Shown piece by piece: positions 1 through 64,000 of a stretch of DNA of 64,000 bases. Source of the stretch: Siphonodentalium dalli. Taxonomy: Eukaryota > Mollusca > Scaphopoda > Gadilida > Siphonodentaliidae. A program made the translations under genes and the position numbers. The notes beneath the pieces are model-generated. The model saw nothing but the letters and a program-made list of their open reading frames with translations. It ran no database searches and was not told the DNA's origin. Position 1 is the first letter of the stretch, and each line of letters begins with the position of its first letter. Where the stretch lies: the NCBI GenBank assembly GCA_032622095.1, contig CP136061.1, positions 233,924,944 to 233,988,943 of the forward strand, given 5' to 3'.

Positions 1-131
1 CCCCCCGAACCCAGAAAATAATAAAGAGCGTTCCCAATTATGATCGTTCTTGCTTGCTTTCAACCTAAAATGGATGGACCCGTTTGGTGATTGCAATTAT
101 ATTTCGCTTGTCTACATGGTAAGCTGTCAGC

Positions 132-348
132 TACAGTAATGCTCTAAGTAATCGACTTCTTAACCACAGCAGAATTATGGGTAACTTTCCAGGATTTAGT
201 CGGAAATATGGCTTTTTGCCATTCATCGGAAAGCTCTCCCCGAGAGCTTTCCGATGAATGGCAACAAGCCATATTTCCGACTAAATCCTGAAAAGTTACC
301 CATAATTCTGCTGTGGTTAAGAAGTCGATTACTTAGAGCATTACTGTA
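132..348. mobile_element. TA-flanked near-perfect palindromic MITE (Tc1/mariner-like), copy 1
   Basis: A ~213-bp element is almost wholly self-complementary: its left half, starting CAGTAATGCTCTAAGTAATC, is repeated in reverse complement in the right half, with the centre near 240. It is bounded by TA on both sides (132-133 and 347-348), the usual Tc1/mariner target duplication. Copies with the same sequence are at 32170-32386 and 49176-49387. It is non-autonomous with no ORF. The related sequence at about 2395-2427 lacks it and looks like an empty site. Confidence 0.8.
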
Positions 349-670
349 CTTCAAGAAAGTTTGATTTATTTGATATCGAATCTGACGGCGAATCTTAATA
401 CTATTATTGAAGACACTTTTCTGCTATCGTTCCCAAATAACACACGAGAAGTATCTGGTATTATTTCCTAGTGACTCAAGCACATTTAGACTGGTGTACT
501 TGACTCAAAATTACCAAATCATCAGGTATTCGTGGACTATTTAATATCTTCGTCCAACTTGCCTAGATAATTTGGGTGTATGTTTAAATTAAGTTCGTTT
601 TTTTTAAATTGCCGCCTGAAATAATAGGAATAATCATGCTCGTTGCTATTTTGTACCTGAATGTACAACA

Positions 671-1211
671 TCTATTATATATTTTGGGACTTCTGTTTGT
701 CTGTTAGCTATGGCCGGGAAAACGGCTGGATCGATTGAGCTCAAACTTTGGAGAAGCTCCGAGCACTCATCCTCCATTCCCACTGCCGCCGTCTTGGAAA
801 TTTGGGGGTTTATTGCGTGATAGTTAAAGAGCGTTCGTATCCGCAGTGTCGTTGATAAAGAGCGTGCCTATGTCCAGACATGAGCGTGTTTTGTCTGTGT
901 CCAGACATGAGCGTGTTGTGTGATCCTTACGTATGTGGGTTCCTGGGAATGGGGGAGATTTCCATTGGGTCAGTTTTTCCGCCCGAGATGACCTTCACCT
1001 TGAAACGGGTACCCACAAATTATATATATGTATGTGTGTGTCCGTTATTAACTCGAAAACGGTCCTACCGATGGAGTCCAAACTTGCTACCTAGGGCAAC
1101 TTTTGTCCGGGAACTCTCATGGACCAGTCAAATTGTGACCCCAACCTGACCTTGACCTTTAAATTTATCAATTCAAGGTCAAAGCCCGGACGAAGTCGGG
1201 TCACCTGCTAG
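671..1211 (+). mobile_element. Helitron-like non-autonomous element, copy 1
   Basis: The element starts TCTATTATATATTTTGGGAC and ends CTAG. It is flanked by A on the left (670) and T on the right (1212), the classic Helitron insertion between A and T without target duplication. A short hairpin (CCCG...CGGG around 1185-1200) precedes the CTAG end by about ten bases, as expected for a Helitron 3' terminus. The body has repeated GACCTTGACC-type blocks and two TAAAGAGCG motifs (825 and 856). It carries no Rep/helicase ORF. Assignment rests on termini only. Confidence 0.7.
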
Positions 1212-1699
1212 TAACATATAAACAGTGGAATGTATCCTCAAAGTGTATTCAATATTGGTATATCTTATTATGATTAAATATTATAATTAAGGATTTAAAA
1301 AATCCTACTCCAAAAACATTTTAGACGTGGTCCAAATTATAGACTCCCTCGTCCAAGTTAAGCTATGCTTTTAAAAGGCTTTCATCGAGGAGTTACCTAA
1401 TGGTCTACATCGTTAAGTGCGGTGTGATGAAACCAATTTTATATAACATATTAATTTCAATAGAATACAAGCCATTGATGTAATAGAAGAACCCTATATG
1501 TAAACATAACACAGTGGTGATCAGTTACCAAATTAGAATGTTCTGCTCTATAGACTTCTATGGTGACTCATTAATCAAATGTCGGAATGAAGAATAATAG
1601 AGTTATTGTTCATGGTGAATGTTTCTCGTTCTGCTCAGTGTTCTGCTCAGACAATTCATATATGCTATACTGTATGGATTGTTTTAGAAAATGTTATCA

Positions 1700-2215
1700 T
1701 CGCGCACACACCTGACCCCTCCCCAAATTCATAAAAGTTTAGTATTTTCCAACTAAATGCCATTTAAGTCCAAATCTTTGTAGAGAAATGTTTAGTAAAA
1801 AATAACATATTTCAGACTAAATAAATACTGGTTTGAAAATTTACTATCAGTTCAATTACAACCTGTTTCTCACGCGAGTTATATATTATACATAGATTGA
1901 CACGTGGATTTATTGACAGATACGCACAGTCGAGGCCAATGTAAAAAAAATCACAGAAATAAAATTATAATAAAACTGTTTTGATTGCTTTCGGTATCTG
2001 CATATCATTGTTTTCAAAATGAAGGCGCTATTAATTGTACTTTTTATTTTCACGGAAGCCGCGATCCTTTTGTTAATTATTTTATTGAACAATTTTCCAG
2101 GCGTGTATATTTATACACTGTCCGATTGATCACATTGGAATCACCTTCTGTATATTCTGTGTGTATTCGAGAAAATAATTATCATGATTTGAACTTTGAA
2201 TCCAGTGATCGTCTA
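1700..2215. other. No recognisable feature
   Basis: AT-rich sequence between the two repeat copies. Short overlapping ORFs on both strands lack any recognisable motif and I treat them as chance. Confidence 0.5.
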
Positions 2216-2849
2216 TGAAAAAGAGCGTCCATGCTTTGTTTTTTTGCTCTTAAAAAATTACAACTGCACAATGCAGTCCGACAACCATGGTTGTCATTCG
2301 GCAGGAAACGACACAACAACGATCGTTTGCACTATAGCTTTTAACCTAAAAAGGATGGATGCGTTGGTGATTGTAAATAGATTATGTTTGTCTGGTAATC
2401 TGAAAACAACCTCAAACAAGTTTGATTAATTTGATGTCGAATCATACCGTGAATCTTAAAATCTTAAAGTGATGTGAAACACTCCGGTATATAGGGTGAT
2501 CAAATATAAATTGAGAATAATCTTGCTCAAAGTAGTTATTTTTTACGAATATTAATTCAAATTGATCAAACACATTCTTATATAATAATGAAATGAAATG
2601 ACTCTCGATTACCAAATCATTTGAGATATAGTTGCGCCGATAGTTGCGTCCGGAATTGAGATGTAAATATTTACAATTGAGCATAGTTCAGATGATGTTT
2701 TTTATAGAGTGGTATGGTATATTTCTTAGAAATTTTCGGCGATGTTAGTAAAATGGTACATTCCCAAGTTTGGCAAAGCGCATGAGTACTTATCAATTGC
2801 ACGCACCCGAACAATTAATTCTTATGTCTTCTTCACCTTAATCGGGTAA

Positions 2850-3130
2850 AATAAGGTCTAATCGGGTAAAATATTGAAAAACCAAAAATTAAAAATGCAC
2901 ATTTAACTCATGTTATAAAATATTGAAAAACCAAAAATTCAATAACAAAATTAATCAAAAAAATTACTTCAAAAATCCAGTAAATTAAAAATGCACAATT
3001 AACTCATGTTATAAAAAAAAATTAATATTAACTCATTGAAAAAACAAAATTTAAATTATAAAATTAATTAAAAAAAATTAAAATTGTCATGTTTCTGACG
3101 AACGCCGCCAGTGGCGGGCTAATCTGCTAG
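2850..3130 (+). mobile_element. 3' part of a second Helitron-like family
   Basis: AT-rich imperfect repeats (GGGTAAAATA, AAATATTGAAAAACCAAAAA and AAAATGCACAATTAACTCA blocks occurring two or three times) lead to a terminal hairpin CCGCC-AGT-GGCGG followed by CTAATCTG and CTAG (3127-3130), with T immediately after. Hairpin plus CTAG|T is the Helitron 3' signature. The 5' boundary cannot be placed, so the start given is approximate. The next element begins at the very next base. Confidence 0.55.
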
Positions 3131-3835
3131 TCTAATTATATTTTGGGACTTCTGTCTGTTTGATTGTTTGTTAGCTATGGCCGGGAAAACTGCCGGACGG
3201 ATTGAGCCCAAACTTCCTATCTAAGGGTAAAATCCCATATGAAGTGTCATCGCACCACGTCAGACCACTCCTTCTCCATTCCCCCGCCACCGCGTGATAG
3301 TTAAAGAGCGTTCTTATCCGCAGTGTCGTCGATAAAGAGCGTCCGTGTCCAGACATGAGCGTGTTGTGTGTGTCCAGACATGAGCGTGTTGTGTGATTCT
3401 TATGTCTGTGTTCGTACTTAGGGGTTCCTAGGAATGGGGGAGATTTTCATCGGGTCAGTTTTTCCGCCCGAGGTGACCCTCGCCTTGAAACGGGTACCCA
3501 CAAATGATATATATATATGTGTGTGTCCGTTATAGACTCGAAAACGGCCCTACCGATTGAGTCAAAACTTGCTACCTATGAGAACTTTTGTCCGGGAACT
3601 CTCATAGACCAGTCAAATTGTGACCCCGACCAGACCTTCAAAATGATCAATTCAAGATCAAATCCGGTAAAACTGGCGGATTTCGACGAAATTTGATACC
3701 TATGTGTACTTTTGTCCGGGGAGTGTTTTGAACGGGTCAAATGGTGAATCCGACCTGACCTTGACCTTGAAAATTGTCAATTCAAGATCGCGCCTCTCCG
3801 TCCCCGGAGGAAGTCAAGTCGGGTTAGCCTTCTAG
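3131..3835 (+). mobile_element. Helitron-like non-autonomous element, copy 2
   Basis: Starts TCTAATTATATTTTGGGACT and ends CTAG (3832-3835) before T. It is longer than copy 1 because the GTCCGGG...GACCTTGACC module is repeated (about 3590-3660 and 3710-3790). TAAAGAGCG motifs lie at 3302 and 3333, the same 31-base spacing as in copy 1. The base before its 5' end is G, because it abuts another CTAG terminus head to tail. Confidence 0.7.
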
Positions 3836-4298
3836 TTAAACATAAATTAGGATTTAAAAATCCTAGACGTGGTCCAAATTAGACCCCTCGTCCAAGTTAA
3901 GCTATGCTTTAATTAGTCTTTCGTCGAGGGGTAACCTAATGGTCTACATCATTAGGTGTGGGGTGATGAAACAGTTATATCAAATATATTAAATTAAAAT
4001 GAACCTAAATCCAATGGCCGAATAGAAGAACTCGCATTAGAAAACAAAAACACACAGTGGTCATCAGTTACCAAATTTGTATTTCTGCTCAAAACAATCG
4101 GCTTAGAATTCCCCGGTAACTTATCAATCAAATGTCGGGACGAAGAATATAGAGTTATTGTTCATGGTGAATATTTCTTGTTCTCGTCACAGAAGCGCTA
4201 TCTGTTTCTGTAATATATACTTCACGAATCGTTTTAGAATTGAATGTATCATCACCATGCAGACTTGATAAACAGGGACGGTGCTAGGTGGCTTCATC

Positions 4299-4795
4299 TT
4301 AAAGGCACGGGTGGCGTTCAGAAATATTTGTTCAAATCGCCATCAACAGAAGTAATATTAAAATATGTATAGTTTTGTTCATGTGCCAAACATAATCAGC
4401 GCTTAAATAGCATATAGTTGTCAAGACGTATGATGGTGTACGTAAACAAGAGCCTGCTCGTGTTACAGAAGTTGTGCTTCTGTTTACATAACACAGGGCA
4501 ATTCTATTGGTTAATCACACACAAATGATATAAACGCTCTTTATTATTTCCTTATCAGGAAAACAGTAACAAATAACGCTCTTTATATTTACCATAACCG
4601 GATCTAAACAAAAGCCAGGTAACGTAACGTTTTTTGCTGTTGTTTACATAACAAAGGAAAACAAATTGACAATAACATACTGTTTATGCCATTTCTGATT
4701 GGTATAAGAACATAGTCTGTCTATATTTTACTCTTCTTTCTGTTTATGGCGGTTTTTGTCGGAGGTGAATATTTTAACAGCATACCCCGTGAACC
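4299..4795 (+). mobile_element. TTAA-flanked AGGYACG element, copy 1 (right end decayed)
   Basis: Begins TTAA-AGGCACG. Internal landmarks shared with 45655-46156 and (reversed) 62604-63105 are GTTACAGAAG, two AACGCTCTTTAT motifs 43 bases apart (4535 and 4578), GTTTACATAACA, CAATAACATACTGTTTATGC and TTCTTTCTGTTTATGGCGGT. The right terminus is too diverged to place exactly. TTAA targets fit piggyBac or Kolobok superfamilies. No transposase ORF is present. Confidence 0.65.
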
Positions 4796-5111
4796 TGATA
4801 TGACAAAAAAAAATAATCACAAATCAACATGGAGATGTATGTGGGTCCCAAACACCAAAAAAAAAGCCATTTCTGCGACATGGAACAGAAAAGAGTGTTC
4901 CGTGGTAGTATATTCCTTATATGGTAGCAATAAAGAGCGTTTGTCTGACTTCTGGCGAAAAGTTGAAAAATGGCTGTGACTCTGGTAATTGTTTTTCGGA
5001 GCTTATGAAGCCGGTATATCAATAGTTCGTATATTTATCGACCTATCGTATCCGTCGCTCCAAATTACGTAGAAAACATTTGGAGGTTCGAATGAGCCAT
5101 GTCCGTTTAAA

Positions 5112-5225
5112 ATAATATAGGATTTAAAAACAAAATCTTACTCCAAAAACCTTTATACATGGTCCAAATTATAGTCCTCGTCCTATGGATTAAGAATCTA
5201 TAGAGTTATTGTTTATTTTGAATTA
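5112..5225 (+). repeat. Partial third copy of the 1285/3845 block
   Basis: GGATTTAAA, TCTTACTCCAAAAACC and ATGGTCCAAATTATAG match the block at about 1285-1350, followed by AGAGTTATTGTT. It is diverged and short. Confidence 0.45.
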
Positions 5226-5539
5226 ACACAATTAATAGAGAGGTTTAGATTGAGCACCAGAAAGAAATATCCTATATACATACCACTGGGCTTGTCAAGA
5301 CAAGAGTGTAATTATATAGACACATAAAGAATGCCCACTATAGATAATCACCTGTTTAATTTCTATAGCGATCATACAAACAGATAAACACTGCCAAATA
5401 CACATATGTATACATACGACAGTTTGGCCCATACCTCATATAAGCATGTACTCTAAATGGAGTAACCACAGAACCAAGTCGAACGCTCTTTATTTTGTCC
5501 ATATCAGCCCATTTTGTCTATTCGTCAGGATATATATAT

Positions 5540-5605
5540 TGGGGAATGCATTGGCACATGGTCTTTAATGCTGCGCCAACGCAGCTCCCACCACGAAAGA
5601 GTTAA
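5540..5605 (+). mobile_element. Solo right end of a TTAA hairpin MITE (family N3)
   Basis: GAATGCATTGGCAC, TCTTTAATGCTGCGCCAACG and CACGAAAGAGTTAA match the right ends of the elements at 22992-23213 and 60728-60981. The left part is missing. Confidence 0.55.
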
Positions 5606-6204
5606 TTTATACTCGACACAAAGGTGGAATTTTAAAGACGAAATGGACAAATAAACCAGCACGTATTTCCAGTAGCATTCTTCCTTTAATCGATAGACAT
5701 CTCCCTAACCACCTGGTGACAGCGCGTGAGATTTTCCACCTTTTCAGTATATTTAACATATGTACAAAGGCTCCCTTTCATTGCGTCATGCCCATGTACT
5801 GCAGGAGCACACCATTTCGTCCGCACCTTGCTGACGCTATTTGTTTAAGGGAGGCAGTGTTTTATCGATAAATTAGCATCTATTAAGGTTTGCTTGACAC
5901 TTTGTTTACTCGGTTTCTGATATACGGCGATATACCCTATTGTTTCGCTATGTTCTCCTTACATCCACCAGGGCTGAATAAAAGTGAAATGTTTGCCATG
6001 ATTGTTAACCCAAAACTCGCCCGACGAATTCGTCGGTTGTATGACCAGCACTTGAGAGATATATATTTCTAACTTAGCACATCAAACACCCACAGGCTAT
6101 AACAATCTATATATTCTCGCGGAGGGGAACTGTTACCCAGTAGTGTGATATGTGCAGCTATATGACTTCCATGTCACGACCTATATTTATATTAAATTAT
6201 TCTT
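5606..6204. other. No recognisable feature
   Basis: Unique-looking sequence. The reading frame at 5890-6072 has no ATG at its start and no recognisable domain, so it is not called as a gene. Confidence 0.4.
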
Positions 6205-6211
6205 ATGCTGG

Positions 6212-6764
6212 CAGGGGGGGGGGGTGAATTTAGTTTTTCCGGCACGTATGCCGGGGTGGGTGGGTGGTCAAAGCCACCAACAAGCAATTTTTTCCGCAAC
6301 TAAAAAAAAAAAAAAAGAAGCTTGTTTTTTAGTGTTTTGGCAATGAGTTGGGCTTCAAAACCACTTTGAATGAGAGAAATAATGTAATTCTAACTGTAAA
6401 CTGACTGCAGGCAGTTATCGTGTTGTATTTTGTTGCAAATTTTGAAATCCAAGATGGCCGCTGGCAGCCATGCTTTTTTGGCCGAATGACCTCAAAATGA
6501 CTCATTCCTATTTACATGTCCATGTTAACATCCATGATAAATAGTATGCACAGAAATTCATATACAGCTGTTTACAGTGAATTTCCCCCCGCATATCTCT
6601 GTTTTAGTGTTAAAAGGGGGGGGGGGTGTCAAAAAATGGTCGGAAAAAAACTGCCGAAAACGGAAAAAAAATTGGCGGTGGGGGTGGGTGGGTACAAAAA
6701 ATGATCGAAAGGGAAAAAATGCCATACGTGCCTGAATTTTTTTTCCGACCCCCCCCCCCCCCTG
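6212..6764. mobile_element. hAT-like non-autonomous element with G/C-tract ends
   Basis: The left end CAGGGGGG and right end CCCCCCTG are inverted, and the inverted similarity continues inward (GCACGTATGCC near 6243 against GCCATACGTGCC near 6721). The 7-bp direct repeat ATGCTGG flanks it exactly (6205-6211 and 6765-6771). The interior holds further G runs (6616-6626) and the phrase AATCCAAGATGGC, which also occurs near 51360. CAGGG ends with a 7-8 bp duplication point to hAT-type transposition. No ORF of note. Confidence 0.65.
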
Positions 6765-6993
6765 ATGCTGGTCTATGTTTCAGTAAATCTGTTAATTAGT
6801 CAGCGGAGAAGTTCAATACCTAAGTTGTTATAACTTGTTCTCCAATCACATTTATTCTCCCTATCTTATTTATTTAACCCATTTTTGTCATTAACTGTAT
6901 TTAATTAAATCAGGGAAGTTCAATAAAAAAAATGTCACCAACACACCTTAGCCTGTTCGATAGTCGCCAGCATGCAGTGATAGTGTATAATAG

Positions 6994-7263
6994 CCCAACA
7001 GAAGGGCCCTGTGCATTGGCTTAACACATTAAAAATTATAAAATTGTTAACGAATGTAAAAAAAAATGGTAAAAAGTTTTTTTTTAGGCCAATGCAATCT
7101 CTTATATATGCGAGGCGACCTATTATATGGTCGACTCGCATATATAAGAGAATGCATTGGTACAGGGCATAACTGTAACTATCACAATGTGGTCAAGGAG
7201 CCGGTTCCAATGATATCCATATTTGTATGGTTCTATTGAGACAGACCGAAAATATTTTAGGCT
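6994..7263 (-). mobile_element. Truncated TTAA hairpin MITE (family N1) that has lost one hairpin
   Basis: Collinear with 63429-63807 but lacking both TTAA ends. The first hairpin is missing, leaving CCCTGTGCATTGGC where intact copies have the full ~69-bp palindrome. The second hairpin (7088-7160) is present with an expanded tip (TATTATA instead of TAT). The flank CTGTAACTATCACAATGTGG and the following block match the other copies. Confidence 0.7.
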
Positions 7264-7675
7264 CCGTCTTAAAACTACAGCCTATACTATATATATATAT
7301 TGAAGGAAATTAAAATTATTACAACAATATCAAGCCGTTTTTGGCCTATAATTGTCAGTTGTTGTGGTGTCGTGCATGACATTTCTATAATTGATAATTT
7401 TGTCAATGATTGGGTTGGGTGTAGCATGCCACTGTTAACTTGGGCTTGCATGTTGAAGTGAGCTACATGTATGTATATTCTGTTTTAAATAACTTGGTGG
7501 ACACTTCTGGACCACAAATGTTCTCTATCTTTGCGGAATATATGTTTGCTCTTATATTATGACAACGATCATCAATAACATATATTTGCATTGTCTCAAA
7601 AATCAAATTAGCTTGTATATCATACAATTGGCTTATTTTCTGACATTCTGTTCAAATAATTATAGGATAATCTTA

Positions 7676-7905
7676 TCAATCAATCAATCAAGTTTATTTG
7701 TACGGTACACCATATATGGTCAAATGTACACGAACATATAATAACCAGACAAAATGGACGGATTACATATGAAACAAATTTAAGAAGTAACAACAATGAT
7801 ATATGGCGGTATACGATAATATATGGTAATATACATATGATATATATGCCCACCATAAGTGGTATCAAACTAATCACCACCCTGCATGTTCCAGAGATTG
7901 TCGGT
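7676..7905 (-). mobile_element. LINE 3' end (antisense)
   Basis: Starts with (TCAA)n, the reverse complement of a TTGA-type LINE tail. It continues as the reverse complement of the 3' UTR at 13273-13497 (GTACGGTACACCATATATGG, CAAAATGGACGGATT and ATATATGCCCACCATAAGT blocks). This is a 5'-truncated copy, typical of target-primed reverse transcription. Confidence 0.65.
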
Positions 7906-8052
7906 ATTCAAGTCGCCATGCATGCACCTTCAAATGCATGATCGCCTATTGAATCATCCCGTAGACTCGTCGATAAATTGCACAAAGAATTGGGAAAGCT
8001 GCATGGACTGGCATATGGATCTCTGAAATCCACATGGTGGTGATAACCTATA

Positions 8053-8512
8053 TGTGACCCGCCATATCAAATCCAGTCGGAAGTCGGGATTTTTTTACCC
8101 TGTGCCAATGCATTCTCTTATATATGCGAGTCGACCATACGTCGTCTCGCATATATAAGAGAATGCATTGGCCTAACAATTTTTTACAATTTAATAATTT
8201 GTTCTTGTATTCTTTAACAATTTTATAATTTCACCCATACAGAGCGCCAGACAAACATGAGCAGACGACACTCTTCTAGGTGCTTCTATATATGTGTGGG
8301 GCTCCCTGCAGGTTAATGGGTGTTTTTTTTATTTTATGTCCTAAAAATTGTAAGAAACATTTATTTAAAAAACATGATAAAAACTTGTTAGGCCAATGCA
8401 TTCTCTTATATATGCGAGGCGACCTATGGTCGACTCGCATATATAAGAGAATGCATTGGCACAGGGTAAAAAAAATCCCGACTTCCGACTGGATTTGATA
8501 TGGCGGGTCACA
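8053..8512. mobile_element. TGTGACCC-ended hairpin MITE, copy 1
   Basis: Terminal inverted repeats of about 50 bp begin TGTGACCCGCCATATCAAAT and are flanked by TATA on both sides. Inside lie two ~69-bp hairpins (8104-8172 and 8392-8460) in opposite orientation, the same hairpin module found in the TTAA family. The spacer includes AACAATTTTATAATTT, as in the TTAA family, and a distinct central block (AGACAAACATGAGCAG, GTGTGGGGCTCCCTG). Superfamily not assigned; no ORF. Confidence 0.75.
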
Positions 8513-9241
8513 TATATCGTCGAACATTATTTGGACCTTTAACCATATTATTCGCAAAACTCGGTGTTAATATAAAGGGCTTATCTGGTTTGATAAGCAA
8601 TGGAGCCGACTGCGAGCATGTGGTCATCCGCTTACAATTCCATGTGATAACTGGTGTAATGTGCTCAATGGTGAATTCAATCAAATTATTCGAGTAAACA
8701 CGGCTCTGTTTTGAGTAAATACTCCGGGATGCAACCGGAATCCCATTATAGTAGGAATATCGAGTTTAGCAAATATTTAGAACAAACAGATTATAGAGTA
8801 ACCAAGATTCTTTTCGTCTCTGGGAAGGGTATCGATAACCCAGCTTAGGGTGGATTACTCCAACTTAACCCTATAAAATATGACGCGATCTGGGGAGTCT
8901 ATAGGCTCGCCTCATTACTTATACATAATTATTTCGTTATGTTTTGTGATATAAATTTACCGCGACCTATGGAACTATGAAGACCATTGCACCGGATATA
9001 ACATATTGAAGGCACAATCTAAAAAGTGTAAGCCGAAGCAAAAGTTTGAGTGGTATTTGTCGGGTTTATATCACTGGTTTCTCAATGAATATGCATGGGT
9101 TTGGAATATATGTCCACATTGAAGTACGGAATGCATTATACATTACCGTTTTAAGTATTCAGTTGTTTCTTGATTTCATTTAATGGTTCTTTTCTTAAAT
9201 ACATTGAAAGAGGAAGCGGCTCGGTAATTTGCTTAAATATA

Positions 9242-9708
9242 TGTGACCCGCCATATCAAATCCAGTCGGAAGTCGGGATTTTTTTTACCCTGTGCCAATG
9301 CATTCTCTTATATATGCGAGTCGACTATAGGTCGTCTCGCATATATATAAGAGAATGCATTGGCCTATCAATTTTTTACAATTTTAATAATTTGTTCTTG
9401 TATTCTTTAACAATTTTATAATTTCACCCATACAGAGCCCCAGACAAACATGAGCAGGGACAACACTCTTCTTTGTGCTTCTATATATGTGTGGGGCTCC
9501 CTGTAGGGTAATGGATGTTTTTTTTTATTTTATGTCCTAAAAATTGTAAGAAACATTGATTTAAAAAACATGATAAAAAATTGTTAGGCCAATGCATTTT
9601 CTTATATATGCGACGCGACCTATGGTCGACTCGCATATATAAGAGAATGCATTGGCACAGGGTAAAAACAATCCCGACTTCCGACTGGATTTGATATGGC
9701 GGGTCACA
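9242..9708. mobile_element. TGTGACCC-ended hairpin MITE, copy 2
   Basis: Same structure and nearly the same sequence as 8053-8512, again flanked by TATA on each side, with hairpins at 9294-9364 and 9588-9656. Differences include small changes at the hairpin tips. The two copies lie in the same orientation 1.2 kb apart with unrelated sequence between them. Confidence 0.75.
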
Positions 9709-9712
9709 TATA

Positions 9713-12690
9713 CCATGCGGGATCAGCTTAAGATGGGATCATTCAGCGAAATTACACATAAGAGCTAGCACACCCGAGATATGGACACCACATGTGTCAG
9801 TCTTATCAATCTCTTACATGAATATTATAAATTCGTCCAATGCAATTGACTTTATTACAGATGACACTTAATTACTATGTCATTATTTCCTTCATATATT
9901 TTGTCCGATGACTTACATGTATATTATCTTCTTTTAAGTGACACATACAACCAGGTGGTTAGGTAGTGGCCACTCGTGGATGTTTATACCATTCATGATC
10001 GCAGTTCACACTAGACGATAGGAGAGTGCTATAGGTGCATGGGGTCACACACGGACATAATGAAATGAAACTCGGACATATGATTTGAGACGATGGTCAT
10101 CTAAATGTGCCATTGGGATTGTAACATGGCCATTTCGATAAGAAATGATAATTTGTTCACGTACATATGAAGCAATCATTGTATCATATTGAGCCATGCA
10201 GAGACCGAGAAGTCGTGCTACTGGTTCAGTTACCCGAGTTTAGGGACGATGGCATAGTGGCCAATATGATTTTAACTTGCGAATAGCTGGTGGGTTGCTG
10301 CAGAGTCAAACGTATCATCATGTCCAAAGTCAATGTCATAGTGTTAACAAAACGATTCTGCCCACCAGTCGCTTCTAAGATTTAAGATACAATGAAAGTC
10401 AATTTCTATGAAACCATATATATACATACAGATTAATACAGAGGAAGCATCTCAACCATGCATTCAAGAACACAATGTACACTGAGACTGGGGACCAGGC
10501 ATGCCCACATGCTATATATATCAATGCTATATAAAAGCAGCAACAGTACAAATTAGCATTCAGGTATCTCGAGGTTGATATAGATATGGGTGGAACGATA
10601 TCTGATACCACCCCCCCCCCCCCCACACACATCTATATATCGTGATATATATGGGATAACTCGATGTAGCTGCATGCATCTATATATGTTCGCTTGAACT
10701 ATGTATGTATACTACAACCGACACCTTTATATACGAAGATGGCCACCATATATAAGCATCCGATTTATGTAACATCGACTTCTCGTTGACCAACAACTTG
10801 CATATATTTTATTATGTATTGTTAACAAGCATGCACATATAAGAAAATAAAATATGTACACACAAACACGTATCATCCATATATATCTTCTCACAAGACA
10901 TGAGTATATATATAACAGAAAGTAAACGTTTCACTTAACGAATAAAAATCGTAAACAACTTACGGCACGGCATGGCATGATATCTACAGGAGAGGACCTC
11001 AGGACCGGTATAACATCAATCACCAGACATCATCATCAACATTCTTATTATTACATGTACATTATATCTGTTAATCATCTTGTTTAAACATTTGTGTAAA
11101 TATTGTCGGGAGAGGGGCCACCTTAAGTTGTTATAACTTGTCCCCCAATCCCTTGTAAACTGAGTTACAATAAATATGTTTAAACCAAGACATGAGTAAC
11201 TATAGTGGGTTAATACGAGTAACGAAATAGCTCTTTACAATAAGTAGAATTCAGTAGGTCAAGTGAGATATTGGGGTAATCATATTATGATAGTAATGAT
11301 CATTGTCTATTTTATATCTGTCAGGAAAGACATTACGAGGAGACCAGGAAGCAACCCCTTATCCGATATCGAGTGGATGGTTGTCAAAATAACAATGAGG
11401 GGACACCACGTATGTACTATAGTAAAACCTCTTGAGACGTCATCGTCATGCCTTCGTGTGCATGGCTAACCCACAATGTATGACCTACACTGCAATGAGT
11501 GGAAAGCCACACCAGAAAACAGGCGAACGGTTCATAAGAGAACATTATAAGTAAATCTTAATTCTCGATCCGCATGAGGACATGGTCAGAGATCTGTATG
11601 GTATCTCTGACATGGTCCTAAACCACATAGGTTGCCAGCGGCACACGAGGGAAGAGGAGGCGAACCTCGCGCAAGAGGACGGAGGGTAAAACGCCGAGGA
11701 GGCTGGGAGTTGAACGCCACACACGAGACCTAAGAGAGGAAACAACTCACATAAGTCTACACATTTGATGCCGAATCCGATGTAACGTACTTACTGATGT
11801 ATTTACTATTTTTCTGTTTATATTCATGCAATAAAAACTAGACCAAGAGCTGAAAGCAAACACACGAGGGCAACCGCACTCTGAACAGGCGAAGTCTGCT
11901 GATGTAAAACAGTTACACCGGACAAGTATATAGGAGAAAACTTTGCTAGACACATGAACCTTGAATTTGACTACCAATTGGTGCATATCGGACCAGCTTC
12001 ACCTTCGCTAATATAGACGTATAATTCGCTATGTGTCTTGCACACTGAGCCACCCTAGCTCCTCAAGGTTTCGGCACGAAATAATCTCCGTTTGTGCTTT
12101 CTTGAATGCTATTAAAATTTCCCACCGCCTCATTATCTATATGGCCTAACTATTATTCATATCGTATTAGTATTGGTTTACCACATTGCATATTCAACAC
12201 ACCAACTTTGTTGATATAAAGTTATCATCAATTGGACTCAGGCGACCTTTACCTGACCCGGTTATAATACTCCAGGTATCACCGAATCCCCACTTTAGCT
12301 TCTATTGACCCTCACGTGAGGTCAATTTTGAAATTTATTCCGTTCGTTCTTGCCTCGCCAGGTGTCGACATGCTAATTGAAGACATGTTGAGAGCGTAAG
12401 CGATTAGTTCTGATAGCGAATTGTTATGCTGGCCGTAAGCCGATTGTACCTTTGACCACTGGGATATAACCTTCCTTCTAAACAAAGGAAACTTATCGAT
12501 AGCTTTCGTTGTTTCGATGGCCGATGTAATAAATTTCCCAGGGTCTGGTCGAAAATTTTGATAGACCAGTCATTGTTTCTTTGCTACAACATGTTATTAT
12601 ATTGGGAAAGAACATGAAAGAATAGGGGTTCGACACATTAAGTCGTCCATCGATGGCAACGATTGTTAGATTCTCGATAATTCGTGGAGT
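9713..12690. other. Mostly featureless stretch
   Basis: No gene, inverted repeat or recognisable transposon end was found, apart from a C run (about 10610-10625) next to CACACAC, scattered ATATAT runs, and a LINE 3'-UTR-like segment (11090-11182). The somewhat GC-richer 11540-11760 segment has short ORFs on the minus strand but none with a recognisable motif. Confidence 0.45.
11090..11182 (+). repeat. LINE 3'-UTR-like repeat
   Basis: TTAAGTTGTTATAACTTGTC and CCAATC, followed by GTTACAATAAATATGTTT, resemble a LINE 3' UTR with polyadenylation signal. The same core, TAAGTTGTTATAACTTGT, recurs at about 6821-6838, again followed by CCAATC. Only two copies are visible here, so the assignment is tentative. 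Confidence 0.4.
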
Positions 12691-12696
12691 AGGTCG

Positions 12697-13272
12697 TTGT
12701 CACAATGTCAACAGTTAGTCACATCCATGTCCCCAAGTCACGACATTAATGACTTCTTCGATAACTCAATAAAGAAACAAATATTTAATGATAATATTAG
12801 CAGCAAACTTCCCAAAAATAGCAATCGACGTGATCCCCCAAGGAACAAACTTAGAACATACAGAACATTCAAAACTATGACTTTTTGGAAGAATATCTCA
12901 ACGTCATTTCCGTCCCAAAACAGCGTGAATCGCTGACAAAATTAAGCAAAACCTTGGGCATCTAGCGCGGACGAAGAGGACCGAATTTGAGAAACATGCA
13001 ATGAAATCGACAACGAAGAACACTTTCATATTTACTGTACTTCTCTGTCAGACGAGCGCGCCCTATTTTACGAGAACATATCACCCAATTTATTAAACAT
13101 CCACAACGAGAGACTATTTAAACAAATAATGACCAATACAGACTCAAAAACTATTTGGGCTCTGGCACACGTTGTCCACTGTGGAATGAAAAAGAAAAGG
13201 GTTTGGCAACCGAGTGACGAACTCTTAAATCGAGTACAACTAAAAAGAAGACCATGCCAGTCTCAATTCTGA
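12697..13272 (+). pseudogene. LINE ORF2 C-terminal fragment, broken
   Basis: The conceptual translation contains the sequence order typical of the C-terminus of LINE reverse-transcriptase proteins: NKLRTYRTFK near 12850-12880, then SLTKLS, then RGRRGPNLRNMQ (about 12967-13000). After a frame change come CNEIDNEEHFHIYC and the tail ending QLKRRPCQSQF at the stop (13270-13272). The C-x(n)-NEEHF-x(n)-C arrangement is the C-terminal cysteine/histidine knuckle of many non-LTR elements. An in-frame stop (about 12964) and one frameshift (about 12990-13003) separate the pieces, and the polymerase domain itself is absent. It is a 5'-truncated dead copy, as its position before a LINE 3' UTR also indicates. 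The clade (CR1/L2/Jockey-like) cannot be fixed by eye. Confidence 0.7.
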
Positions 13273-13497
13273 ATGGCATATTTGCCAATCATATACATAT
13301 ATTATCACAACTTATGATGGGCATATATATCATATGTATATTACCATATATCATCGTATATACCGCCAATTACCATTGTTGTTACTTCTTAACTTTGTTT
13401 CATGCAATCCGTCCATTTTGTCTTATTATTCTGTGTTGATGTACATTTGATCATATATGGTGTGCCGTACAAATAAACATGATTGACTGATTATATA
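13273..13497 (+). mobile_element. LINE 3' UTR and tail
   Basis: Follows the ORF2 fragment directly and ends GTACAAATAAACATGATTGA with a short TTGA-like tail. It is the sense counterpart of 7676-7905. Related tails appear at 15597-15665 (antisense) and 63900-63945 (sense). Confidence 0.65.
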
Positions 13498-13508
13498 ATT
13501 GCGGATTT

Positions 13509-13720
13509 GTGACCCCGCAAAGGGTAGATCGTCTTGATTCGTATATATATAGCTGCTGGGGCAAGTTGTCGGTTACTTTCCGGGTTCGGTGGTATCTACG
13601 TGCAGTGGAGAGATTTCTGGATGAAATTAACTTTCTGGGAGGTCTTTCCTCCATCTGTAAAACGGACAACGTCATGGTATGGCCTATAATGACTAAACGG
13701 CGATAAACAACATTAAACCG
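13509..13720 (+). repeat. SINE-like repeat, family B
   Basis: GGGTTCGGTGGTATCTACGT, GCAGTGGAG, CTTTCCTCC-CTGTAAAACGGACAACGTCATG matches the order of blocks at about 40260-40360 (GGTCGGCAGTTTCTACGG, GCAGTGGAG, CTTTCTCCCACC, TTGACAACGCCGTGATATG). Short frames in it are not considered genes. Confidence 0.5.
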
Positions 13721-13794
13721 AACCATTGGGGTAATAACGATCTATTATCGTCTTAATCCTTTGATAACGGGAGCTGTGCTGGTACAACACTACA

Positions 13795-14000
13795 TATCAT
13801 GTGCCAGTGCACATACCATAGGGAGCCTCGTATATATAAGGGAATGCACTGGCTTACAAGGTCAAGATACATATTGTTTGGCCAATATATTCTCTTATAT
13901 ATGCGAGGCTCCCTATGGGAGACTTGCATGTGTAAGATTATGCATTGCCACAGGGTTTTCGCAAATTTTTCATGAAGCTCCAGTCATGGAAGTACACTAT
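13795..14000 (-). mobile_element. Diverged TTAA hairpin MITE (family N3), reversed
   Basis: Contains two decayed hairpins (about 13803-13854 and 13880-13952) with the TCTTATATATGCGAGG core. These are followed by CAGGGTTTTCGCAAA and GAAGCTCCAGTCATG, the reverse of the left end seen at 22992 and 60728. The tip of the hairpin has changed on both arms (GGAGC/GCTCC type). TTAA ends are not preserved. Confidence 0.55.
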
Positions 14001-14111
14001 ATATGTTAGTACTTCCGCACAGGCGCTATTGTTTCTCATACAAAACATAAACAAAATCAAATGAGGATAACTTTTCAATACTTTACGGTAATACATTTAC
14101 AAACTATGGTT

Positions 14112-15236
14112 TGATGATGATGGTGACGATGACAATTGCGCTGCTGATGGTGATGGTAATGATGATGATGATGCTAATGGTGATGATGTTGATGGTGGTG
14201 ATGTTCATGTTGAAGTTGTTGATGATGATGATGATGATGATAATGATGATGATGCTTGATGACAATGACGCTGATGATAAGTATTATGCTGATGGTGACG
14301 ATCATGTTGCTGAGGATAATGATGATGATGCTAGTTAGTGGTGATGATGTTTGTTCGACGATGTTCATGTTGATGGTGATGTTGTTGATGATAACGATGT
14401 CTGATGACAATGATTATGATGCTGATGCTGATGATGATGGTGATGATGAGATGCTGAGGATTATGATGATGCTAATGATGATGTTGATGATGGTGATGTT
14501 CGTGTTGATGATGTTCATGATGATGATGCTAATTATAATGATGATGATGCTTGATGACGATGACGATGACAATGACGCTGATGATAATTATGATGATGAT
14601 GGTGGTAATGATGTTTGTTCGACGATGTTCATGTTGATGGTGATGTTGTTGATGATAACGATGTCTGATGACAATGATTATGATTATGATGCTGATGGTG
14701 ATGATGATGGTGCTGATGGTGGTGATGGTGAGATGCTGAGGATTAGATGATGCTAATGATGATGTTGATGATGGTGATGTTCATGTCGATGATGTTCATG
14801 ATGATGATGCTAATGATAATGATGATAATGCTTGATGACGATGACGATGACAATGATGCTGATGATAATTATGATGATGATGGTGGTAATGGTGTTTGTT
14901 CGATGATGTTCATGTTGATGATGAAGTTGTTGATGATAACGATGTCTGATGACAATGATTATGATGGTGATGATGATGGTGCTGATGATGATGGTGGTGA
15001 TGATGATGATGCTGAGGATTATATGATGCTAATGATGATGTTGATGATGGTCATGTTCATGTTGATGATGTTCATGATGATGTTTGATGAGGATGACAAT
15101 GAAGCTGTTGTTGATGATGGTGATGATGTTGTTAATAGTGATTTATGATGCTGCTGTGGCTGTTGATGATTGATTTTTACGATGATGATTGATTTTTATG
15201 ATGATGATGATGATGATGACGACGACGACGATGATG
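14112..15236. repeat. GAT/ATG trinucleotide array with higher-order repeats
   Basis: About 1.1 kb of (GAT)n-like sequence with interspersed variants. A longer segment (GTTTGTTCGA, GATGTTCATGTTGATG, GTTGTTGATGATAACGATGT, CTGATGACAATGATTATGAT) occurs near 14347, 14610 and 14893, so the array has a higher-order period of about 265-285 bp. Open frames across it (poly-D/M/L) are by-products of the triplet repeat and are not called genes. Confidence 0.9.
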
Positions 15237-15318
15237 TTGTTGGCTAACAATTAAGGGCCTTGTACACAATAAACTTTGTCGAGCCTGCGCCACCGAGGGG
15301 CCCTTCTTTGGACGAACC

Positions 15319-16143
15319 CCAGATTATGCCATGAATCTCTACTCTGGTTGACGCCCGTAGAGATCATATTCCACAATGCCGTACAAAACCTGGGAACTTT
15401 TTGATATGTTGACCATTTATGACAGGGAACATTGTATAGGGGAAATATTTCTTCGTCAATACTTGTTCCTTAAATTCCATAATCTCAAAGTCGTGCAATT
15501 TCGAGTTGGGACCATCACCTATAGTGAAGTACATAATTAATAAACAGGTAATAACTAAGAAATATATTCTCCGCGATATTTTTCGACAATATATCAATCA
15601 ATCAATCAATTTATTATACTTTTACACCAAATATGGTCAAGTGTATACATACATAATATAGAAACATAATTTATAACAAAGTAGTGAAAGGACATGTATT
15701 CATAAGTTCATTTGTGGTCTTGACACAATATGTCGCACATAATATTGTAGTTATATATATTTGTATCGAGTTTGGTTTTATTCATCTTTTTGGGAATTTG
15801 CATTCGTCTGGTCGCGTATTCTGTCTAGCAGTTGGTCACCAGGTTGCCATTTTCCCTTTTTGGCAAGTCCGTGGTAGACAAAATGGGCAATTGCTTTTAG
15901 TACGTTCGGTTGTGAGCATGTCATTATTTGTTTAAATTGGGCTGTTGTTGAGTCGTTTCCGGCCGAAGGCCGGGTAGGGTGGTCGGACTGCAGTGTGCAA
16001 GTCCCTTAAATTGGGCTATTCCATCTGACTCTATATATAAGGTTCCCTGTCAAACTTCAACAAGTTCCCAGGTTTTGTACAGGTGTAATATGATCTCTCT
16101 ATGGGCATTAGCCAGAGTAGAGATTCATGGCATGATCTAGAAG
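15319..16143. mobile_element. Long-inverted-repeat element (GATCATGCCATGAATCTC ends), locus 1
   Basis: The left arm (about 15319-15435: ATGCCATGAATCTCTACTCT, ACAAAACCTGGGAACTT, GACAGGGAAC) recurs in reverse complement at about 16030-16143. The interior holds a LINE tail (15597-15665) and unassigned sequence. A related inverted-repeat locus is at 39283-39785, and a minimal palindromic one at 54571-54645. No transposase is seen. Confidence 0.6.
15597..15665 (-). mobile_element. LINE tail nested in the inverted-repeat element
   Basis: (TCAA)n then TTTATTATACTTTTACACCA and ATATGGTCAAGTGTATAC, reverse complement of the end seen at 63900-63945. A very short 5'-truncated insertion. Confidence 0.5.
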
Positions 16144-16756
16144 TATCCGAACCTGTTGCTAAGTTGTAACAGCAGGGCTGTGACCTTGTCGACCCTACCC
16201 GGACTTGAAGGACGTGTCACAGTTCTGTTTCAATTAACAGTTCTATGGATACCATGTCACGATCAAAAACAGAAACTAATAAACTGTTCTAAATGAAGCT
16301 GAATTAATGTGTCAAAAACTTACAAGATGCTTATAAGAAAAGAGTTTGATTAGCTTTAATTCCGACTATTGATAGTGGCCACCTGATAAATTGTGAAAGT
16401 CCTTTGTGCTCTATGACACGCTGGACCTAGGTTAACAACTTTCCATCGTTCTTTTATCGAACTGTCAATTAATTGGATAGAAGTCAAAAAGACTGTTTGC
16501 TTAAATGCGATCTGTCTTCGGAGAGAGATGGATTTGTGAAGACAGTTTTGTTGCCTACTTTATTCGGCTTACAGAAAGTCAGGGATGTCGCGAGTTATTC
16601 ACTCAATCTTTCTCATGATACGACTAAATTGTACAATATTTTCCGACGTGAGAAACAATTTCCAGTGTCCTTCTGACAAGCTATCAGAACCCAATTGTTA
16701 GTTTCGAAAAAAATAGATAAATAATGTTTATTGAGAAATACATACCTTGGCTGATA
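16144..16756. other. No recognisable feature
   Basis: No repeat end or domain recognised. The 67-residue frame at 16473-16676 has no family resemblance I can name. Confidence 0.35.
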
Positions 16757-17110
16757 TTAAAGGGGTGCTGTACACTAAATCCGGCCATTTATGGGACCAT
16801 CTCCTTTTATACTCAACAAAATATATGCAACAAATGAATGAATTTGAGCCATAGATTAGTGCAAAATAACCCCATTTTACTTATGAACGATGTAAAACAA
16901 GATGGTAATTATAATGAAAATGAATTTATGGCTGGAGTCATAAATTCATGTTCATTATAATTACCATGTGGTTTGCATCGTTCATAGAGCACATGAGCAT
17001 ATTTTGCACTAATCTGTGGCTCAAATTCATTCATTTGTTGCATATATTCTGTTGAATATCAAAGGATATGGTCATATAAATGACCGGATTTAAATATGTT
17101 GTAGTTCTTC
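16757..17110. mobile_element. Foldback (palindromic) element
   Basis: The left arm (about 16776-16920: AATCCGGCCATTTATG, TATATGCAACAAATGAATGA, ATTTGAGCCA, TTAGTGCAAAAT) is repeated in reverse complement on the right (about 16940-17094), with the centre near 16933. Arms are roughly 145 bp with few mismatches. No other copy is seen in the window. The ends are not defined well enough to name a superfamily. Confidence 0.7.
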
Positions 17111-17560
17111 GCAGTATATACTTTTATTTATTCGCAAGGGGAGTTCAAACGTAATTATAAACTATGTGAACATTATAGATGCCCAGCCATCAATGGAACC
17201 CAATGCACTCGCGGTGTGTAAATGTGCAAAAATATATAAGTCTGCAAAAACATTACCAACAAGAAGAACATTGAGAAATAGATAAACTTTGTTCTTATAA
17301 TCAATGATTGATAGCTCTCCAATAACGAAAGTTTGTATTTTGAAGCCATTGTTATGTGAACAAAACTGTTACGATGAATTGGCAACAAACATCGCCAATC
17401 GCCTTGTAAGTTGAAAATATTTTTGGTCTAAATATGAATTTCAGAATATTTTTTAATGATTTGACATTTTCCAGAGTTTGGATCACTATCCTTTGGTATC
17501 TTGTTGGACTAATTTGACTTTCATCAGTATAATGTCACTGTATCAGCTATATTACATCAA
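17111..17560. other. No recognisable feature
   Basis: AT-rich, no repeat or gene recognised. Confidence 0.35.
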
Positions 17561-17617
17561 ATGGTTTTGATATGCAAGATCTCTTTTTTTTTAAAGTTAT
17601 TAATAATGCGAATAAGA

Positions 17618-17618
17618 A

Positions 17619-17661
<43 letters not shown>

Positions 17662-17677
17662 TAATCATCATCATCTG

Positions 17678-17734
<57 letters not shown>

Positions 17735-17744
17735 GTCGTCGTCG

Positions 17745-17790
<46 letters not shown>

Positions 17791-17850
17791 TATCATTATC
17801 ATCATCGTCATCATCATCATCATCATTATCATAAACATCATCGTCACCAC
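17618..17850. repeat. CAT/ATC microsatellite
   Basis: About 70 nearly uninterrupted CAT triplets with a few CGT and TAT variants. It is the opposite strand motif of the GAT array at 14.1-15.2 kb. Confidence 0.95.
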
Positions 17851-17902
17851 ATGATCTTTAAAACATGTTTTGCAATGTTTTGAAATATTGTCAGGCGCCG
17901 GC

Positions 17903-17926
17903 GGGGGGGGGGGGGGGGGGGGGGGG
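17903..17926 (+). repeat. Poly-G run
   Basis: 24 consecutive G. Length is likely unreliable in an assembly. Confidence 0.85.
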
Positions 17927-18540
17927 TAAAAGGTGCGATATACAATGTCACCACGGGTGAGTGGGTATACCCAGAGGCCAAAACAAGTATTCTCCTAAAT
18001 CATATACAATTTTTATCCAAATACAATGTTTTAATTTGTGTTAAGCTTAAAACAGCTTGCATGTGTTCTCTGCAGGACCAGAAATGAAGTACTTAAAGTA
18101 GTTTACCCCCCCCCCGATAGGCTGGTGAAATAAACTAAAAACTAATGTTGAAGGGGGTAGGTGACTTTCTGTAAACGGAACAAAATTACATATGTAATCA
18201 TTATCTTTGATGATGATATGTATACACAATATGATGGTTACTTTCTTGTTTTATCTCCCATAATTATCAGTTATTATAAATGCTTGAAACAGGTCACTAT
18301 ATGTGATGCTTGCTATGTTGTTGCTATGAATGAATGGTGTTGGAATGTGATTGTGACCTTGCTCTTCTGAGCTATCAACATGGTTATTTAAGATTTGTGA
18401 AGAATAATGTCAATTATCACAGGTTTATCATATTATAATAAAGACTATAAATTCTGGCATAGACCAGACAAACAATTTCCTGTATAATATCCAATGGCAT
18501 TCAGTATCATTATTTATCATATAATTTGGCCATAAAAGCA
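17927..18540. other. No recognisable feature
   Basis: AT-rich, with a short C run near 18107. No gene or transposon end recognised. Confidence 0.35.
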
Positions 18541-18845
18541 GTTTCATAATTATCGGTAATAGACACGTTTAATATCAGCGCGTGCGATGACGTCACGGCG
18601 TTCTTCAGATAACTTGCGATCGCTGTAGTGTATGATTGTTGTTTTCGATGAATATTTCGCGTTGCTTCGGGTTTATTTGATCATGTGATAAAAGGTATCT
18701 CACACTCGTCCTATTTTATACGTAATTTATCAACCTCGTCCTCTAAATTCTATTTGAGCCTCGGTAAACCTCGGCTCAAATCGAATTTAGCGAACTCGGT
18801 TGATAAATTCCGTATAAAATAGGAACTCATGTGAGATCCTCTATA
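18540..18845 (+). mobile_element. Palindrome-ended repeat family P, copy 1
   Basis: A 3' palindrome of about 146 bp (18696-18841) has arms CTCGTCCTATTTTATACGTA / TATAAAATAGGAACTC and AATTCTATTTGAGCC / GGCTCAAATCGAATT around the tip CTCGGTAAACCTCGG. The 5' part (AATAGACACGT, TAATATC-GCG, GATCATGTGATAAAA) is shared with 32830-33085. A third copy of the palindrome is at 53165-53320. Ends AGATCCTCTATAT in two copies. Confidence 0.65.
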
Positions 18846-19444
18846 TGTCAACAGTGAAAACTTTGTTTTTAATATGCATATATATGCATACATCAGAGAA
18901 TATATATGCAGATCAGTACAACTGTAAAGACAAGTGTGTAATGTTGCAATATACATATAGTACAGACGGACAGTTAACAGTTTCCGCGATTCATACGAAG
19001 TATGAGTTATACATTTGGGATTGCACTGCTTTATGGCGATGGGTGTGGACAAGATCCATTAACTTTCGGTGCTATTGCATTATTATGCCAGGACAAGAGT
19101 GTAGCTTACATATTTATAGAAATATAGTTAGGTTGATCAAAATTGTTAATCACATTAACAGAACACGAAAGAGCAGCCATTTTATTTCATATAGCAGCTA
19201 TTAGAGTTCTTTTAAATATTGTTCAGTGTCTTGTTTGTTTTGTTTTGTTTTTAAATATAAAACAACTGATGCCTGGCCGGGCACAAAGAAGTATTATATA
19301 TAGACTCCTTTGTGGTAATCTGCGTCATTCATGAGTTTAGAAAGAAGTAGTGGCAATGAAACTGAATGAAAGTTTTTTATTAACTGGGCAATGTCGTCCC
19401 ATATGATACAAATATATAATTACATATGTTCTCCCCAGATATGC

Positions 19445-19925
19445 TTAACCCTTTCAGTGCCAGGGGCCGATCTCATCGGCCCTAATTTACGGTCTGTAAA
19501 ATCGGCCCTAAAAAAAAATAAAAAATTACATTATAATTTTTTTTTTTTTTTGGGGTTGAATTTTTTTGGGTATGCTTAAGCATGCTATAGCGAATTTATA
19601 AACAAACTGGATAAAACCTTAGGGGCATGTTATAACTCAAAACTATCACCAAGTATTCATAGTAATAATTTTGATGCCCATGAAAAACGTAAGATTCCCT
19701 GGTACTAAACCTACAAAATAAGTCTGTTAAAGAATATAAGAAAAAATTATTAAAATTGTAAACAAAAATAAAAAAAATAATAACAAATGATGAAAAATTG
19801 TTAGGCCAATGCATTCTCTTATATATGCGAGGCGAACTATGTTCGACTCGCATATATAAGAGAATGCATTGGCACAGGGCATATGGGTTGATACAAAAAA
19901 TCAGACCTGGCACTGAAAGGGTTAA
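19445..19925 (+). mobile_element. TTAA hairpin MITE with CCCTTTCAGTGCCAGG ends (family N4)
   Basis: Perfect termini TTAACCCTTTCAGTGCCAGG at 19445 and its reverse complement ending at 19925, i.e. a TTAA-duplicating, piggyBac-like element. It carries one copy of the shared hairpin (19805-19873). There the tip reads GCGAAC-TAT-GTTCGA instead of GCGACC-TAT-GGTCGA: both arms changed together. The rest of the interior differs from family N1. Confidence 0.8.
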
Positions 19926-21082
19926 TGATGCACGCCGAGTTAGAGCACTAATTGTGTGTTTGTATGGCCTTGTTAAATTAGTAAGACCAGACTGGGCCAA
20001 ATCGAGAAATCCACTCACTGCAGTGATTCAATTTGCAATTCTTATCAGTTCTTTGTTTAGAATTAATCAGGAAGTAACTATAATTGCGGTTAATAGAACA
20101 AACCTGGTTGGAATAGGCGGCGGACGCTTAAATGGGCCGAATTTGGAGATGGATAAGGTGGGTGTAAAAATGTTGATGGACAATAAATTAAAAATTACAC
20201 GGAAGATTGGGTGGAACCCAAAATTCTGCAAAAAAATAAATAAATAAACCTTGTGTGTGCACTTTTTTATCCCCCCCCCCTGCGGCGCCGGAAGAGTAAA
20301 AAATCTCATACGAAGAGCATTTATACTTTCGTTACCAACTAGTGGCTTATGTTGAACAGCGTTTTAATATTTGCTGTTACACCTATTTTACGTTGTAATA
20401 TTTACACACCCCGTCTGTGTTACACTAAATCATGTTCGGTGATTGGTCAACTGCAAATTAAGTCACCGTTTCATACCCAACTATATATATACAGACCGTA
20501 ACACGGCGTCACAAATTGTCGATAAAATCTGACCTATTCACAGTTATTTATATCGATCACAATATCGATACTAAGTTCTTGTGAATCTTATGTTGTGCTG
20601 ACTTAATTTGCTGCGTGGGCTAGACTCAAATTATCGACAGATTTTGTGAAAATAAATATGAATACACTCAGTTTTTCATGGGGATAAATCATCAAAAAGC
20701 TATATGAATATAAGAAATGACATGTAGTGGTGTGTGTTATTAGGGTGTATAGGGCGCTGATTACGTGAGGACCAGTTCGCGGTGTATTATACAATGTGCA
20801 CCAACTGCAACAGTGTCACCCAATAATACACACCCACTCATTTCTCAATTAAACTGCATTGCGTGTGTCAGTGCGATGCTGATTGAAAGTTATCATTTCC
20901 GGTGTGCGGAAAATTGCTCAATGAGATCAACAAAGGGAATTATTGTCTTTATATAGGATGGTGCACGCAGATATTAAGTGGGTATATCTACTGTATTACT
21001 TGTTATGAAATTTTGCGTGAGCGTTATGACGTCAACGTGAACCCACATGGGAATATCGACTTCCATCTTAAACTCTCTCTCT
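19926..21082. other. No recognisable feature
   Basis: No gene, repeat end or domain recognised. Short frames overlap on both strands. A C run is near 20271. Confidence 0.35.
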
Positions 21083-21343
21083 AGACTGAAGAGTCATTGG
21101 TGAGTAGTTATCCCATAGGAACTGTTCAGATAATAAGTTCAACAAACGACCATATATAGGTCGTTTTTGTTGGTCGTATTATCTAAACATTTAATTCCCT
21201 CCTTAAATATTGCTCCTTCTGCACTTTTATTTATCTGTCGTCTGCTTTTATCATATTAAAATCCCTCCAAATGAATAATAGACCATTCCAATGTGTACTT
21301 TTATAACTGAGTGGGATAATCCATTTAGTATAGAAAGGGTTAA
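21083..21343 (+). mobile_element. TTAA MITE family N2, left end decayed
   Basis: Right end CATTTAGTATAGAAAGGGTTAA is intact (TTAA 21340-21343). The internal blocks GATAATAAGTTCAACAA, AATAGACCATTCCAATG and the left-end relic ACTGAAGAGTCATT match 26099-26353 and 36053-36302. Confidence 0.6.
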
Positions 21344-21587
21344 CTACCGGGGTTCTATAAACCAGGCTCTAGGCGCCACAGAAATTACTACAGCCTGGTT
21401 CCGCACTACAAAAAGAAACGCGCCTTGTATTAATATAAACGTAATCAATGAGACATCTTGCAACGATTAACCTGGGCGATGATAAAACACACAACGACAA
21501 ACATTAGGGTCAATGGGACTGTTTAACAACACTCCTATCATTGCACAACCAGCGCTATATAAAACATAACTAAATGTATATGATAAT

Positions 21588-22513
21588 TAGTGATGCGGAC
21601 CGGACCGCTTTGGACCGGTCCGGTCCGCGGTCCAGGGGTGGACCGCGGTCCGGTCCGGACCGGACCTGGTGTCACTGGACCGGACCGGACCGCTTTTTAC
21701 CGCCGGTCCGGTCCACCATTTTACTTCAGTTATAATAAACTATCGCGAATATTATTGCGTATGGCAATTGCCGTCCTATCAATTAGCAACGATGTATTGA
21801 CGCATTCAAGTGGTTAATATCTATTAAACGTTTGATGCCACGAAAACAATGTATAGATGTACTTTGTACATGTCAATTTCCTTATAATGAAAGACAAGAC
21901 AGTCACATTAATCCAATAGTAGTTGTACTTATATAGGTATATAACTGTAATTGTCAGGATTATACAATCAGCCATCACAATATCCAAGACTCCAATATTA
22001 ATGTAGTAGTCATATTAGTACACATTTGTATAATTGTCATCAGTATAGTTATTTCGTTTAAATTTCAATTTAATGAAAATAAGTATGATACGAATCATGC
22101 ATACGATCAGTTGGGTGCCATGTTAGATTGGTTATGACACATTCTGGCCCTAGCTTTTTATCTGTCCAATACATTTAATTAGTACATGTTCACATTACTA
22201 GAAATACTATTATCGTGCATCGTTCCCAGAATATCCCGCCAGAGACAGATAATTATGCATACAATCGGCAAACAATGTCAGTTTTAACATATATGGACTC
22301 ATTGCAATGCACTGAACTCAGTAACTTATAGTTTGTACTATACAGAGTAAAAACTTTGAGAAAACAGATAATTCATTAACATATAGCCTATTATAGGGGG
22401 ACCGGACCGTTTTGGACCGGTCCAGACCTGTGTACCGGACCGAAATGGCCTGGACCGGACCGGACTGGACCGCCGTGGCAGTGGACCGGTGGGTGATCAG
22501 GTCCGCATCACTA
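21588..22513. mobile_element. hAT element with GGACCGGACC subterminal arrays
   Basis: Terminal inverted repeats TAGTGATGCGGACC / GGTCCGCATCACTA are flanked by ATGATAAT and ATGGTAAT, a 7/8-matching 8-bp target duplication as in hAT transposons. Each end holds a dense array of GGACCGGACC/GGTCCGGTCC repeats (about 21597-21716 and 22398-22505), which looks like multiple transposase-binding sites. The interior is AT-rich without a transposase ORF, so it is non-autonomous. Confidence 0.8.
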
Positions 22514-22780
22514 ATGGTAATATGCCAGTGCATAGTATCGCGTTGATGAGTAAAACAATGGTGTTTTAATACCCGCACCTTTTGTTTATTTAATTATTTA
22601 TTTCGCATCAATGTTGTTGTCTTAGTTATTAAAATTAATACCAATTACTTTCTGTTGTAAACAAAATATGTTGTGCCATTCACAATGCAGAAGACCAGTA
22701 ATATTCATGGCAATACTCAACATGTGTAAAATCTGTAAACTCCCCTCATGCTGTGCCATTGTTGGCTGCCACCGCCACCA

Positions 22781-22856
22781 CAGGCCCCTGTATACCAATA
22801 TAGACTATACCAGTGTAGTCTATATTGGTATTTTAGTAATGTTCCCCAGGGGCCTG
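22781..22856. repeat. Hairpin with two stems
   Basis: An outer stem CAGGCCCCTG / CAGGGGCCTG encloses an inner stem TACCAATATAGACTATAC / GTAGTCTATATTGGTA. The spacing on the right arm is asymmetric. Function unknown; possibly a foldback remnant. Confidence 0.7.
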
Positions 22857-22991
22857 CATGTGCCCGCTACAAGAATAGCAGAGCTTGGAAAGTACCGAAA
22901 GCGATGATGTAGCCTGAAAGTTAAAAATAATTAAATATTTTTTGATAATGATCGAACACCGAGATTAGATCAAATTCAGACGACATACACC

Positions 22992-23213
22992 TTAACCCTT
23001 TCATTACTGGAGCGTCCTGAATGTTTGCGAAAACCCTATGCCAAAAAGACCTCGCATATATAATAGCATTGGCCTAACAATATTCACTTCGACCTTGTAA
23101 ACCATGGCATTCTCTTATATATGCGAGACTATACCTATATAGGAGACTCGCGTATACGATAATGCACATGATCTTTAATGCTGCACCATCGCAGCTCCCG
23201 TCATGAAAGGGTA
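22992..23213 (+). mobile_element. TTAA hairpin MITE, family N3
   Basis: Left end TTAACCCTTTCATTACTGGA with GCGTCCTGAAT. Right end GCAGCTCCCGTCATGAAAGG followed by GTAA (a decayed TTAA). Inside are two degraded hairpins (about 23036-23075 and 23103-23166) carrying TCTTATATATGCGAGAC. Same family as 60728-60981. Confidence 0.65.
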
Positions 23214-23573
23214 ACGTAATTTTCTATTGTTGAAATTTATACGCTTTCTGAGAGTGGCGATTCTAACCAGTAACCAGCAAACATCACGTCATGCACGGGG
23301 TTCGTTGGTCTTACCGAGTCATCAAGGAGGGTATCACCCCCCCCCCCTCCCCCTGAATCCTGAATACGAGTTAATTTTGGGGGGTGAATCCTGAATACGA
23401 GTTAATTTTGGGGGGTGAATCCTGAATACATGTTAAGAAATAATATGCGATAAATGACATACAAATTGACTGTTTTAATATCAGACAGATACAAGCAGAA
23501 GTTACATATAGACACATAATGATGCCGGTCGCGTTATGAGGCCGTTATGATACCATTAATGATACTTTATGAT

Positions 23574-24655
23574 CAGGGACATGGCTAGAGGGTTTCCGTT
23601 GGGGGGGGGGGGCTGTGTCCACCTTGGGAAATTCCAACTGCACCCCCCCTTGAGTCAGAATCACACCGAACAGTTTTGCATAATTCCATTTGCACCCCTC
23701 CCTTTGCACCTCAGTGTTTAGGCCTATATCTTCATAAACCATGGTTCTATATTCCCGGTATGAGAACATTCAGATATTTTAACCTGAAACATTGCATAAA
23801 TCCTAACATCTAGTGGTCTAACTCCATACAATTGCACACGGCTACGGGCAAGAGACCACGACACACCGAGCTGACCATCGTTGTTCGACCAACGGCCGGT
23901 GTGAGAAAATTTTGAAATTTGAACAAGAAAATCGCAAATCCTAGCATCCAGACTGCCTCAACTAAAGCTTTCCTATAGTGTTGGAAATTTCAAACCCCAT
24001 ACCCCCCCCCCCCCCTCAGGTTGGAAAATTCTCCAACTGATGACCACAAGTTTGACCAAATGTAGTAAAATATTGTTAAACTTATTAGCATTTTTGTATT
24101 GGCCACTGGGGGGAGACAATGACACACCGGGCCGACCATGGTTCGGCCCGGTGTGCGAAAATTTGGTAATCTGAACAAGAAAATCGCAAAATCCTAGCAT
24201 CTAGACTAGCGTCAAGCATTCTTAGAGTTGGACAATTTACAACTGATGACAATTCCAATGCCAATGTTGACCAAATGTATAAGAATATTGTTTTCTTAAA
24301 CTAACTAGCAGTTTTTGACTGGCCATGCACGGGGGAGGGACCAGGACACAAGATTTCCAATTGTTGGAAATTTCCAACCTGTCACCCTCCCCCCCCCCCC
24401 ATGAGGTTGGAAAATTTCCAACTGATGACCATTTGAGTCCAAAATTTTGACAAAAAATTGGAAAATATGCAAATATTGGTCCAAAAACAATTAATTCCCC
24501 CCAATAAATTGTTTGAAAATAAAACTACAAGAACATTTCAACCTATTGTTGGTGTGAAATTTCCAACTAATGTTGTGTCAGGTATGAAATTTCCAACTGT
24601 TGAAAATTTTGACTAAAGTTGGGGGGTGAGACCCCCCCCCCTGTCGCCACGTCTG
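23574..24655. mobile_element. hAT-like element with exact 8-bp target duplication
   Basis: Left end CAGGGACATGGC, right end GTCGCCACGTCTG, flanked exactly by TTTATGAT (23566-23573 and 24656-24663). The interior is built of GTTGGAAATTTCCAAC-type short inverted motifs, C/G runs, and an internal duplication of about 280 bp (about 23846-24115 against 24116-24420, each with GACACACCGxGC and AACAAGAAAATCGCAAA). A perfect GC-rich hairpin, CACACCGGGCCGA / TCGGCCCGGTGTG, is at 24122-24154. No transposase ORF. Other decayed members lie at 35812-36790, 37735, 46900-47175, 56668 and 60330-61047. Confidence 0.8.
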
Positions 24656-24663
24656 TTTATGAT

Positions 24664-25700
24664 GGCATGGTGGTCGAATATGCACAAGAAGCTATTCTAC
24701 CCACTCATTCATACAGATAACTAGCACAAAATATTACTTTGCGCCATCAAAACCTGCGTCCAAGATGTTTTGCTTGAACCCGAATACCAGTTAATTCGGG
24801 GGTATGAATCCCGCGTACGGCTTAAAAACACCCTGAATCCCGCGTACCGAAAATGGGGGGGGGGGGGTGATACCCTCATCAAGGGAGGTAAACCCTGCAT
24901 GGACCTGTTCGTGAATAATGAGATGTCGAAATGCGAATAGGTCTTGGTAACTATATACCCATAAACGTGCATAATTCGAACACACCCAAATGAGTTTATA
25001 TACGTATATTAAATATACCATTGTGTTAAGTTTTGCGTAATTTCGTTACTATAGACGATGCCGTATAGACTGCATGGTTCTGTGGTCGTGGGAACTGACA
25101 CACGCCAATCACGGGCGATAATAGCCCCCACGTGAAAGTATCACGGCTCATTACTCAAACAGAAAAATAAAACAGATGACATATATATACTGCACACATA
25201 CGTCTAACAAAGGCTTTGGTTACACACAAACTCAGCGTCCCAGAAACCCACTTCGTTTTGTTTGTCATCCGTAAAGTGAAAGCACTCTAAAATAAAGCTG
25301 ACGTTATCGTGGTCACGTGATCGCTCGCGGGCGCAGAGATGCCAACCACGTGTGCAACATTAAAACAAATGGTAAACAGATAACAAGTGACAATTATTGG
25401 AGATGTATTCACGGTTCAGACTAATTTGTTACAACTTTTTCTCTTTTCATTTAAATTCTAGTTTATGAAATAACATGTTTGAGATGAAGTTGACTGGAAG
25501 ATAATATTTTGATAGATATAAAATTTTCTATACATATTCATTTGATATATTTCCATGATGATGCATGATCTATAGAGAGACACTCACACTTCATTTGAAA
25601 AGAAAACACATAGCTTCACTGTGTTTATTTATAAACATGTGTCATTTTGGGGGTTCTTTTCAGAAGTCTACACAACTGTCAACTAATATTAAATTTATAC
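24664..25700. other. Mostly featureless
   Basis: GAATCCCGCGTACG repeats next to a G run (24787-24870) echo the GAATCCTGAATACGAGTTAA repeats near 23355-23420, so a small dispersed repeat is present. Otherwise nothing is recognised. Confidence 0.4.
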
Positions 25701-25701
25701 G

Positions 25702-26102
25702 TTAACCCTTTACCCAACAAACCGGCCAAAACCGGCCAAATAAAGCTTCAACAGCCTAAAATATCTTCGGTCTGTCTCAATAGAACCATACAAATATGGG
25801 TATCATTGGAACCGGCTCCTTGACCACATTGTGATAGTTACAGTTATGCCCTGTGCCAATGCATTCTCTTATATATGCGAGTCGACCAAAGGTCGCCTCG
25901 CATATATAAGAGAATGCATTGGCCTAAAAAAAAATCTTTTTTTAACACTTTTTACCATTTTTTCTTACATTCTTTAACAATTTTATAATTTGTAATGTGT
26001 TAAGCCAATGCATTCTTTTATATATGCGAGGCGACCTATGGTCGACTCGCATATATAAGAGAATGCATTGGCACAGGGCCCTTCTGTTGGGTAAAGGGTT
26101 AA
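25702..26102 (+). mobile_element. TTAA hairpin MITE family N1, full length
   Basis: Perfect ends TTAACCCTTTACCCAACA and reverse complement (TTAA 25702-25705 and 26099-26102). It contains ACCGGCCAAAACCGGCC, a ~120-bp unique block, hairpin 1 (25855-25923), an A/T-rich spacer, then hairpin 2 (26004-26072) in the opposite orientation, giving about 401 bp. piggyBac-like by TTAA target and CCC start. Its right TTAA doubles as the left TTAA of the next element. Confidence 0.85.
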
Positions 26103-26353
26103 CACTTCTATACCAAATACTCATAGTAGGGAATGTTAAGATAATAAGTTCAACAATAGGTCGTTTGTTGAACTTATCTTTTGAACATTTCCCACCAATC
26201 AATGTGAACATTAAATTTCTGCTCTTGTGTTATCTGTTTTTTCTGCCTGCGTCTCCTTATGTATCCTGAACACCCCTCCAAATTAATAACAGACCATTCC
26301 AATAAATCATCTCATATATGATGAGAGAATCCATTTAGTATAGAAAGGGTTAA
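26099..26353 (+). mobile_element. TTAA MITE family N2, full length
   Basis: Left end TTAACACTTCTATACCAAAT (slightly diverged) and right end TTTAGTATAGAAAGGGTTAA (26350-26353). Contains the inverted pair AAGTTCAACAA / TTGTTGAACTT. Family N1 sits exactly against its left TTAA. Confidence 0.75.
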
Positions 26354-27099
26354 CAGAATACATATTTTTGTTGAAATATGAGGTTTGGATCCCTGTTTAT
26401 ATATTTAGCCGTTCTTTTGTCGCTCTCCACTTTTAATGACATTTCAATATAATTATATCATAATTATGTCTTTATACGTGAATTTCACCGGGTGTATCTT
26501 TATAAACATGTGCGAAGTTATTATTGTAATTATAGCCGCATAATGACAGATACGAATGCAGCTTCGTGACATATATATATATATATCTAGTAAATACTTC
26601 CATATATATACAGGTACTTCACAATGCTATTATATATACTACAACGGGGATTACCCAGTAACCTCCGATATTTCAATGGTATACCATATATATCATTCCG
26701 AGTTTGTGAAGGCGTTCTACAAATGAGCTTAATGATTTCGTTATTAATAAACTGACATGGCTCCTCAGAACCTAATGTGATGTGTCTTTAAACAAACCTA
26801 TATATACGCGGAAGATTTCCCCAACAAATTCGTCGATGTATAGCGCTGAAAATACTATATATGTTTATGTCTTATATATTTGTATATAAGTTTGAGATCG
26901 TTTCGTGTGTGCCGGTTAAATTGTTTAGTTATAGCGGTCTCGTAAAAAGAATTGCAAATGTAGTCCATGCTTGAGAAATATCTATAGCTGTTTTCGCTCT
27001 CAAAAGTTCATGGCCGATATTATACATAACTGTTTATGATTAAAACGAAGAGAAGGCAGTGCCTGCAGTTCTTTTTCGGATATTCCGTTTCCGATTCCA
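26354..27099. other. No recognisable feature
   Basis: AT-rich, with a short (AT)n run near 26571-26587. No gene recognised. Confidence 0.35.
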
Positions 27100-27215
27100 G
27101 AATTCCGATGAATACACCCTGTCACTAACTCGCGGCCATATTGGATCCAACAGGCCCGGGTCCGTGGTTTTAGTGCTATACAGGTCAAAGTTTTTGATTT
27201 TGATTTTTATAGCAC
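27100..27215 (+). repeat. Dispersed repeat, family Q copy 1
   Basis: CCTGTCACTAACTCGCGGCC, ATATTGGA and GTCCGTGGTTTTAGTG match 34970-35035. The second hairpin arm of that copy is not found here. Confidence 0.55.
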
Positions 27216-28019
27216 CGTTTTTGTACGGGGCCCGTACATTGTGTTCCAATGTTGTATTGTTATATGACTGCTCGTATAATAGAAAAGTGTTTCGTTACCG
27301 GGAAAAACACAAAAGCGAATATTATTAGGTATATCTTGGAGCAAAAACCGCAATATATATTGCAGTGGAATCTTGCACATGTCAGTGTCTGAAAATTAAC
27401 TGGCCCACGCCTGCATTGCATGATGTGTTGTCTATATGCACGTGCAGTATAAGTAGTACGCGGCTCCAATTTATTTCACACCTACACATATATTATTCTC
27501 AACAAGATCAGAGCTGTTGCAGGAACGGCACGTGTGGGTGGTAGCAATGGAATTTAGGAGTGCACGCACATGTGTCGAAGTGCACACACGCATATTCTTG
27601 AACTTTAAATTAAATTCCATCGAGCAACAGATATACGCAGATAAAAACAGCATGCAAATATAACTTAACTAACCGCTCATCTAGACAGGGGGTGTGGTGT
27701 GGTGGGTGATGAGATTATGGAACTTTTAAAATCAATTTACCAAAAAACAGCACTGGTGGACACTGCATGACCATCCCGACAAAAGCTTTTTGAAAGAAGC
27801 CATCATTTTCATCATTGCAAAACTGAAGAACCCTCCGACATAACTCTGGTATGCATGATTTTGTATATGTCGAACCAATAATCTATAAATCTTAACCCTG
27901 ATCCCATTACTGTAATATGAGGGTTAGATTGTTATATGCAGAATCTTATAGCGAGTTTCAAACGATGAAGTTTTAACCCGTTCTGCAATGTATTTCGACC
28001 AGCATCTTCTCGTTAAAAT
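27216..28019. other. No recognisable feature
   Basis: No repeat end, domain or RNA gene recognised. Confidence 0.35.
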
Positions 28020-28350
28020 AAGCACAATATAGGCTTATATTGAATTGTCTCGTTTTAGTCCCATATAGAGCTTATTTGAGGAAAAATACGCTCTATATGG
28101 GAGTAAAATTAGTCGTTCAAAATAAGCTCGTATAAAGCCTATTTAAATACGAAATAAGCTCATATAAGGGTACTATTTAATCTACTTTTTTCATCGACAC
28201 GACTAACCAGATGAACTCTCTTTATAATGTGTGTTCATTGCGGCCCGCGCCATTCAACGGAATAACGGGTATAATAAGTTCTATATGAGCTTATTTAGGA
28301 ATCAAATAAGTCCAATGAACCTATATGTGAATATTTAGGTCCTATATGAA
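28020..28350. repeat. Degenerate inverted repeats of an ATAxGCTTATTT motif
   Basis: TCCCATATAGAGC (28058-28070) pairs with GCTCTATATGGGA (28090-28102). AATAAGCTC and GAGCTTATTT motifs recur on both strands to about 28350. Diffuse palindromic sequence next to the 28426 element. Confidence 0.5.
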
Positions 28351-28425
28351 CCTATATGCATGAAGATATGTTGGATCGATAGGAGGTGAACACAAATTCC
28401 AATGTTCGTCCCTGACAAGGAGCGT

Positions 28426-28952
28426 CTATATGGAAGCGTATATAAATTAGTGCCAACTAACAAAATATACTATCTCCTAATTAAGGAGATACTGAGTTCT
28501 AAATAGGAGATACTAAGTCACAATTAGGAGATATTAATTAGGAGATAATATCTCCTAATTAGGGGATACTAAGTCAAAATTAGGAGACACTAAGTCCTAA
28601 TTAGTAGATACTATCTCCTAATTAGGAGATACTAAGTCCTAATTAGGAGATAATATCTCCTAATTAGAATATACTAAACCCTAATTAGGAGATACTAAGG
28701 CCTAATTAGGAGATAATATATCCTAATTAGAAGATAATATCTAATTAGGAGATACTAAGTCCTAATTAGGAGATACTAAGTCCTAATCAGGAGATACTAA
28801 GTCCTAATTAGGAGATACTAAGTCCTAATTAGGAGATACTAAGTCCTAATTAGGAGATAATATCTCATAATTAGGAGATACTAGGTTCAAATTAGTATCT
28901 CCTAATTAGGAGATAGTATTTTTTGTTAGGTGGCACTAATACGCTTCTATAG
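28426..28952. mobile_element. Foldback element with an internal palindromic 21-bp satellite
   Basis: Terminal arms of about 45 bp (GGAAGCGTATATAAATTAGT then GCC and AACAAAATATACTATCTCC, paired with the right end GGAGATAGTATTTTTTGTTA to ATACGCTTC) enclose about 430 bp. That interior is almost entirely repeats of TAATTAGGAGATACTAAGTC plus C (21 bp). Many units fuse into the perfect palindrome TATCTCCTAATTAGGAGATA. Variants at the edges are more diverged than those in the centre (about 28740-28860), as expected for an array that grows from within. Confidence 0.8.
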
Positions 28953-30359
28953 TCCATGCTCCCATAGGCGCATATAATAAAAATAATATATCTTCAGTTT
29001 TCCGTGTGAATATCTGAAGCATCTCATTCGCGTCTGGAAAGAAATATAAACTCGCAGCCGCTCGGGAAAATTCGATATTTCATTCAAGACACTCGTGAGA
29101 TATTTCGGTATTAAAACAAAACCTTTAGGTATATTCTCTAAATATTTGACTATCACCTGCCGCTGAATAAAAATGTGGGTTGTTTCTGTTTAGTGACCTG
29201 AGGTATAAACTACAAATTAGAGTCATCCGATATCTATTGCATGATTCACATTGAATGGTACGAGTTACTATTTTGGGCGATTGCGTATACTGTCAAGATA
29301 ATACACACGACTAAATATAGATATAATTCATGCTGGTAATGTTTACGTCAAGTACACGTGTTTATATACTTTTAACCACATGTATCCCGTACATATTTAA
29401 CAGACATGTTGCAGTTGCATTAAAGTTGCCATTTCTCTTGTGGCATACTATATAGGTCGAACTAACAAATGTACACTAACACATTTTTTGCAAAACATGA
29501 AACACTATGATCATGACAAAAAAAAACGCCTTCGCCAGGAATTAGACTTCAAAATTGAGACGCAGGGCCATATAAAATTATTTTGAGCATAACCATATAC
29601 GATAAAGATAAAAGTTTCTTTGCCGCGCCAAAGTCACGGGGACCCAACCCTAACAACGGGGTGTTATACCTTTTTGTCCCACGTGTTCAAAGACCGTTGG
29701 AGTTTTAAAGGCTTAACTTACCCCAGATTAATGACCAATATTCAGGCCGTTAAGATGTTGGTTGATAAATACATGTTCGTGAAATACTCTTATACGGACT
29801 TTATATATTTACAACAACAAAAATGCGAGGAAATCGCTATTGTCATAGAAATTACCAATTCGGAGACAAAAAAAATAGATGTGTTCCTCTGGTCTTTGTT
29901 TTTTTGTGTGCATAACAGCTACGGGAGACAGGCATGAGCTCGACGGCGCTAATGGAATATTTCTCTTTCCCCGTTAACCAGCTTACTGTGATTCAAGCAT
30001 AGATATTTCGCGGAGAATCATGGGAATATGAAATGAGAGATGTCTAGACTGCGAATGCCTGCTTATATATATTTAGTCTACAAAACTGCCACATTCCTGT
30101 AAATTAAGCATTTTTGGTATGATTTCAATCCGCATTTCACAGTAAAACAGCAGTTTCCTAGGTTAAAAATTGGTAGATTAAGGTTCGAACAATGATGTGT
30201 GGTTTTTATTTTAAAAATTGTCATATAGTCCCAGTGCAGAGGTTTATAACGTTATAGCACGCCGAACAGATACCGGACGTATGGAAAGACACGACAAACT
30301 GAAATAAAAAAAAACGATATTAAAAGAAAACAAAAATCCGTTATTTGACCCGCGCATTT
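28953..30359. other. No recognisable feature
   Basis: The longest frame (29620-29937, + strand, 105 codons) shows no domain, and its base composition is that of the neighbourhood. I do not call it as a gene. Confidence 0.35.
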
Positions 30360-30431
30360 GGTTACTTTTCCCTGCAGGTGATTTTCAAGCGCGCGCGTGA
30401 GATAATGAGCACGTTTAGCAGACGTTAGACA

Positions 30432-30660
30432 ATGGGGCCCGCTGAGATGAACTTCATGTTACACCAACAGGTGGTTGCGTTCTTACAGCCGGTCGGAGTG
30501 TGCCAGATTGTGCCACGTGGGTCACAATGGATCACGCCGCCTGTTGCTTCTTCAGCCGTGTCACCGCGATCCACATGTCTTGCGTAAGACGTTCGGCAAT
30601 CGAGTGCGCCCAGAATGCTTCATTTCCTCCGATGAAGGGAAATGACTTCAAATTATTTCT
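30432..30660. other. GC-rich patch; weak candidate for a coding exon
   Basis: About 30360-30620 is clearly more GC-rich than its surroundings. On the minus strand, a frame from 30660 down to a stop at 30534-30532 gives 42 residues including EAFWAHSIAERLTQDMW and ending VTRLKKQQAA. It is preceded by a possible splice acceptor (...CAGTTTAG), with an AATAAA-like signal further downstream near 30205. On the plus strand, an ATG at 30432 opens a 51-residue frame to a TAA at 30585. Both cannot be judged real on length alone, and no family was recognised. If anything is coding here, the minus-strand terminal exon looks more protein-like to me. Confidence 0.25.
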
Positions 30661-30993
30661 CTAAACTGATATCACGATGTTTAATTTTTGGATTACCTTG
30701 TTTAAGCTGCGGTTTAGATATCAAGTGGGTGTAATTCTACCCCGGTGGCATAAGGTGGACTTTCTCTCTCAGTCGTGAGTGATGCAACAATAGTTATCGA
30801 GATGTTAGGTAATAGGTATGCATAAACTCAAGGTCAGCACTCAGCAGCCAACATGTCAGCAAATGGATTCTGTTAAGATATCGATGCTATATATAGCATT
30901 GCTTTGTTATTACTCTGAAGTGAAAGATAGAGTGAGTAAGCAATGGAGATATGGGAGATTTCTAGGGTGCAGCCTGTATGGGAGATGAAAATA

Positions 30994-31390
30994 AGAGGGA
31001 GGTCAAGTGACCAATTTTGAATGGGGATTTCCATGCAAATCTACGGAGCAAAAGTTCTGAGTGTGACTTGGTGTGGTATTGGAACAACAGGTATTTGTCT
31101 GGCGGGTCCGCTTGGAACTTGTTCCAATATAATGTTGGTGTATTTATTTTTGAATCTTATATTTATTTTTCAAATGTAGGTCATGTGATGTAATTCCAGA
31201 AATAAATTCTCAAAAATAAATTTATTGCACCATTTTATAACTTACCTAGCACAACTGTCAGTTAAATATTATGACTGTTCAATGTATATGCCTGCTTGGT
31301 TTCCGGAAAACTGTTTCATACATAACTTTTTCACCGGAGATTTGCATTGAAATCCCCATTCAAAATTGTTCACTTGACCCCCCCCCCCTT
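30994..31390. mobile_element. Terminal-inverted-repeat element with GGTCAAGTGA ends
   Basis: GGTCAAGTGACCAATTTTGA, ATGGGGATTTCCATGCAAAT at the left pairs with ATTTGCATTGAAATCCCCAT, TCAAAATTGTTCACTTGACC at the right, about 50 bp with few mismatches. The interior also has AAATAAATT-type inverted stretches. The target duplication is obscured by a C run. Only one copy is seen. Confidence 0.65.
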
Positions 31391-32169
31391 TAAAGAAAAG
31401 GAAAGGGAGGGGATATCAGATAGTAGCTTACGTTATAAAATTGATGACTTCATTCATTGTTGTGATGATAGAATGATAATGGAATATCATAGTCACCGGC
31501 GATATGTGCTGGTTATGAAATAGCTGTCTATCGTGCGTTTATATGACCACATAATAACGAAAAGCACATGGTAAAGGGGAGAAGGAAGGTGGAGCTTAAA
31601 GTTACTGCGCAGACAGCGAGATCATGTCCGTATATATAGTGTACACACTGGGCGAACGACAGTCTCACAGAGCACATGCAAGAACCCCGGATCAAATGTT
31701 AATATATAAATAAGGTTTGAGCATATTGTTTATATTTGGACCGACCCCCACCTTTATTGTGTTGTTCTATAAGTGCATATACATGTCATAATTATCCTTC
31801 AAAGTTCGTTGTAATGATTGTAATGATTCAATGATTGTTTAGTTAAATGTGAACCAGGGGTCGGTCTGTCTATATATGTACTTTCTTTATGTCATACAAT
31901 GTATGATTTATAAGAAATAAACTATTGGGGGAAAAAAATGGTTTCTTGTGGACAATATGTGCGGGTTTCTTGTGTTACCCGAACTTAGCCCTGATTCATT
32001 ATAGAGAATATTGTTGGTGTTACGGGTATCGCTCTACATCACCACTGGTTAAGTTGTCCTTCTAACTGCTATGATGCTGGTGGGTCATGCTAAATTTCTA
32101 TGGTTCTGGCATGTTCTTTAAAATTGTCCTTTCGCGGTGTTTGGATGACCAAGAAAAGGCCACTATATG
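31391..32169. other. No recognisable feature
   Basis: Nothing recognised beyond a C-rich start. Confidence 0.35.
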
Positions 32170-32386
32170 TACCGTAATGCCCAAAGTAATTGACCACTTA
32201 ACCACAGCAGAATTATGAGTAATTTTTCAGGATTTAGTCGGAAATATGGCTTGTTGCCATTCATCGGAAAGCTCTCGCCAAGAGCTTGCCGATGAATGGC
32301 AACAAGCCATATTTCCGACTAAATCCTGAAAAATTACCCATAATTCAGCTGTGGTTAAGTGGTCAATTACTTTGGGCATTACTGTA
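32170..32386. mobile_element. TA-flanked palindromic MITE, copy 2
   Basis: Same palindrome as 132-348 (GGATTTAGTCGGAAATATGG, CATTCATCGGAAAGCTCTCG and reverse complements), flanked by TA on each side. The outer stem bases differ from copy 1 on both arms (CCAAAGTAATTGACC against CTAAGTAATCGACTT), so pairing is preserved. Confidence 0.8.
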
Positions 32387-32512
32387 TACAACATTGAAAA
32401 ACAAGTATATTATTTGTTATCATGGGTGTGTTGGTTGTTGTACACCGCTCATAATTGCGATGGCTATATTCATGTTGTGTTGCAAACACCACTTAAAAAG
32501 AGATTAAGATAT

Positions 32513-32735
32513 ATCTACTTGAATGTTTCATACAGACACTGGCTTTTGCTCTAATCGTCCGATTAAACAAACACCATAAACATGATAACCTTAGAAAAAA
32601 AAACGGTACTTTTTCTCAACAGCATCACTTTGCGCTACCAGCAACCCAGATTCACATCATTTCAGCAATAACCACCAGCACCATAGACAATTAGCAGGAC
32701 CACTTCACCAGGGTGTTACTGTGTAGTATAGCTGG
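32513..32735 (+). repeat. Dispersed repeat family R, copy 1
   Basis: TTGAATGTTTCATACAGACA, CTGG, then GATAACCTTAG and CAATTAGCAGGACCACTT match 44553-44755 in order. Diverged, class unknown. Confidence 0.55.
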
Positions 32736-32829
32736 TTGTCATTATCCCAGAGTAGGGTAATGTGTACACAGATGAGATGGACTGTCAGAATGGCACGAAT
32801 ATATATTCCGCTTAAATGAATATTTATCA

Positions 32830-33085
32830 CATGATTAGCACTATTTTCCAATATAATATTCGAGCGTAATAGACACGTGTAATATCGTCGCGTCGATAAA
32901 AGTTAAGCGATTATATGATCATGTGATAAAAAGTATCTCAAACTCGTTCTATTTTATACGTAATTTATCAACCTCGTCCACTAAATTCTATTTGAGCCTC
33001 GGTAAACCTCGGCTCAAATCGAATTTAGTGAACTCGGTGGATAAATTCCGTATAAAATAGTAACTCGTTTGAGATCCTCTATATA
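32830..33085 (+). mobile_element. Palindrome-ended repeat family P, copy 2
   Basis: Matches 18540-18845: AATAGACACGTGTAATATCG, GATCATGTGATAAAAAGTAT, then the palindrome 32934-33079 with tip CTCGGTAAACCTCGG. Confidence 0.65.
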
Positions 33086-34070
33086 TAGGATTGATCCTAA
33101 GATGCATCTGACGAGGATATGAACGATGAATGTCCTGTTCATGCATGTTGTCGCCCACATACTATTGATGGATGCGTTGCAGACGGTCAGTTGCATTGGG
33201 TCACAGATATGACAGCAATAAAGGACTATCATCATCCAATTACATAGTTGAAATGGTCCAGAATTTCGAATGCTCGGCATCTCTACCATCTGTCGTCTGT
33301 CCAACATCTATTGTGTTCTGAAGAATCAGTAAATGTTTGCATTCTGAGCACACTACAATAGGAACTCATCAACAGGTGGGTATGACCAAACGATGCATGC
33401 CGCCACACGATATCTCCCTGGATCTCGCGAGAATATAATAGCAGACGACAGCCTGTTGATTCAAATGCACTTCAGTGTCACGTGCGCGGCCATGTTGAAC
33501 AATAATTGAATTAAAATCATTTTTGTTCGAAAGATCGACGATTATCCTATTGTTGTGGTTTGAAAAAATACGACAAAAGGAAATTTGAGATAATAATAAA
33601 AATTGTGGATAAATTGGAGATCGGATGGCTGAGAATGATATAAAGAAAGCGCATGATTGGTTTTGTGGTGGTGGTTATTGTCCGAGGACCTTCTGCCCAA
33701 CCTATTGTGATATCGCGCCAAATACGAGAGACCACTGACACCACTCAGCATGATTTTGGAGAGGTCGGGGTCAAGTCTTATCCAGCTGAATTAAAATTAA
33801 CCCATTGACGAAAAGAACTTATTCGGCCATTTGATAAAAAAAATCGGTTTTGTTCTGATCATGACATTCGAAAATGTATATGAATATTAGTTAGTGTCCG
33901 AAAGCTTCTAAATTTACCGTTAGTTTCAAGTCTCACTCAAAGAAGACTAAACAAAAGACAAAAAATAAAACAAAACAAAGCAAAATCACAACAATACAAA
34001 AACAAAACATGTCTCGCATAGTCTTGAATGGAGTTGAGCATGTAATCGATAAACATTTTTGCTGAAGGCC
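33086..34070. other. No recognisable feature
   Basis: A cysteine-containing open stretch at 33101-33247 (+) has no start codon of its own and no recognised family. Confidence 0.35.
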
Positions 34071-34520
34071 TACATGTAATATATAGGGGTATCTGGTGAC
34101 TACATGTAATATATAGGGGTATCTGGTGACTACATGTAATATATAGGGGTATCTGGTGACTACATGTAATATATAGGGGTATCTGGTGACTACATGTAAT
34201 ATATAGGGGTATCTGGTGACTACATGTAATATATAGGGGTATCTGGTGACTACATGTAATATATAGGGGTATCTGGTGACTACATGTAATATATAGGGGT
34301 ATCTGGTGACTACATGTAATATATAGGGGTATCTGGTGACTACATGTAATATATAGGGGTATCTGGTGACTACATGTAATATATAGGGGTATCTGGTGAC
34401 TACATGTAATATATAGGGGTATCTGGTGACTACATGTAATATATAGGGGTATCTGATGACTACATGTAATATATAGGGGTATCTGGTGACTACATGTAAT
34501 ATATAGGGGTATCTGGTGAC
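34071..34520. repeat. 30-bp minisatellite, 15 near-identical copies
   Basis: Fifteen exact-length units of TACATGTAATATATAGGGGT plus ATCTGGTGAC. Only one substitution is visible (GGTGAC to GATGAC in the unit at 34431-34460). Because 30 is divisible by three and the unit has no stop in one minus-strand frame, a 206-codon frame with the decapeptide VTRYPYILHV repeated runs through it. I regard that frame as a by-product. Confidence 0.95.
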
Positions 34521-34959
34521 TTCATATATTTGCACCACCGAGAGAGGGAACACCGGCGTTCAGTTTGTTAGGTCCACGTACAATGCAAGCCGTCCAGCAC
34601 CGTCGAAACCAGTTCTCATCACAATGAATTTGTATTGCTATTGCAGGTTCGTATATCTGGATGAGTACGATTTCCAATCGCTTAGCGGATATCGGTGGCT
34701 TCTATGTGCATGTGGTGATGTACCAGTGCAACTATGAGAACTGGCATTCATCCACTCTTTAATCTGACAGAGCCATGATGTGACCACATATGTACATGTA
34801 TAGGCTCTATGCTGCTGAAAACGAAGGGAAACCCCGCACCATAACCAACCAGCACGATGACTCGAAACCAGCAACTGTGTTTAATGTAAACGTTTCCTTC
34901 ATTTCATATCACCATAATAATTGCTGTAATCCATATTTTCACACCTCTCACATTACGCG

Positions 34960-35185
34960 TTTTGAATGAGTACGTCCTGTCACTAACTCGCGGCCATATT
35001 GGACCCACCAGGTCCGGTTCCGTGGTTTTAGTGATAAAGGTCAAAGTTTTGGAGTAGAATTCCATATATGGAAGGCATGAATAATTCAAAAGCTCCTTTT
35101 ATAGAAATGCTACTCCAAAACATTGACCAGTATCACTAAAACCACGGAACCGGGGCTGGACGAATCTCTGAAACCACGGAACGGA
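34960..35185. repeat. Dispersed repeat family Q, copy 2, with hairpin
   Basis: CACTAACTCGCGGCCATATT as at 27120, followed by a hairpin: CGGTTCCGTGGTTTTAGTGA ... TTTTGGAGTAG (35015-35056) pairs with CTACTCCAAAA ... TCACTAAAACCACGGAACCG (35110-35152). A second CCACGGAACGGAGCTGG follows. Confidence 0.65.
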
Positions 35186-35811
35186 GCTGGATGAAACTAA
35201 TACGACCGCGACCCAGTGATCTCGCTTATTCAATTGGCGTCTTATAACATGGCAAATGTCGCGCGGGGTTAAACTCAAAAGCCCTTGTTCTAGAGATTGG
35301 TGTCAGGCAGGTAACATATCTGGGTGGTACTTCTAAATCCTAAACCAAAGAACGTTAGCCACTTCTTTCGTCGCGACAAAGGATCCCACACTTCTCGCCC
35401 AGTAGGAGATGAGGCTTATCACCAGCGAAATCTGAAATAAGGTGAGATCAAAATATTAAAACCCACTACAAAGCGATGCAATCTGTTTTTCTATGTGCTT
35501 AGCAGAATTCCAACGGATTTACAGAGAATACACAATGCATCTCAAACACTTGAAATAACGGAAATCTTTTGTGCATAACTCAGGCTCCACAAAGAGAGGA
35601 GTGTAACGATTGCTCCTGTCCACGTTCGTTAGTCATTCGCGTCTTATAATCGCATGTCGTTGTGTGTGGGTCTTATAATAACAAGAACGTTTTAATATAT
35701 AGTTTCAACAATTTGAGCTTTATTCTCAACTAAATTGTTGATACAATATCGCCAGCCACGAATATATCACCCGAGTCATACACCATATAATAACATATCT
35801 TTAGGGACGCA
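35186..35811. other. No recognisable feature
   Basis: No gene or transposon end recognised. Confidence 0.35.
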
Positions 35812-36790
35812 GCTATAGAGGGTGTTTCGTGAGTCGGGGTGTCGTCTTTGACTTCCCAACCACATACCAGCAACATCACATTAAAGACCATCATTCAAAA
35901 ACTATTCGTTTGCACTTGAGTTAGTATTTTCCAAACGGACATTTTCCTCAAACTTTCAAACTGTCGAAAATTTCCAACCTAACAAAAACCCAACTATACG
36001 GTTGAAAAATTTCCAACTAATCCAATTGCCATTTATGTCAAAATGTTTTAACTTAACCCTTTCTATACTAAACACTCATTGATGAGTAGTTATCATGTAG
36101 GAAGCTAGACGACCATATATATGTTGAACTTATTATCTTAACATTTCCCTCAATAGGACTCCTTATGCACTTGTATCATCTGGCGTTTGTTTATATTACC
36201 TGCATGTATGTACATACCTCCAAAATCAATAATAGACCATTCCGATGTACACTTTTTTGACTTGATGGGAGAATCCATTTAGTATATATAGAGAGGGTTT
36301 AATCAGGAGATATGCGACCGGTGGTCTAAAACGACAGACTTGAAAAGAAACTATCAGAAAAATCTCAACTACATCCTTCCCTGAATTCGAATTTGATACT
36401 TTAATCTTTCCAACTGCATGGTAAACATTTCCAATCTATAACATTCCTTTTCGATAGGATAATTTTCAACTGGTGGCCATTTCAGTCTAAAATTTGGGCT
36501 GGAAGAAGGAAAATGTTAGAATGTTGGTCTAAAATGACACATTCTACTAAATATTGGTTGGACACTCAGCCTATATCGGAACAATCTCAACATAATTTCG
36601 AACTCAATTTCCAAGTTCCAATTTCCGTTGATTCAGGCATGGAATTTCCAACTATATATCTCTCTCACTACTTCATGGGTCACATGTGCATATAGAAATA
36701 TTGTGGTCTACTATAATGTTTGGAGACGTGACCGCACCAAATTTGGGGGAGTGTGGGTGAGAAACAAAACCCCATGTCGTCACGTCCCTG
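35812..36790. mobile_element. Decayed hAT-like element of the CAGGGACGTGGC group
   Basis: Left end TAGGGACGCAGC, right end TGTCGTCACGTCCCTG. The interior has the AATTTCCAAC motifs of the 23574-24655 element and a nested TTAA MITE (36053-36302). No matching target duplication remains. Confidence 0.45.
36053..36302 (+). mobile_element. TTAA MITE family N2, nested
   Basis: TTAACCCTTTCTATACTAAA at 36053, right end TTTAGTATATATAGAGAGGG with TTTAA (36298-36302). Internal GAACTTATTATCTTAACATT and AATAGACCATTCCGATG match the other two N2 copies. Confidence 0.75.
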
Positions 36791-38048
36791 GATGAGTTTC
36801 GTCTTGTGAATGAAGATATTTAAAGAATTTCCGGTATTATTTTATTGCGTTTGGGGATATACATGAACTCATGTTGGAGGATGCGTGCATGTTGTGCAGT
36901 TGTCACGGTTATATATCTATTGGTTAAATTTACGATTACTTTTATTTTTATATTAAGACAGAGAAATTTATTCTAAATTTAAAATGTGTCGGCTTGTTGA
37001 TATGCGAGTATATAAATGCTCCATCATTTTTATAGAGTATATATATTTTGATGGGCCGTCAACAATAAGTTCGCCGCTGCTGTTTCTTGCCTTTGGCACC
37101 TATGCCTAGATATATGGTTGATAAATGTTCAATCAAGGTACAATTCAGTCTAAACTTTGACTGAAAGTAGAAAAATATTCAAATCTTGGTCTAAAAACGA
37201 CATATTTATTCGTTAGATATTGTTTGGACGCTCAAACACTATATGCATGGGAACCATTTCAACGTATAAATTTGCGATATGAAATTACCAACGGCCATTG
37301 ATTCAGGCATGAAATCTCCAAGTGTTAACATTTCGAATACAATTGGGGGTGCATGGGTGAGATAACAAGTCCCCTATCTTTATACGACACTGGATGCGTG
37401 TCTTCTGCATGTATACTATGGTGGATGGAGATATTTAAGGAATTTCCGGTATTATTTTATTGCGTCGGGGATGCATGAAATCATGTTGGGGGATGCATGT
37501 CGAGCAGTTGTCACGGAAGTGGAACACCTGGTAAAACACTAACACATCTCAGATAAACTCTCTGAGTAAACCCCCTTCAAATTCGATAAACACGCTGACA
37601 CTACGAACACACAGGTGATACATGTTACACGTGTTACTTTGAAGTTGAGTTGGTAAATTGTTGGTGCAATTCAATATTGCAACGAAAACGCCTCAAGGTT
37701 AACTTTAACCATTTCTTGCATTATCGAGATCAGGGACGTTGCGACAGGGTTGAGATGTCTCACCCCAAAAGTTTGCCTCAATTTTCAAGTTGGAAATTTC
37801 ATACCTGACAAAACATTAGTTAGAAATTTCAGGCCAAAAGTAGATTGAAGTTTTTCTGATACATGTAGTTTGGTATTCCAACAAGTATAGTCGGTATCAC
37901 AATTGCATGGGCGAATGATTTCAACATTATTTATCTGCCCCAATTAATATTATATTTATGATGAACAACTTTTAGATGATGAAAATGGTGAAGCATGAGT
38001 AGAATAGAAAAGGGGAAGAGGATCTAGCAGCAATCTATCTGCTCCGTG
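36791..38048. repeat. Fragments of the AATTTCCAAC repeat family
   Basis: Two related stretches include the repeated phrase AAGGAATTTCCGGTATTATT at 36823 and 37438, each followed by TTATTGCGT. At 37735 is the left end of a hAT-like relative, CAGGGACGTTGCGACAGGG, followed by GTTGGAAATTTCATACCTGA. No complete element is resolved. Confidence 0.5.
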
Positions 38049-38486
38049 GAGCTCCGTGGTCCAGTGGTTAGCGCGTTGGACTTGTCTTCGCTGTCAACAC
38101 AGCGAGGCGAGTTCGCGGCTGGCTGGTGGTCTGTTATGAGTTTCCACACAGCAGTGGCTTGGCCGACTTGAGCGATGTGCAATTGTTGGATTGTACACTG
38201 TTTGAATCTCGTGCCAAGTTGTGACCCTTGAGCAAGGTCGCTCGTACTGTGTCTGCTTTGCACCACCCATGCATTACAAGGGTACCTGATAATGAGCAGT
38301 GAAAGATCTTGTCAGTATGCTAGCCATATGGTATCCTCGCATACTCCCGGCTGTACCTCCCCCTGTCCCCGGGGAGCAGTAGATGGTTACTGAATGTTCA
38401 GGCTCATCAGGGTAATAATTGTAAAACTTTGAGCGCTTTGGGCCTCATGGGAAAGGCGCTTTACAAATGCTATACATTATTATTAT
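38049..38486 (+). mobile_element. tRNA-derived SINE with L2-type 3' end
   Basis: The 5' head GTGGTCCAGTGGTTAGCGCG resembles a tRNA A-box region, and GCGAGTTCGCGGC is in the B-box position. The 3' end GAGCGCTTTGGGCC, GGGAAAGGCGCTTTACAAAT, GC and ATTATTATTATC is the widespread SINE tail derived from L2-like LINEs. About 440 bp, so the body is long. Non-coding; expected to be a Pol III unit in origin and mobilised by a LINE. Confidence 0.75.
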
Positions 38487-38634
38487 CTCCGCATGGGCTA
38501 TTGAATGAAAGTGCAACCACTTTCTGTTTGATACTGATTTTATAAGCCTTTTCGACGAGGAATTCAGTAAGAGCAGATCGATGATGAAAGGGGCCGAAGT
38601 TCAATTTTAAGGACATGAACCCAATTGTTTGGGG

Positions 38635-39024
38635 TTAACCCTTTACCCAACAAACCGGCCAAATAAAGCTTCAACAGCCTAAAATATCTTGGGTCTGTCT
38701 CAATAAAACCATACAAATATGGATATCATTGGAACCGGCTCAATGAACACATTGTGATGGTTATAGTTATGCCCTGTGCCAATGCATTCTCTTATATATG
38801 CGAGTCGACCATAGGTCGCCTCGCATATATAAGAGAATGCATTGGCCTAAAAAAAATCTTTTTTTAACACTTTTTACCATTTTTTCTTACATTCTTTAAC
38901 AATTTTATAATTTTTAATGTGTTAAGCCAATGCATTCTCTTATATATGCGAGGCGACCTATGGTCGACTCGCATATATAAGAGAATGCATTGGCACAGGG
39001 CCGTTCTGTTGGGTAAAGGGTTAA
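38635..39024 (+). mobile_element. TTAA hairpin MITE family N1, full length
   Basis: TTAACCCTTTACCCAACA to TGTTGGGTAAAGGGTTAA. It has one ACCGGCC unit rather than two. Hairpins at 38778-38846 and 38926-38994. Otherwise nearly identical to 25702-26102. Confidence 0.85.
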
Positions 39025-39282
39025 GTCGTTTTTCTACAATTTGGGTCACTAAATAAAATTTTATTCAGCTGGAAATATCTGAACACAACAACAATCCATA
39101 AATATCAAAAAAGAATAATTCAAATACTGCCACATATATATATTTTTCTCATCTTGAAAGCATTAACATATACCATTCTACCTCCAGACATCAGTGTTGA
39201 ATAAGGTCCTGTGTGAAATGCTTGGACCATAGAGGGATTAACTGGCATTTCCTAACTAATCAAGAGGCTGGCAAGGTCACAC

Positions 39283-39785
39283 TCCACCAGTTCAAATCCT
39301 GGGAACTTTTTGTTGTTCTGACCAGTTTAGACCGGGAACTTTATAACATTTTACAATCAACGCAGGGAATATATTTATTTGCTAATACTTGTTCTTTGAT
39401 AATCTATTTCACAGTAGGGGTGGTCCTAACTCGAGATTGCATGATTTTTATGACTTTTGTGAGTCGATAGCGCAAACATTGAATTGATTAGCCGGGAGAT
39501 ATTTCATGATTGTAAGCTATGGAAATCAAAATCAGCTCACCATAGTCACATAAATCATGCAATCTCGACTTTGGAATTCACCTTCTGTAAAATAATTGGT
39601 AATGAACAAGCATTAACTAAGACTAAGGGTTGTTGTATCGGGGATCAAGGGTCGGTGGTTTCTACACGCAATAAATAAATATATCTATTTATCTATCTAT
39701 TATTACCTGTATTGCTATAAATGTTTTATACTGGTGGAGTATATGATCTCTAAGGGCGTAGCCACAGTAGAGATTCATGAGTGCA
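39283..39785. mobile_element. Long-inverted-repeat element, locus 2
   Basis: CCTGGGAACTTTTTG, AATACTTGTTCTTTGAT and GATTGCATGATTT at the left and their inverted partners at the right (AAATCATGCAATCTCG at 39551, CAAGCATTAACTAAGACTAAG, GTAGAGATTCATGA near 39768) match the 15.3-16.1 kb element. A SINE-B-like fragment, GGTTGTTGTATCGGGGATCA, occurs near 39628-39670. Confidence 0.5.
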
Positions 39786-40174
39786 AAGTGCGATGAATAT
39801 ACTATATACAATGTGGTTCGTCTAAACCAATAGTTATTATCAAGAACACAAACAATGTATAATTCAAGAGTTGAAGATGCGCTTTTGAGATTACATGAGT
39901 GAAGTAATTCAACACCCTCAGTCGAAGTTTGCCAACCTGTATCGAATTTAACTTTTAGGAGTTATACAGAAGGCATATAGCTGCAATTATCGGACACAGG
40001 ATACCTCTGTTGTTGGTAGATTTCAAGGCCATAAAACATCCTCGCAAGAATTATTTGTTGTAACCAGTTGTAACGGCAACAAAAATATAACGGTTACGTG
40101 CATGGCGGCACGAAGCCACGGACAACGAAGTGGGTGCATACGGACTGCACTTTCGCTTCCCCATTCAACGGGTG

Positions 40175-40420
40175 ACTCGGTCAACAGTCCAGCGATGAGT
40201 AGCGCACAAGGAATGTAATCTGATTCGTGGGGCTGGGAAAGGTGTGAGTAAAATTGCTCCCCGGGTCGGCAGTTTCTACGGGCAGTGGAGTGGTGAATTT
40301 AACCCTCTGCGCCGCCTTTCTCCCACCCGTATACTTGACAACGCCGTGATATGTCATTGTGACTGCATGGATCGATGATAAACCCGAATGTGAAAAATAA
40401 ATAAATAAATCAAACAGATC
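40175..40420 (+). repeat. SINE-like repeat, family B copy 2
   Basis: GGTCGGCAGTTTCTACGGGC to GACAACGCCGTGATATGTCA, ending in an (AAAT)n tail at about 40393-40412. Next to it, TTGTTGTATCGGGGAGCAAG resembles the fragment at 39628. No clear A/B boxes. Confidence 0.5.
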
Positions 40421-40812
40421 CCTTTGTTGTATCGGGGAGCAAGGGTATAGCCCACATGTGGACGATGGTCCAGTACGAACTGCCTGAATGTACATGACAC
40501 TTCAAGTGTGCGGACATGCAGGGGGTGTGGAGTGTCTCATCAACACATTGTAAATGTAAACAAGTGATGCTTAAAGACATGTTATGTACTTGTTCGGGTG
40601 CGTAAAGCTGATACGTTAATAGTATTCAGGCACTATGCCAACTGGAGGAATGTAACATTCTACTAACATCGCCGAAAAGCTGAAGCTAAACGACCCTACC
40701 AATCCATAGAAAACATCGTCTGAACTACGCTCAATTGTAAATATTTACTACTCGATTCGGGACCAATATATCTGCGATAAACTAATGAAAACGATTTCCC
40801 CATATACTAGAG

Positions 40813-41252
40813 TAGCTCATGGTGGTTTTGTATGCACTTGTATGTCCAGAGCTAAACTCTTCATGAATCCACTAATTGAAGGTCCAGGAACAATATTTGG
40901 TTGGTAACACATTTCCCACTGAGGGCGAAATGGGTGAAATGGCCACGCCCTTTTTACGCGAAGTACTACCATCCGACGTGACTATATCTCCAGAACCGTT
41001 GGACATAGGAGATTGTCTTGACCACTCAAAATGTGCGGAATGGCCACAGTATGGGGGGGGGGGGTGGTCAGTAAAACATTTTCATTTCCAAATTCCATTT
41101 TTAAGGGTCTGAACATTTATCTCAAAGTTGAGCCCCCAATTAGAATTTTATTGACCTATATCCATCGGCGCCACATACATGTATAATTTCTGATATGTTC
41201 TGTACCATTATCGGATGGGATTGACCTTCAAGGAGCTCTTGATCCTGAAAAT
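40813..41252 (+). repeat. Left arm of a large inverted repeat
   Basis: GCTCATGGTGGTTTTGTATG to AAGGAGCTCTTGATCCTGAA matches, in reverse complement, 46446 back to 45537. It lacks the 502-bp TTAA element present in the other arm. The uninterrupted TTAA at 41101-41104 marks the empty site. Frames across it are shared by both arms, but no protein family is recognised. Confidence 0.75.
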
Positions 41253-43153
41253 AAGGTTTTTGGATGGAATATATTGGTCGTAGAATGATGCTGAGGAAAT
41301 CATCAATTATAGGGTATTTGATCAGTAACCTAAAACTCCAGCAAACAGGTTACCTGGTGATATAATTGGATGTAGTTCATCTTTTATTATCTAGATTTCA
41401 TGGCCTTTGATGTGAGATGGCTGCCAAAATGGTTATAAATGGAATAACATATATCATATTATCAATATACTAGTAAATGAGTTCAATGTGTTCAGTATTT
41501 TCTTTAAACTTATGAGAGAACAGGATGTTTTTATGGTATTCTAATGTTAAATTGAATTATACTCAGCCCACAAGTAGGTTTAGTAAATGTTGAGTTACTA
41601 CAATTCGATCAATCAGTACGATTCGGTAGTCGAGCAGGTTGTGTCTTTTCAGTCCCACAGCAATATTGATTGGCTGCACCACCATTTTGTATACAGGTTC
41701 TACAATTTCCCTAACACGTACCTTATTTTAGAACAAATAATGGCTAGCCTGGCATGATTGCCTATATTTATATTCTGATATATGTATATGTACACGTAGA
41801 TGTATATTTACCCTAAATTGTTTCTGGTTCAAATTTGGGAGTTTGTTAGAAAACAAGTCATAAGAAAGATGCAGTTGCAGTAATATTAAAATATATTGTC
41901 CTGTTCAATACTAACAAATGCATTTCTATTGGTTATTGGTGTGATATCCAGTAATAAAGACTGAAAATAATCCTTCAGATTTTTTTTTAAGGGCTTTAGT
42001 CCATGCAGTTATAATAAATCCACACATTAAAAATATAGGGCTTCCATACATACAGAATATCTTCCAACTTGAAAATCGTTCCGTGTGTTCAACTGAGTGA
42101 GTTCATGTGAGGTTCATGGAAACTTATTTGGCAAGCTTGATTCTAAAGTGTCTAGCTTTATGGGCTTGAAATTCTGAATGCAATCCTGTTGCGTTGTGAG
42201 TTCAGAGTGAGTTAGAAGAAAAAATACAAACATCAGTTGATAAGCAGATATAAATCCATACAAATCTACATTCTGCAGGTAGCCATGCTATGCAATACTC
42301 CCTCATGTTTCAACTTATCAAGGAAAAATTATTACATTACCAATGACTAATTAACGCTGTTAAATTTTTATAAAGTACAGCCCATTTGAAACTGGTTTGC
42401 TGACCCAGAAAAACTTTGTCTTATGATACGAGACTGGCCATGAGAAAAACACATAAACGACATGGAAATCAGTTACTAATCACAAATAGCCATCCACCAT
42501 ATTTTGTCAGATGTTTTTTGTAGATTCGTGGATGTTGTAATGCAATATAGATCTCCATTATAGTTGCACAATTTTATTTTTCATTTCGTCCCTTTAAATT
42601 GACTTTTATTTTGTTATGTATGTATATGTGCCACTCCAAAAATGTCAGTAAAAGTACTGTAAACTGTTTGGTTTGATGTTATAGGCACATGATATATATA
42701 TATATACTTTACATGTCAAATATTGTGAACCCTGCAGGTACATGTATGTGTGTCAGTCGCTTTAGGTGTGTGGTGTACATGCAGTAACTACATGTATATT
42801 TTAGTGAAATTTATGGTCTGCACTCTGCAGTATTTCAAAAAACATGCTATGGCCATGCCTACATATACATATGTACACTCATTCTAACACTATGATTGTC
42901 AGGTTATAATCTATGTTTGAGGAAAGTTACTATATTTTTCATTTGTGTTGCATTTGTCAATATTAATGGGTCCCAGAAGTCCAGATGTTACTAGTGCAGA
43001 GCCCATTTAATTTTCACGAGACTGGTGGACTGCATGTCCATACTCCTATATAAACACGACTCTTATCAAACCAAGACGGTATTGTGTAGGATTTACTAGA
43101 ACTATATTTAGAAAAAACTCAACCATTATTTTCCACTACCCTATATATCACAA
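41253..43153. other. No recognisable feature
   Basis: About 1.9 kb of AT-rich sequence between the inverted-repeat arm and the Helitrons. No gene, repeat end or RNA recognised beyond an (AT)n stretch near 42690. Confidence 0.4.
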
Positions 43154-43756
43154 CTAGCAGGTGGCCCGACTTCGACCGGGCTTTGACCTTGAATTGACCA
43201 TTTTGAAGGTCAAGGTCAGGTCGGAGTCACGATTTGACCCGTCCAAAACACTCCCCGGACAAAATTACCCGTAGGTATAAAATTTCGTCGAAATCCGTCC
43301 AGCAGTTTTCCCGGCCATAGCTAACAGACAAACAAACAGACAGAAGTCCCAAAATATATATTAGATCATTTGTGGGTACCCGTTTCAAGGTGAAGGTCAC
43401 AACGGACGGAAAAACTGACCCGATGAAAATCTCCCCCATTCCCAGGAACCCCTAAGTACGAACACAAAATCACACAACACGCTCTTGTCTGTACACAGAC
43501 ACAACACGCTCATGTCTGGACAGACACATCGCTCTTTATCAACGACACTGCGGATAGGAACGCGATTAACCCATGAACTACCCATTGCGGTGACAGGGGA
43601 TTGGAGGATGAGTGCTCGGACGTTCTCAGAAGCGGTGCGATGACATTCCATCTGGTATTTTACCCTTAGATAGGAAGTTTGGGCTCAATCCGTCGGACAG
43701 TTTTCCCGGCCATAGCTAACAAACAAACAAACAGAAGTCCCAAAATATATTTTAGA
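43154..43756 (-). mobile_element. Helitron-like element, copy 3
   Basis: Read on the minus strand it begins TCTAAAATATATTTTGGGAC at 43756 and ends CTAG at 43157-43154, followed by T. A hairpin (CCCGGTCGAAGTCGGG) precedes the end. A second 5'-end-like start, preceded by A, lies inside (43365 reading leftward: TCTAATATATATTTTGGGAC), so two starts share one 3' end. A TAAAGAGCG motif is at 43530. Confidence 0.7.
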
Positions 43757-44298
43757 CTAGCCGATGAGCCCGACGTTGTCCGGTGCTATTCAAAAACCAA
43801 ATTTCAAGTCGATAGCTCTACCCAGCCCGAAATTTCAAGTCGATAGCTCTACCCGTTTCCGAGATCTGGTCTGCGCATGCGCGAAGCTGGCGTCGCACGG
43901 GCTCGGCGACCCGATAAAATTCGTATCCGGGACAAGATACATTCACATACCAAATTTCAAGTCGATAGCTCCACCCGTTACCGAGATCTCGTATGCGCAT
44001 TTGCGAAGCTGGCGTCGCACGGGCTCGGCGACCCGATAAAATTCGTATCCGGGGCAAGATACATTCACATAGCAAATTTCAAGTCGATAGCTCCACCCGT
44101 TTCCGAGATCTCGTCTGCGCATGCGCGAAGCGGGCGCCGCACGGGCTCGCCAATACGACAACGTCGACCGCCTGGTCAAACTACACACACGTACCAAGTT
44201 TCGTCCCGATCGGTCGAGAATCGTAGATTTGTATAAATGACAGACAAACAGACAAACAGACAGACAGACAGACAGAGGTCTTCAAAATATATATTAGA
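43757..44298 (-). mobile_element. Helitron-like element of a related family, head to tail with copy 3
   Basis: On the minus strand it begins TCTAATATATATTTTGAAGA at 44298 (preceded by A) and ends CGTCGGGCTCATCGGCTAG at 43757. The next base is the T that starts copy 3. The interior contains about three copies of a ~121-bp repeat (AAATTTCAAGTCGATAGCTC at about 43830, 43952 and 44073, with CGAGATCTCG and CGCACGGGCTCGGCGACCCG) and a CAGA-rich end. Non-coding. Confidence 0.65.
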
Positions 44299-44552
44299 TA
44301 TATTCATTTGGCAGTATTCATCCCAAGTTTAGTGGTGTTGCTAATAAATTTGATATGATACTCAGCTAGAGCAAAGTGATCTGAACAAATCGAGGATAAG
44401 CCACTCTGTGTAGAAAACATTAAAAAACATGTATATTGTGAAATATTTTAATAATGGCTGCTGGTTTTTACAAACTGGCGATAATTGAGATGACTATTCC
44501 CGTTGTTTACCAAACATCAGCGTACACATTAAATATTTTGAAATATATATGT

Positions 44553-44755
44553 TCTTGAATGTTTCATACAGACACTGACATTTGCACAAATTGCTCGGAT
44601 TAGCCAAACAATGCAAAAATAACCAACTTTAGGTAAAATAATGGTACTCTTCCTTAACAGAATAGCTTTGACCTACAATCATCATAGCAATGCAGTAGTA
44701 CCCATCAGCATGATATACAATTAGCAGGACCACTTAACCTGGGGTGGTATTGAAA
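44553..44755 (+). repeat. Dispersed repeat family R, copy 2
   Basis: TTGAATGTTTCATACAGACA to ACAATTAGCAGGACCACTTA, collinear with 32513-32735. Confidence 0.55.
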
Positions 44756-45536
44756 TGAAAATATCTTTAAAATGGTAAGTTATGAGGGCTATTAGCTATT
44801 ATGAAGAATTATGTTAGTGAAATTATAGACCCTCATCTTCTTCAACCTGCAAGTGCTGCAACTATCATGGCCAATCAAAACTAATGTGGGACTGACAAAG
44901 GCTCATTCTACTATTGATTGAATTATGATGATTCCATCATTTCCTAAATATTTTTGTGAGATGAGGTGTCCTTTTGGAAGAATTGATTACTTCTGAAATA
45001 TATACTGGTATATATGGTCATCTCTTATCTGATTACAACATGTTTTTATTATGCCCAGATGCAATACCCATTTTAATATCGCAACATGTGGCTGCTGCAT
45101 GAAGCAAACAGCTGGTCATTCCATTTAGTAAAAGTGTTTAGCATGTTTCATAGCTTTGTTGATGACAAATTATGAAAACCTGTTTTGTTCAATCTGTACA
45201 TTTCTGTTGATTAGAGCACAATTGTTACCTGATTTTAGGTAAAGCACACCAGTTTCCAAGGCATGCTCAAAGTCGGGAAGAGCATATGTTGTGTGTCGGG
45301 GTCAACACATTCTCAGCAGCAATTTCCAGCTAATCCCATTGTGTGTGGTCAATTGTGCTCTTAAGTCGGTCAGAGCATGCGGATAGTTCTTTAAAAAGTG
45401 TCATAACATATGTTGTGGCTTTGGTGGTATTGTATACGTGTGGTGCGTAACATGCTGAAATCGTTTTTTGGCAATTATCTTAAAAACCATTGACTTTAGT
45501 ATATGAAAATGTATTACTGACCCCCCATAATGTGGA
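44756..45536. other. No recognisable feature
   Basis: AT-rich. The stretch 45446-45536 repeats part of the adjacent inverted-repeat arm (TTAAAAACCATTGACTT). Confidence 0.4.
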
Positions 45537-46446
45537 TTTTCAGGGTCAAGAGCTCCTTGAAGGTCAATCCCATCCGATAATGGTACAGAAATTATACCTG
45601 TATGTGGCACCGATGGATATAGATCAATAAAATTATAATTCGGGGTTCGGGCCCTTAAAGGCACGTGAGGCCTTAGTTGTCGAAAATATTCATATTTGTT
45701 CCAATCACCGTAAACAGAAAAACATTAAAATGCATACAGTTTCGTTCATATATACCATGACTATCGCGTAAACAGCATGCTATCATAAAGACCTACTATA
45801 TTTTACCTAAGCAAAAGCCTGATTGTGTTACAGAAGACAGCACAATGCTACTGCCTAATTACACAAAAATGGCATAAACGCTCTTTATTTGTTCCATATC
45901 AGGAATTAACCAACAAAGAACGCTCTTTATGTTTACCATCATAATATAAACAAACACCAGAAAGTAACTTTTTATGCTTTTGTTTACATAACAATGGTCA
46001 AACAAATGACAATAACATACTGTTTATGCGATATTTGTTATTTTGTATACGGACAAAGTCTGTCTACATTTTGATGTTCTTTCTGTTTGTGGCGGTTTTT
46101 GACGGGTGGAAATATTTTTACAGGATACCCACCGCCAAGGCCAACCGTACCTTTAAAAATGGATTTTTTTGTGTTTTTGGCAATTATCTTAAAAATCATT
46201 GACTTTTGGATATGGCCATTCCGCAAATTTTGAGTGGTCAGGCAACCTCCTATGTCCAACGGTTCTGGAGATATAGTCACGTCGGATGGTGGTACTTCGC
46301 GCAAAAACGGCATGGCCATTTCACCCATTTCGCCCTCAATGGGAAATGTGTTACCAACCAAATATTGTTCCTGGACCTTCAATTAGTTGATTCATGAAGA
46401 GTTTAGCCCTGGACATACAAGTGCATACAAAACCACCATGAGCTAC
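45537..46446 (-). repeat. Right arm of the large inverted repeat
   Basis: Reverse complement of 40813-41252, split by a TTAA element (45655-46156). Arms are similar but diverged by scattered substitutions. Confidence 0.75.
45655..46156 (+). mobile_element. TTAA-flanked AGGYACG element, copy 2, full length
   Basis: TTAA-AGGCACGTGAGGCC at the left and GGCCAACCGTACCT-TTAA at the right, 502 bp. TTAA is present once at the equivalent position of the other inverted-repeat arm, confirming a TTAA target duplication. CGCTCTTTA motifs at 45879 and 45921. Kolobok-like or piggyBac-like; no transposase. Confidence 0.8.
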
Positions 46447-46698
46447 TAGAGTAATAGAGAGTCACTGCAATTAATTAACATATAAGATTGATAGTGTGTT
46501 GTCAATTTGGATATAAATTACAACTTTGAACAAGATTATTCTCTATTTCTATTCGATCACCCTGCTGGAGTGTTTCACGTCACTTTAAGCTCAACTATAT
46601 ATATACAATAAGTTGAAAATAGGGGTGACAGGTTTCAATTGTGAGTTTTGCAGTTGTACTTGGAAGATCTTAGGTATGTATGGACAATGGGTGGACCT

Positions 46699-46722
46699 GG
46701 GACTAATATATATATTAGTCCC
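46699..46722. repeat. Perfect 24-bp palindrome
   Basis: GGGACTAATATA followed by its exact reverse complement. A single occurrence, meaning unknown. Confidence 0.75.
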
Positions 46723-46899
46723 AAGATGGACACAGCCACTGAAGTCACCTGAGCTTCAACTTGTCCAACTTCAATGCCTGTATATACCTGCGTATTGTTG
46801 ATCAAGCCGTTGTATATATGCGATAGAACTAGAAACTTGGCTGGAGGGTCTTCGTTGCGTGCACAAACTAGGACTTTCCAATTGTACTCCATTTAGCCA

Positions 46900-47208
46900 G
46901 AAAGAAATATCCAAGGCCGCGGGAACCATTGAGTTGGAAATGTCCAACTGATACATCAAACTTTCCAACTATTATAAATTTCCAACCTAACACCCCCTAT
47001 GTTCGGACATTTTCAAACTGATGGTGATTTATTTCAGTCCGAGCAATTGACAAAATGTAGGAAAACCTATAAGAAATTCAGTCTAAAATCTACCATTTCC
47101 ACACTAAAACATACTGGTTATAAAACCAAACTAACAAAACTTTAGGGAGTGAGACCCCTCTGTCACCATATCACTGATACACAGCACTAAACTATATTTA
47201 TTTACTAG
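46900..47208. repeat. hAT-like AATTTCCAAC fragment and an isolated Helitron 3' end
   Basis: GGAAATGTCCAACTG, AATTTCCAACCTAACACC and GGGAGTGAGACCCCTCTGTC resemble the right half of the 23.6-24.7 kb element. At 47205-47208 is a minus-strand CTAG followed by T, preceded by GTGCAAGTCAGGGCATGTTC, which resembles the other Helitron 3' ends. Its 5' end was not located. Confidence 0.4.
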
Positions 47209-47612
47209 CGAACATGCCCTGACTTGCACGGCGCCCTACGATCACGTGACATACATGTCTGAACATGTTAGCTAATATTGATGCGTGACTCACAAACATA
47301 TGACGCGAGATGTAAAAATACAACTGCTTACACACATTACTTATATATAGGTTATCCGGGTGCAGTGTTAAGGACAAACTTACTACGGCGTAGTAGAATT
47401 TAATGTGATGTGTGGTGTTTTAAATTAAACTTGGCCTAGGGGCTCGTGCGTTCATGGTTGCTATGAAGCAGTAATTGTCATGCGCAATGGCGCCAGTCTA
47501 TAAGACGTCTGACAACAAGCTTTCTGCTGTCACGAGATTTGCGCTCGCGGCTACTGGTTGACACCCATGCAGTATTTTTTTTATTTTTTGTACAAAGCTG
47601 AAGATAATGTTA

Positions 47613-47738
47613 TCAGATTTACATTCTGAAACAGAATGAGGTCCTCAGAGGGTGAATTTGGTAATGCTAGCACGCTATGCGGGATATCATCACTAAATTC
47701 ACCCTCTGGGGACTTCATTCTGCAATGCGATTCAGATT
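47613..47738. repeat. Foldback repeat
   Basis: CAGATTTACATTCTG, CAGAATGAGGTCCTCAGAGG, GTGAATTT at the left pairs with AAATTCACCCTCTGGGGACT, TCATTCTG and CAGATTTCC at the right, around a ~30-bp centre. Single copy. Confidence 0.65.
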
Positions 47739-48065
47739 TCCATATTGATCATAATTCCCTTCGTGATAGTCGATAACAATTAAAAACACTGCTTCGTGAT
47801 TGGTTTAATTTAGTTTGCGAGATCGGAGGTAAATTATGTGTTGACCATTTTCCCACGCATTACAAAACACAACACACTTTATAATACAGAATACAGGCGA
47901 CATACTCATAATAAATGGTACTCATATCAGTCTATAGGGGAAATCATCATCGAGATATCATCATGCAGTCAACGATATTTATTACTGGTTACTCGTTAAC
48001 ATCCGTGTTGCTTTCATAACAACGACTCAATACTACGATTATCACAAACTGTTCTACACCGGGAA

Positions 48066-48632
48066 TGCGTTTGGCGGCTAAAGGACGGAGGCTCGTACCG
48101 GTCTGCGTCGGGCGGCTAGAGGACCGAGGCTCGTACCGGTCTGCGTCGGGCGGCTAGAGGTCCGGGGCTCGTACCGGTCTGCGTCGGGCGGTTAGAGGTC
48201 CGAGGCTCGTACCGGTCTGCGTCGGGTGGTTAGAGGACCGAGGCTCGTACCGGTCTGCGTCGGGCTAGAGGTCCGGGGCTCGTACCGGTCTGCGTCGGGC
48301 GGCTAGAGGACCGAGGCTCGTACCGGTCTGCGTCGGGCTAGAGGTCCGGGGCTCGTACCGGTCTGCGTCGGGTGGTTAGAGGTCCGAGGCTCGTACCGGT
48401 CTGCGTCGGGCTAGAGGTCCGGGGCTCGTACCGGTCTGCGTCGGGCGGCTAGAGGTCCGAGGCTCGTACCGGTCTGTGTCGGGCTAGAGGTTCGGTGCTC
48501 GTACCGGTCTGCGTCTGGCGGTTAAAGGACGGAGGCTCGTACCAGTCTGAGTCGGGCGGCTAGAGGGCCGGGCTCGTACCGTTCTGCGTCGGGTGGCCAG
48601 AGGACCGAGGCTCGTACCGGTATGCGTCGGGT
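48066..48632 (+). repeat. GC-rich minisatellite of alternating 38- and 35-bp units
   Basis: About 15 units containing GAGGCTCGTACCGGTCTGCG and TCGGGCGGCTAGAGGTCC. Units come in a long form (with the extra CGG/TGG) and a short form lacking it. From about 48240 to 48500 they alternate, giving a 73-bp higher-order unit. The outer units are more diverged. It stands out by GC content from the AT-rich surroundings. Confidence 0.9.
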
Positions 48633-48639
48633 GTATCCA

Positions 48640-49175
48640 ACTTAGAATGTTAAACTTCACCACTCAATTGAACCACATGCATGCACTCGAATTTCCAGTC
48701 CAATATCTGTACAAAAGTTTGAGAAAACGTTGAAAGATATTTGACTTTTTTGCCTAATTTCAACACTTTTTACACACAGTGCTGCATGCACATTTAGAAT
48801 ATAAAACCGACAGAACAATATCTGCCTATTTATTTATGAAATTCCCAACTAAAAGTTGTTTCAATTATGGTTGCATTTTACGTTTCTCCTTAAATATGTG
48901 AACCATAAGCTGTCCATTCACGAAATATTGTACAACAATTGGATGTCACTTAATTAGCCAATAAGGGAATATTATATCTCGATAACCTTAATATGTGTCG
49001 GTCGCTCTTCCCGAAACATAAGGTGTGTGTGCGGACAACAGATGCACACGTGTTTGGCACCATTATTTATTGCAATTGAGCGACCAATGAAATTGATAAA
49101 AATGAAGTTTATTTTCAACTGTATGCATGATTGATATGAGTTAATTCCCAAGACATAATGGTAATATTATGGTAC
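48640..49175. other. No recognisable feature
   Basis: Nothing recognised. Confidence 0.35.
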
Positions 49176-49382
49176 TACAGTAATGCCCTAAATAATCGAC
49201 TCCTTAACCACAGCAGAATTATGGGTAATTTTTCAGGATTTAGTCGGAAATATAGCTTGTTGCCATTCATCTCAGTGAGAGCTTTCCGATGAATGACAAC
49301 AAGCCATGCATATTTCCGACTAAATCCTGAAAAATTACCCATAATTCTGCTGTGGTTAAGGAGTCGATTATTTAGGGCATTA

Positions 49383-49387
<5 letters not shown>
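49176..49387. mobile_element. TA-flanked palindromic MITE, copy 3
   Basis: CAGTAATGCCCTAAATAATC and reverse complement, with a slightly shortened and imperfect tip (CATTCATCTCAGTGAGAGCT). Its right TA merges with a (TA)n run (49386-49438), which may have grown from the target duplication. Confidence 0.8.

Positions 49388-49438
<51 letters not shown>
49386..49438. repeat. (TA)n microsatellite
   Basis: About 26 TA dinucleotides directly abutting the MITE. Confidence 0.95.
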
Positions 49439-49439
<1 letters not shown>

Positions 49440-49441
<2 letters not shown>

Positions 49442-52400
49442 TGAACATTATAGACATTCCTGACCAATACCGGGATCGAATTATAAGAAATAACTCTTTG
49501 TTTTATTAAGGTTATGAGTTACAGTGTGAAGACAAATTTACTATAACGCGCTACGCTCGTTGTATAATCAGTTTTCAAACTGTTCAGGTTATAACTGTAT
49601 AAATTAAATCGAATCAAGAGTTATTATAAATTAACTAACTGCACGAACCCATTGATTTAATTAATTCATTTGTCAGTAAACATCCTAAGCTGAACTGTGT
49701 TCCTAGAAATGAATCATGATCGAGTACTAAATGTGATAATTCATTTAGTAGTTAAAGGGTTAATAGCAACTCTGTGTTACATAATTATTTTTGAACAGTC
49801 AACGCCCGAAACGAACGTGCCTAAACCTGCGTCGCTTTATTAAGCAAGTCCAAACACGTTTGAATAAACTATGTACTTAAAACTGGGTCAACCGATTGCT
49901 AAGAGTACACATGTACCATATATATAAGCAGCATGTCGGATTACAGACATGACCCGTTTAATTAGACAACAGTACCCGATGCAGGTGGGGTCGTGTCGAG
50001 AAATGGTACACATGACAGTTCACACATATTGAGTGCGATAAATGAGATACATAATGCTCTTATTATTAGATCGAATTAATTGTATATAACTAATCTAAAT
50101 CATCGGAATTCATGAACTCTTCTCCGATATGCCCATTACTATTTCGTAATTTGGTTTCTACATGAACCAGCCATGCATGCACCGACCAACCAGGGACATT
50201 TTAAAGTCCACGTTCGCTGTTGATTAAATGTAAGTCAAGTACTGACCAATATGTATATATGTTTGAGTACGATGCACTGCATATATCAATTCTAACAGAC
50301 ACAATGGGAAATATTAAGTCGCTTAATTTGTCATGGGCACAGGGGCGTATAGTTAAATCGAGTAAAATATAAATTAAAAAATATATCACTTCTAACGACC
50401 ATAATCCACAAACGCCTGAACCGATTCTTAAAATTCCAACATCCATTGATCGAGTAATATATATATTTTCCAATAATAATAAATCATTCTAGGATAATCT
50501 GTTTCAAAACTGCGCAAACAGGCGCTTAACACAAAACTCAAAGAGATCATCGGCTAATGGGTCCCTGCATGGTTATAGCACATGAGAAAATATAGCATGC
50601 ATTGATTTCAAAGTCAATAATTATCGTTAAAAACCCACGTATTCTATATCCCCTAATTATCAGAAGATAAAATGCATAATCGATGTGACAAATGGGTGAA
50701 CATCACCAACATCTACTGGTGAATCTGATCCTATGTCTCCCATAGCAGTTGAGGCTTATGATATGTCAGACACATGTACTGTTTCAAAGCTTGGGCTCAG
50801 GGTAATCGGCCTTCGGAAAATATAATCTTCGGAGTAATGACTTTCGGAATAGTGAACAGTGCAGTGTCATTAGCCATGCAATCCAAGTCAGTTGGTCGTA
50901 TTATCGCCTCAAATTTGTCGCACATGTATGTCTATAGTAAATTTCATGTCTTTGCATGTCTCCATTTCGGTACAACATAATTGGTTCATATAATGCTATC
51001 CACGAACACGACCGTCGTCTTGTACGCTACCTTAAGAATTTCACCATGAGTGGTGATAAATAACAGGTTTTGGGCAATTTTATACTGTGGTTAGCATTAT
51101 TTTTGATTCTGATAACTGAAGTGGCATTTCAAAAAATGTTGTTGTTTATTTTTGGAATATGATGATATGGGCACCATCGAATCGGATTGAGTAACTTTAA
51201 TAATTTTGTGCTGAGCAGTCAATAGAATGATAAAGAAGAAAGTCAAAACGTTTCAGTATTAAAACGGATGGTATTGTGTAAATGAAATTAAGTTCATTTC
51301 AAACATTTGTCCACAAAATGTGTGGGCTGCAGGGTGTACCGATGGATTCAAATGTGAAATCCAAGATGGCTCCAGGCGCCCATGGATTTTAACACATTTA
51401 GGAAGAATTGGACAGCTTCCACCTATATAAGTCACACCGAAGAACCACACGATGTTTGAATGGGGGTGGGGATGTTGCATGTAGGGTGTGCTAAAGGATT
51501 TTAATCACGAAAAGAGTAAAATCAAAGATGGCCACTGGCGACCATGTTTATTGACGAAATTCGGAAAATATCGGTGGGCCCCATCTAGAGGTCACCTCAT
51601 ATTCAATGTTGAGAAAATGCCACCGACACTTAATTATATCATAAGTAATTTCTACACAATTTTGTTTAAGATCAAAATTAAAACATATTGTGTAGAATTT
51701 GTTCTAAGAGTGTAAGTGATGTGTTATCCTAAATGTATAGTCGTATCTCCATCGTGAGTTTTGCGAAACCTTCCTAATAACAGTAAGTAATAACAGTTTT
51801 CCAAAGCAGATAATTTCAGCGATATATTCTCTTAGTCTTCACAAATGTGTCAAATCATCAAAATTCCACCAATTAGCATAGAAGAAATAGAAGCGAAAAA
51901 TTAATCACATGCATTCGAGATATTCTTTGACGCGCCAAATGCTTTGAAATTTTAACCTTCGAGAATTCAAAGAATGTAACGCTAGTTGCTGCACACGCAA
52001 TAATTAATTAACGACTAATAAAACCTAACGCAGAACAAGGCATGCTCACGAGATATGACATTTAAACAGAACCCTATTAAATTTCCCCAACACAAAACAT
52101 CATTGAGTCAGGCACGTACCAGACGCTGTTGAAGCCGATAAAAAGCTTTTATACAAATATTGTTGAGACGCGATAGATGAATCTTGCGTGTCAATGTCGT
52201 TGACCCCGCCCCGATGTATGTAAAATATAAGCGTGTCAGAACTTGTTTAGATTATGTATAATAAAGACTTCTTTCATTATTTACGAAAGGCCTGTATGAC
52301 GTCTAGATGTGTTATTGATCGACAAAAATGTCAGAAATATCTGGGTGTTTCGGAAATATAGGCAGGAGGGTAAATGTCCGCCTTGTGTACACCCCGGTCC

Positions 52401-53139
52401 GGTTCCGGTGATAAAAATAGTTTGATAACATCATAAGTCCGCATGATATGATTTTGTATGTAATTTACTTTTATCACATAATTAGCCACCAAACCCACTA
52501 CTTATCACCCATGTTTTTCTCACAGTCAACACTAAAACCCCAAAATAAACTGATTATATATATCATTAATTATATTCTAATTAACATTATAATAACATGT
52601 ATCGACACCATGGTGCTAAGCTCTTACGTCAATGTGCGTGCCGACAATACACGTGTGTCTTACTGAAAATATGATGCCGGTTGAAATTTTTTGTAATAAT
52701 AATACGTTTATTCTCTTATCAAATAGATATTGAGATACAATTAGAAGATATATACAAAAGATTGAGAATGTTGCAGCATATGCACAATATATACACGAAC
52801 TTCCCTCGTCGTCATCATTATCAACATCATGGCAGTCGTCATCAGTATCACCGTCTTCGTTGTCATCACGTTAACGTCTTCGTCTACTCGTCGTCACAAT
52901 CGCCAGTACCATTTTCATCGTTATATTCAACAACAACATCAACAACCACAACAACAAACTGCATATTAGTCAATATCATTTAACTTAAGATTTATCAGTC
53001 GGATGAATGAACATAGTCTGCGCAGACATGAAAAGACACATATAAAATGGAACTATATTTTTTCTTGGAGGTGTCTTTACTTCCTCTTAGGTTGTGATAC
53101 GGAAATGAAAATTAGTTTTTTCAACCCCAGTCGTTTCGA
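49440..53139. other. Large stretch without recognised genes
   Basis: 3.7 kb of AT-rich sequence. Seen only: AATCCAAGATGGC near 51360 with a second AAGATGGCCACTGG near 51526, echoing the interior of the 6.2-kb hAT-like element; a CATTTAGTAGTTAAAGGGTTAA relic near 49743-49764 resembling an N2 right end; and a degenerate CATCGTC triplet region near 52800-52880. Confidence 0.4.
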
Positions 53140-53325
53140 GATAGTTTTTCCTTGCTCAAATGTGATAATAAGGATCTCAAATTCGCAATTATATACGAAT
53201 TTTATTAACCTCGTCCACTAAATTCGATTCCAGCATCTCTAAAGCTCGGCTCGAATCGATTTTAGTGCACTCGGTTTATAAATTTCGTATAGAATTGGGA
53301 CTCATTAGAAATCCTCTAAATATGG
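53140..53325 (+). mobile_element. Palindrome-ended repeat family P, copy 3 (diverged)
   Basis: AACCTCGTCCACTAAATTCG, TCTAAAGCTCGGCTCGAATC and the inverted partner, ending AAATCCTCTA. The tip differs from copies 1 and 2, but pairing of the arms is kept. Confidence 0.55.
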
Positions 53326-53539
53326 AATGCCGTTAGGAAGATACACGTATAAAGAATATAGAAAAACGGACTCCGAGATATCTTTAACAACCACAATAAA
53401 GTGTGTGCGTTAAATTGTTAATCTATTACTGACATGGGAGTTTGTTTCGTCCCAAGATGCGAAAAAACAAAAACAGCTTGAACATCATTCATATCACAGC
53501 CTTCGCGAAAAAGCATCCATCAGCTTTACACTGAAACGA

Positions 53540-53690
53540 GTACAACGTATCCTAATTGATAACGCTCTTTATTATATACCTCTTTTGGGCAACCAAAGCA
53601 CGGACGCTCTTTATCCAAGGAGATCTTTTACTTTTTACTAAGCTGACAAAACACCAATACGTGGCAAAACTTTTTTGTTTTGAAAACCGA
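53540..53690 (+). mobile_element. Diverged relic of the TTAA/AGGYACG element
   Basis: Two CGCTCTTTA motifs 42 bases apart (53563 and 53605), with CCTAATTGATAACGCTC and ACAAAACACCA in the order seen at 45860-45960. Ends not found. Confidence 0.4.
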
Positions 53691-54570
53691 TATGTGGTCA
53701 TTAAAACCTCCTGTTAATGGGCTCCTGTGTCCGATCTAACTGTTTTTGTATATGTCCAATTTGATACATAAACTGTTACGTGTCTCGCCAGTCTTGTCAA
53801 TCTTCTGAACGTTTGTGAACGTTTCAGGGTACAGTTGAGCATATTGAGGTGAATAATTGAGCTAAAATTCACTCATAATATGTTAACTTCATCACTTTTA
53901 ATATTATTTATGTAACACCAATCGTAACATATCTGCTATTTGAAGATGTCCTGCCCGATTTTACACAATCTTCAGGGAAGAATACGTACAGATGTTGGTT
54001 CTATGATAGCATATCGGACAAGGGGTCTTCAATATGGCCCCATATCTCCAAGAATACGTAGGGTTGGTTGATAATGCATCTGTGTTGACTACTCTTGTTT
54101 ACGGAGCATGGCAATTCTTATTCAAGCGTATATTCTCGGATCATGCTTGACGTGTAAAGTCATAGGTATATAATTCAATAATCACGGCACCTAGTAAATA
54201 AGGAGACGTGACAAACTTGATCGTTTGGAGATCTGGAGTATAGATAAACTGACGCGGATTACTACATCGTTATTGTTAGCTGATTCATCCAGTTTCTTAT
54301 CTATTCATTACTCAATTATAAAATGCAAATTATTGCAGCGAAACGGCTGCGCTAGCCATGAAATTTAATTGCCATGCATTCACACAAATATGTCATGGGC
54401 CCAGATGTGGCTACATGACCAAAGACAAAGTATGAGGTCATAGCATGGAAACTGAAATACAGGCGTGTTGGTGGACAGTCATAGACACAGCTAGAGGACC
54501 GTTTTCGGGGTGGGCCGATGGCCACCTTAGAATTTAATGCAACTGCACCTCTCCCTGGATTTTGATTTGT
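53691..54570. other. No recognisable feature
   Basis: Nothing recognised. Confidence 0.35.
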
Positions 54571-54645
54571 TCTAGATCATGCCTTGAATCTCTACTCTGG
54601 CTATAACACCCATAACCAGAGTAGATATTCATGGCATGATCTAGA
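54571..54645. mobile_element. Minimal palindromic relative of the 15.3-kb inverted-repeat element
   Basis: TCTAGATCATGCCTTGAATC, TCTACTCTGG, a ~15-base tip, then CCAGAGTAGATATTCATGGC, ATGATCTAGA. Consists of terminal repeats only, with no interior. Confidence 0.7.
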
Positions 54646-55429
54646 TTTGTTCCACTGATTCTCTTTAATAATTCTCTCTTATAAGTGTTTGTTCAATATC
54701 AACGACGGCAAGGTTTCAATTGAAAATATAATGCAACCACAAAAATACGCTTCGTCAAGTTATCAGTCAAAATATATACATAAGTCGCGGCTCGCGGTTG
54801 TCAAATTGAAAATCTTTCAATACCACAAGTACACACAATTATCACGCGATTGACATATAAATAAACTTCGTCGCTTATTTATTATCATAATTTATCTCTT
54901 CTCAAACAACGCGTTCCTACTCGAATCCACCGCTATCCATTCGATGAGTTGAAACACGTGCAAACTTAAAGCGCAGATAAAGGTGGGAAGATGTCATGGA
55001 ATTACCGTTCCGCCAGATGTTCCGTTACCGAATTCGAGAAATAGATCTGCCAGCTCGAATCAGGAAACGGAATCCCTGAGTGTTTTGACAGGCAGGAATG
55101 AGTTCGTGTTTGAGATTAGTTAGCTGTAATTATACGCAATAATACTTATATCTGCGCACACATGGCATAAAGGTTTCTTTGTCCGTGGATCGGCACGACT
55201 CCAGGTCAGACAGGTACCACAGACTTCCTTTGTTCTGGGCGTTTTAAAACAGGAACCTGGGAATGGCCAGTCTACACTTTTTTTGTAATATACAACGGTT
55301 TGGAGACATAAAAAACATTATGTAAATGGTTCACGCCAGAGGTCCATCCATCTTACCTGTCATTTCGTTTCCGGATGATCTGATTCACGATTTAAAATGG
55401 AATTTTATATGTGTATTTTTGGAAAAGAC
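54646..55429. other. No recognisable feature
   Basis: Nothing recognised. Confidence 0.35.
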
Positions 55430-56133
55430 TAAAGCCGCTTTCACACATGTCCGTTTCTCCGATGCGTTTCCTTACGTTTCTAATATTTTAACCCTTTACC
55501 CAACAAACCGGCCAAAACCGGCCAAATAAAGCTTCAACAGCCTAAAATATCTTCGGTCTGTCTCAATAGAACCATACAAATATGGATATCATTGGAACCG
55601 GCTCCTTGACCACATTGTGATAGTTACAGTTATGCCCTGTGCCAATGCATTCTCTTATATATGCGAGTCGACCATAGGTCGCCTCGCATATATAAGAGAA
55701 TGCATTGGCCTAAAAAAAAATTTGTTTTAACACTTTTTACCATTTTTTCTTACATTCTTTAACAATTTTATAATTTTTAATGTGTTAAGCCAATGCATTC
55801 TCTTATATATGCGAGGCGACCTATGGTCGACTCGCATATATAAGAGAATGCATTGGCACAGGGCCCTTCTGTTGGGTAAAGGGTTAACGCATCCGGAAAA
55901 CGCATCGGTCAAAACAGTGATAATATCACTGGGTCTTTCACACGTATGTGCGTTTGCCGGATGCGTTTCTTTTTTTCATGTCTCGGACTTGAAATGCTGC
56001 GTTTCTAAAAAAGCATACACAAGCATGTGTGGCTAGCTTCACTATTTCGACCGATGCGTTTTCCAGATGCGTTAAAATATTAGAAACGCAAGGAAACGCA
56101 TCCGAGAAACGGACATGTGTGAAAGCGGCTTTA
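55430..56133. mobile_element. AAGCCGCTTTCACAC-ended MITE interrupted by a TTAA MITE
   Basis: Ends AAAGCCGCTTTCACACATGT and reverse complement, bounded by TA (55430-55431 and 56132-56133). Inverted arms contain CCGATGCGTTTCC and CGTTTCTAATATTTTAACGC. A family N1 element sits in the TTAA of the left arm. The intact right arm keeps the same TTAA at 56072-56075. Without the insert it is about 305 bp. Confidence 0.75.
55488..55887 (+). mobile_element. TTAA hairpin MITE family N1, nested
   Basis: TTAACCCTTTACCCAACA to TGTTGGGTAAAGGGTTAA, hairpins at 55641-55709 and 55789-55857. Nearly identical to 25702-26102. Confidence 0.85.
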
Positions 56134-56667
56134 GTTTGAATCGTGGATCAAGCCGATGATTTTTTTCCAGTTCTGGGCATTTTAGATTAGAAAAATTATG
56201 TTTCTTGATTTCTGTGTGGTAAATAAAAACTTCGGTTAGAGGTGCTTTGAACCAGACTTGGTACCTACTAAATTAGCTCAAAATATAGACTGCGTTAGAA
56301 TCTGGTTTGGCCTATTATTTTGTCAGATTTATGGGTCTTTGGACTTTTTGATGGGTGTTTGTGATTGTGTTACATAGGGACCTCAGTAATTTTGTTTGTG
56401 TGCCGTTATCACAGAAAAAAGGAGCAGCAACTCAGCAATTATTTGAAACTCTCATATCATTTCATATCAAACAACAAGACCAATAATCTCAAAATCAATG
56501 CACTCTCAATCCATCCGATACCATCGACCTGTGTTCGAACCCAGTGAGTTAATGTTGTACATATGTAATAAGGCACTTACAAACATACGAGTTCCTTTAT
56601 TTTTTCCAGAAAGAATGTATCATTATGAGTCCCTTGTAATAAGGGTAGCATATTTCAACCACCGTTC
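56134..56667. other. No recognisable feature
   Basis: Short frames only; nothing recognised. Confidence 0.35.
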
Positions 56668-57090
56668 AGGGACGCGGCGATATGATCTTTCTCTGTGGGT
56701 GTCGACATTGGAATTTCTACACTGCACCCCCCAGAGAAACTCCATTTTCATCCCTTCAGTTGGTTTGGAAGTTTCCAACATGTCCGTTAAACTTGCCAAC
56801 TGTTATAAATTGTCAACCTAATTTTCCCATGCATGAGTGAAAATTTTCAGTCTAAAAACAAGAAATTTCACACTAAAAATTGGTTTGATTTTTGGTCTGA
56901 AATTTCCAACTATAAATAGTGAAATTTCCAACTATAAATGTTGTGTCGGGCACGGGATTTCCAACTGTTAAAACTTTGGGCAAAGTTGGGGGTGATAACC
57001 AAACCTGTTGATAATTAAGGATGTGGTTTTTCCACCACCGTTCATGGACTTGTCGATATCCCCCCCCCTCTCTCTCTCTCTCTCTCTCTG
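56668..57090. mobile_element. hAT-like CAGGGACG fragment and CT microsatellite
   Basis: CAGGGACGCGGCGATA left end followed by AATTTCCAAC motifs as in the 23.6-kb element. No right terminus. CACCGTT precedes both CAGGGACGCGG (56668) and CATGGACTTG (57048). A (CT)n run is at about 57066-57089. Confidence 0.45.
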
Positions 57091-57610
57091 CATGGGGCTG
57101 TTCATGTCACCATTATATTGATTGAACAAATTGGATACAGGACCATGCACTTGAAGCATTTGTAAAGTTGAAGGTTTACGACTCACACAGAAAGGGTTAA
57201 CGTGATTGACTATCCGTAAATCATGGTGTCATTCCTCCGATCCTGGGTCGCACGTGTTTCTGAGAGCAGGGGAGACTTCTGACATGGCCAATCAAGAAAC
57301 GTACCACGCTAAGTCGTACATAATATTATGTCCTTGATTAACTAGCTAATGTGGCCCATTGCTAACAGCTGTGATCTGTTTTGTGTGAAGTAAAATGCCA
57401 CTCAAGCAGACTCAAGCACATGATCACATCTGGGCGATGCACATTCCTGTGCATATCTGCACAGCAGGACGAATTTGTGGAATTGAATCCCTAATTCCTA
57501 TAATCGACATTTGCTTCTTCAAATTCACAATACTAAGTATTTAATCCCCACTTTCGGGTGGAGGAAGCACCAAAACTCAAGGGGGCACAGTTTTCCCAAT
57601 GTAAATTATA
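57091..57610. other. No recognisable feature
   Basis: Nothing recognised. Confidence 0.35.
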
Positions 57611-59140
57611 CCTTTGTACAATAACACATCGATATTAAGAGGGCTGGGGCCCCAGTATGCACAGGGGTGGCGCCAGTGGGGGCACGGGGGGGGGGGGGGG
57701 GGGGGCTACAGCCCCCTTGTCGGGGAGCTCTAGCCCCCTCGTCGGGGAGGACTTGTCGGGGATTTTCTATATGTAAGTCGGTTGTGTGTATAATATGAAG
57801 TAATCATGTACAGACTGTCAGTGTGGGAAAGTGTCAGAGAGAGAACATACAGCGGAATATATCCCACACAAAATATTCATATTCCCATTAAATCCGGGGG
57901 TATTTCCCTGTATTGTTACACCATCAGCGTTTTAGTGGTAATGAAAATCTATTGAAACATGTGTGCTTCATCATTGCTGGCTACTCTGGCATTCGTCACA
58001 ATGGCCATATTGGTCTATAGAACCATTGAGTACCTACAGTATGGCCACATGTTAGCTATATCCCCGACAGTGAAACACCATGCTGGCACTTGCAACTAAT
58101 GAAATTAGAAATTAGAACTGACACAGAAGACAAGTGGCCTCCCTGGAATATAGGAGTTTTCACAATAATTTAAAAGAAATTTAATTATCATATCACTGAC
58201 TTGTCTCAGGTCAAATATTAGTGTGGCGAAGCCTTAATTCAAGTTTAATTGACACCACCATAATATATGTGTTATTATTTACATATGTGATAATGTTCAT
58301 CAATCATAAGCAACTGCAGATCTATTAGAATTCTCCAGGCTCCAGCTAAGAGACTATGATTACTTCAATATGGTTTTGTACCTTTGTACAATAACACATC
58401 GATATTAAGAGGGCTGGGGCCCCAGTATGCACAGGGGTGGCGCCAGTGGGGGCACGGGGGGGGGGGGCTACAGCCCCCTTGTCGGGGAGCTCTAGCCCCC
58501 TCGTCGGGGAGGACTTGTCGGGGATTTTCTATATGTAAGTCGGTTGTGTGTATAATATGAAGTAATCATGTACAGACTGTCAGTGTGGGAAAGTGTCAGA
58601 GAGAGAACATACAGCGGAATATATCCCACACAAAATATTCATATTCCCATTAAATCCGGGGGTATTTCCCTGTATTGTTACACCATCAGCGTTTTAGTGG
58701 TAATGAAAATCTATTGAAACATGTGTGCTTTATCATTGCTGGCTACTCTGGCATTCGTCACAATGGCCATATTGGTCTATAGAACCATTGAGTACCTACA
58801 GTATGGCCACATGTTAGCTATATCCCCGACAGTGAAACACCATGCTGGCACTTGCAACTAATGAAATTAGAAATTAGAACTGACACAGAAGACAAGTGGC
58901 CTCCCTGGAATATAGGAATTTTCACAATAATTTAAAAGAAATTTAATTATCATATCACTGACTTGTCTCAGGTCAAATATTAGTGTGGCGAAGCCTTAAT
59001 TCAAGTTTAATTGACACCACCATAATATATGTGTTATTATTTACATATGTGATAATGTTCATCAATCATAAGCAACTGCAGATATATTAGAATTCTCCAG
59101 GCTCCAGCTAAGAGACTATGATTACTTCAATATGGTTTTG
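57611..59140 (+). repeat. Near-identical tandem duplication, two copies of ~765 bp
   Basis: 57611-58380 and 58381-59140 are nearly identical. I see three base substitutions and a difference of eight in the length of a G run (about 57686-57705 against 58456-58467). Each copy begins CCTTTGTACAATAACACATC. The boundaries do not coincide with transposon ends. Confidence 0.9.
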
Positions 59141-59251
59141 TTCATTGGTTCGCCACACACACTATGTGCGCTCATTTCACATACCAACAGGCAATATGGT
59201 GTAATTTAGTGTACCCCCCCCCCTGTCGGGGATTTTCTGGTGCCACCCCTG
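57662..59251. mobile_element. hAT-like element with a duplicated left end
   Basis: Left end CAGGGGTGGCGCCAG, right end CTGGTGCCACCCCTG, flanked by the 8-bp duplication AGTATGCA (57654-57661 and 59252-59259). A second left end, with its own AGTATGCA and 50 bp of host flank, lies at 58432 because of the tandem duplication. The original element would be about 820 bp. No transposase. Confidence 0.8.
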
Positions 59252-59259
59252 AGTATGCA

Positions 59260-60329
59260 CCGGCCTTATACCTTCCTCCTCTACTTCCTTGCTGTTGATT
59301 TTGCCCCCGCTGGCTTTTGACGCAATAATATTATTTGTGCGTTTTCTCTGCCAGAACATAATGGCAGTAAAGAAAGGAACCCATTCATGCGACGTTAACA
59401 CTCTCCGAATTTGAATTCCAAAAATAGGCAGTTTTACGACACATAATTCCAATAAATTAGATTTGTCGTGGTGTTAAACGGTAGTCATGTATGTGGCTTG
59501 ACTAAATATTTGAATCAACTCTCCAAACCCTGGAGGTATATAAATATACCCAACCAACCACAACACAACTACTTAAAGTACTCGTAAAGGCGGGATATGC
59601 ATGTTTCAAATTTTCTCACGGATATTCGAGCGAGATCCCTGCCGAGACAGCCTGTTGCATTTTAGAGCCAAAAGTTATTTATATATCCAAAGGAATTGAT
59701 GATTTTAAGGCTATAATTTTCCAAATTTATTTATCATACTAACATCTATAAACTGTGATAAGATGAATAGATAACCTCAAATGAGACACCTGTTTGTCTC
59801 GACCCCATATAATGGGATGCACGAAGGCGAAACGATACCGTATAAATTTACAATTTCAATTTGCGGCTGTCAGTGAGACCTTCATTGTTCGATTCGTTTG
59901 GCTGTCGTTGTGATATCATGTTCTGAAAGATCACTTTGACTTCGATTGTATACGTTTAAAAGAAAAAAAGAGACACTTTGTATTTTATACAACGTTATAG
60001 CAGGTTTAAGGCTATTTATTATATGTTATCTATGTATGGTGTAGACCCTTACACCCAAGGCCAAGGAATGCGGTTATTTGGGGTCATATTGGGTGTCTCT
60101 ATTCGAACTAATATCCCTCGTTTGAGAACTGGCGTATATGCTATAGGGCAACCAATTACAAGCCACCACTTTGTCGAAATATCTCGACTGAAAATAAAAT
60201 AAAGGAACCCACAAAACTAGTCAACAAATAGTCAACGGTATTATGATGGTCTACACATGGTCGTGGTGATCTTTTTAATACGGCTCCCAAACAGATTGTT
60301 ACTATAACTCAACGTCAAAAGTGCTATTC
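59260..60329. other. No recognisable feature
   Basis: A 91-codon minus-strand frame (59452-59177) starts in unique sequence and runs into the hAT end. No family recognised and not called. Confidence 0.35.
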
Positions 60330-61047
60330 CTTCCAACCCAGTCAGAGACATGGTGACATTTTCAATATATATATAGTTGGAAATTTCATGCAAGACACAT
60401 TATTTGGAAATTTCAGACAAAATATAGGAGTTATCTGAGTTATAGATTTTCCATGCAGCCAGTATTTATTTGTTGTTGTTAGGCTAACACTCTGACACTT
60501 GCCTACTTGTCAAATTGAATTGAAATGACCATGAATTGGAATTTTTCAAACCATAGGGGATATTATGTTGGAAACTTGAGATACTATCTGGGTAATTTCA
60601 ACCCAAATGGGGTGCTCTACTGCATACGACACCCCTGTCGAGAACTATAGGCCGTCTACCAATAATTGTACGCTCCGACGTCCGATGGGTTGGTGTGCAA
60701 ACGGAATTTCCAGAATTTCGTTCTTGTTTAACCCTTTGATGACTGGAGCGTCCTGAATTTTTACGAAAACCCTGTGCCAATGCATTCTCTTATAGGTCGC
60801 CTGGCATATATAAGAGAATGCTTTGGCCTAACAATATTTACCTTCATCTTGTAAGCCATGCATGCAGTGCATTCTCTTATATATGCGAGGTGACCTATGG
60901 TCGACTCGCAGAGACAAGATATTCCAGTGGCGCAGGGTCTTTAATGCTGCGCCAGCGCAGCTCCCGTCACGAAAGGGTTAAAAGGGTGCAGATGTAAATT
61001 CCAAGCTGAGACCTTCCCAGAGGATACCTTCTATAGCCACGTCCCTG
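60330..61047. mobile_element. Decayed hAT-like element of the CAGGGACGTGGC group
   Basis: Left end CAGAGACATGGTGAC, right end ATAGCCACGTCCCTG, interior with GGAAATTTC motifs. Interrupted by a TTAA MITE at 60728-60981. No clean target duplication. Confidence 0.45.
60728..60981 (+). mobile_element. TTAA hairpin MITE family N3, nested
   Basis: TTAACCCTTTGATGACTGGA to CCGTCACGAAAGGGTTAA. Two partly decayed hairpins (60776-60829, which lacks part of one arm, and 60869-60925). Right part TCTTTAATGCTGCGCCAGCG as at 5570. Confidence 0.75.
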
Positions 61048-61209
61048 ATCTGACTGTCAGACGGGATTGTATAGTGACTCTACATGTGTTCAAAGCTGCA
61101 CGGTCTAGTTCCTTGAAACATACCCGATGTTCGCATATACAAACTTCATACGTGGAAACTGAAAGAAAATTTCGCATTGCATCATGTTTATTAAATGGGA
61201 CTTCCTTAT

Positions 61210-61310
61210 AATTTAGCCGTAGCCGATGTGGGTTAGTTGTGCATGGATACCATCATCGCAGTCTGTGGTAAACGAGGAGGTCCCGGGATCGATTCCCCAC
61301 ATATGCGAAA
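61210..61310 (+). repeat. tRNA-like sequence, probably a SINE head
   Basis: GATGTGGGTTAGTTGTGCAT resembles an A-box region, and GGGATCGATTCCCCAC contains a near-consensus B box (GGTTCGANTCC). The acceptor and T stems do not pair properly, so I do not call a functional tRNA. Confidence 0.4.
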
Positions 61311-62603
61311 ACAGGGACCGATATCCAAGCATCCGAGGAACACCTCGGTGTGGGTGAATTGGTCATAGTCGCATTTTATCGTTCAAAAAGACCCAGGATC
61401 TCTCAAATAAAAGACACATGTACATGATCTCCCAAATGTGCAAAAAGTCATGCACTCAGCATCTCGAACTCTCATCAAAAACGCGATTTTAGAGTATTCG
61501 TCTGCTAATAATTAAAAGTGTTTGTTTTTTATCGGAGTGGACAATCTTGACTGCACCGCAGTTCCGTACTTTTTGCACATTTGGGATATCATGTGTGTCT
61601 TTTTGCACGAACCACGCAACAATGACCAAATTTAGCCTAAATGTGCCATTCCGATCGATCATAACACGGTCGTATCAATAAGAAATAATATTTTGTTTTA
61701 CGCGTGCATATATGAAATCACACGGGCCAGTGATTCCACTCCAAAATGGAGGTAGTAAGTAATCAAAAAGAAGACATAAAACTCGTCTTAAATTGTGTGT
61801 TAAATAGTAGAATTGATTGAGCAAAAAGCCTTGTCTCGCATGCAAAGTATCGTTTTGTATTTGCATTCACTGTATATCTCTATAACATTCCATATAAATT
61901 ACCCACTCCACTCCCTAATGGGAAATGAGAAAATACCTCGAAGGGCATATATCCTTTTTATCGTTCATCGAAATGCATGATTCTATTCACCCCATGTTTA
62001 CCACCCATATCGACAAAATGGACCCCTTTGATGTTGGGTCCCCAAGCGACCCTTTAATGGATTCAGGTCGTCAATTATAAAACATGTACTGGTCAACTTA
62101 GATTATCGGTCATGATTTCGAATAATCCCATTTGTATCGCCATCCCACGAAGATACGACATACCTGCCCCAAAGCCCCACTCAAAATTGGAATTTACTTA
62201 ACGGTCCGAAACAATAATAAACAAACGGAAAATGAATAACATTGTCAGACATAATTCTTCGTCTTGTTTGTCAAACCACAGACGAGTCGTCTTCAATGAG
62301 AATGTTTGTGGTCAGACTGGACATAGATTAAAGAAACAGCCGGGGACTAAACAAAATATGTAGGAGGTCAATGATCTGCAAGCTCAGTTATCACGTGACC
62401 TTAAATAACCTCCAAGCAATTGGTTTTTGTTTTCGCTTGTAATCTCTAATGCAACTTGACGACTTGTGATGTATTTCCCATGCGGATTGTCTCGCTACAT
62501 CAAACGTATCACTGGCAGAGCATAAATACAAACAAAACTGATGGGAGTTTGTTAATGCACCTGGGGCTAGCAGGGGCGACCTTTCATCAAGCTGGTTGTT
62601 CGC
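61311..62603. other. No recognisable feature
   Basis: CTCCCAAATGTGCAAAAAGT near 61428-61448 has an inverted partner, ACTTTTTGCACATTTGGGA, at 61567-61586, a small foldback of unknown kind. Otherwise nothing is recognised. Confidence 0.4.
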
Positions 62604-63105
62604 TTAAAGGTACGGTTGGCCTTGGCGGTGGGTATCCTGTGAAGATATTTCCACCCGTCAAAAACCGCCACAAACAGAAAGAACATCAAAATGTAGACAG
62701 ACTTTATCCGTATACAAATAAGAAATATCGCATAAACAGTATGTTATTGTCATATTTTTTACGATTGTTATGTAAACAAAAGCATAGAAAGTTACTTTTC
62801 TGGTGTTTGTTTATATTATGATGGTAAACATAAAGAGCGTTCCTTGTTGGTGAATTCCTGATATGGCACTAATAAAGAGCGCTTATGCCATTTTTGTGTG
62901 ATTAGCCAGTAGCATTGTGCTGTCTTCTGTAACACAATCAGGCTCTTGCTTAGGTAAAATATAGTAGGTCTTTATGATAACATGCTGTTTACGCGATAGT
63001 CATGGTATATATGAACGAAACTGTATGGATTTTAATGTTTTCCTGTTTACGGTGATTGGAACAAATATGAATATTTTCGACAACTAAGGCCTCACGTGCC
63101 TTTAA
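62604..63105 (-). mobile_element. TTAA-flanked AGGYACG element, copy 3, full length
   Basis: TTAA-AGGTACGGTTGGCC to GGCCTCACGTGCCT-TTAA, 502 bp, reverse orientation of copy 2 and very similar to it. TAAAGAGCG motifs at 62831 and 62873. The frame through its left half is shared with copy 2 and is not considered a gene. Confidence 0.8.
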
Positions 63106-63428
63106 ACTGCAAGTACAGAAGCTGTATATGAACACGAACATCAGAATTTCCATCTCTGCCCTGTGTTCCCCCTTATATTTGAATATCTATACAGTGTGGT
63201 GTTGTATTAAATTGTATGATGCTGAGGGCACTGAATGAATGGTCTGAGACCAAAAGTACTATATAGGACGTATCACTGCCCGTATGATCAACCATGGAAT
63301 ATCCTTACATTTCAGCTATAGGCACTTGTCTACCACGGACTTGCCAAAAGGGGAATATGGCAAAATAGTGACCAACTGCTGGACAGAATACGTAACCAGA
63401 CGAATGTATATCCACAATAAGATCCATC

Positions 63429-63807
63429 TTAACCCTTTACCCAACAGAAGGGCCCTGTGCCAATGCATTCTCTTATATATGCGAGTCGACCATAGGTCGC
63501 CTCGCATATATAAGAGAATGCATTGGCTTAACACATTAAAAATTATAAAATTGTTAAAGAATGTAAGAAAAAATGGTAAAAAGTGTTAAAAAAAGATTAT
63601 TTTTAGGCCAATGCATTCTCTTATATATGCGAGGCGACCTATGGTCGACTCGCATATATAAGAGAATGCATTGGCACAGGGCTAACTGTAACTATCACAA
63701 TGTGGTCAAGGAGCCGGTTCCAATGATATCCATATTTGTATGGTTCTATTGAGACAGACCGAAGATATTTTAGGCTGGTTTTGGCCGGTTTGTTGGGTAA
63801 AGGGTTA
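63429..63807 (-). mobile_element. TTAA hairpin MITE family N1, full length, reversed
   Basis: TTAACCCTTTACCCAACAGA to TGTTGGGTAAAGGGTTAA. Hairpins at 63459-63527 and 63606-63674, one pair of GGTTTTGGCCGG units. Nearly identical in reverse complement to 25702-26102. Confidence 0.85.
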
Positions 63808-63899
63808 ACACAATTATATATTGCTACTATATATATATGACACAATCACAAATAAACTTCATATATACATTTTCGTCCACTACATTGTTATATATCATG

Positions 63900-63945
63900 T
63901 ATCTATATATTTTACCATATTTGGTGTAAATGTGTAATAAATTGA
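63900..63945 (+). mobile_element. LINE tail fragment
   Basis: ACCATATTTGGTGTAAATGT, AATAAATTGATT: sense copy of the tail seen antisense at 15597-15665. Very short. Confidence 0.45.
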
Positions 63946-64000
63946 TTACTGCATGTAACTATATATAGTGTCAACGTTCGTCTCAAAACAAAGCATGGCC

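Follow-up and report, generated by a model that had tools for sequence, protein, structure and literature searches.

Short elements with different ends carry the same near-perfect hairpin in a window of 64,000 nucleotides (the whole stretch of DNA analysed), which is part of the 2.23-Gb genome of Siphonodentalium dalli (9 contigs). How did one hairpin come to lie between such different ends, and does it have a role there? We found that tiny elements with unrelated ends, which as a group are very abundant, have the 69-base hairpin as their common core. All 14 near-identical hairpins of the original prediction were recovered where it had placed them, except that the last one starts at 63607 instead of 63606, and diverged forms do exist at 13.8, 23.0, and 60.8 kb as reported. 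The hairpin length is 69 bases in twelve of the 14, the exceptions being those at 7088 (74 bases) and 9294 (71 bases). The typical fold is a stem of 27 bp and then 5 bp, interrupted by a T.C mismatch and closed by a 3-nt loop; for instance, the hairpin at 55641 folds in this way as DNA with −35.4 kcal/mol (z −15.6). A chance origin of the matches is ruled out, because letter-shuffled controls gave a single match in total at 7 or fewer mismatches (window and 28 loci), and the arm had 156,189 + 156,038 matches genome-wide against 0 for the reversed pattern. In addition, the 21-letter arm had no match in the viral contigs or prokaryote genomes searched.

The core occurs in four element types, A, B, C, and D. 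The elements of the window are as follows:

25702..26102, minus strand: B element with TTAACCCTTTACCCAACA ends and two hairpins (25855-25923 and 26004-26072)
38635..39024, minus strand: B element with hairpins 38778-38846 and 38926-38994
55488..55887, minus strand: B element with hairpins 55641-55709 and 55789-55857
63429..63808, plus strand: B element with hairpins 63459-63527 and 63607-63675
6994..7250 (approximate), plus strand: truncated B element that lacks the outer TTAA ends and, by deletion, the first hairpin, with hairpin 7088-7161
8051..8514, plus strand: C element with TA + TGTGACCCGCC ends and hairpins 8104-8172 and 8392-8460
9240..9710, plus strand: C element with hairpins 9294-9364 and 9588-9656
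19445..19925, minus strand: D element with TTAACCCTTTCAGTGCCAGG ends and a single hairpin (19805-19873)
13753..13999 (right boundary approximate), plus strand: old, diverged A element with an eroded right end, hairpin 13881-13949, and a broken hairpin at about 13827
22992..23214, minus strand: A element with a TTAACCCTTTCATTACTGG end and a diverged hairpin arm at 23101
60728..60981, minus strand: A element with modern CGACC/GGTCG-type tips, hairpin 60863-60931, and a broken hairpin near 60801

The A elements are old (about 10% diverged), and the B elements are young (about 1.5% from their consensus). The ends of A, B, and D are piggyBac-like (TTAACCCTTT), and those of C (TGTGACCCGCC) are preceded by TA. 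At least four sets of ends had been described before; they do differ, but TTAACCCTTTCATTACTGGA is to be assigned to the old A family, the very family that holds the "diverged forms". That the host elements differ in their ends was borne out, since past the first ten letters the matches between families covered just 8-17 letters (z 3.0-4.0; one to three representatives per family, 60 shuffles). The reported pair of hairpins in opposite orientation was seen in A, B, and C, but not in D, which has a single hairpin in the copies read. TTAA precedes B ends in 34 of 36 cases and D ends in 21 of 24 (counts in which overlapping loci recur), both TTAAs are visible around the four B elements with complete ends and the D element of the window, and the A elements read by eye also have TTAA flanks. 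Meanwhile, of 12 distinct C ends, 11 have TA before TGTGACC; in L058, AA takes its place.

MITEs of the piggyBac type have a TTAA target and CCY...RGG ends. The A, B, and D elements are like them in being TTAA-flanked, non-coding, and roughly 250-480 bp long in the copies read, with CCCTTT...AAAGGG termini (that is, CCY...RGG and not RR...YY), but they differ in carrying a 69-bp hairpin pair inside A and B and one hairpin inside D. RR...YY ends are those of Kolobok, the other TTAA superfamily named in the text available (PMC9587614). There are many open piggyBac transposase frames in the genome. Among 24 autonomous piggyBac copies, covered mainly on the 5′ side, the ends of L060/L064 (TTAACACGTTGAGTGCCGG) resemble D and those of L068/L084 (TTAACTCTTTACTCCCC) resemble B, in neither case with identical sequence, and no autonomous element moving A, B, C, or D was identified. 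The C family resembles TA-target MITEs of the Tc1/mariner-like kind in its 48-bp inverted ends with TA before both (a putative target duplication). However, its core is that of the TTAA elements, and no transposase was tied to its ends.

The hairpin had been predicted to be a module shared by MITE families with unrelated termini. It is common to all of them, but the shared module is wider than the hairpin alone: what recurs is CCTGT-hairpin-spacer-(inverted hairpin)-ACAGG, set between several unrelated end sets. Beyond the hairpin, reading by eye showed that CCTGT on the outside and a TTA/TAG-type inner flank are common, and that B, C, and D additionally share parts of an AT-rich spacer. Genome-wide, there were 312,227 exact 20-letter arms, 138,158 complete hairpins, 91,612 B ends, 18,296 C ends, and 13,508 D left ends. 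For the first 100 outer arms on contig C1, exact ends were of type B in 30 cases and of type C in 16, which leaves 54 with neither. Comparison of the lists by eye showed an exact D left end for 25 of these 54, and one tandem array accounts for 10 of the 25. Nineteen of the 54, several of which duplicate each other, were read by eye: 8 were D, 3 were B with mutated ends, 1 was A, 1 was an A-like hybrid (L038), 1 was a truncated C with a mutated end, 2 were D-left without the TTAA end, 1 was a C core without C ends (L050), and 2 had ends of no known set (L045/L047). The last three loci fit less well with the explanation favored below.

A separately mobile hairpin, as had been suggested, is not what the counts show. 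Outer arms with CCTGT number 145,837, or 46.7% of the exact arms where the ceiling is 50%, so that nearly every exact arm able to have this flank has one, and thus the hairpin does not seem to be mobile by itself. In addition, 114 of 114 matches of nine end or interior queries (about 276 kb; matches not independent) had an arm within 500 bp, and within the initial 5.83 Mb of C1 each of the 25 exact D left ends runs straight into a hairpin. We also rejected the idea that the core is itself an element inserting at TTAA, since it directly adjoins TTAA at just 340 places genome-wide, against 145,837 exact outer arms. Furthermore, the stretches examined gave no sign of the core multiplying alone and contained no host ends without the core.

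As for capture of the hairpin by several element types, the same core does lie between different ends, although what is shared is larger than the hairpin. Because the C flank is TA and not TTAA, at least one exchange of ends, beyond gradual drift alone, is likely; drift cannot easily make TA-preceded C ends from TTAA ends. If a single ancestral element had given rise to all hosts by stepwise change of its ends, TTAACCCTTT and the core common to A, B, and D would be expected, and the weak likeness between the D and A ends (10 letters, z 3.9) is consistent with it. However, C has TA-flanked ends that show no relationship over their 48 bp, a near-identical core contrasts with ends that cannot be aligned, and there were no C-to-TTAA end intermediates among the loci read. 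We regard such drift as very improbable.

The core probably arose in A, and the B, C, and D ends were gained later. Despite the divergence of about 10% in A, its consensus differs from the B/C/D arms in only one pair (hairpin 1) and one base (hairpin 2). In addition, the window element at 60.7 kb combines A ends with the modern tip, and in L038 an A end goes together with the modern tip and with the AT-rich spacer. The insertion step itself was not seen, since empty forms of C and D were absent from the stretches examined.

Thus, we propose an explanation to which, as a whole, we give a probability of about 0.5. A single lineage of MITEs, which are short non-autonomous DNA transposons, would have the hairpins as its core, and this core may have originated within the old A elements, where the stem tip changed. 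The core would then have been put between the B, D, and C ends through nested insertion or template switching at the palindrome, and each composite would have been amplified in trans, at least two different kinds of transposase being involved. More tentatively, the hairpin DNA might have been retained for aiding amplification, for example by extruding and drawing the ends together, or else by binding a factor common to these elements. It seems conserved in the copying lineage, yet after insertion it appears to decay about like its surroundings. That the core is a portable cis-acting amplification module, a DNA structure enhancing the copying of whichever short transposon takes it up, working across at least two unrelated transposases and repeatedly creating high-copy families (more than 138,000 complete hairpins), we consider rather unlikely. 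MITEs are usually defined by their ends. What we see is MITE biology with an unusual exchangeable core: one internal core has outlasted several end sets and is present in very many copies in a genome of 2.2 Gb. Should amplification be enhanced by the hairpin itself, this would be directly relevant to the long-standing problem of why certain MITE families spread explosively.

Shared variants, that is, variants seen in at least two of 17 B copies, occupied 1 of 138 hairpin columns against 13 of 226 other columns (p = 0.021; the test is small, and 6 of the 13 outside columns belong to the AT-rich spacer, whose runs are quick to mutate). In 12 B copies with the cut-off set at 3, none of the 8 shared-variant columns was in the hairpins. 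Both tests leave out the divergent B copy of L027, and one divergence estimate was left out as biased, many loci having been chosen through exact arms. The avoidance of the hairpin by shared B variants weakly suggests that the copying lineage retained the hairpin as a piece of DNA that aids amplification. As for covariation, the 1188 cells of 36 modern-tip hairpins contained 2 double changes against 0.28 expected under independence, and 1 of the 2 was paired, whereas 13 old-tip hairpins had 9 (6.6 expected), 7 of them paired; beyond the fixed paired tip differences between A and B/C/D, covariation is weak. One arm of a palindrome can repair the other, and therefore preserved pairing is no proof of selection.

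The core could also be a neutral passenger that was present in a few founders and copied along, the hairpin having no role; the matching of its arms would then come from template switching within the palindrome and recent common descent. In keeping with this, 13 A copies decay roughly alike throughout (0.06-0.17 per site in arms and tips, 0.07 in the spacer, and 0.12-0.15 in the ends), and private mutations in B did not differ significantly between hairpin and elsewhere (13/2202 vs 35/3470, p = 0.10). Furthermore, single copies have unpaired changes at the hairpin tip, and D manages with one hairpin. However, the avoidance of the hairpin by shared variants speaks against a passenger, as do the four end sets carrying the core, with none of the 114 query matches lacking a nearby arm. 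We regard the passenger as a possible but doubtful account. A founder effect would likewise yield elements that all bear the core.

It is unlikely, in our opinion, that the hairpin is a palindromic sub-terminal site for the piggyBac cysteine-rich domain and thus part of the transposase recognition sequence. The ends of piggyBac and piggyBat do have internal palindromic repeats to which this domain binds as a dimer (PMC7351741, PMC11707139), but the sites described in the text available are about 14-19 bp against 69 here. Four of nine autonomous piggyBac ends (L062, L076, L082, and L084) have an inverted repeat beyond all 12 shuffles, starting at bp 17-21 (the terminus of L076 is uncertain), and in the left ends of B and D, as in the A ends, the hairpin starts at bp ~31-52. 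However, the other five autonomous ends have no such repeat, and an arm within 7 mismatches was found in 0 of 24 autonomous 5′ flanks (one at 8). In addition, other short palindromes already lie at bp ~20-38 of the A left and D right ends (by eye), the B right end has its hairpin ~154 bp in, and the TA-flanked C bears the same hairpin.

Among the papers listed for MITEs, cores, molluscs, and piggyBac, titles and the first parts of abstracts contained no description of this element, and five sequence strings matched none of the papers searched. Bacterial TIMEs (PMC4133298) and KolobokP composites (PMC9587614) are likewise transposons of exchangeable or repeated parts, but their ends and architecture are different, and the available text of these papers mentions no comparable hairpin core (the word "hairpin" is absent from PMC9587614).

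Transcripts of the hairpin might also give miRNA-like or other small RNAs, which seems very improbable to us. The hairpin at 55641 folds as RNA with −54.3 kcal/mol (z −14.3), and its 69 nt are close to the size of a pre-miRNA; human Made1, about 80 bp long, is a similar case. Made1, a palindromic MITE of hairpin size, gives miR-548 (PMC1784062) and is thus a precedent. However, the loop here is just 3 nt, the window has no Rfam match at gathering score (and no tRNA), and a survey of molluscs reports, in the text available, no evidence for a dedicated endogenous siRNA pathway (PMC12479628). Moreover, Made1 is a whole transposon, whereas the present hairpin lies inside larger elements.

All 14 hairpins of the original prediction were present in the window where it had placed them, except that the last one starts at 63607 and not at 63606. 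Folding showed that a typical hairpin of 69 bases consists of 27 pairs, one T.C mismatch, five pairs and a 3-base loop. Both tip types (the old tip of family A and the CGACC/GGTCG-type modern tip of families B, C and D) have the mismatch in their consensus, and thus the hairpin has a direction. In two-hairpin elements, the oppositely oriented HP1 and HP2 are reverse complements of one another. In the whole genome (2,226,750,531 bases in 9 contigs of 190-301 Mb, with CCCTAA telomere-like repeats opening one of four contig starts inspected), the exact 20-letter arm occurred 156,189 + 156,038 times, and the reversed control 0 times. Complete hairpins with exact inner arms numbered 69,217 + 68,941 = 138,158 genome-wide, each counted once because this pattern is not self-complementary. 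In addition, 24 sampled stretches (L013-L036; 16 set places and 8 random; 192 kb) held 87 arms at <=7 mismatches, which were clustered, only 11 of the 24 having any.

The flank CCTGT lies on the outer side of the hairpin: 145,837 exact outer arms were found against 312,227 arms in the whole genome, or 46.7%, where the ceiling is 50% since only one of a hairpin's two arms is the outer one, the other being inner. Thus, the proposal that the hairpin itself is mobile found no support. The inner flank is TTA/CTAA-like. Taken with the outer flank, this shows that the repeating unit is CCTGT-HP1-spacer-HP2-ACAGG.

MITE families sharing the hairpin core
Family A (old): ends TTAACCCTTTCATGACTGGAG-like; 27-bp spacer; tip mostly CTCCC/GGGAG; copies ~10% diverged (n = 13)
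Family B (young): ends TTAACCCTTTACCCAACA; ~400 bp; 1.5% from consensus (17 copies); 91,612 exact ends
Family C: ends TGTGACCCGCC; TA before 11 of 12 distinct ends; 18,296 exact ends
Family D: ends TTAACCCTTT[CG]AGTGCCAGG; the copies read carry a single hairpin; 13,508 exact left ends

Past the first ten end letters, representatives of different families gave only 8-17-letter matches (z 3.0-4.0). One family A copy (L026) had three hairpins with a 96-bp period. Within another A element (L024, 2379-2516), six consecutive hairpin half-arms followed a 22-23-bp period, so the arm is able to expand as a small tandem array. On one contig (G000:C1, ~820000-926000), an 11.2-kb unit with B-type and D-type ends and hairpins stood in about ten tandem copies.

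All 114 matches to nine queries (seven ends and two interior pieces) in the window and 28 loci (276 kb) lay within 500 bp of an arm, these matches being not independent, as the first letters are identical in both B ends. The first 100 outer arms on contig C1 included 30 beside an exact B end, 16 beside an exact C end and 54 beside neither; comparing lists by eye, we found an exact D left end at 25 of these 54, ten of the 25 belonging to one tandem array. Nineteen of the 54 loci, several duplicating one another, were fetched and read by eye: eight were D, three B with mutated ends, one A, one an A-like hybrid, one a truncated C, one a C core without C ends (L050), two D-left without TTAA, and two had unknown ends. 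Seen from the ends, the same stretch held 58 exact B ends and 26 exact C ends, of which 30 and 16, respectively, adjoined an exact outer arm; beside the remaining ends, the arms may be mutated or deleted.

The window element at 60.7 kb combined modern-type tips with A ends and the A spacer, and another locus (L038) joined an A end and a modern tip to the AT-rich spacer typical of B, C and D. Furthermore, parts of this spacer were common to B, C and D by eye. These three observations suggest that A came first, A with a modern tip next, and B, C and D, which have new ends, last. The predicted capture by several element types was partly right; one core is found in A-D. The letters preceding CCCTGT were TA in most copies of C and D and at two further loci (L045 and L047). 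Core insertion at TA would fit these flanks; however, B (GGC, TATGC) and A have no TA there, and thus it is kept as a lead. C and the latter two loci also had in common a second small block, GAGCAGACGACACT ... GGCTCCCTG:
Window 8232-8320 and near 9452: second small block
L045 and L047: second small block
L032, 3598-3695: similar block, alone between TTAA sites

As to piggyBac, there were 128 PF13843 matches in the genome (from the 116 scored of 649 first-look candidates), and many of these had open frames spanning 500-720 codons. The arm at <=7 mismatches was found in none of 24 autonomous piggyBac 5' flanks, one flank having it at 8 mismatches. Other inverted repeats exceeded shuffles in four of nine autonomous ends, starting from bp 17-21; the piggyBac and piggyBat structure papers point to this end region for palindromes (PMC7351741, PMC11707139). 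Near bp 20-38, the left end of A and the right end of D were also seen by eye to have short palindromes of their own. The 69-bp hairpin is therefore probably not the piggyBac end palindrome.

Seventeen B copies were compared (12 taken from the window or the sampled stretches, 5 picked by exact ends; the divergent copy of L027 and the terminal 18 letters excluded). A variant common to two or more copies was seen in 1/138 hairpin columns versus 13/226 columns elsewhere (Fisher P = 0.021), six of these 13 falling in the spacer with its A and T runs. Private changes were 13/2202 versus 35/3470 (P = 0.10). Among the 12 copies alone, none of eight shared columns at a cut-off of three lay inside hairpins, and changes, shared and private pooled, were 7/1197 in arms versus 73/2925 elsewhere (P = 1.6e-5). 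In family A, hairpin divergence was similar to that of the rest of the element. Overall, the B data weakly suggest that the hairpin is under constraint in the copying lineage.

Some elements carried inserts. In two C elements (L058, G000:C1:4495900-4497800; L059, G000:C1:4549500-4551400), the hairpin was split, its arms lying ~1.3 kb apart on either side of an insert. This insert is an inverted-repeat block whose open frame matches Bcl-2 of Pfam (E = 1.4e-10 and 1.7e-13, respectively). Here a MITE appears to have carried a cell-death regulator gene. A 2.4-kb B element (L057, G000:C1:6269500-6272150, ~405-2405) had a ~2 kb insert at TTAA in its spacer, whose ends AGG...TCC are Kolobok-like by eye under the RR...YY rule. 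The window also held other repeats:
34070-34525: 15.2 copies of a 30-bp unit in near-perfect tandem (99% match), lying within a minus-strand open frame of 206 codons
48066-48631: tandem repeat of 38/73 bp, rich in G+C, with the 38-bp unit in 15.2 copies
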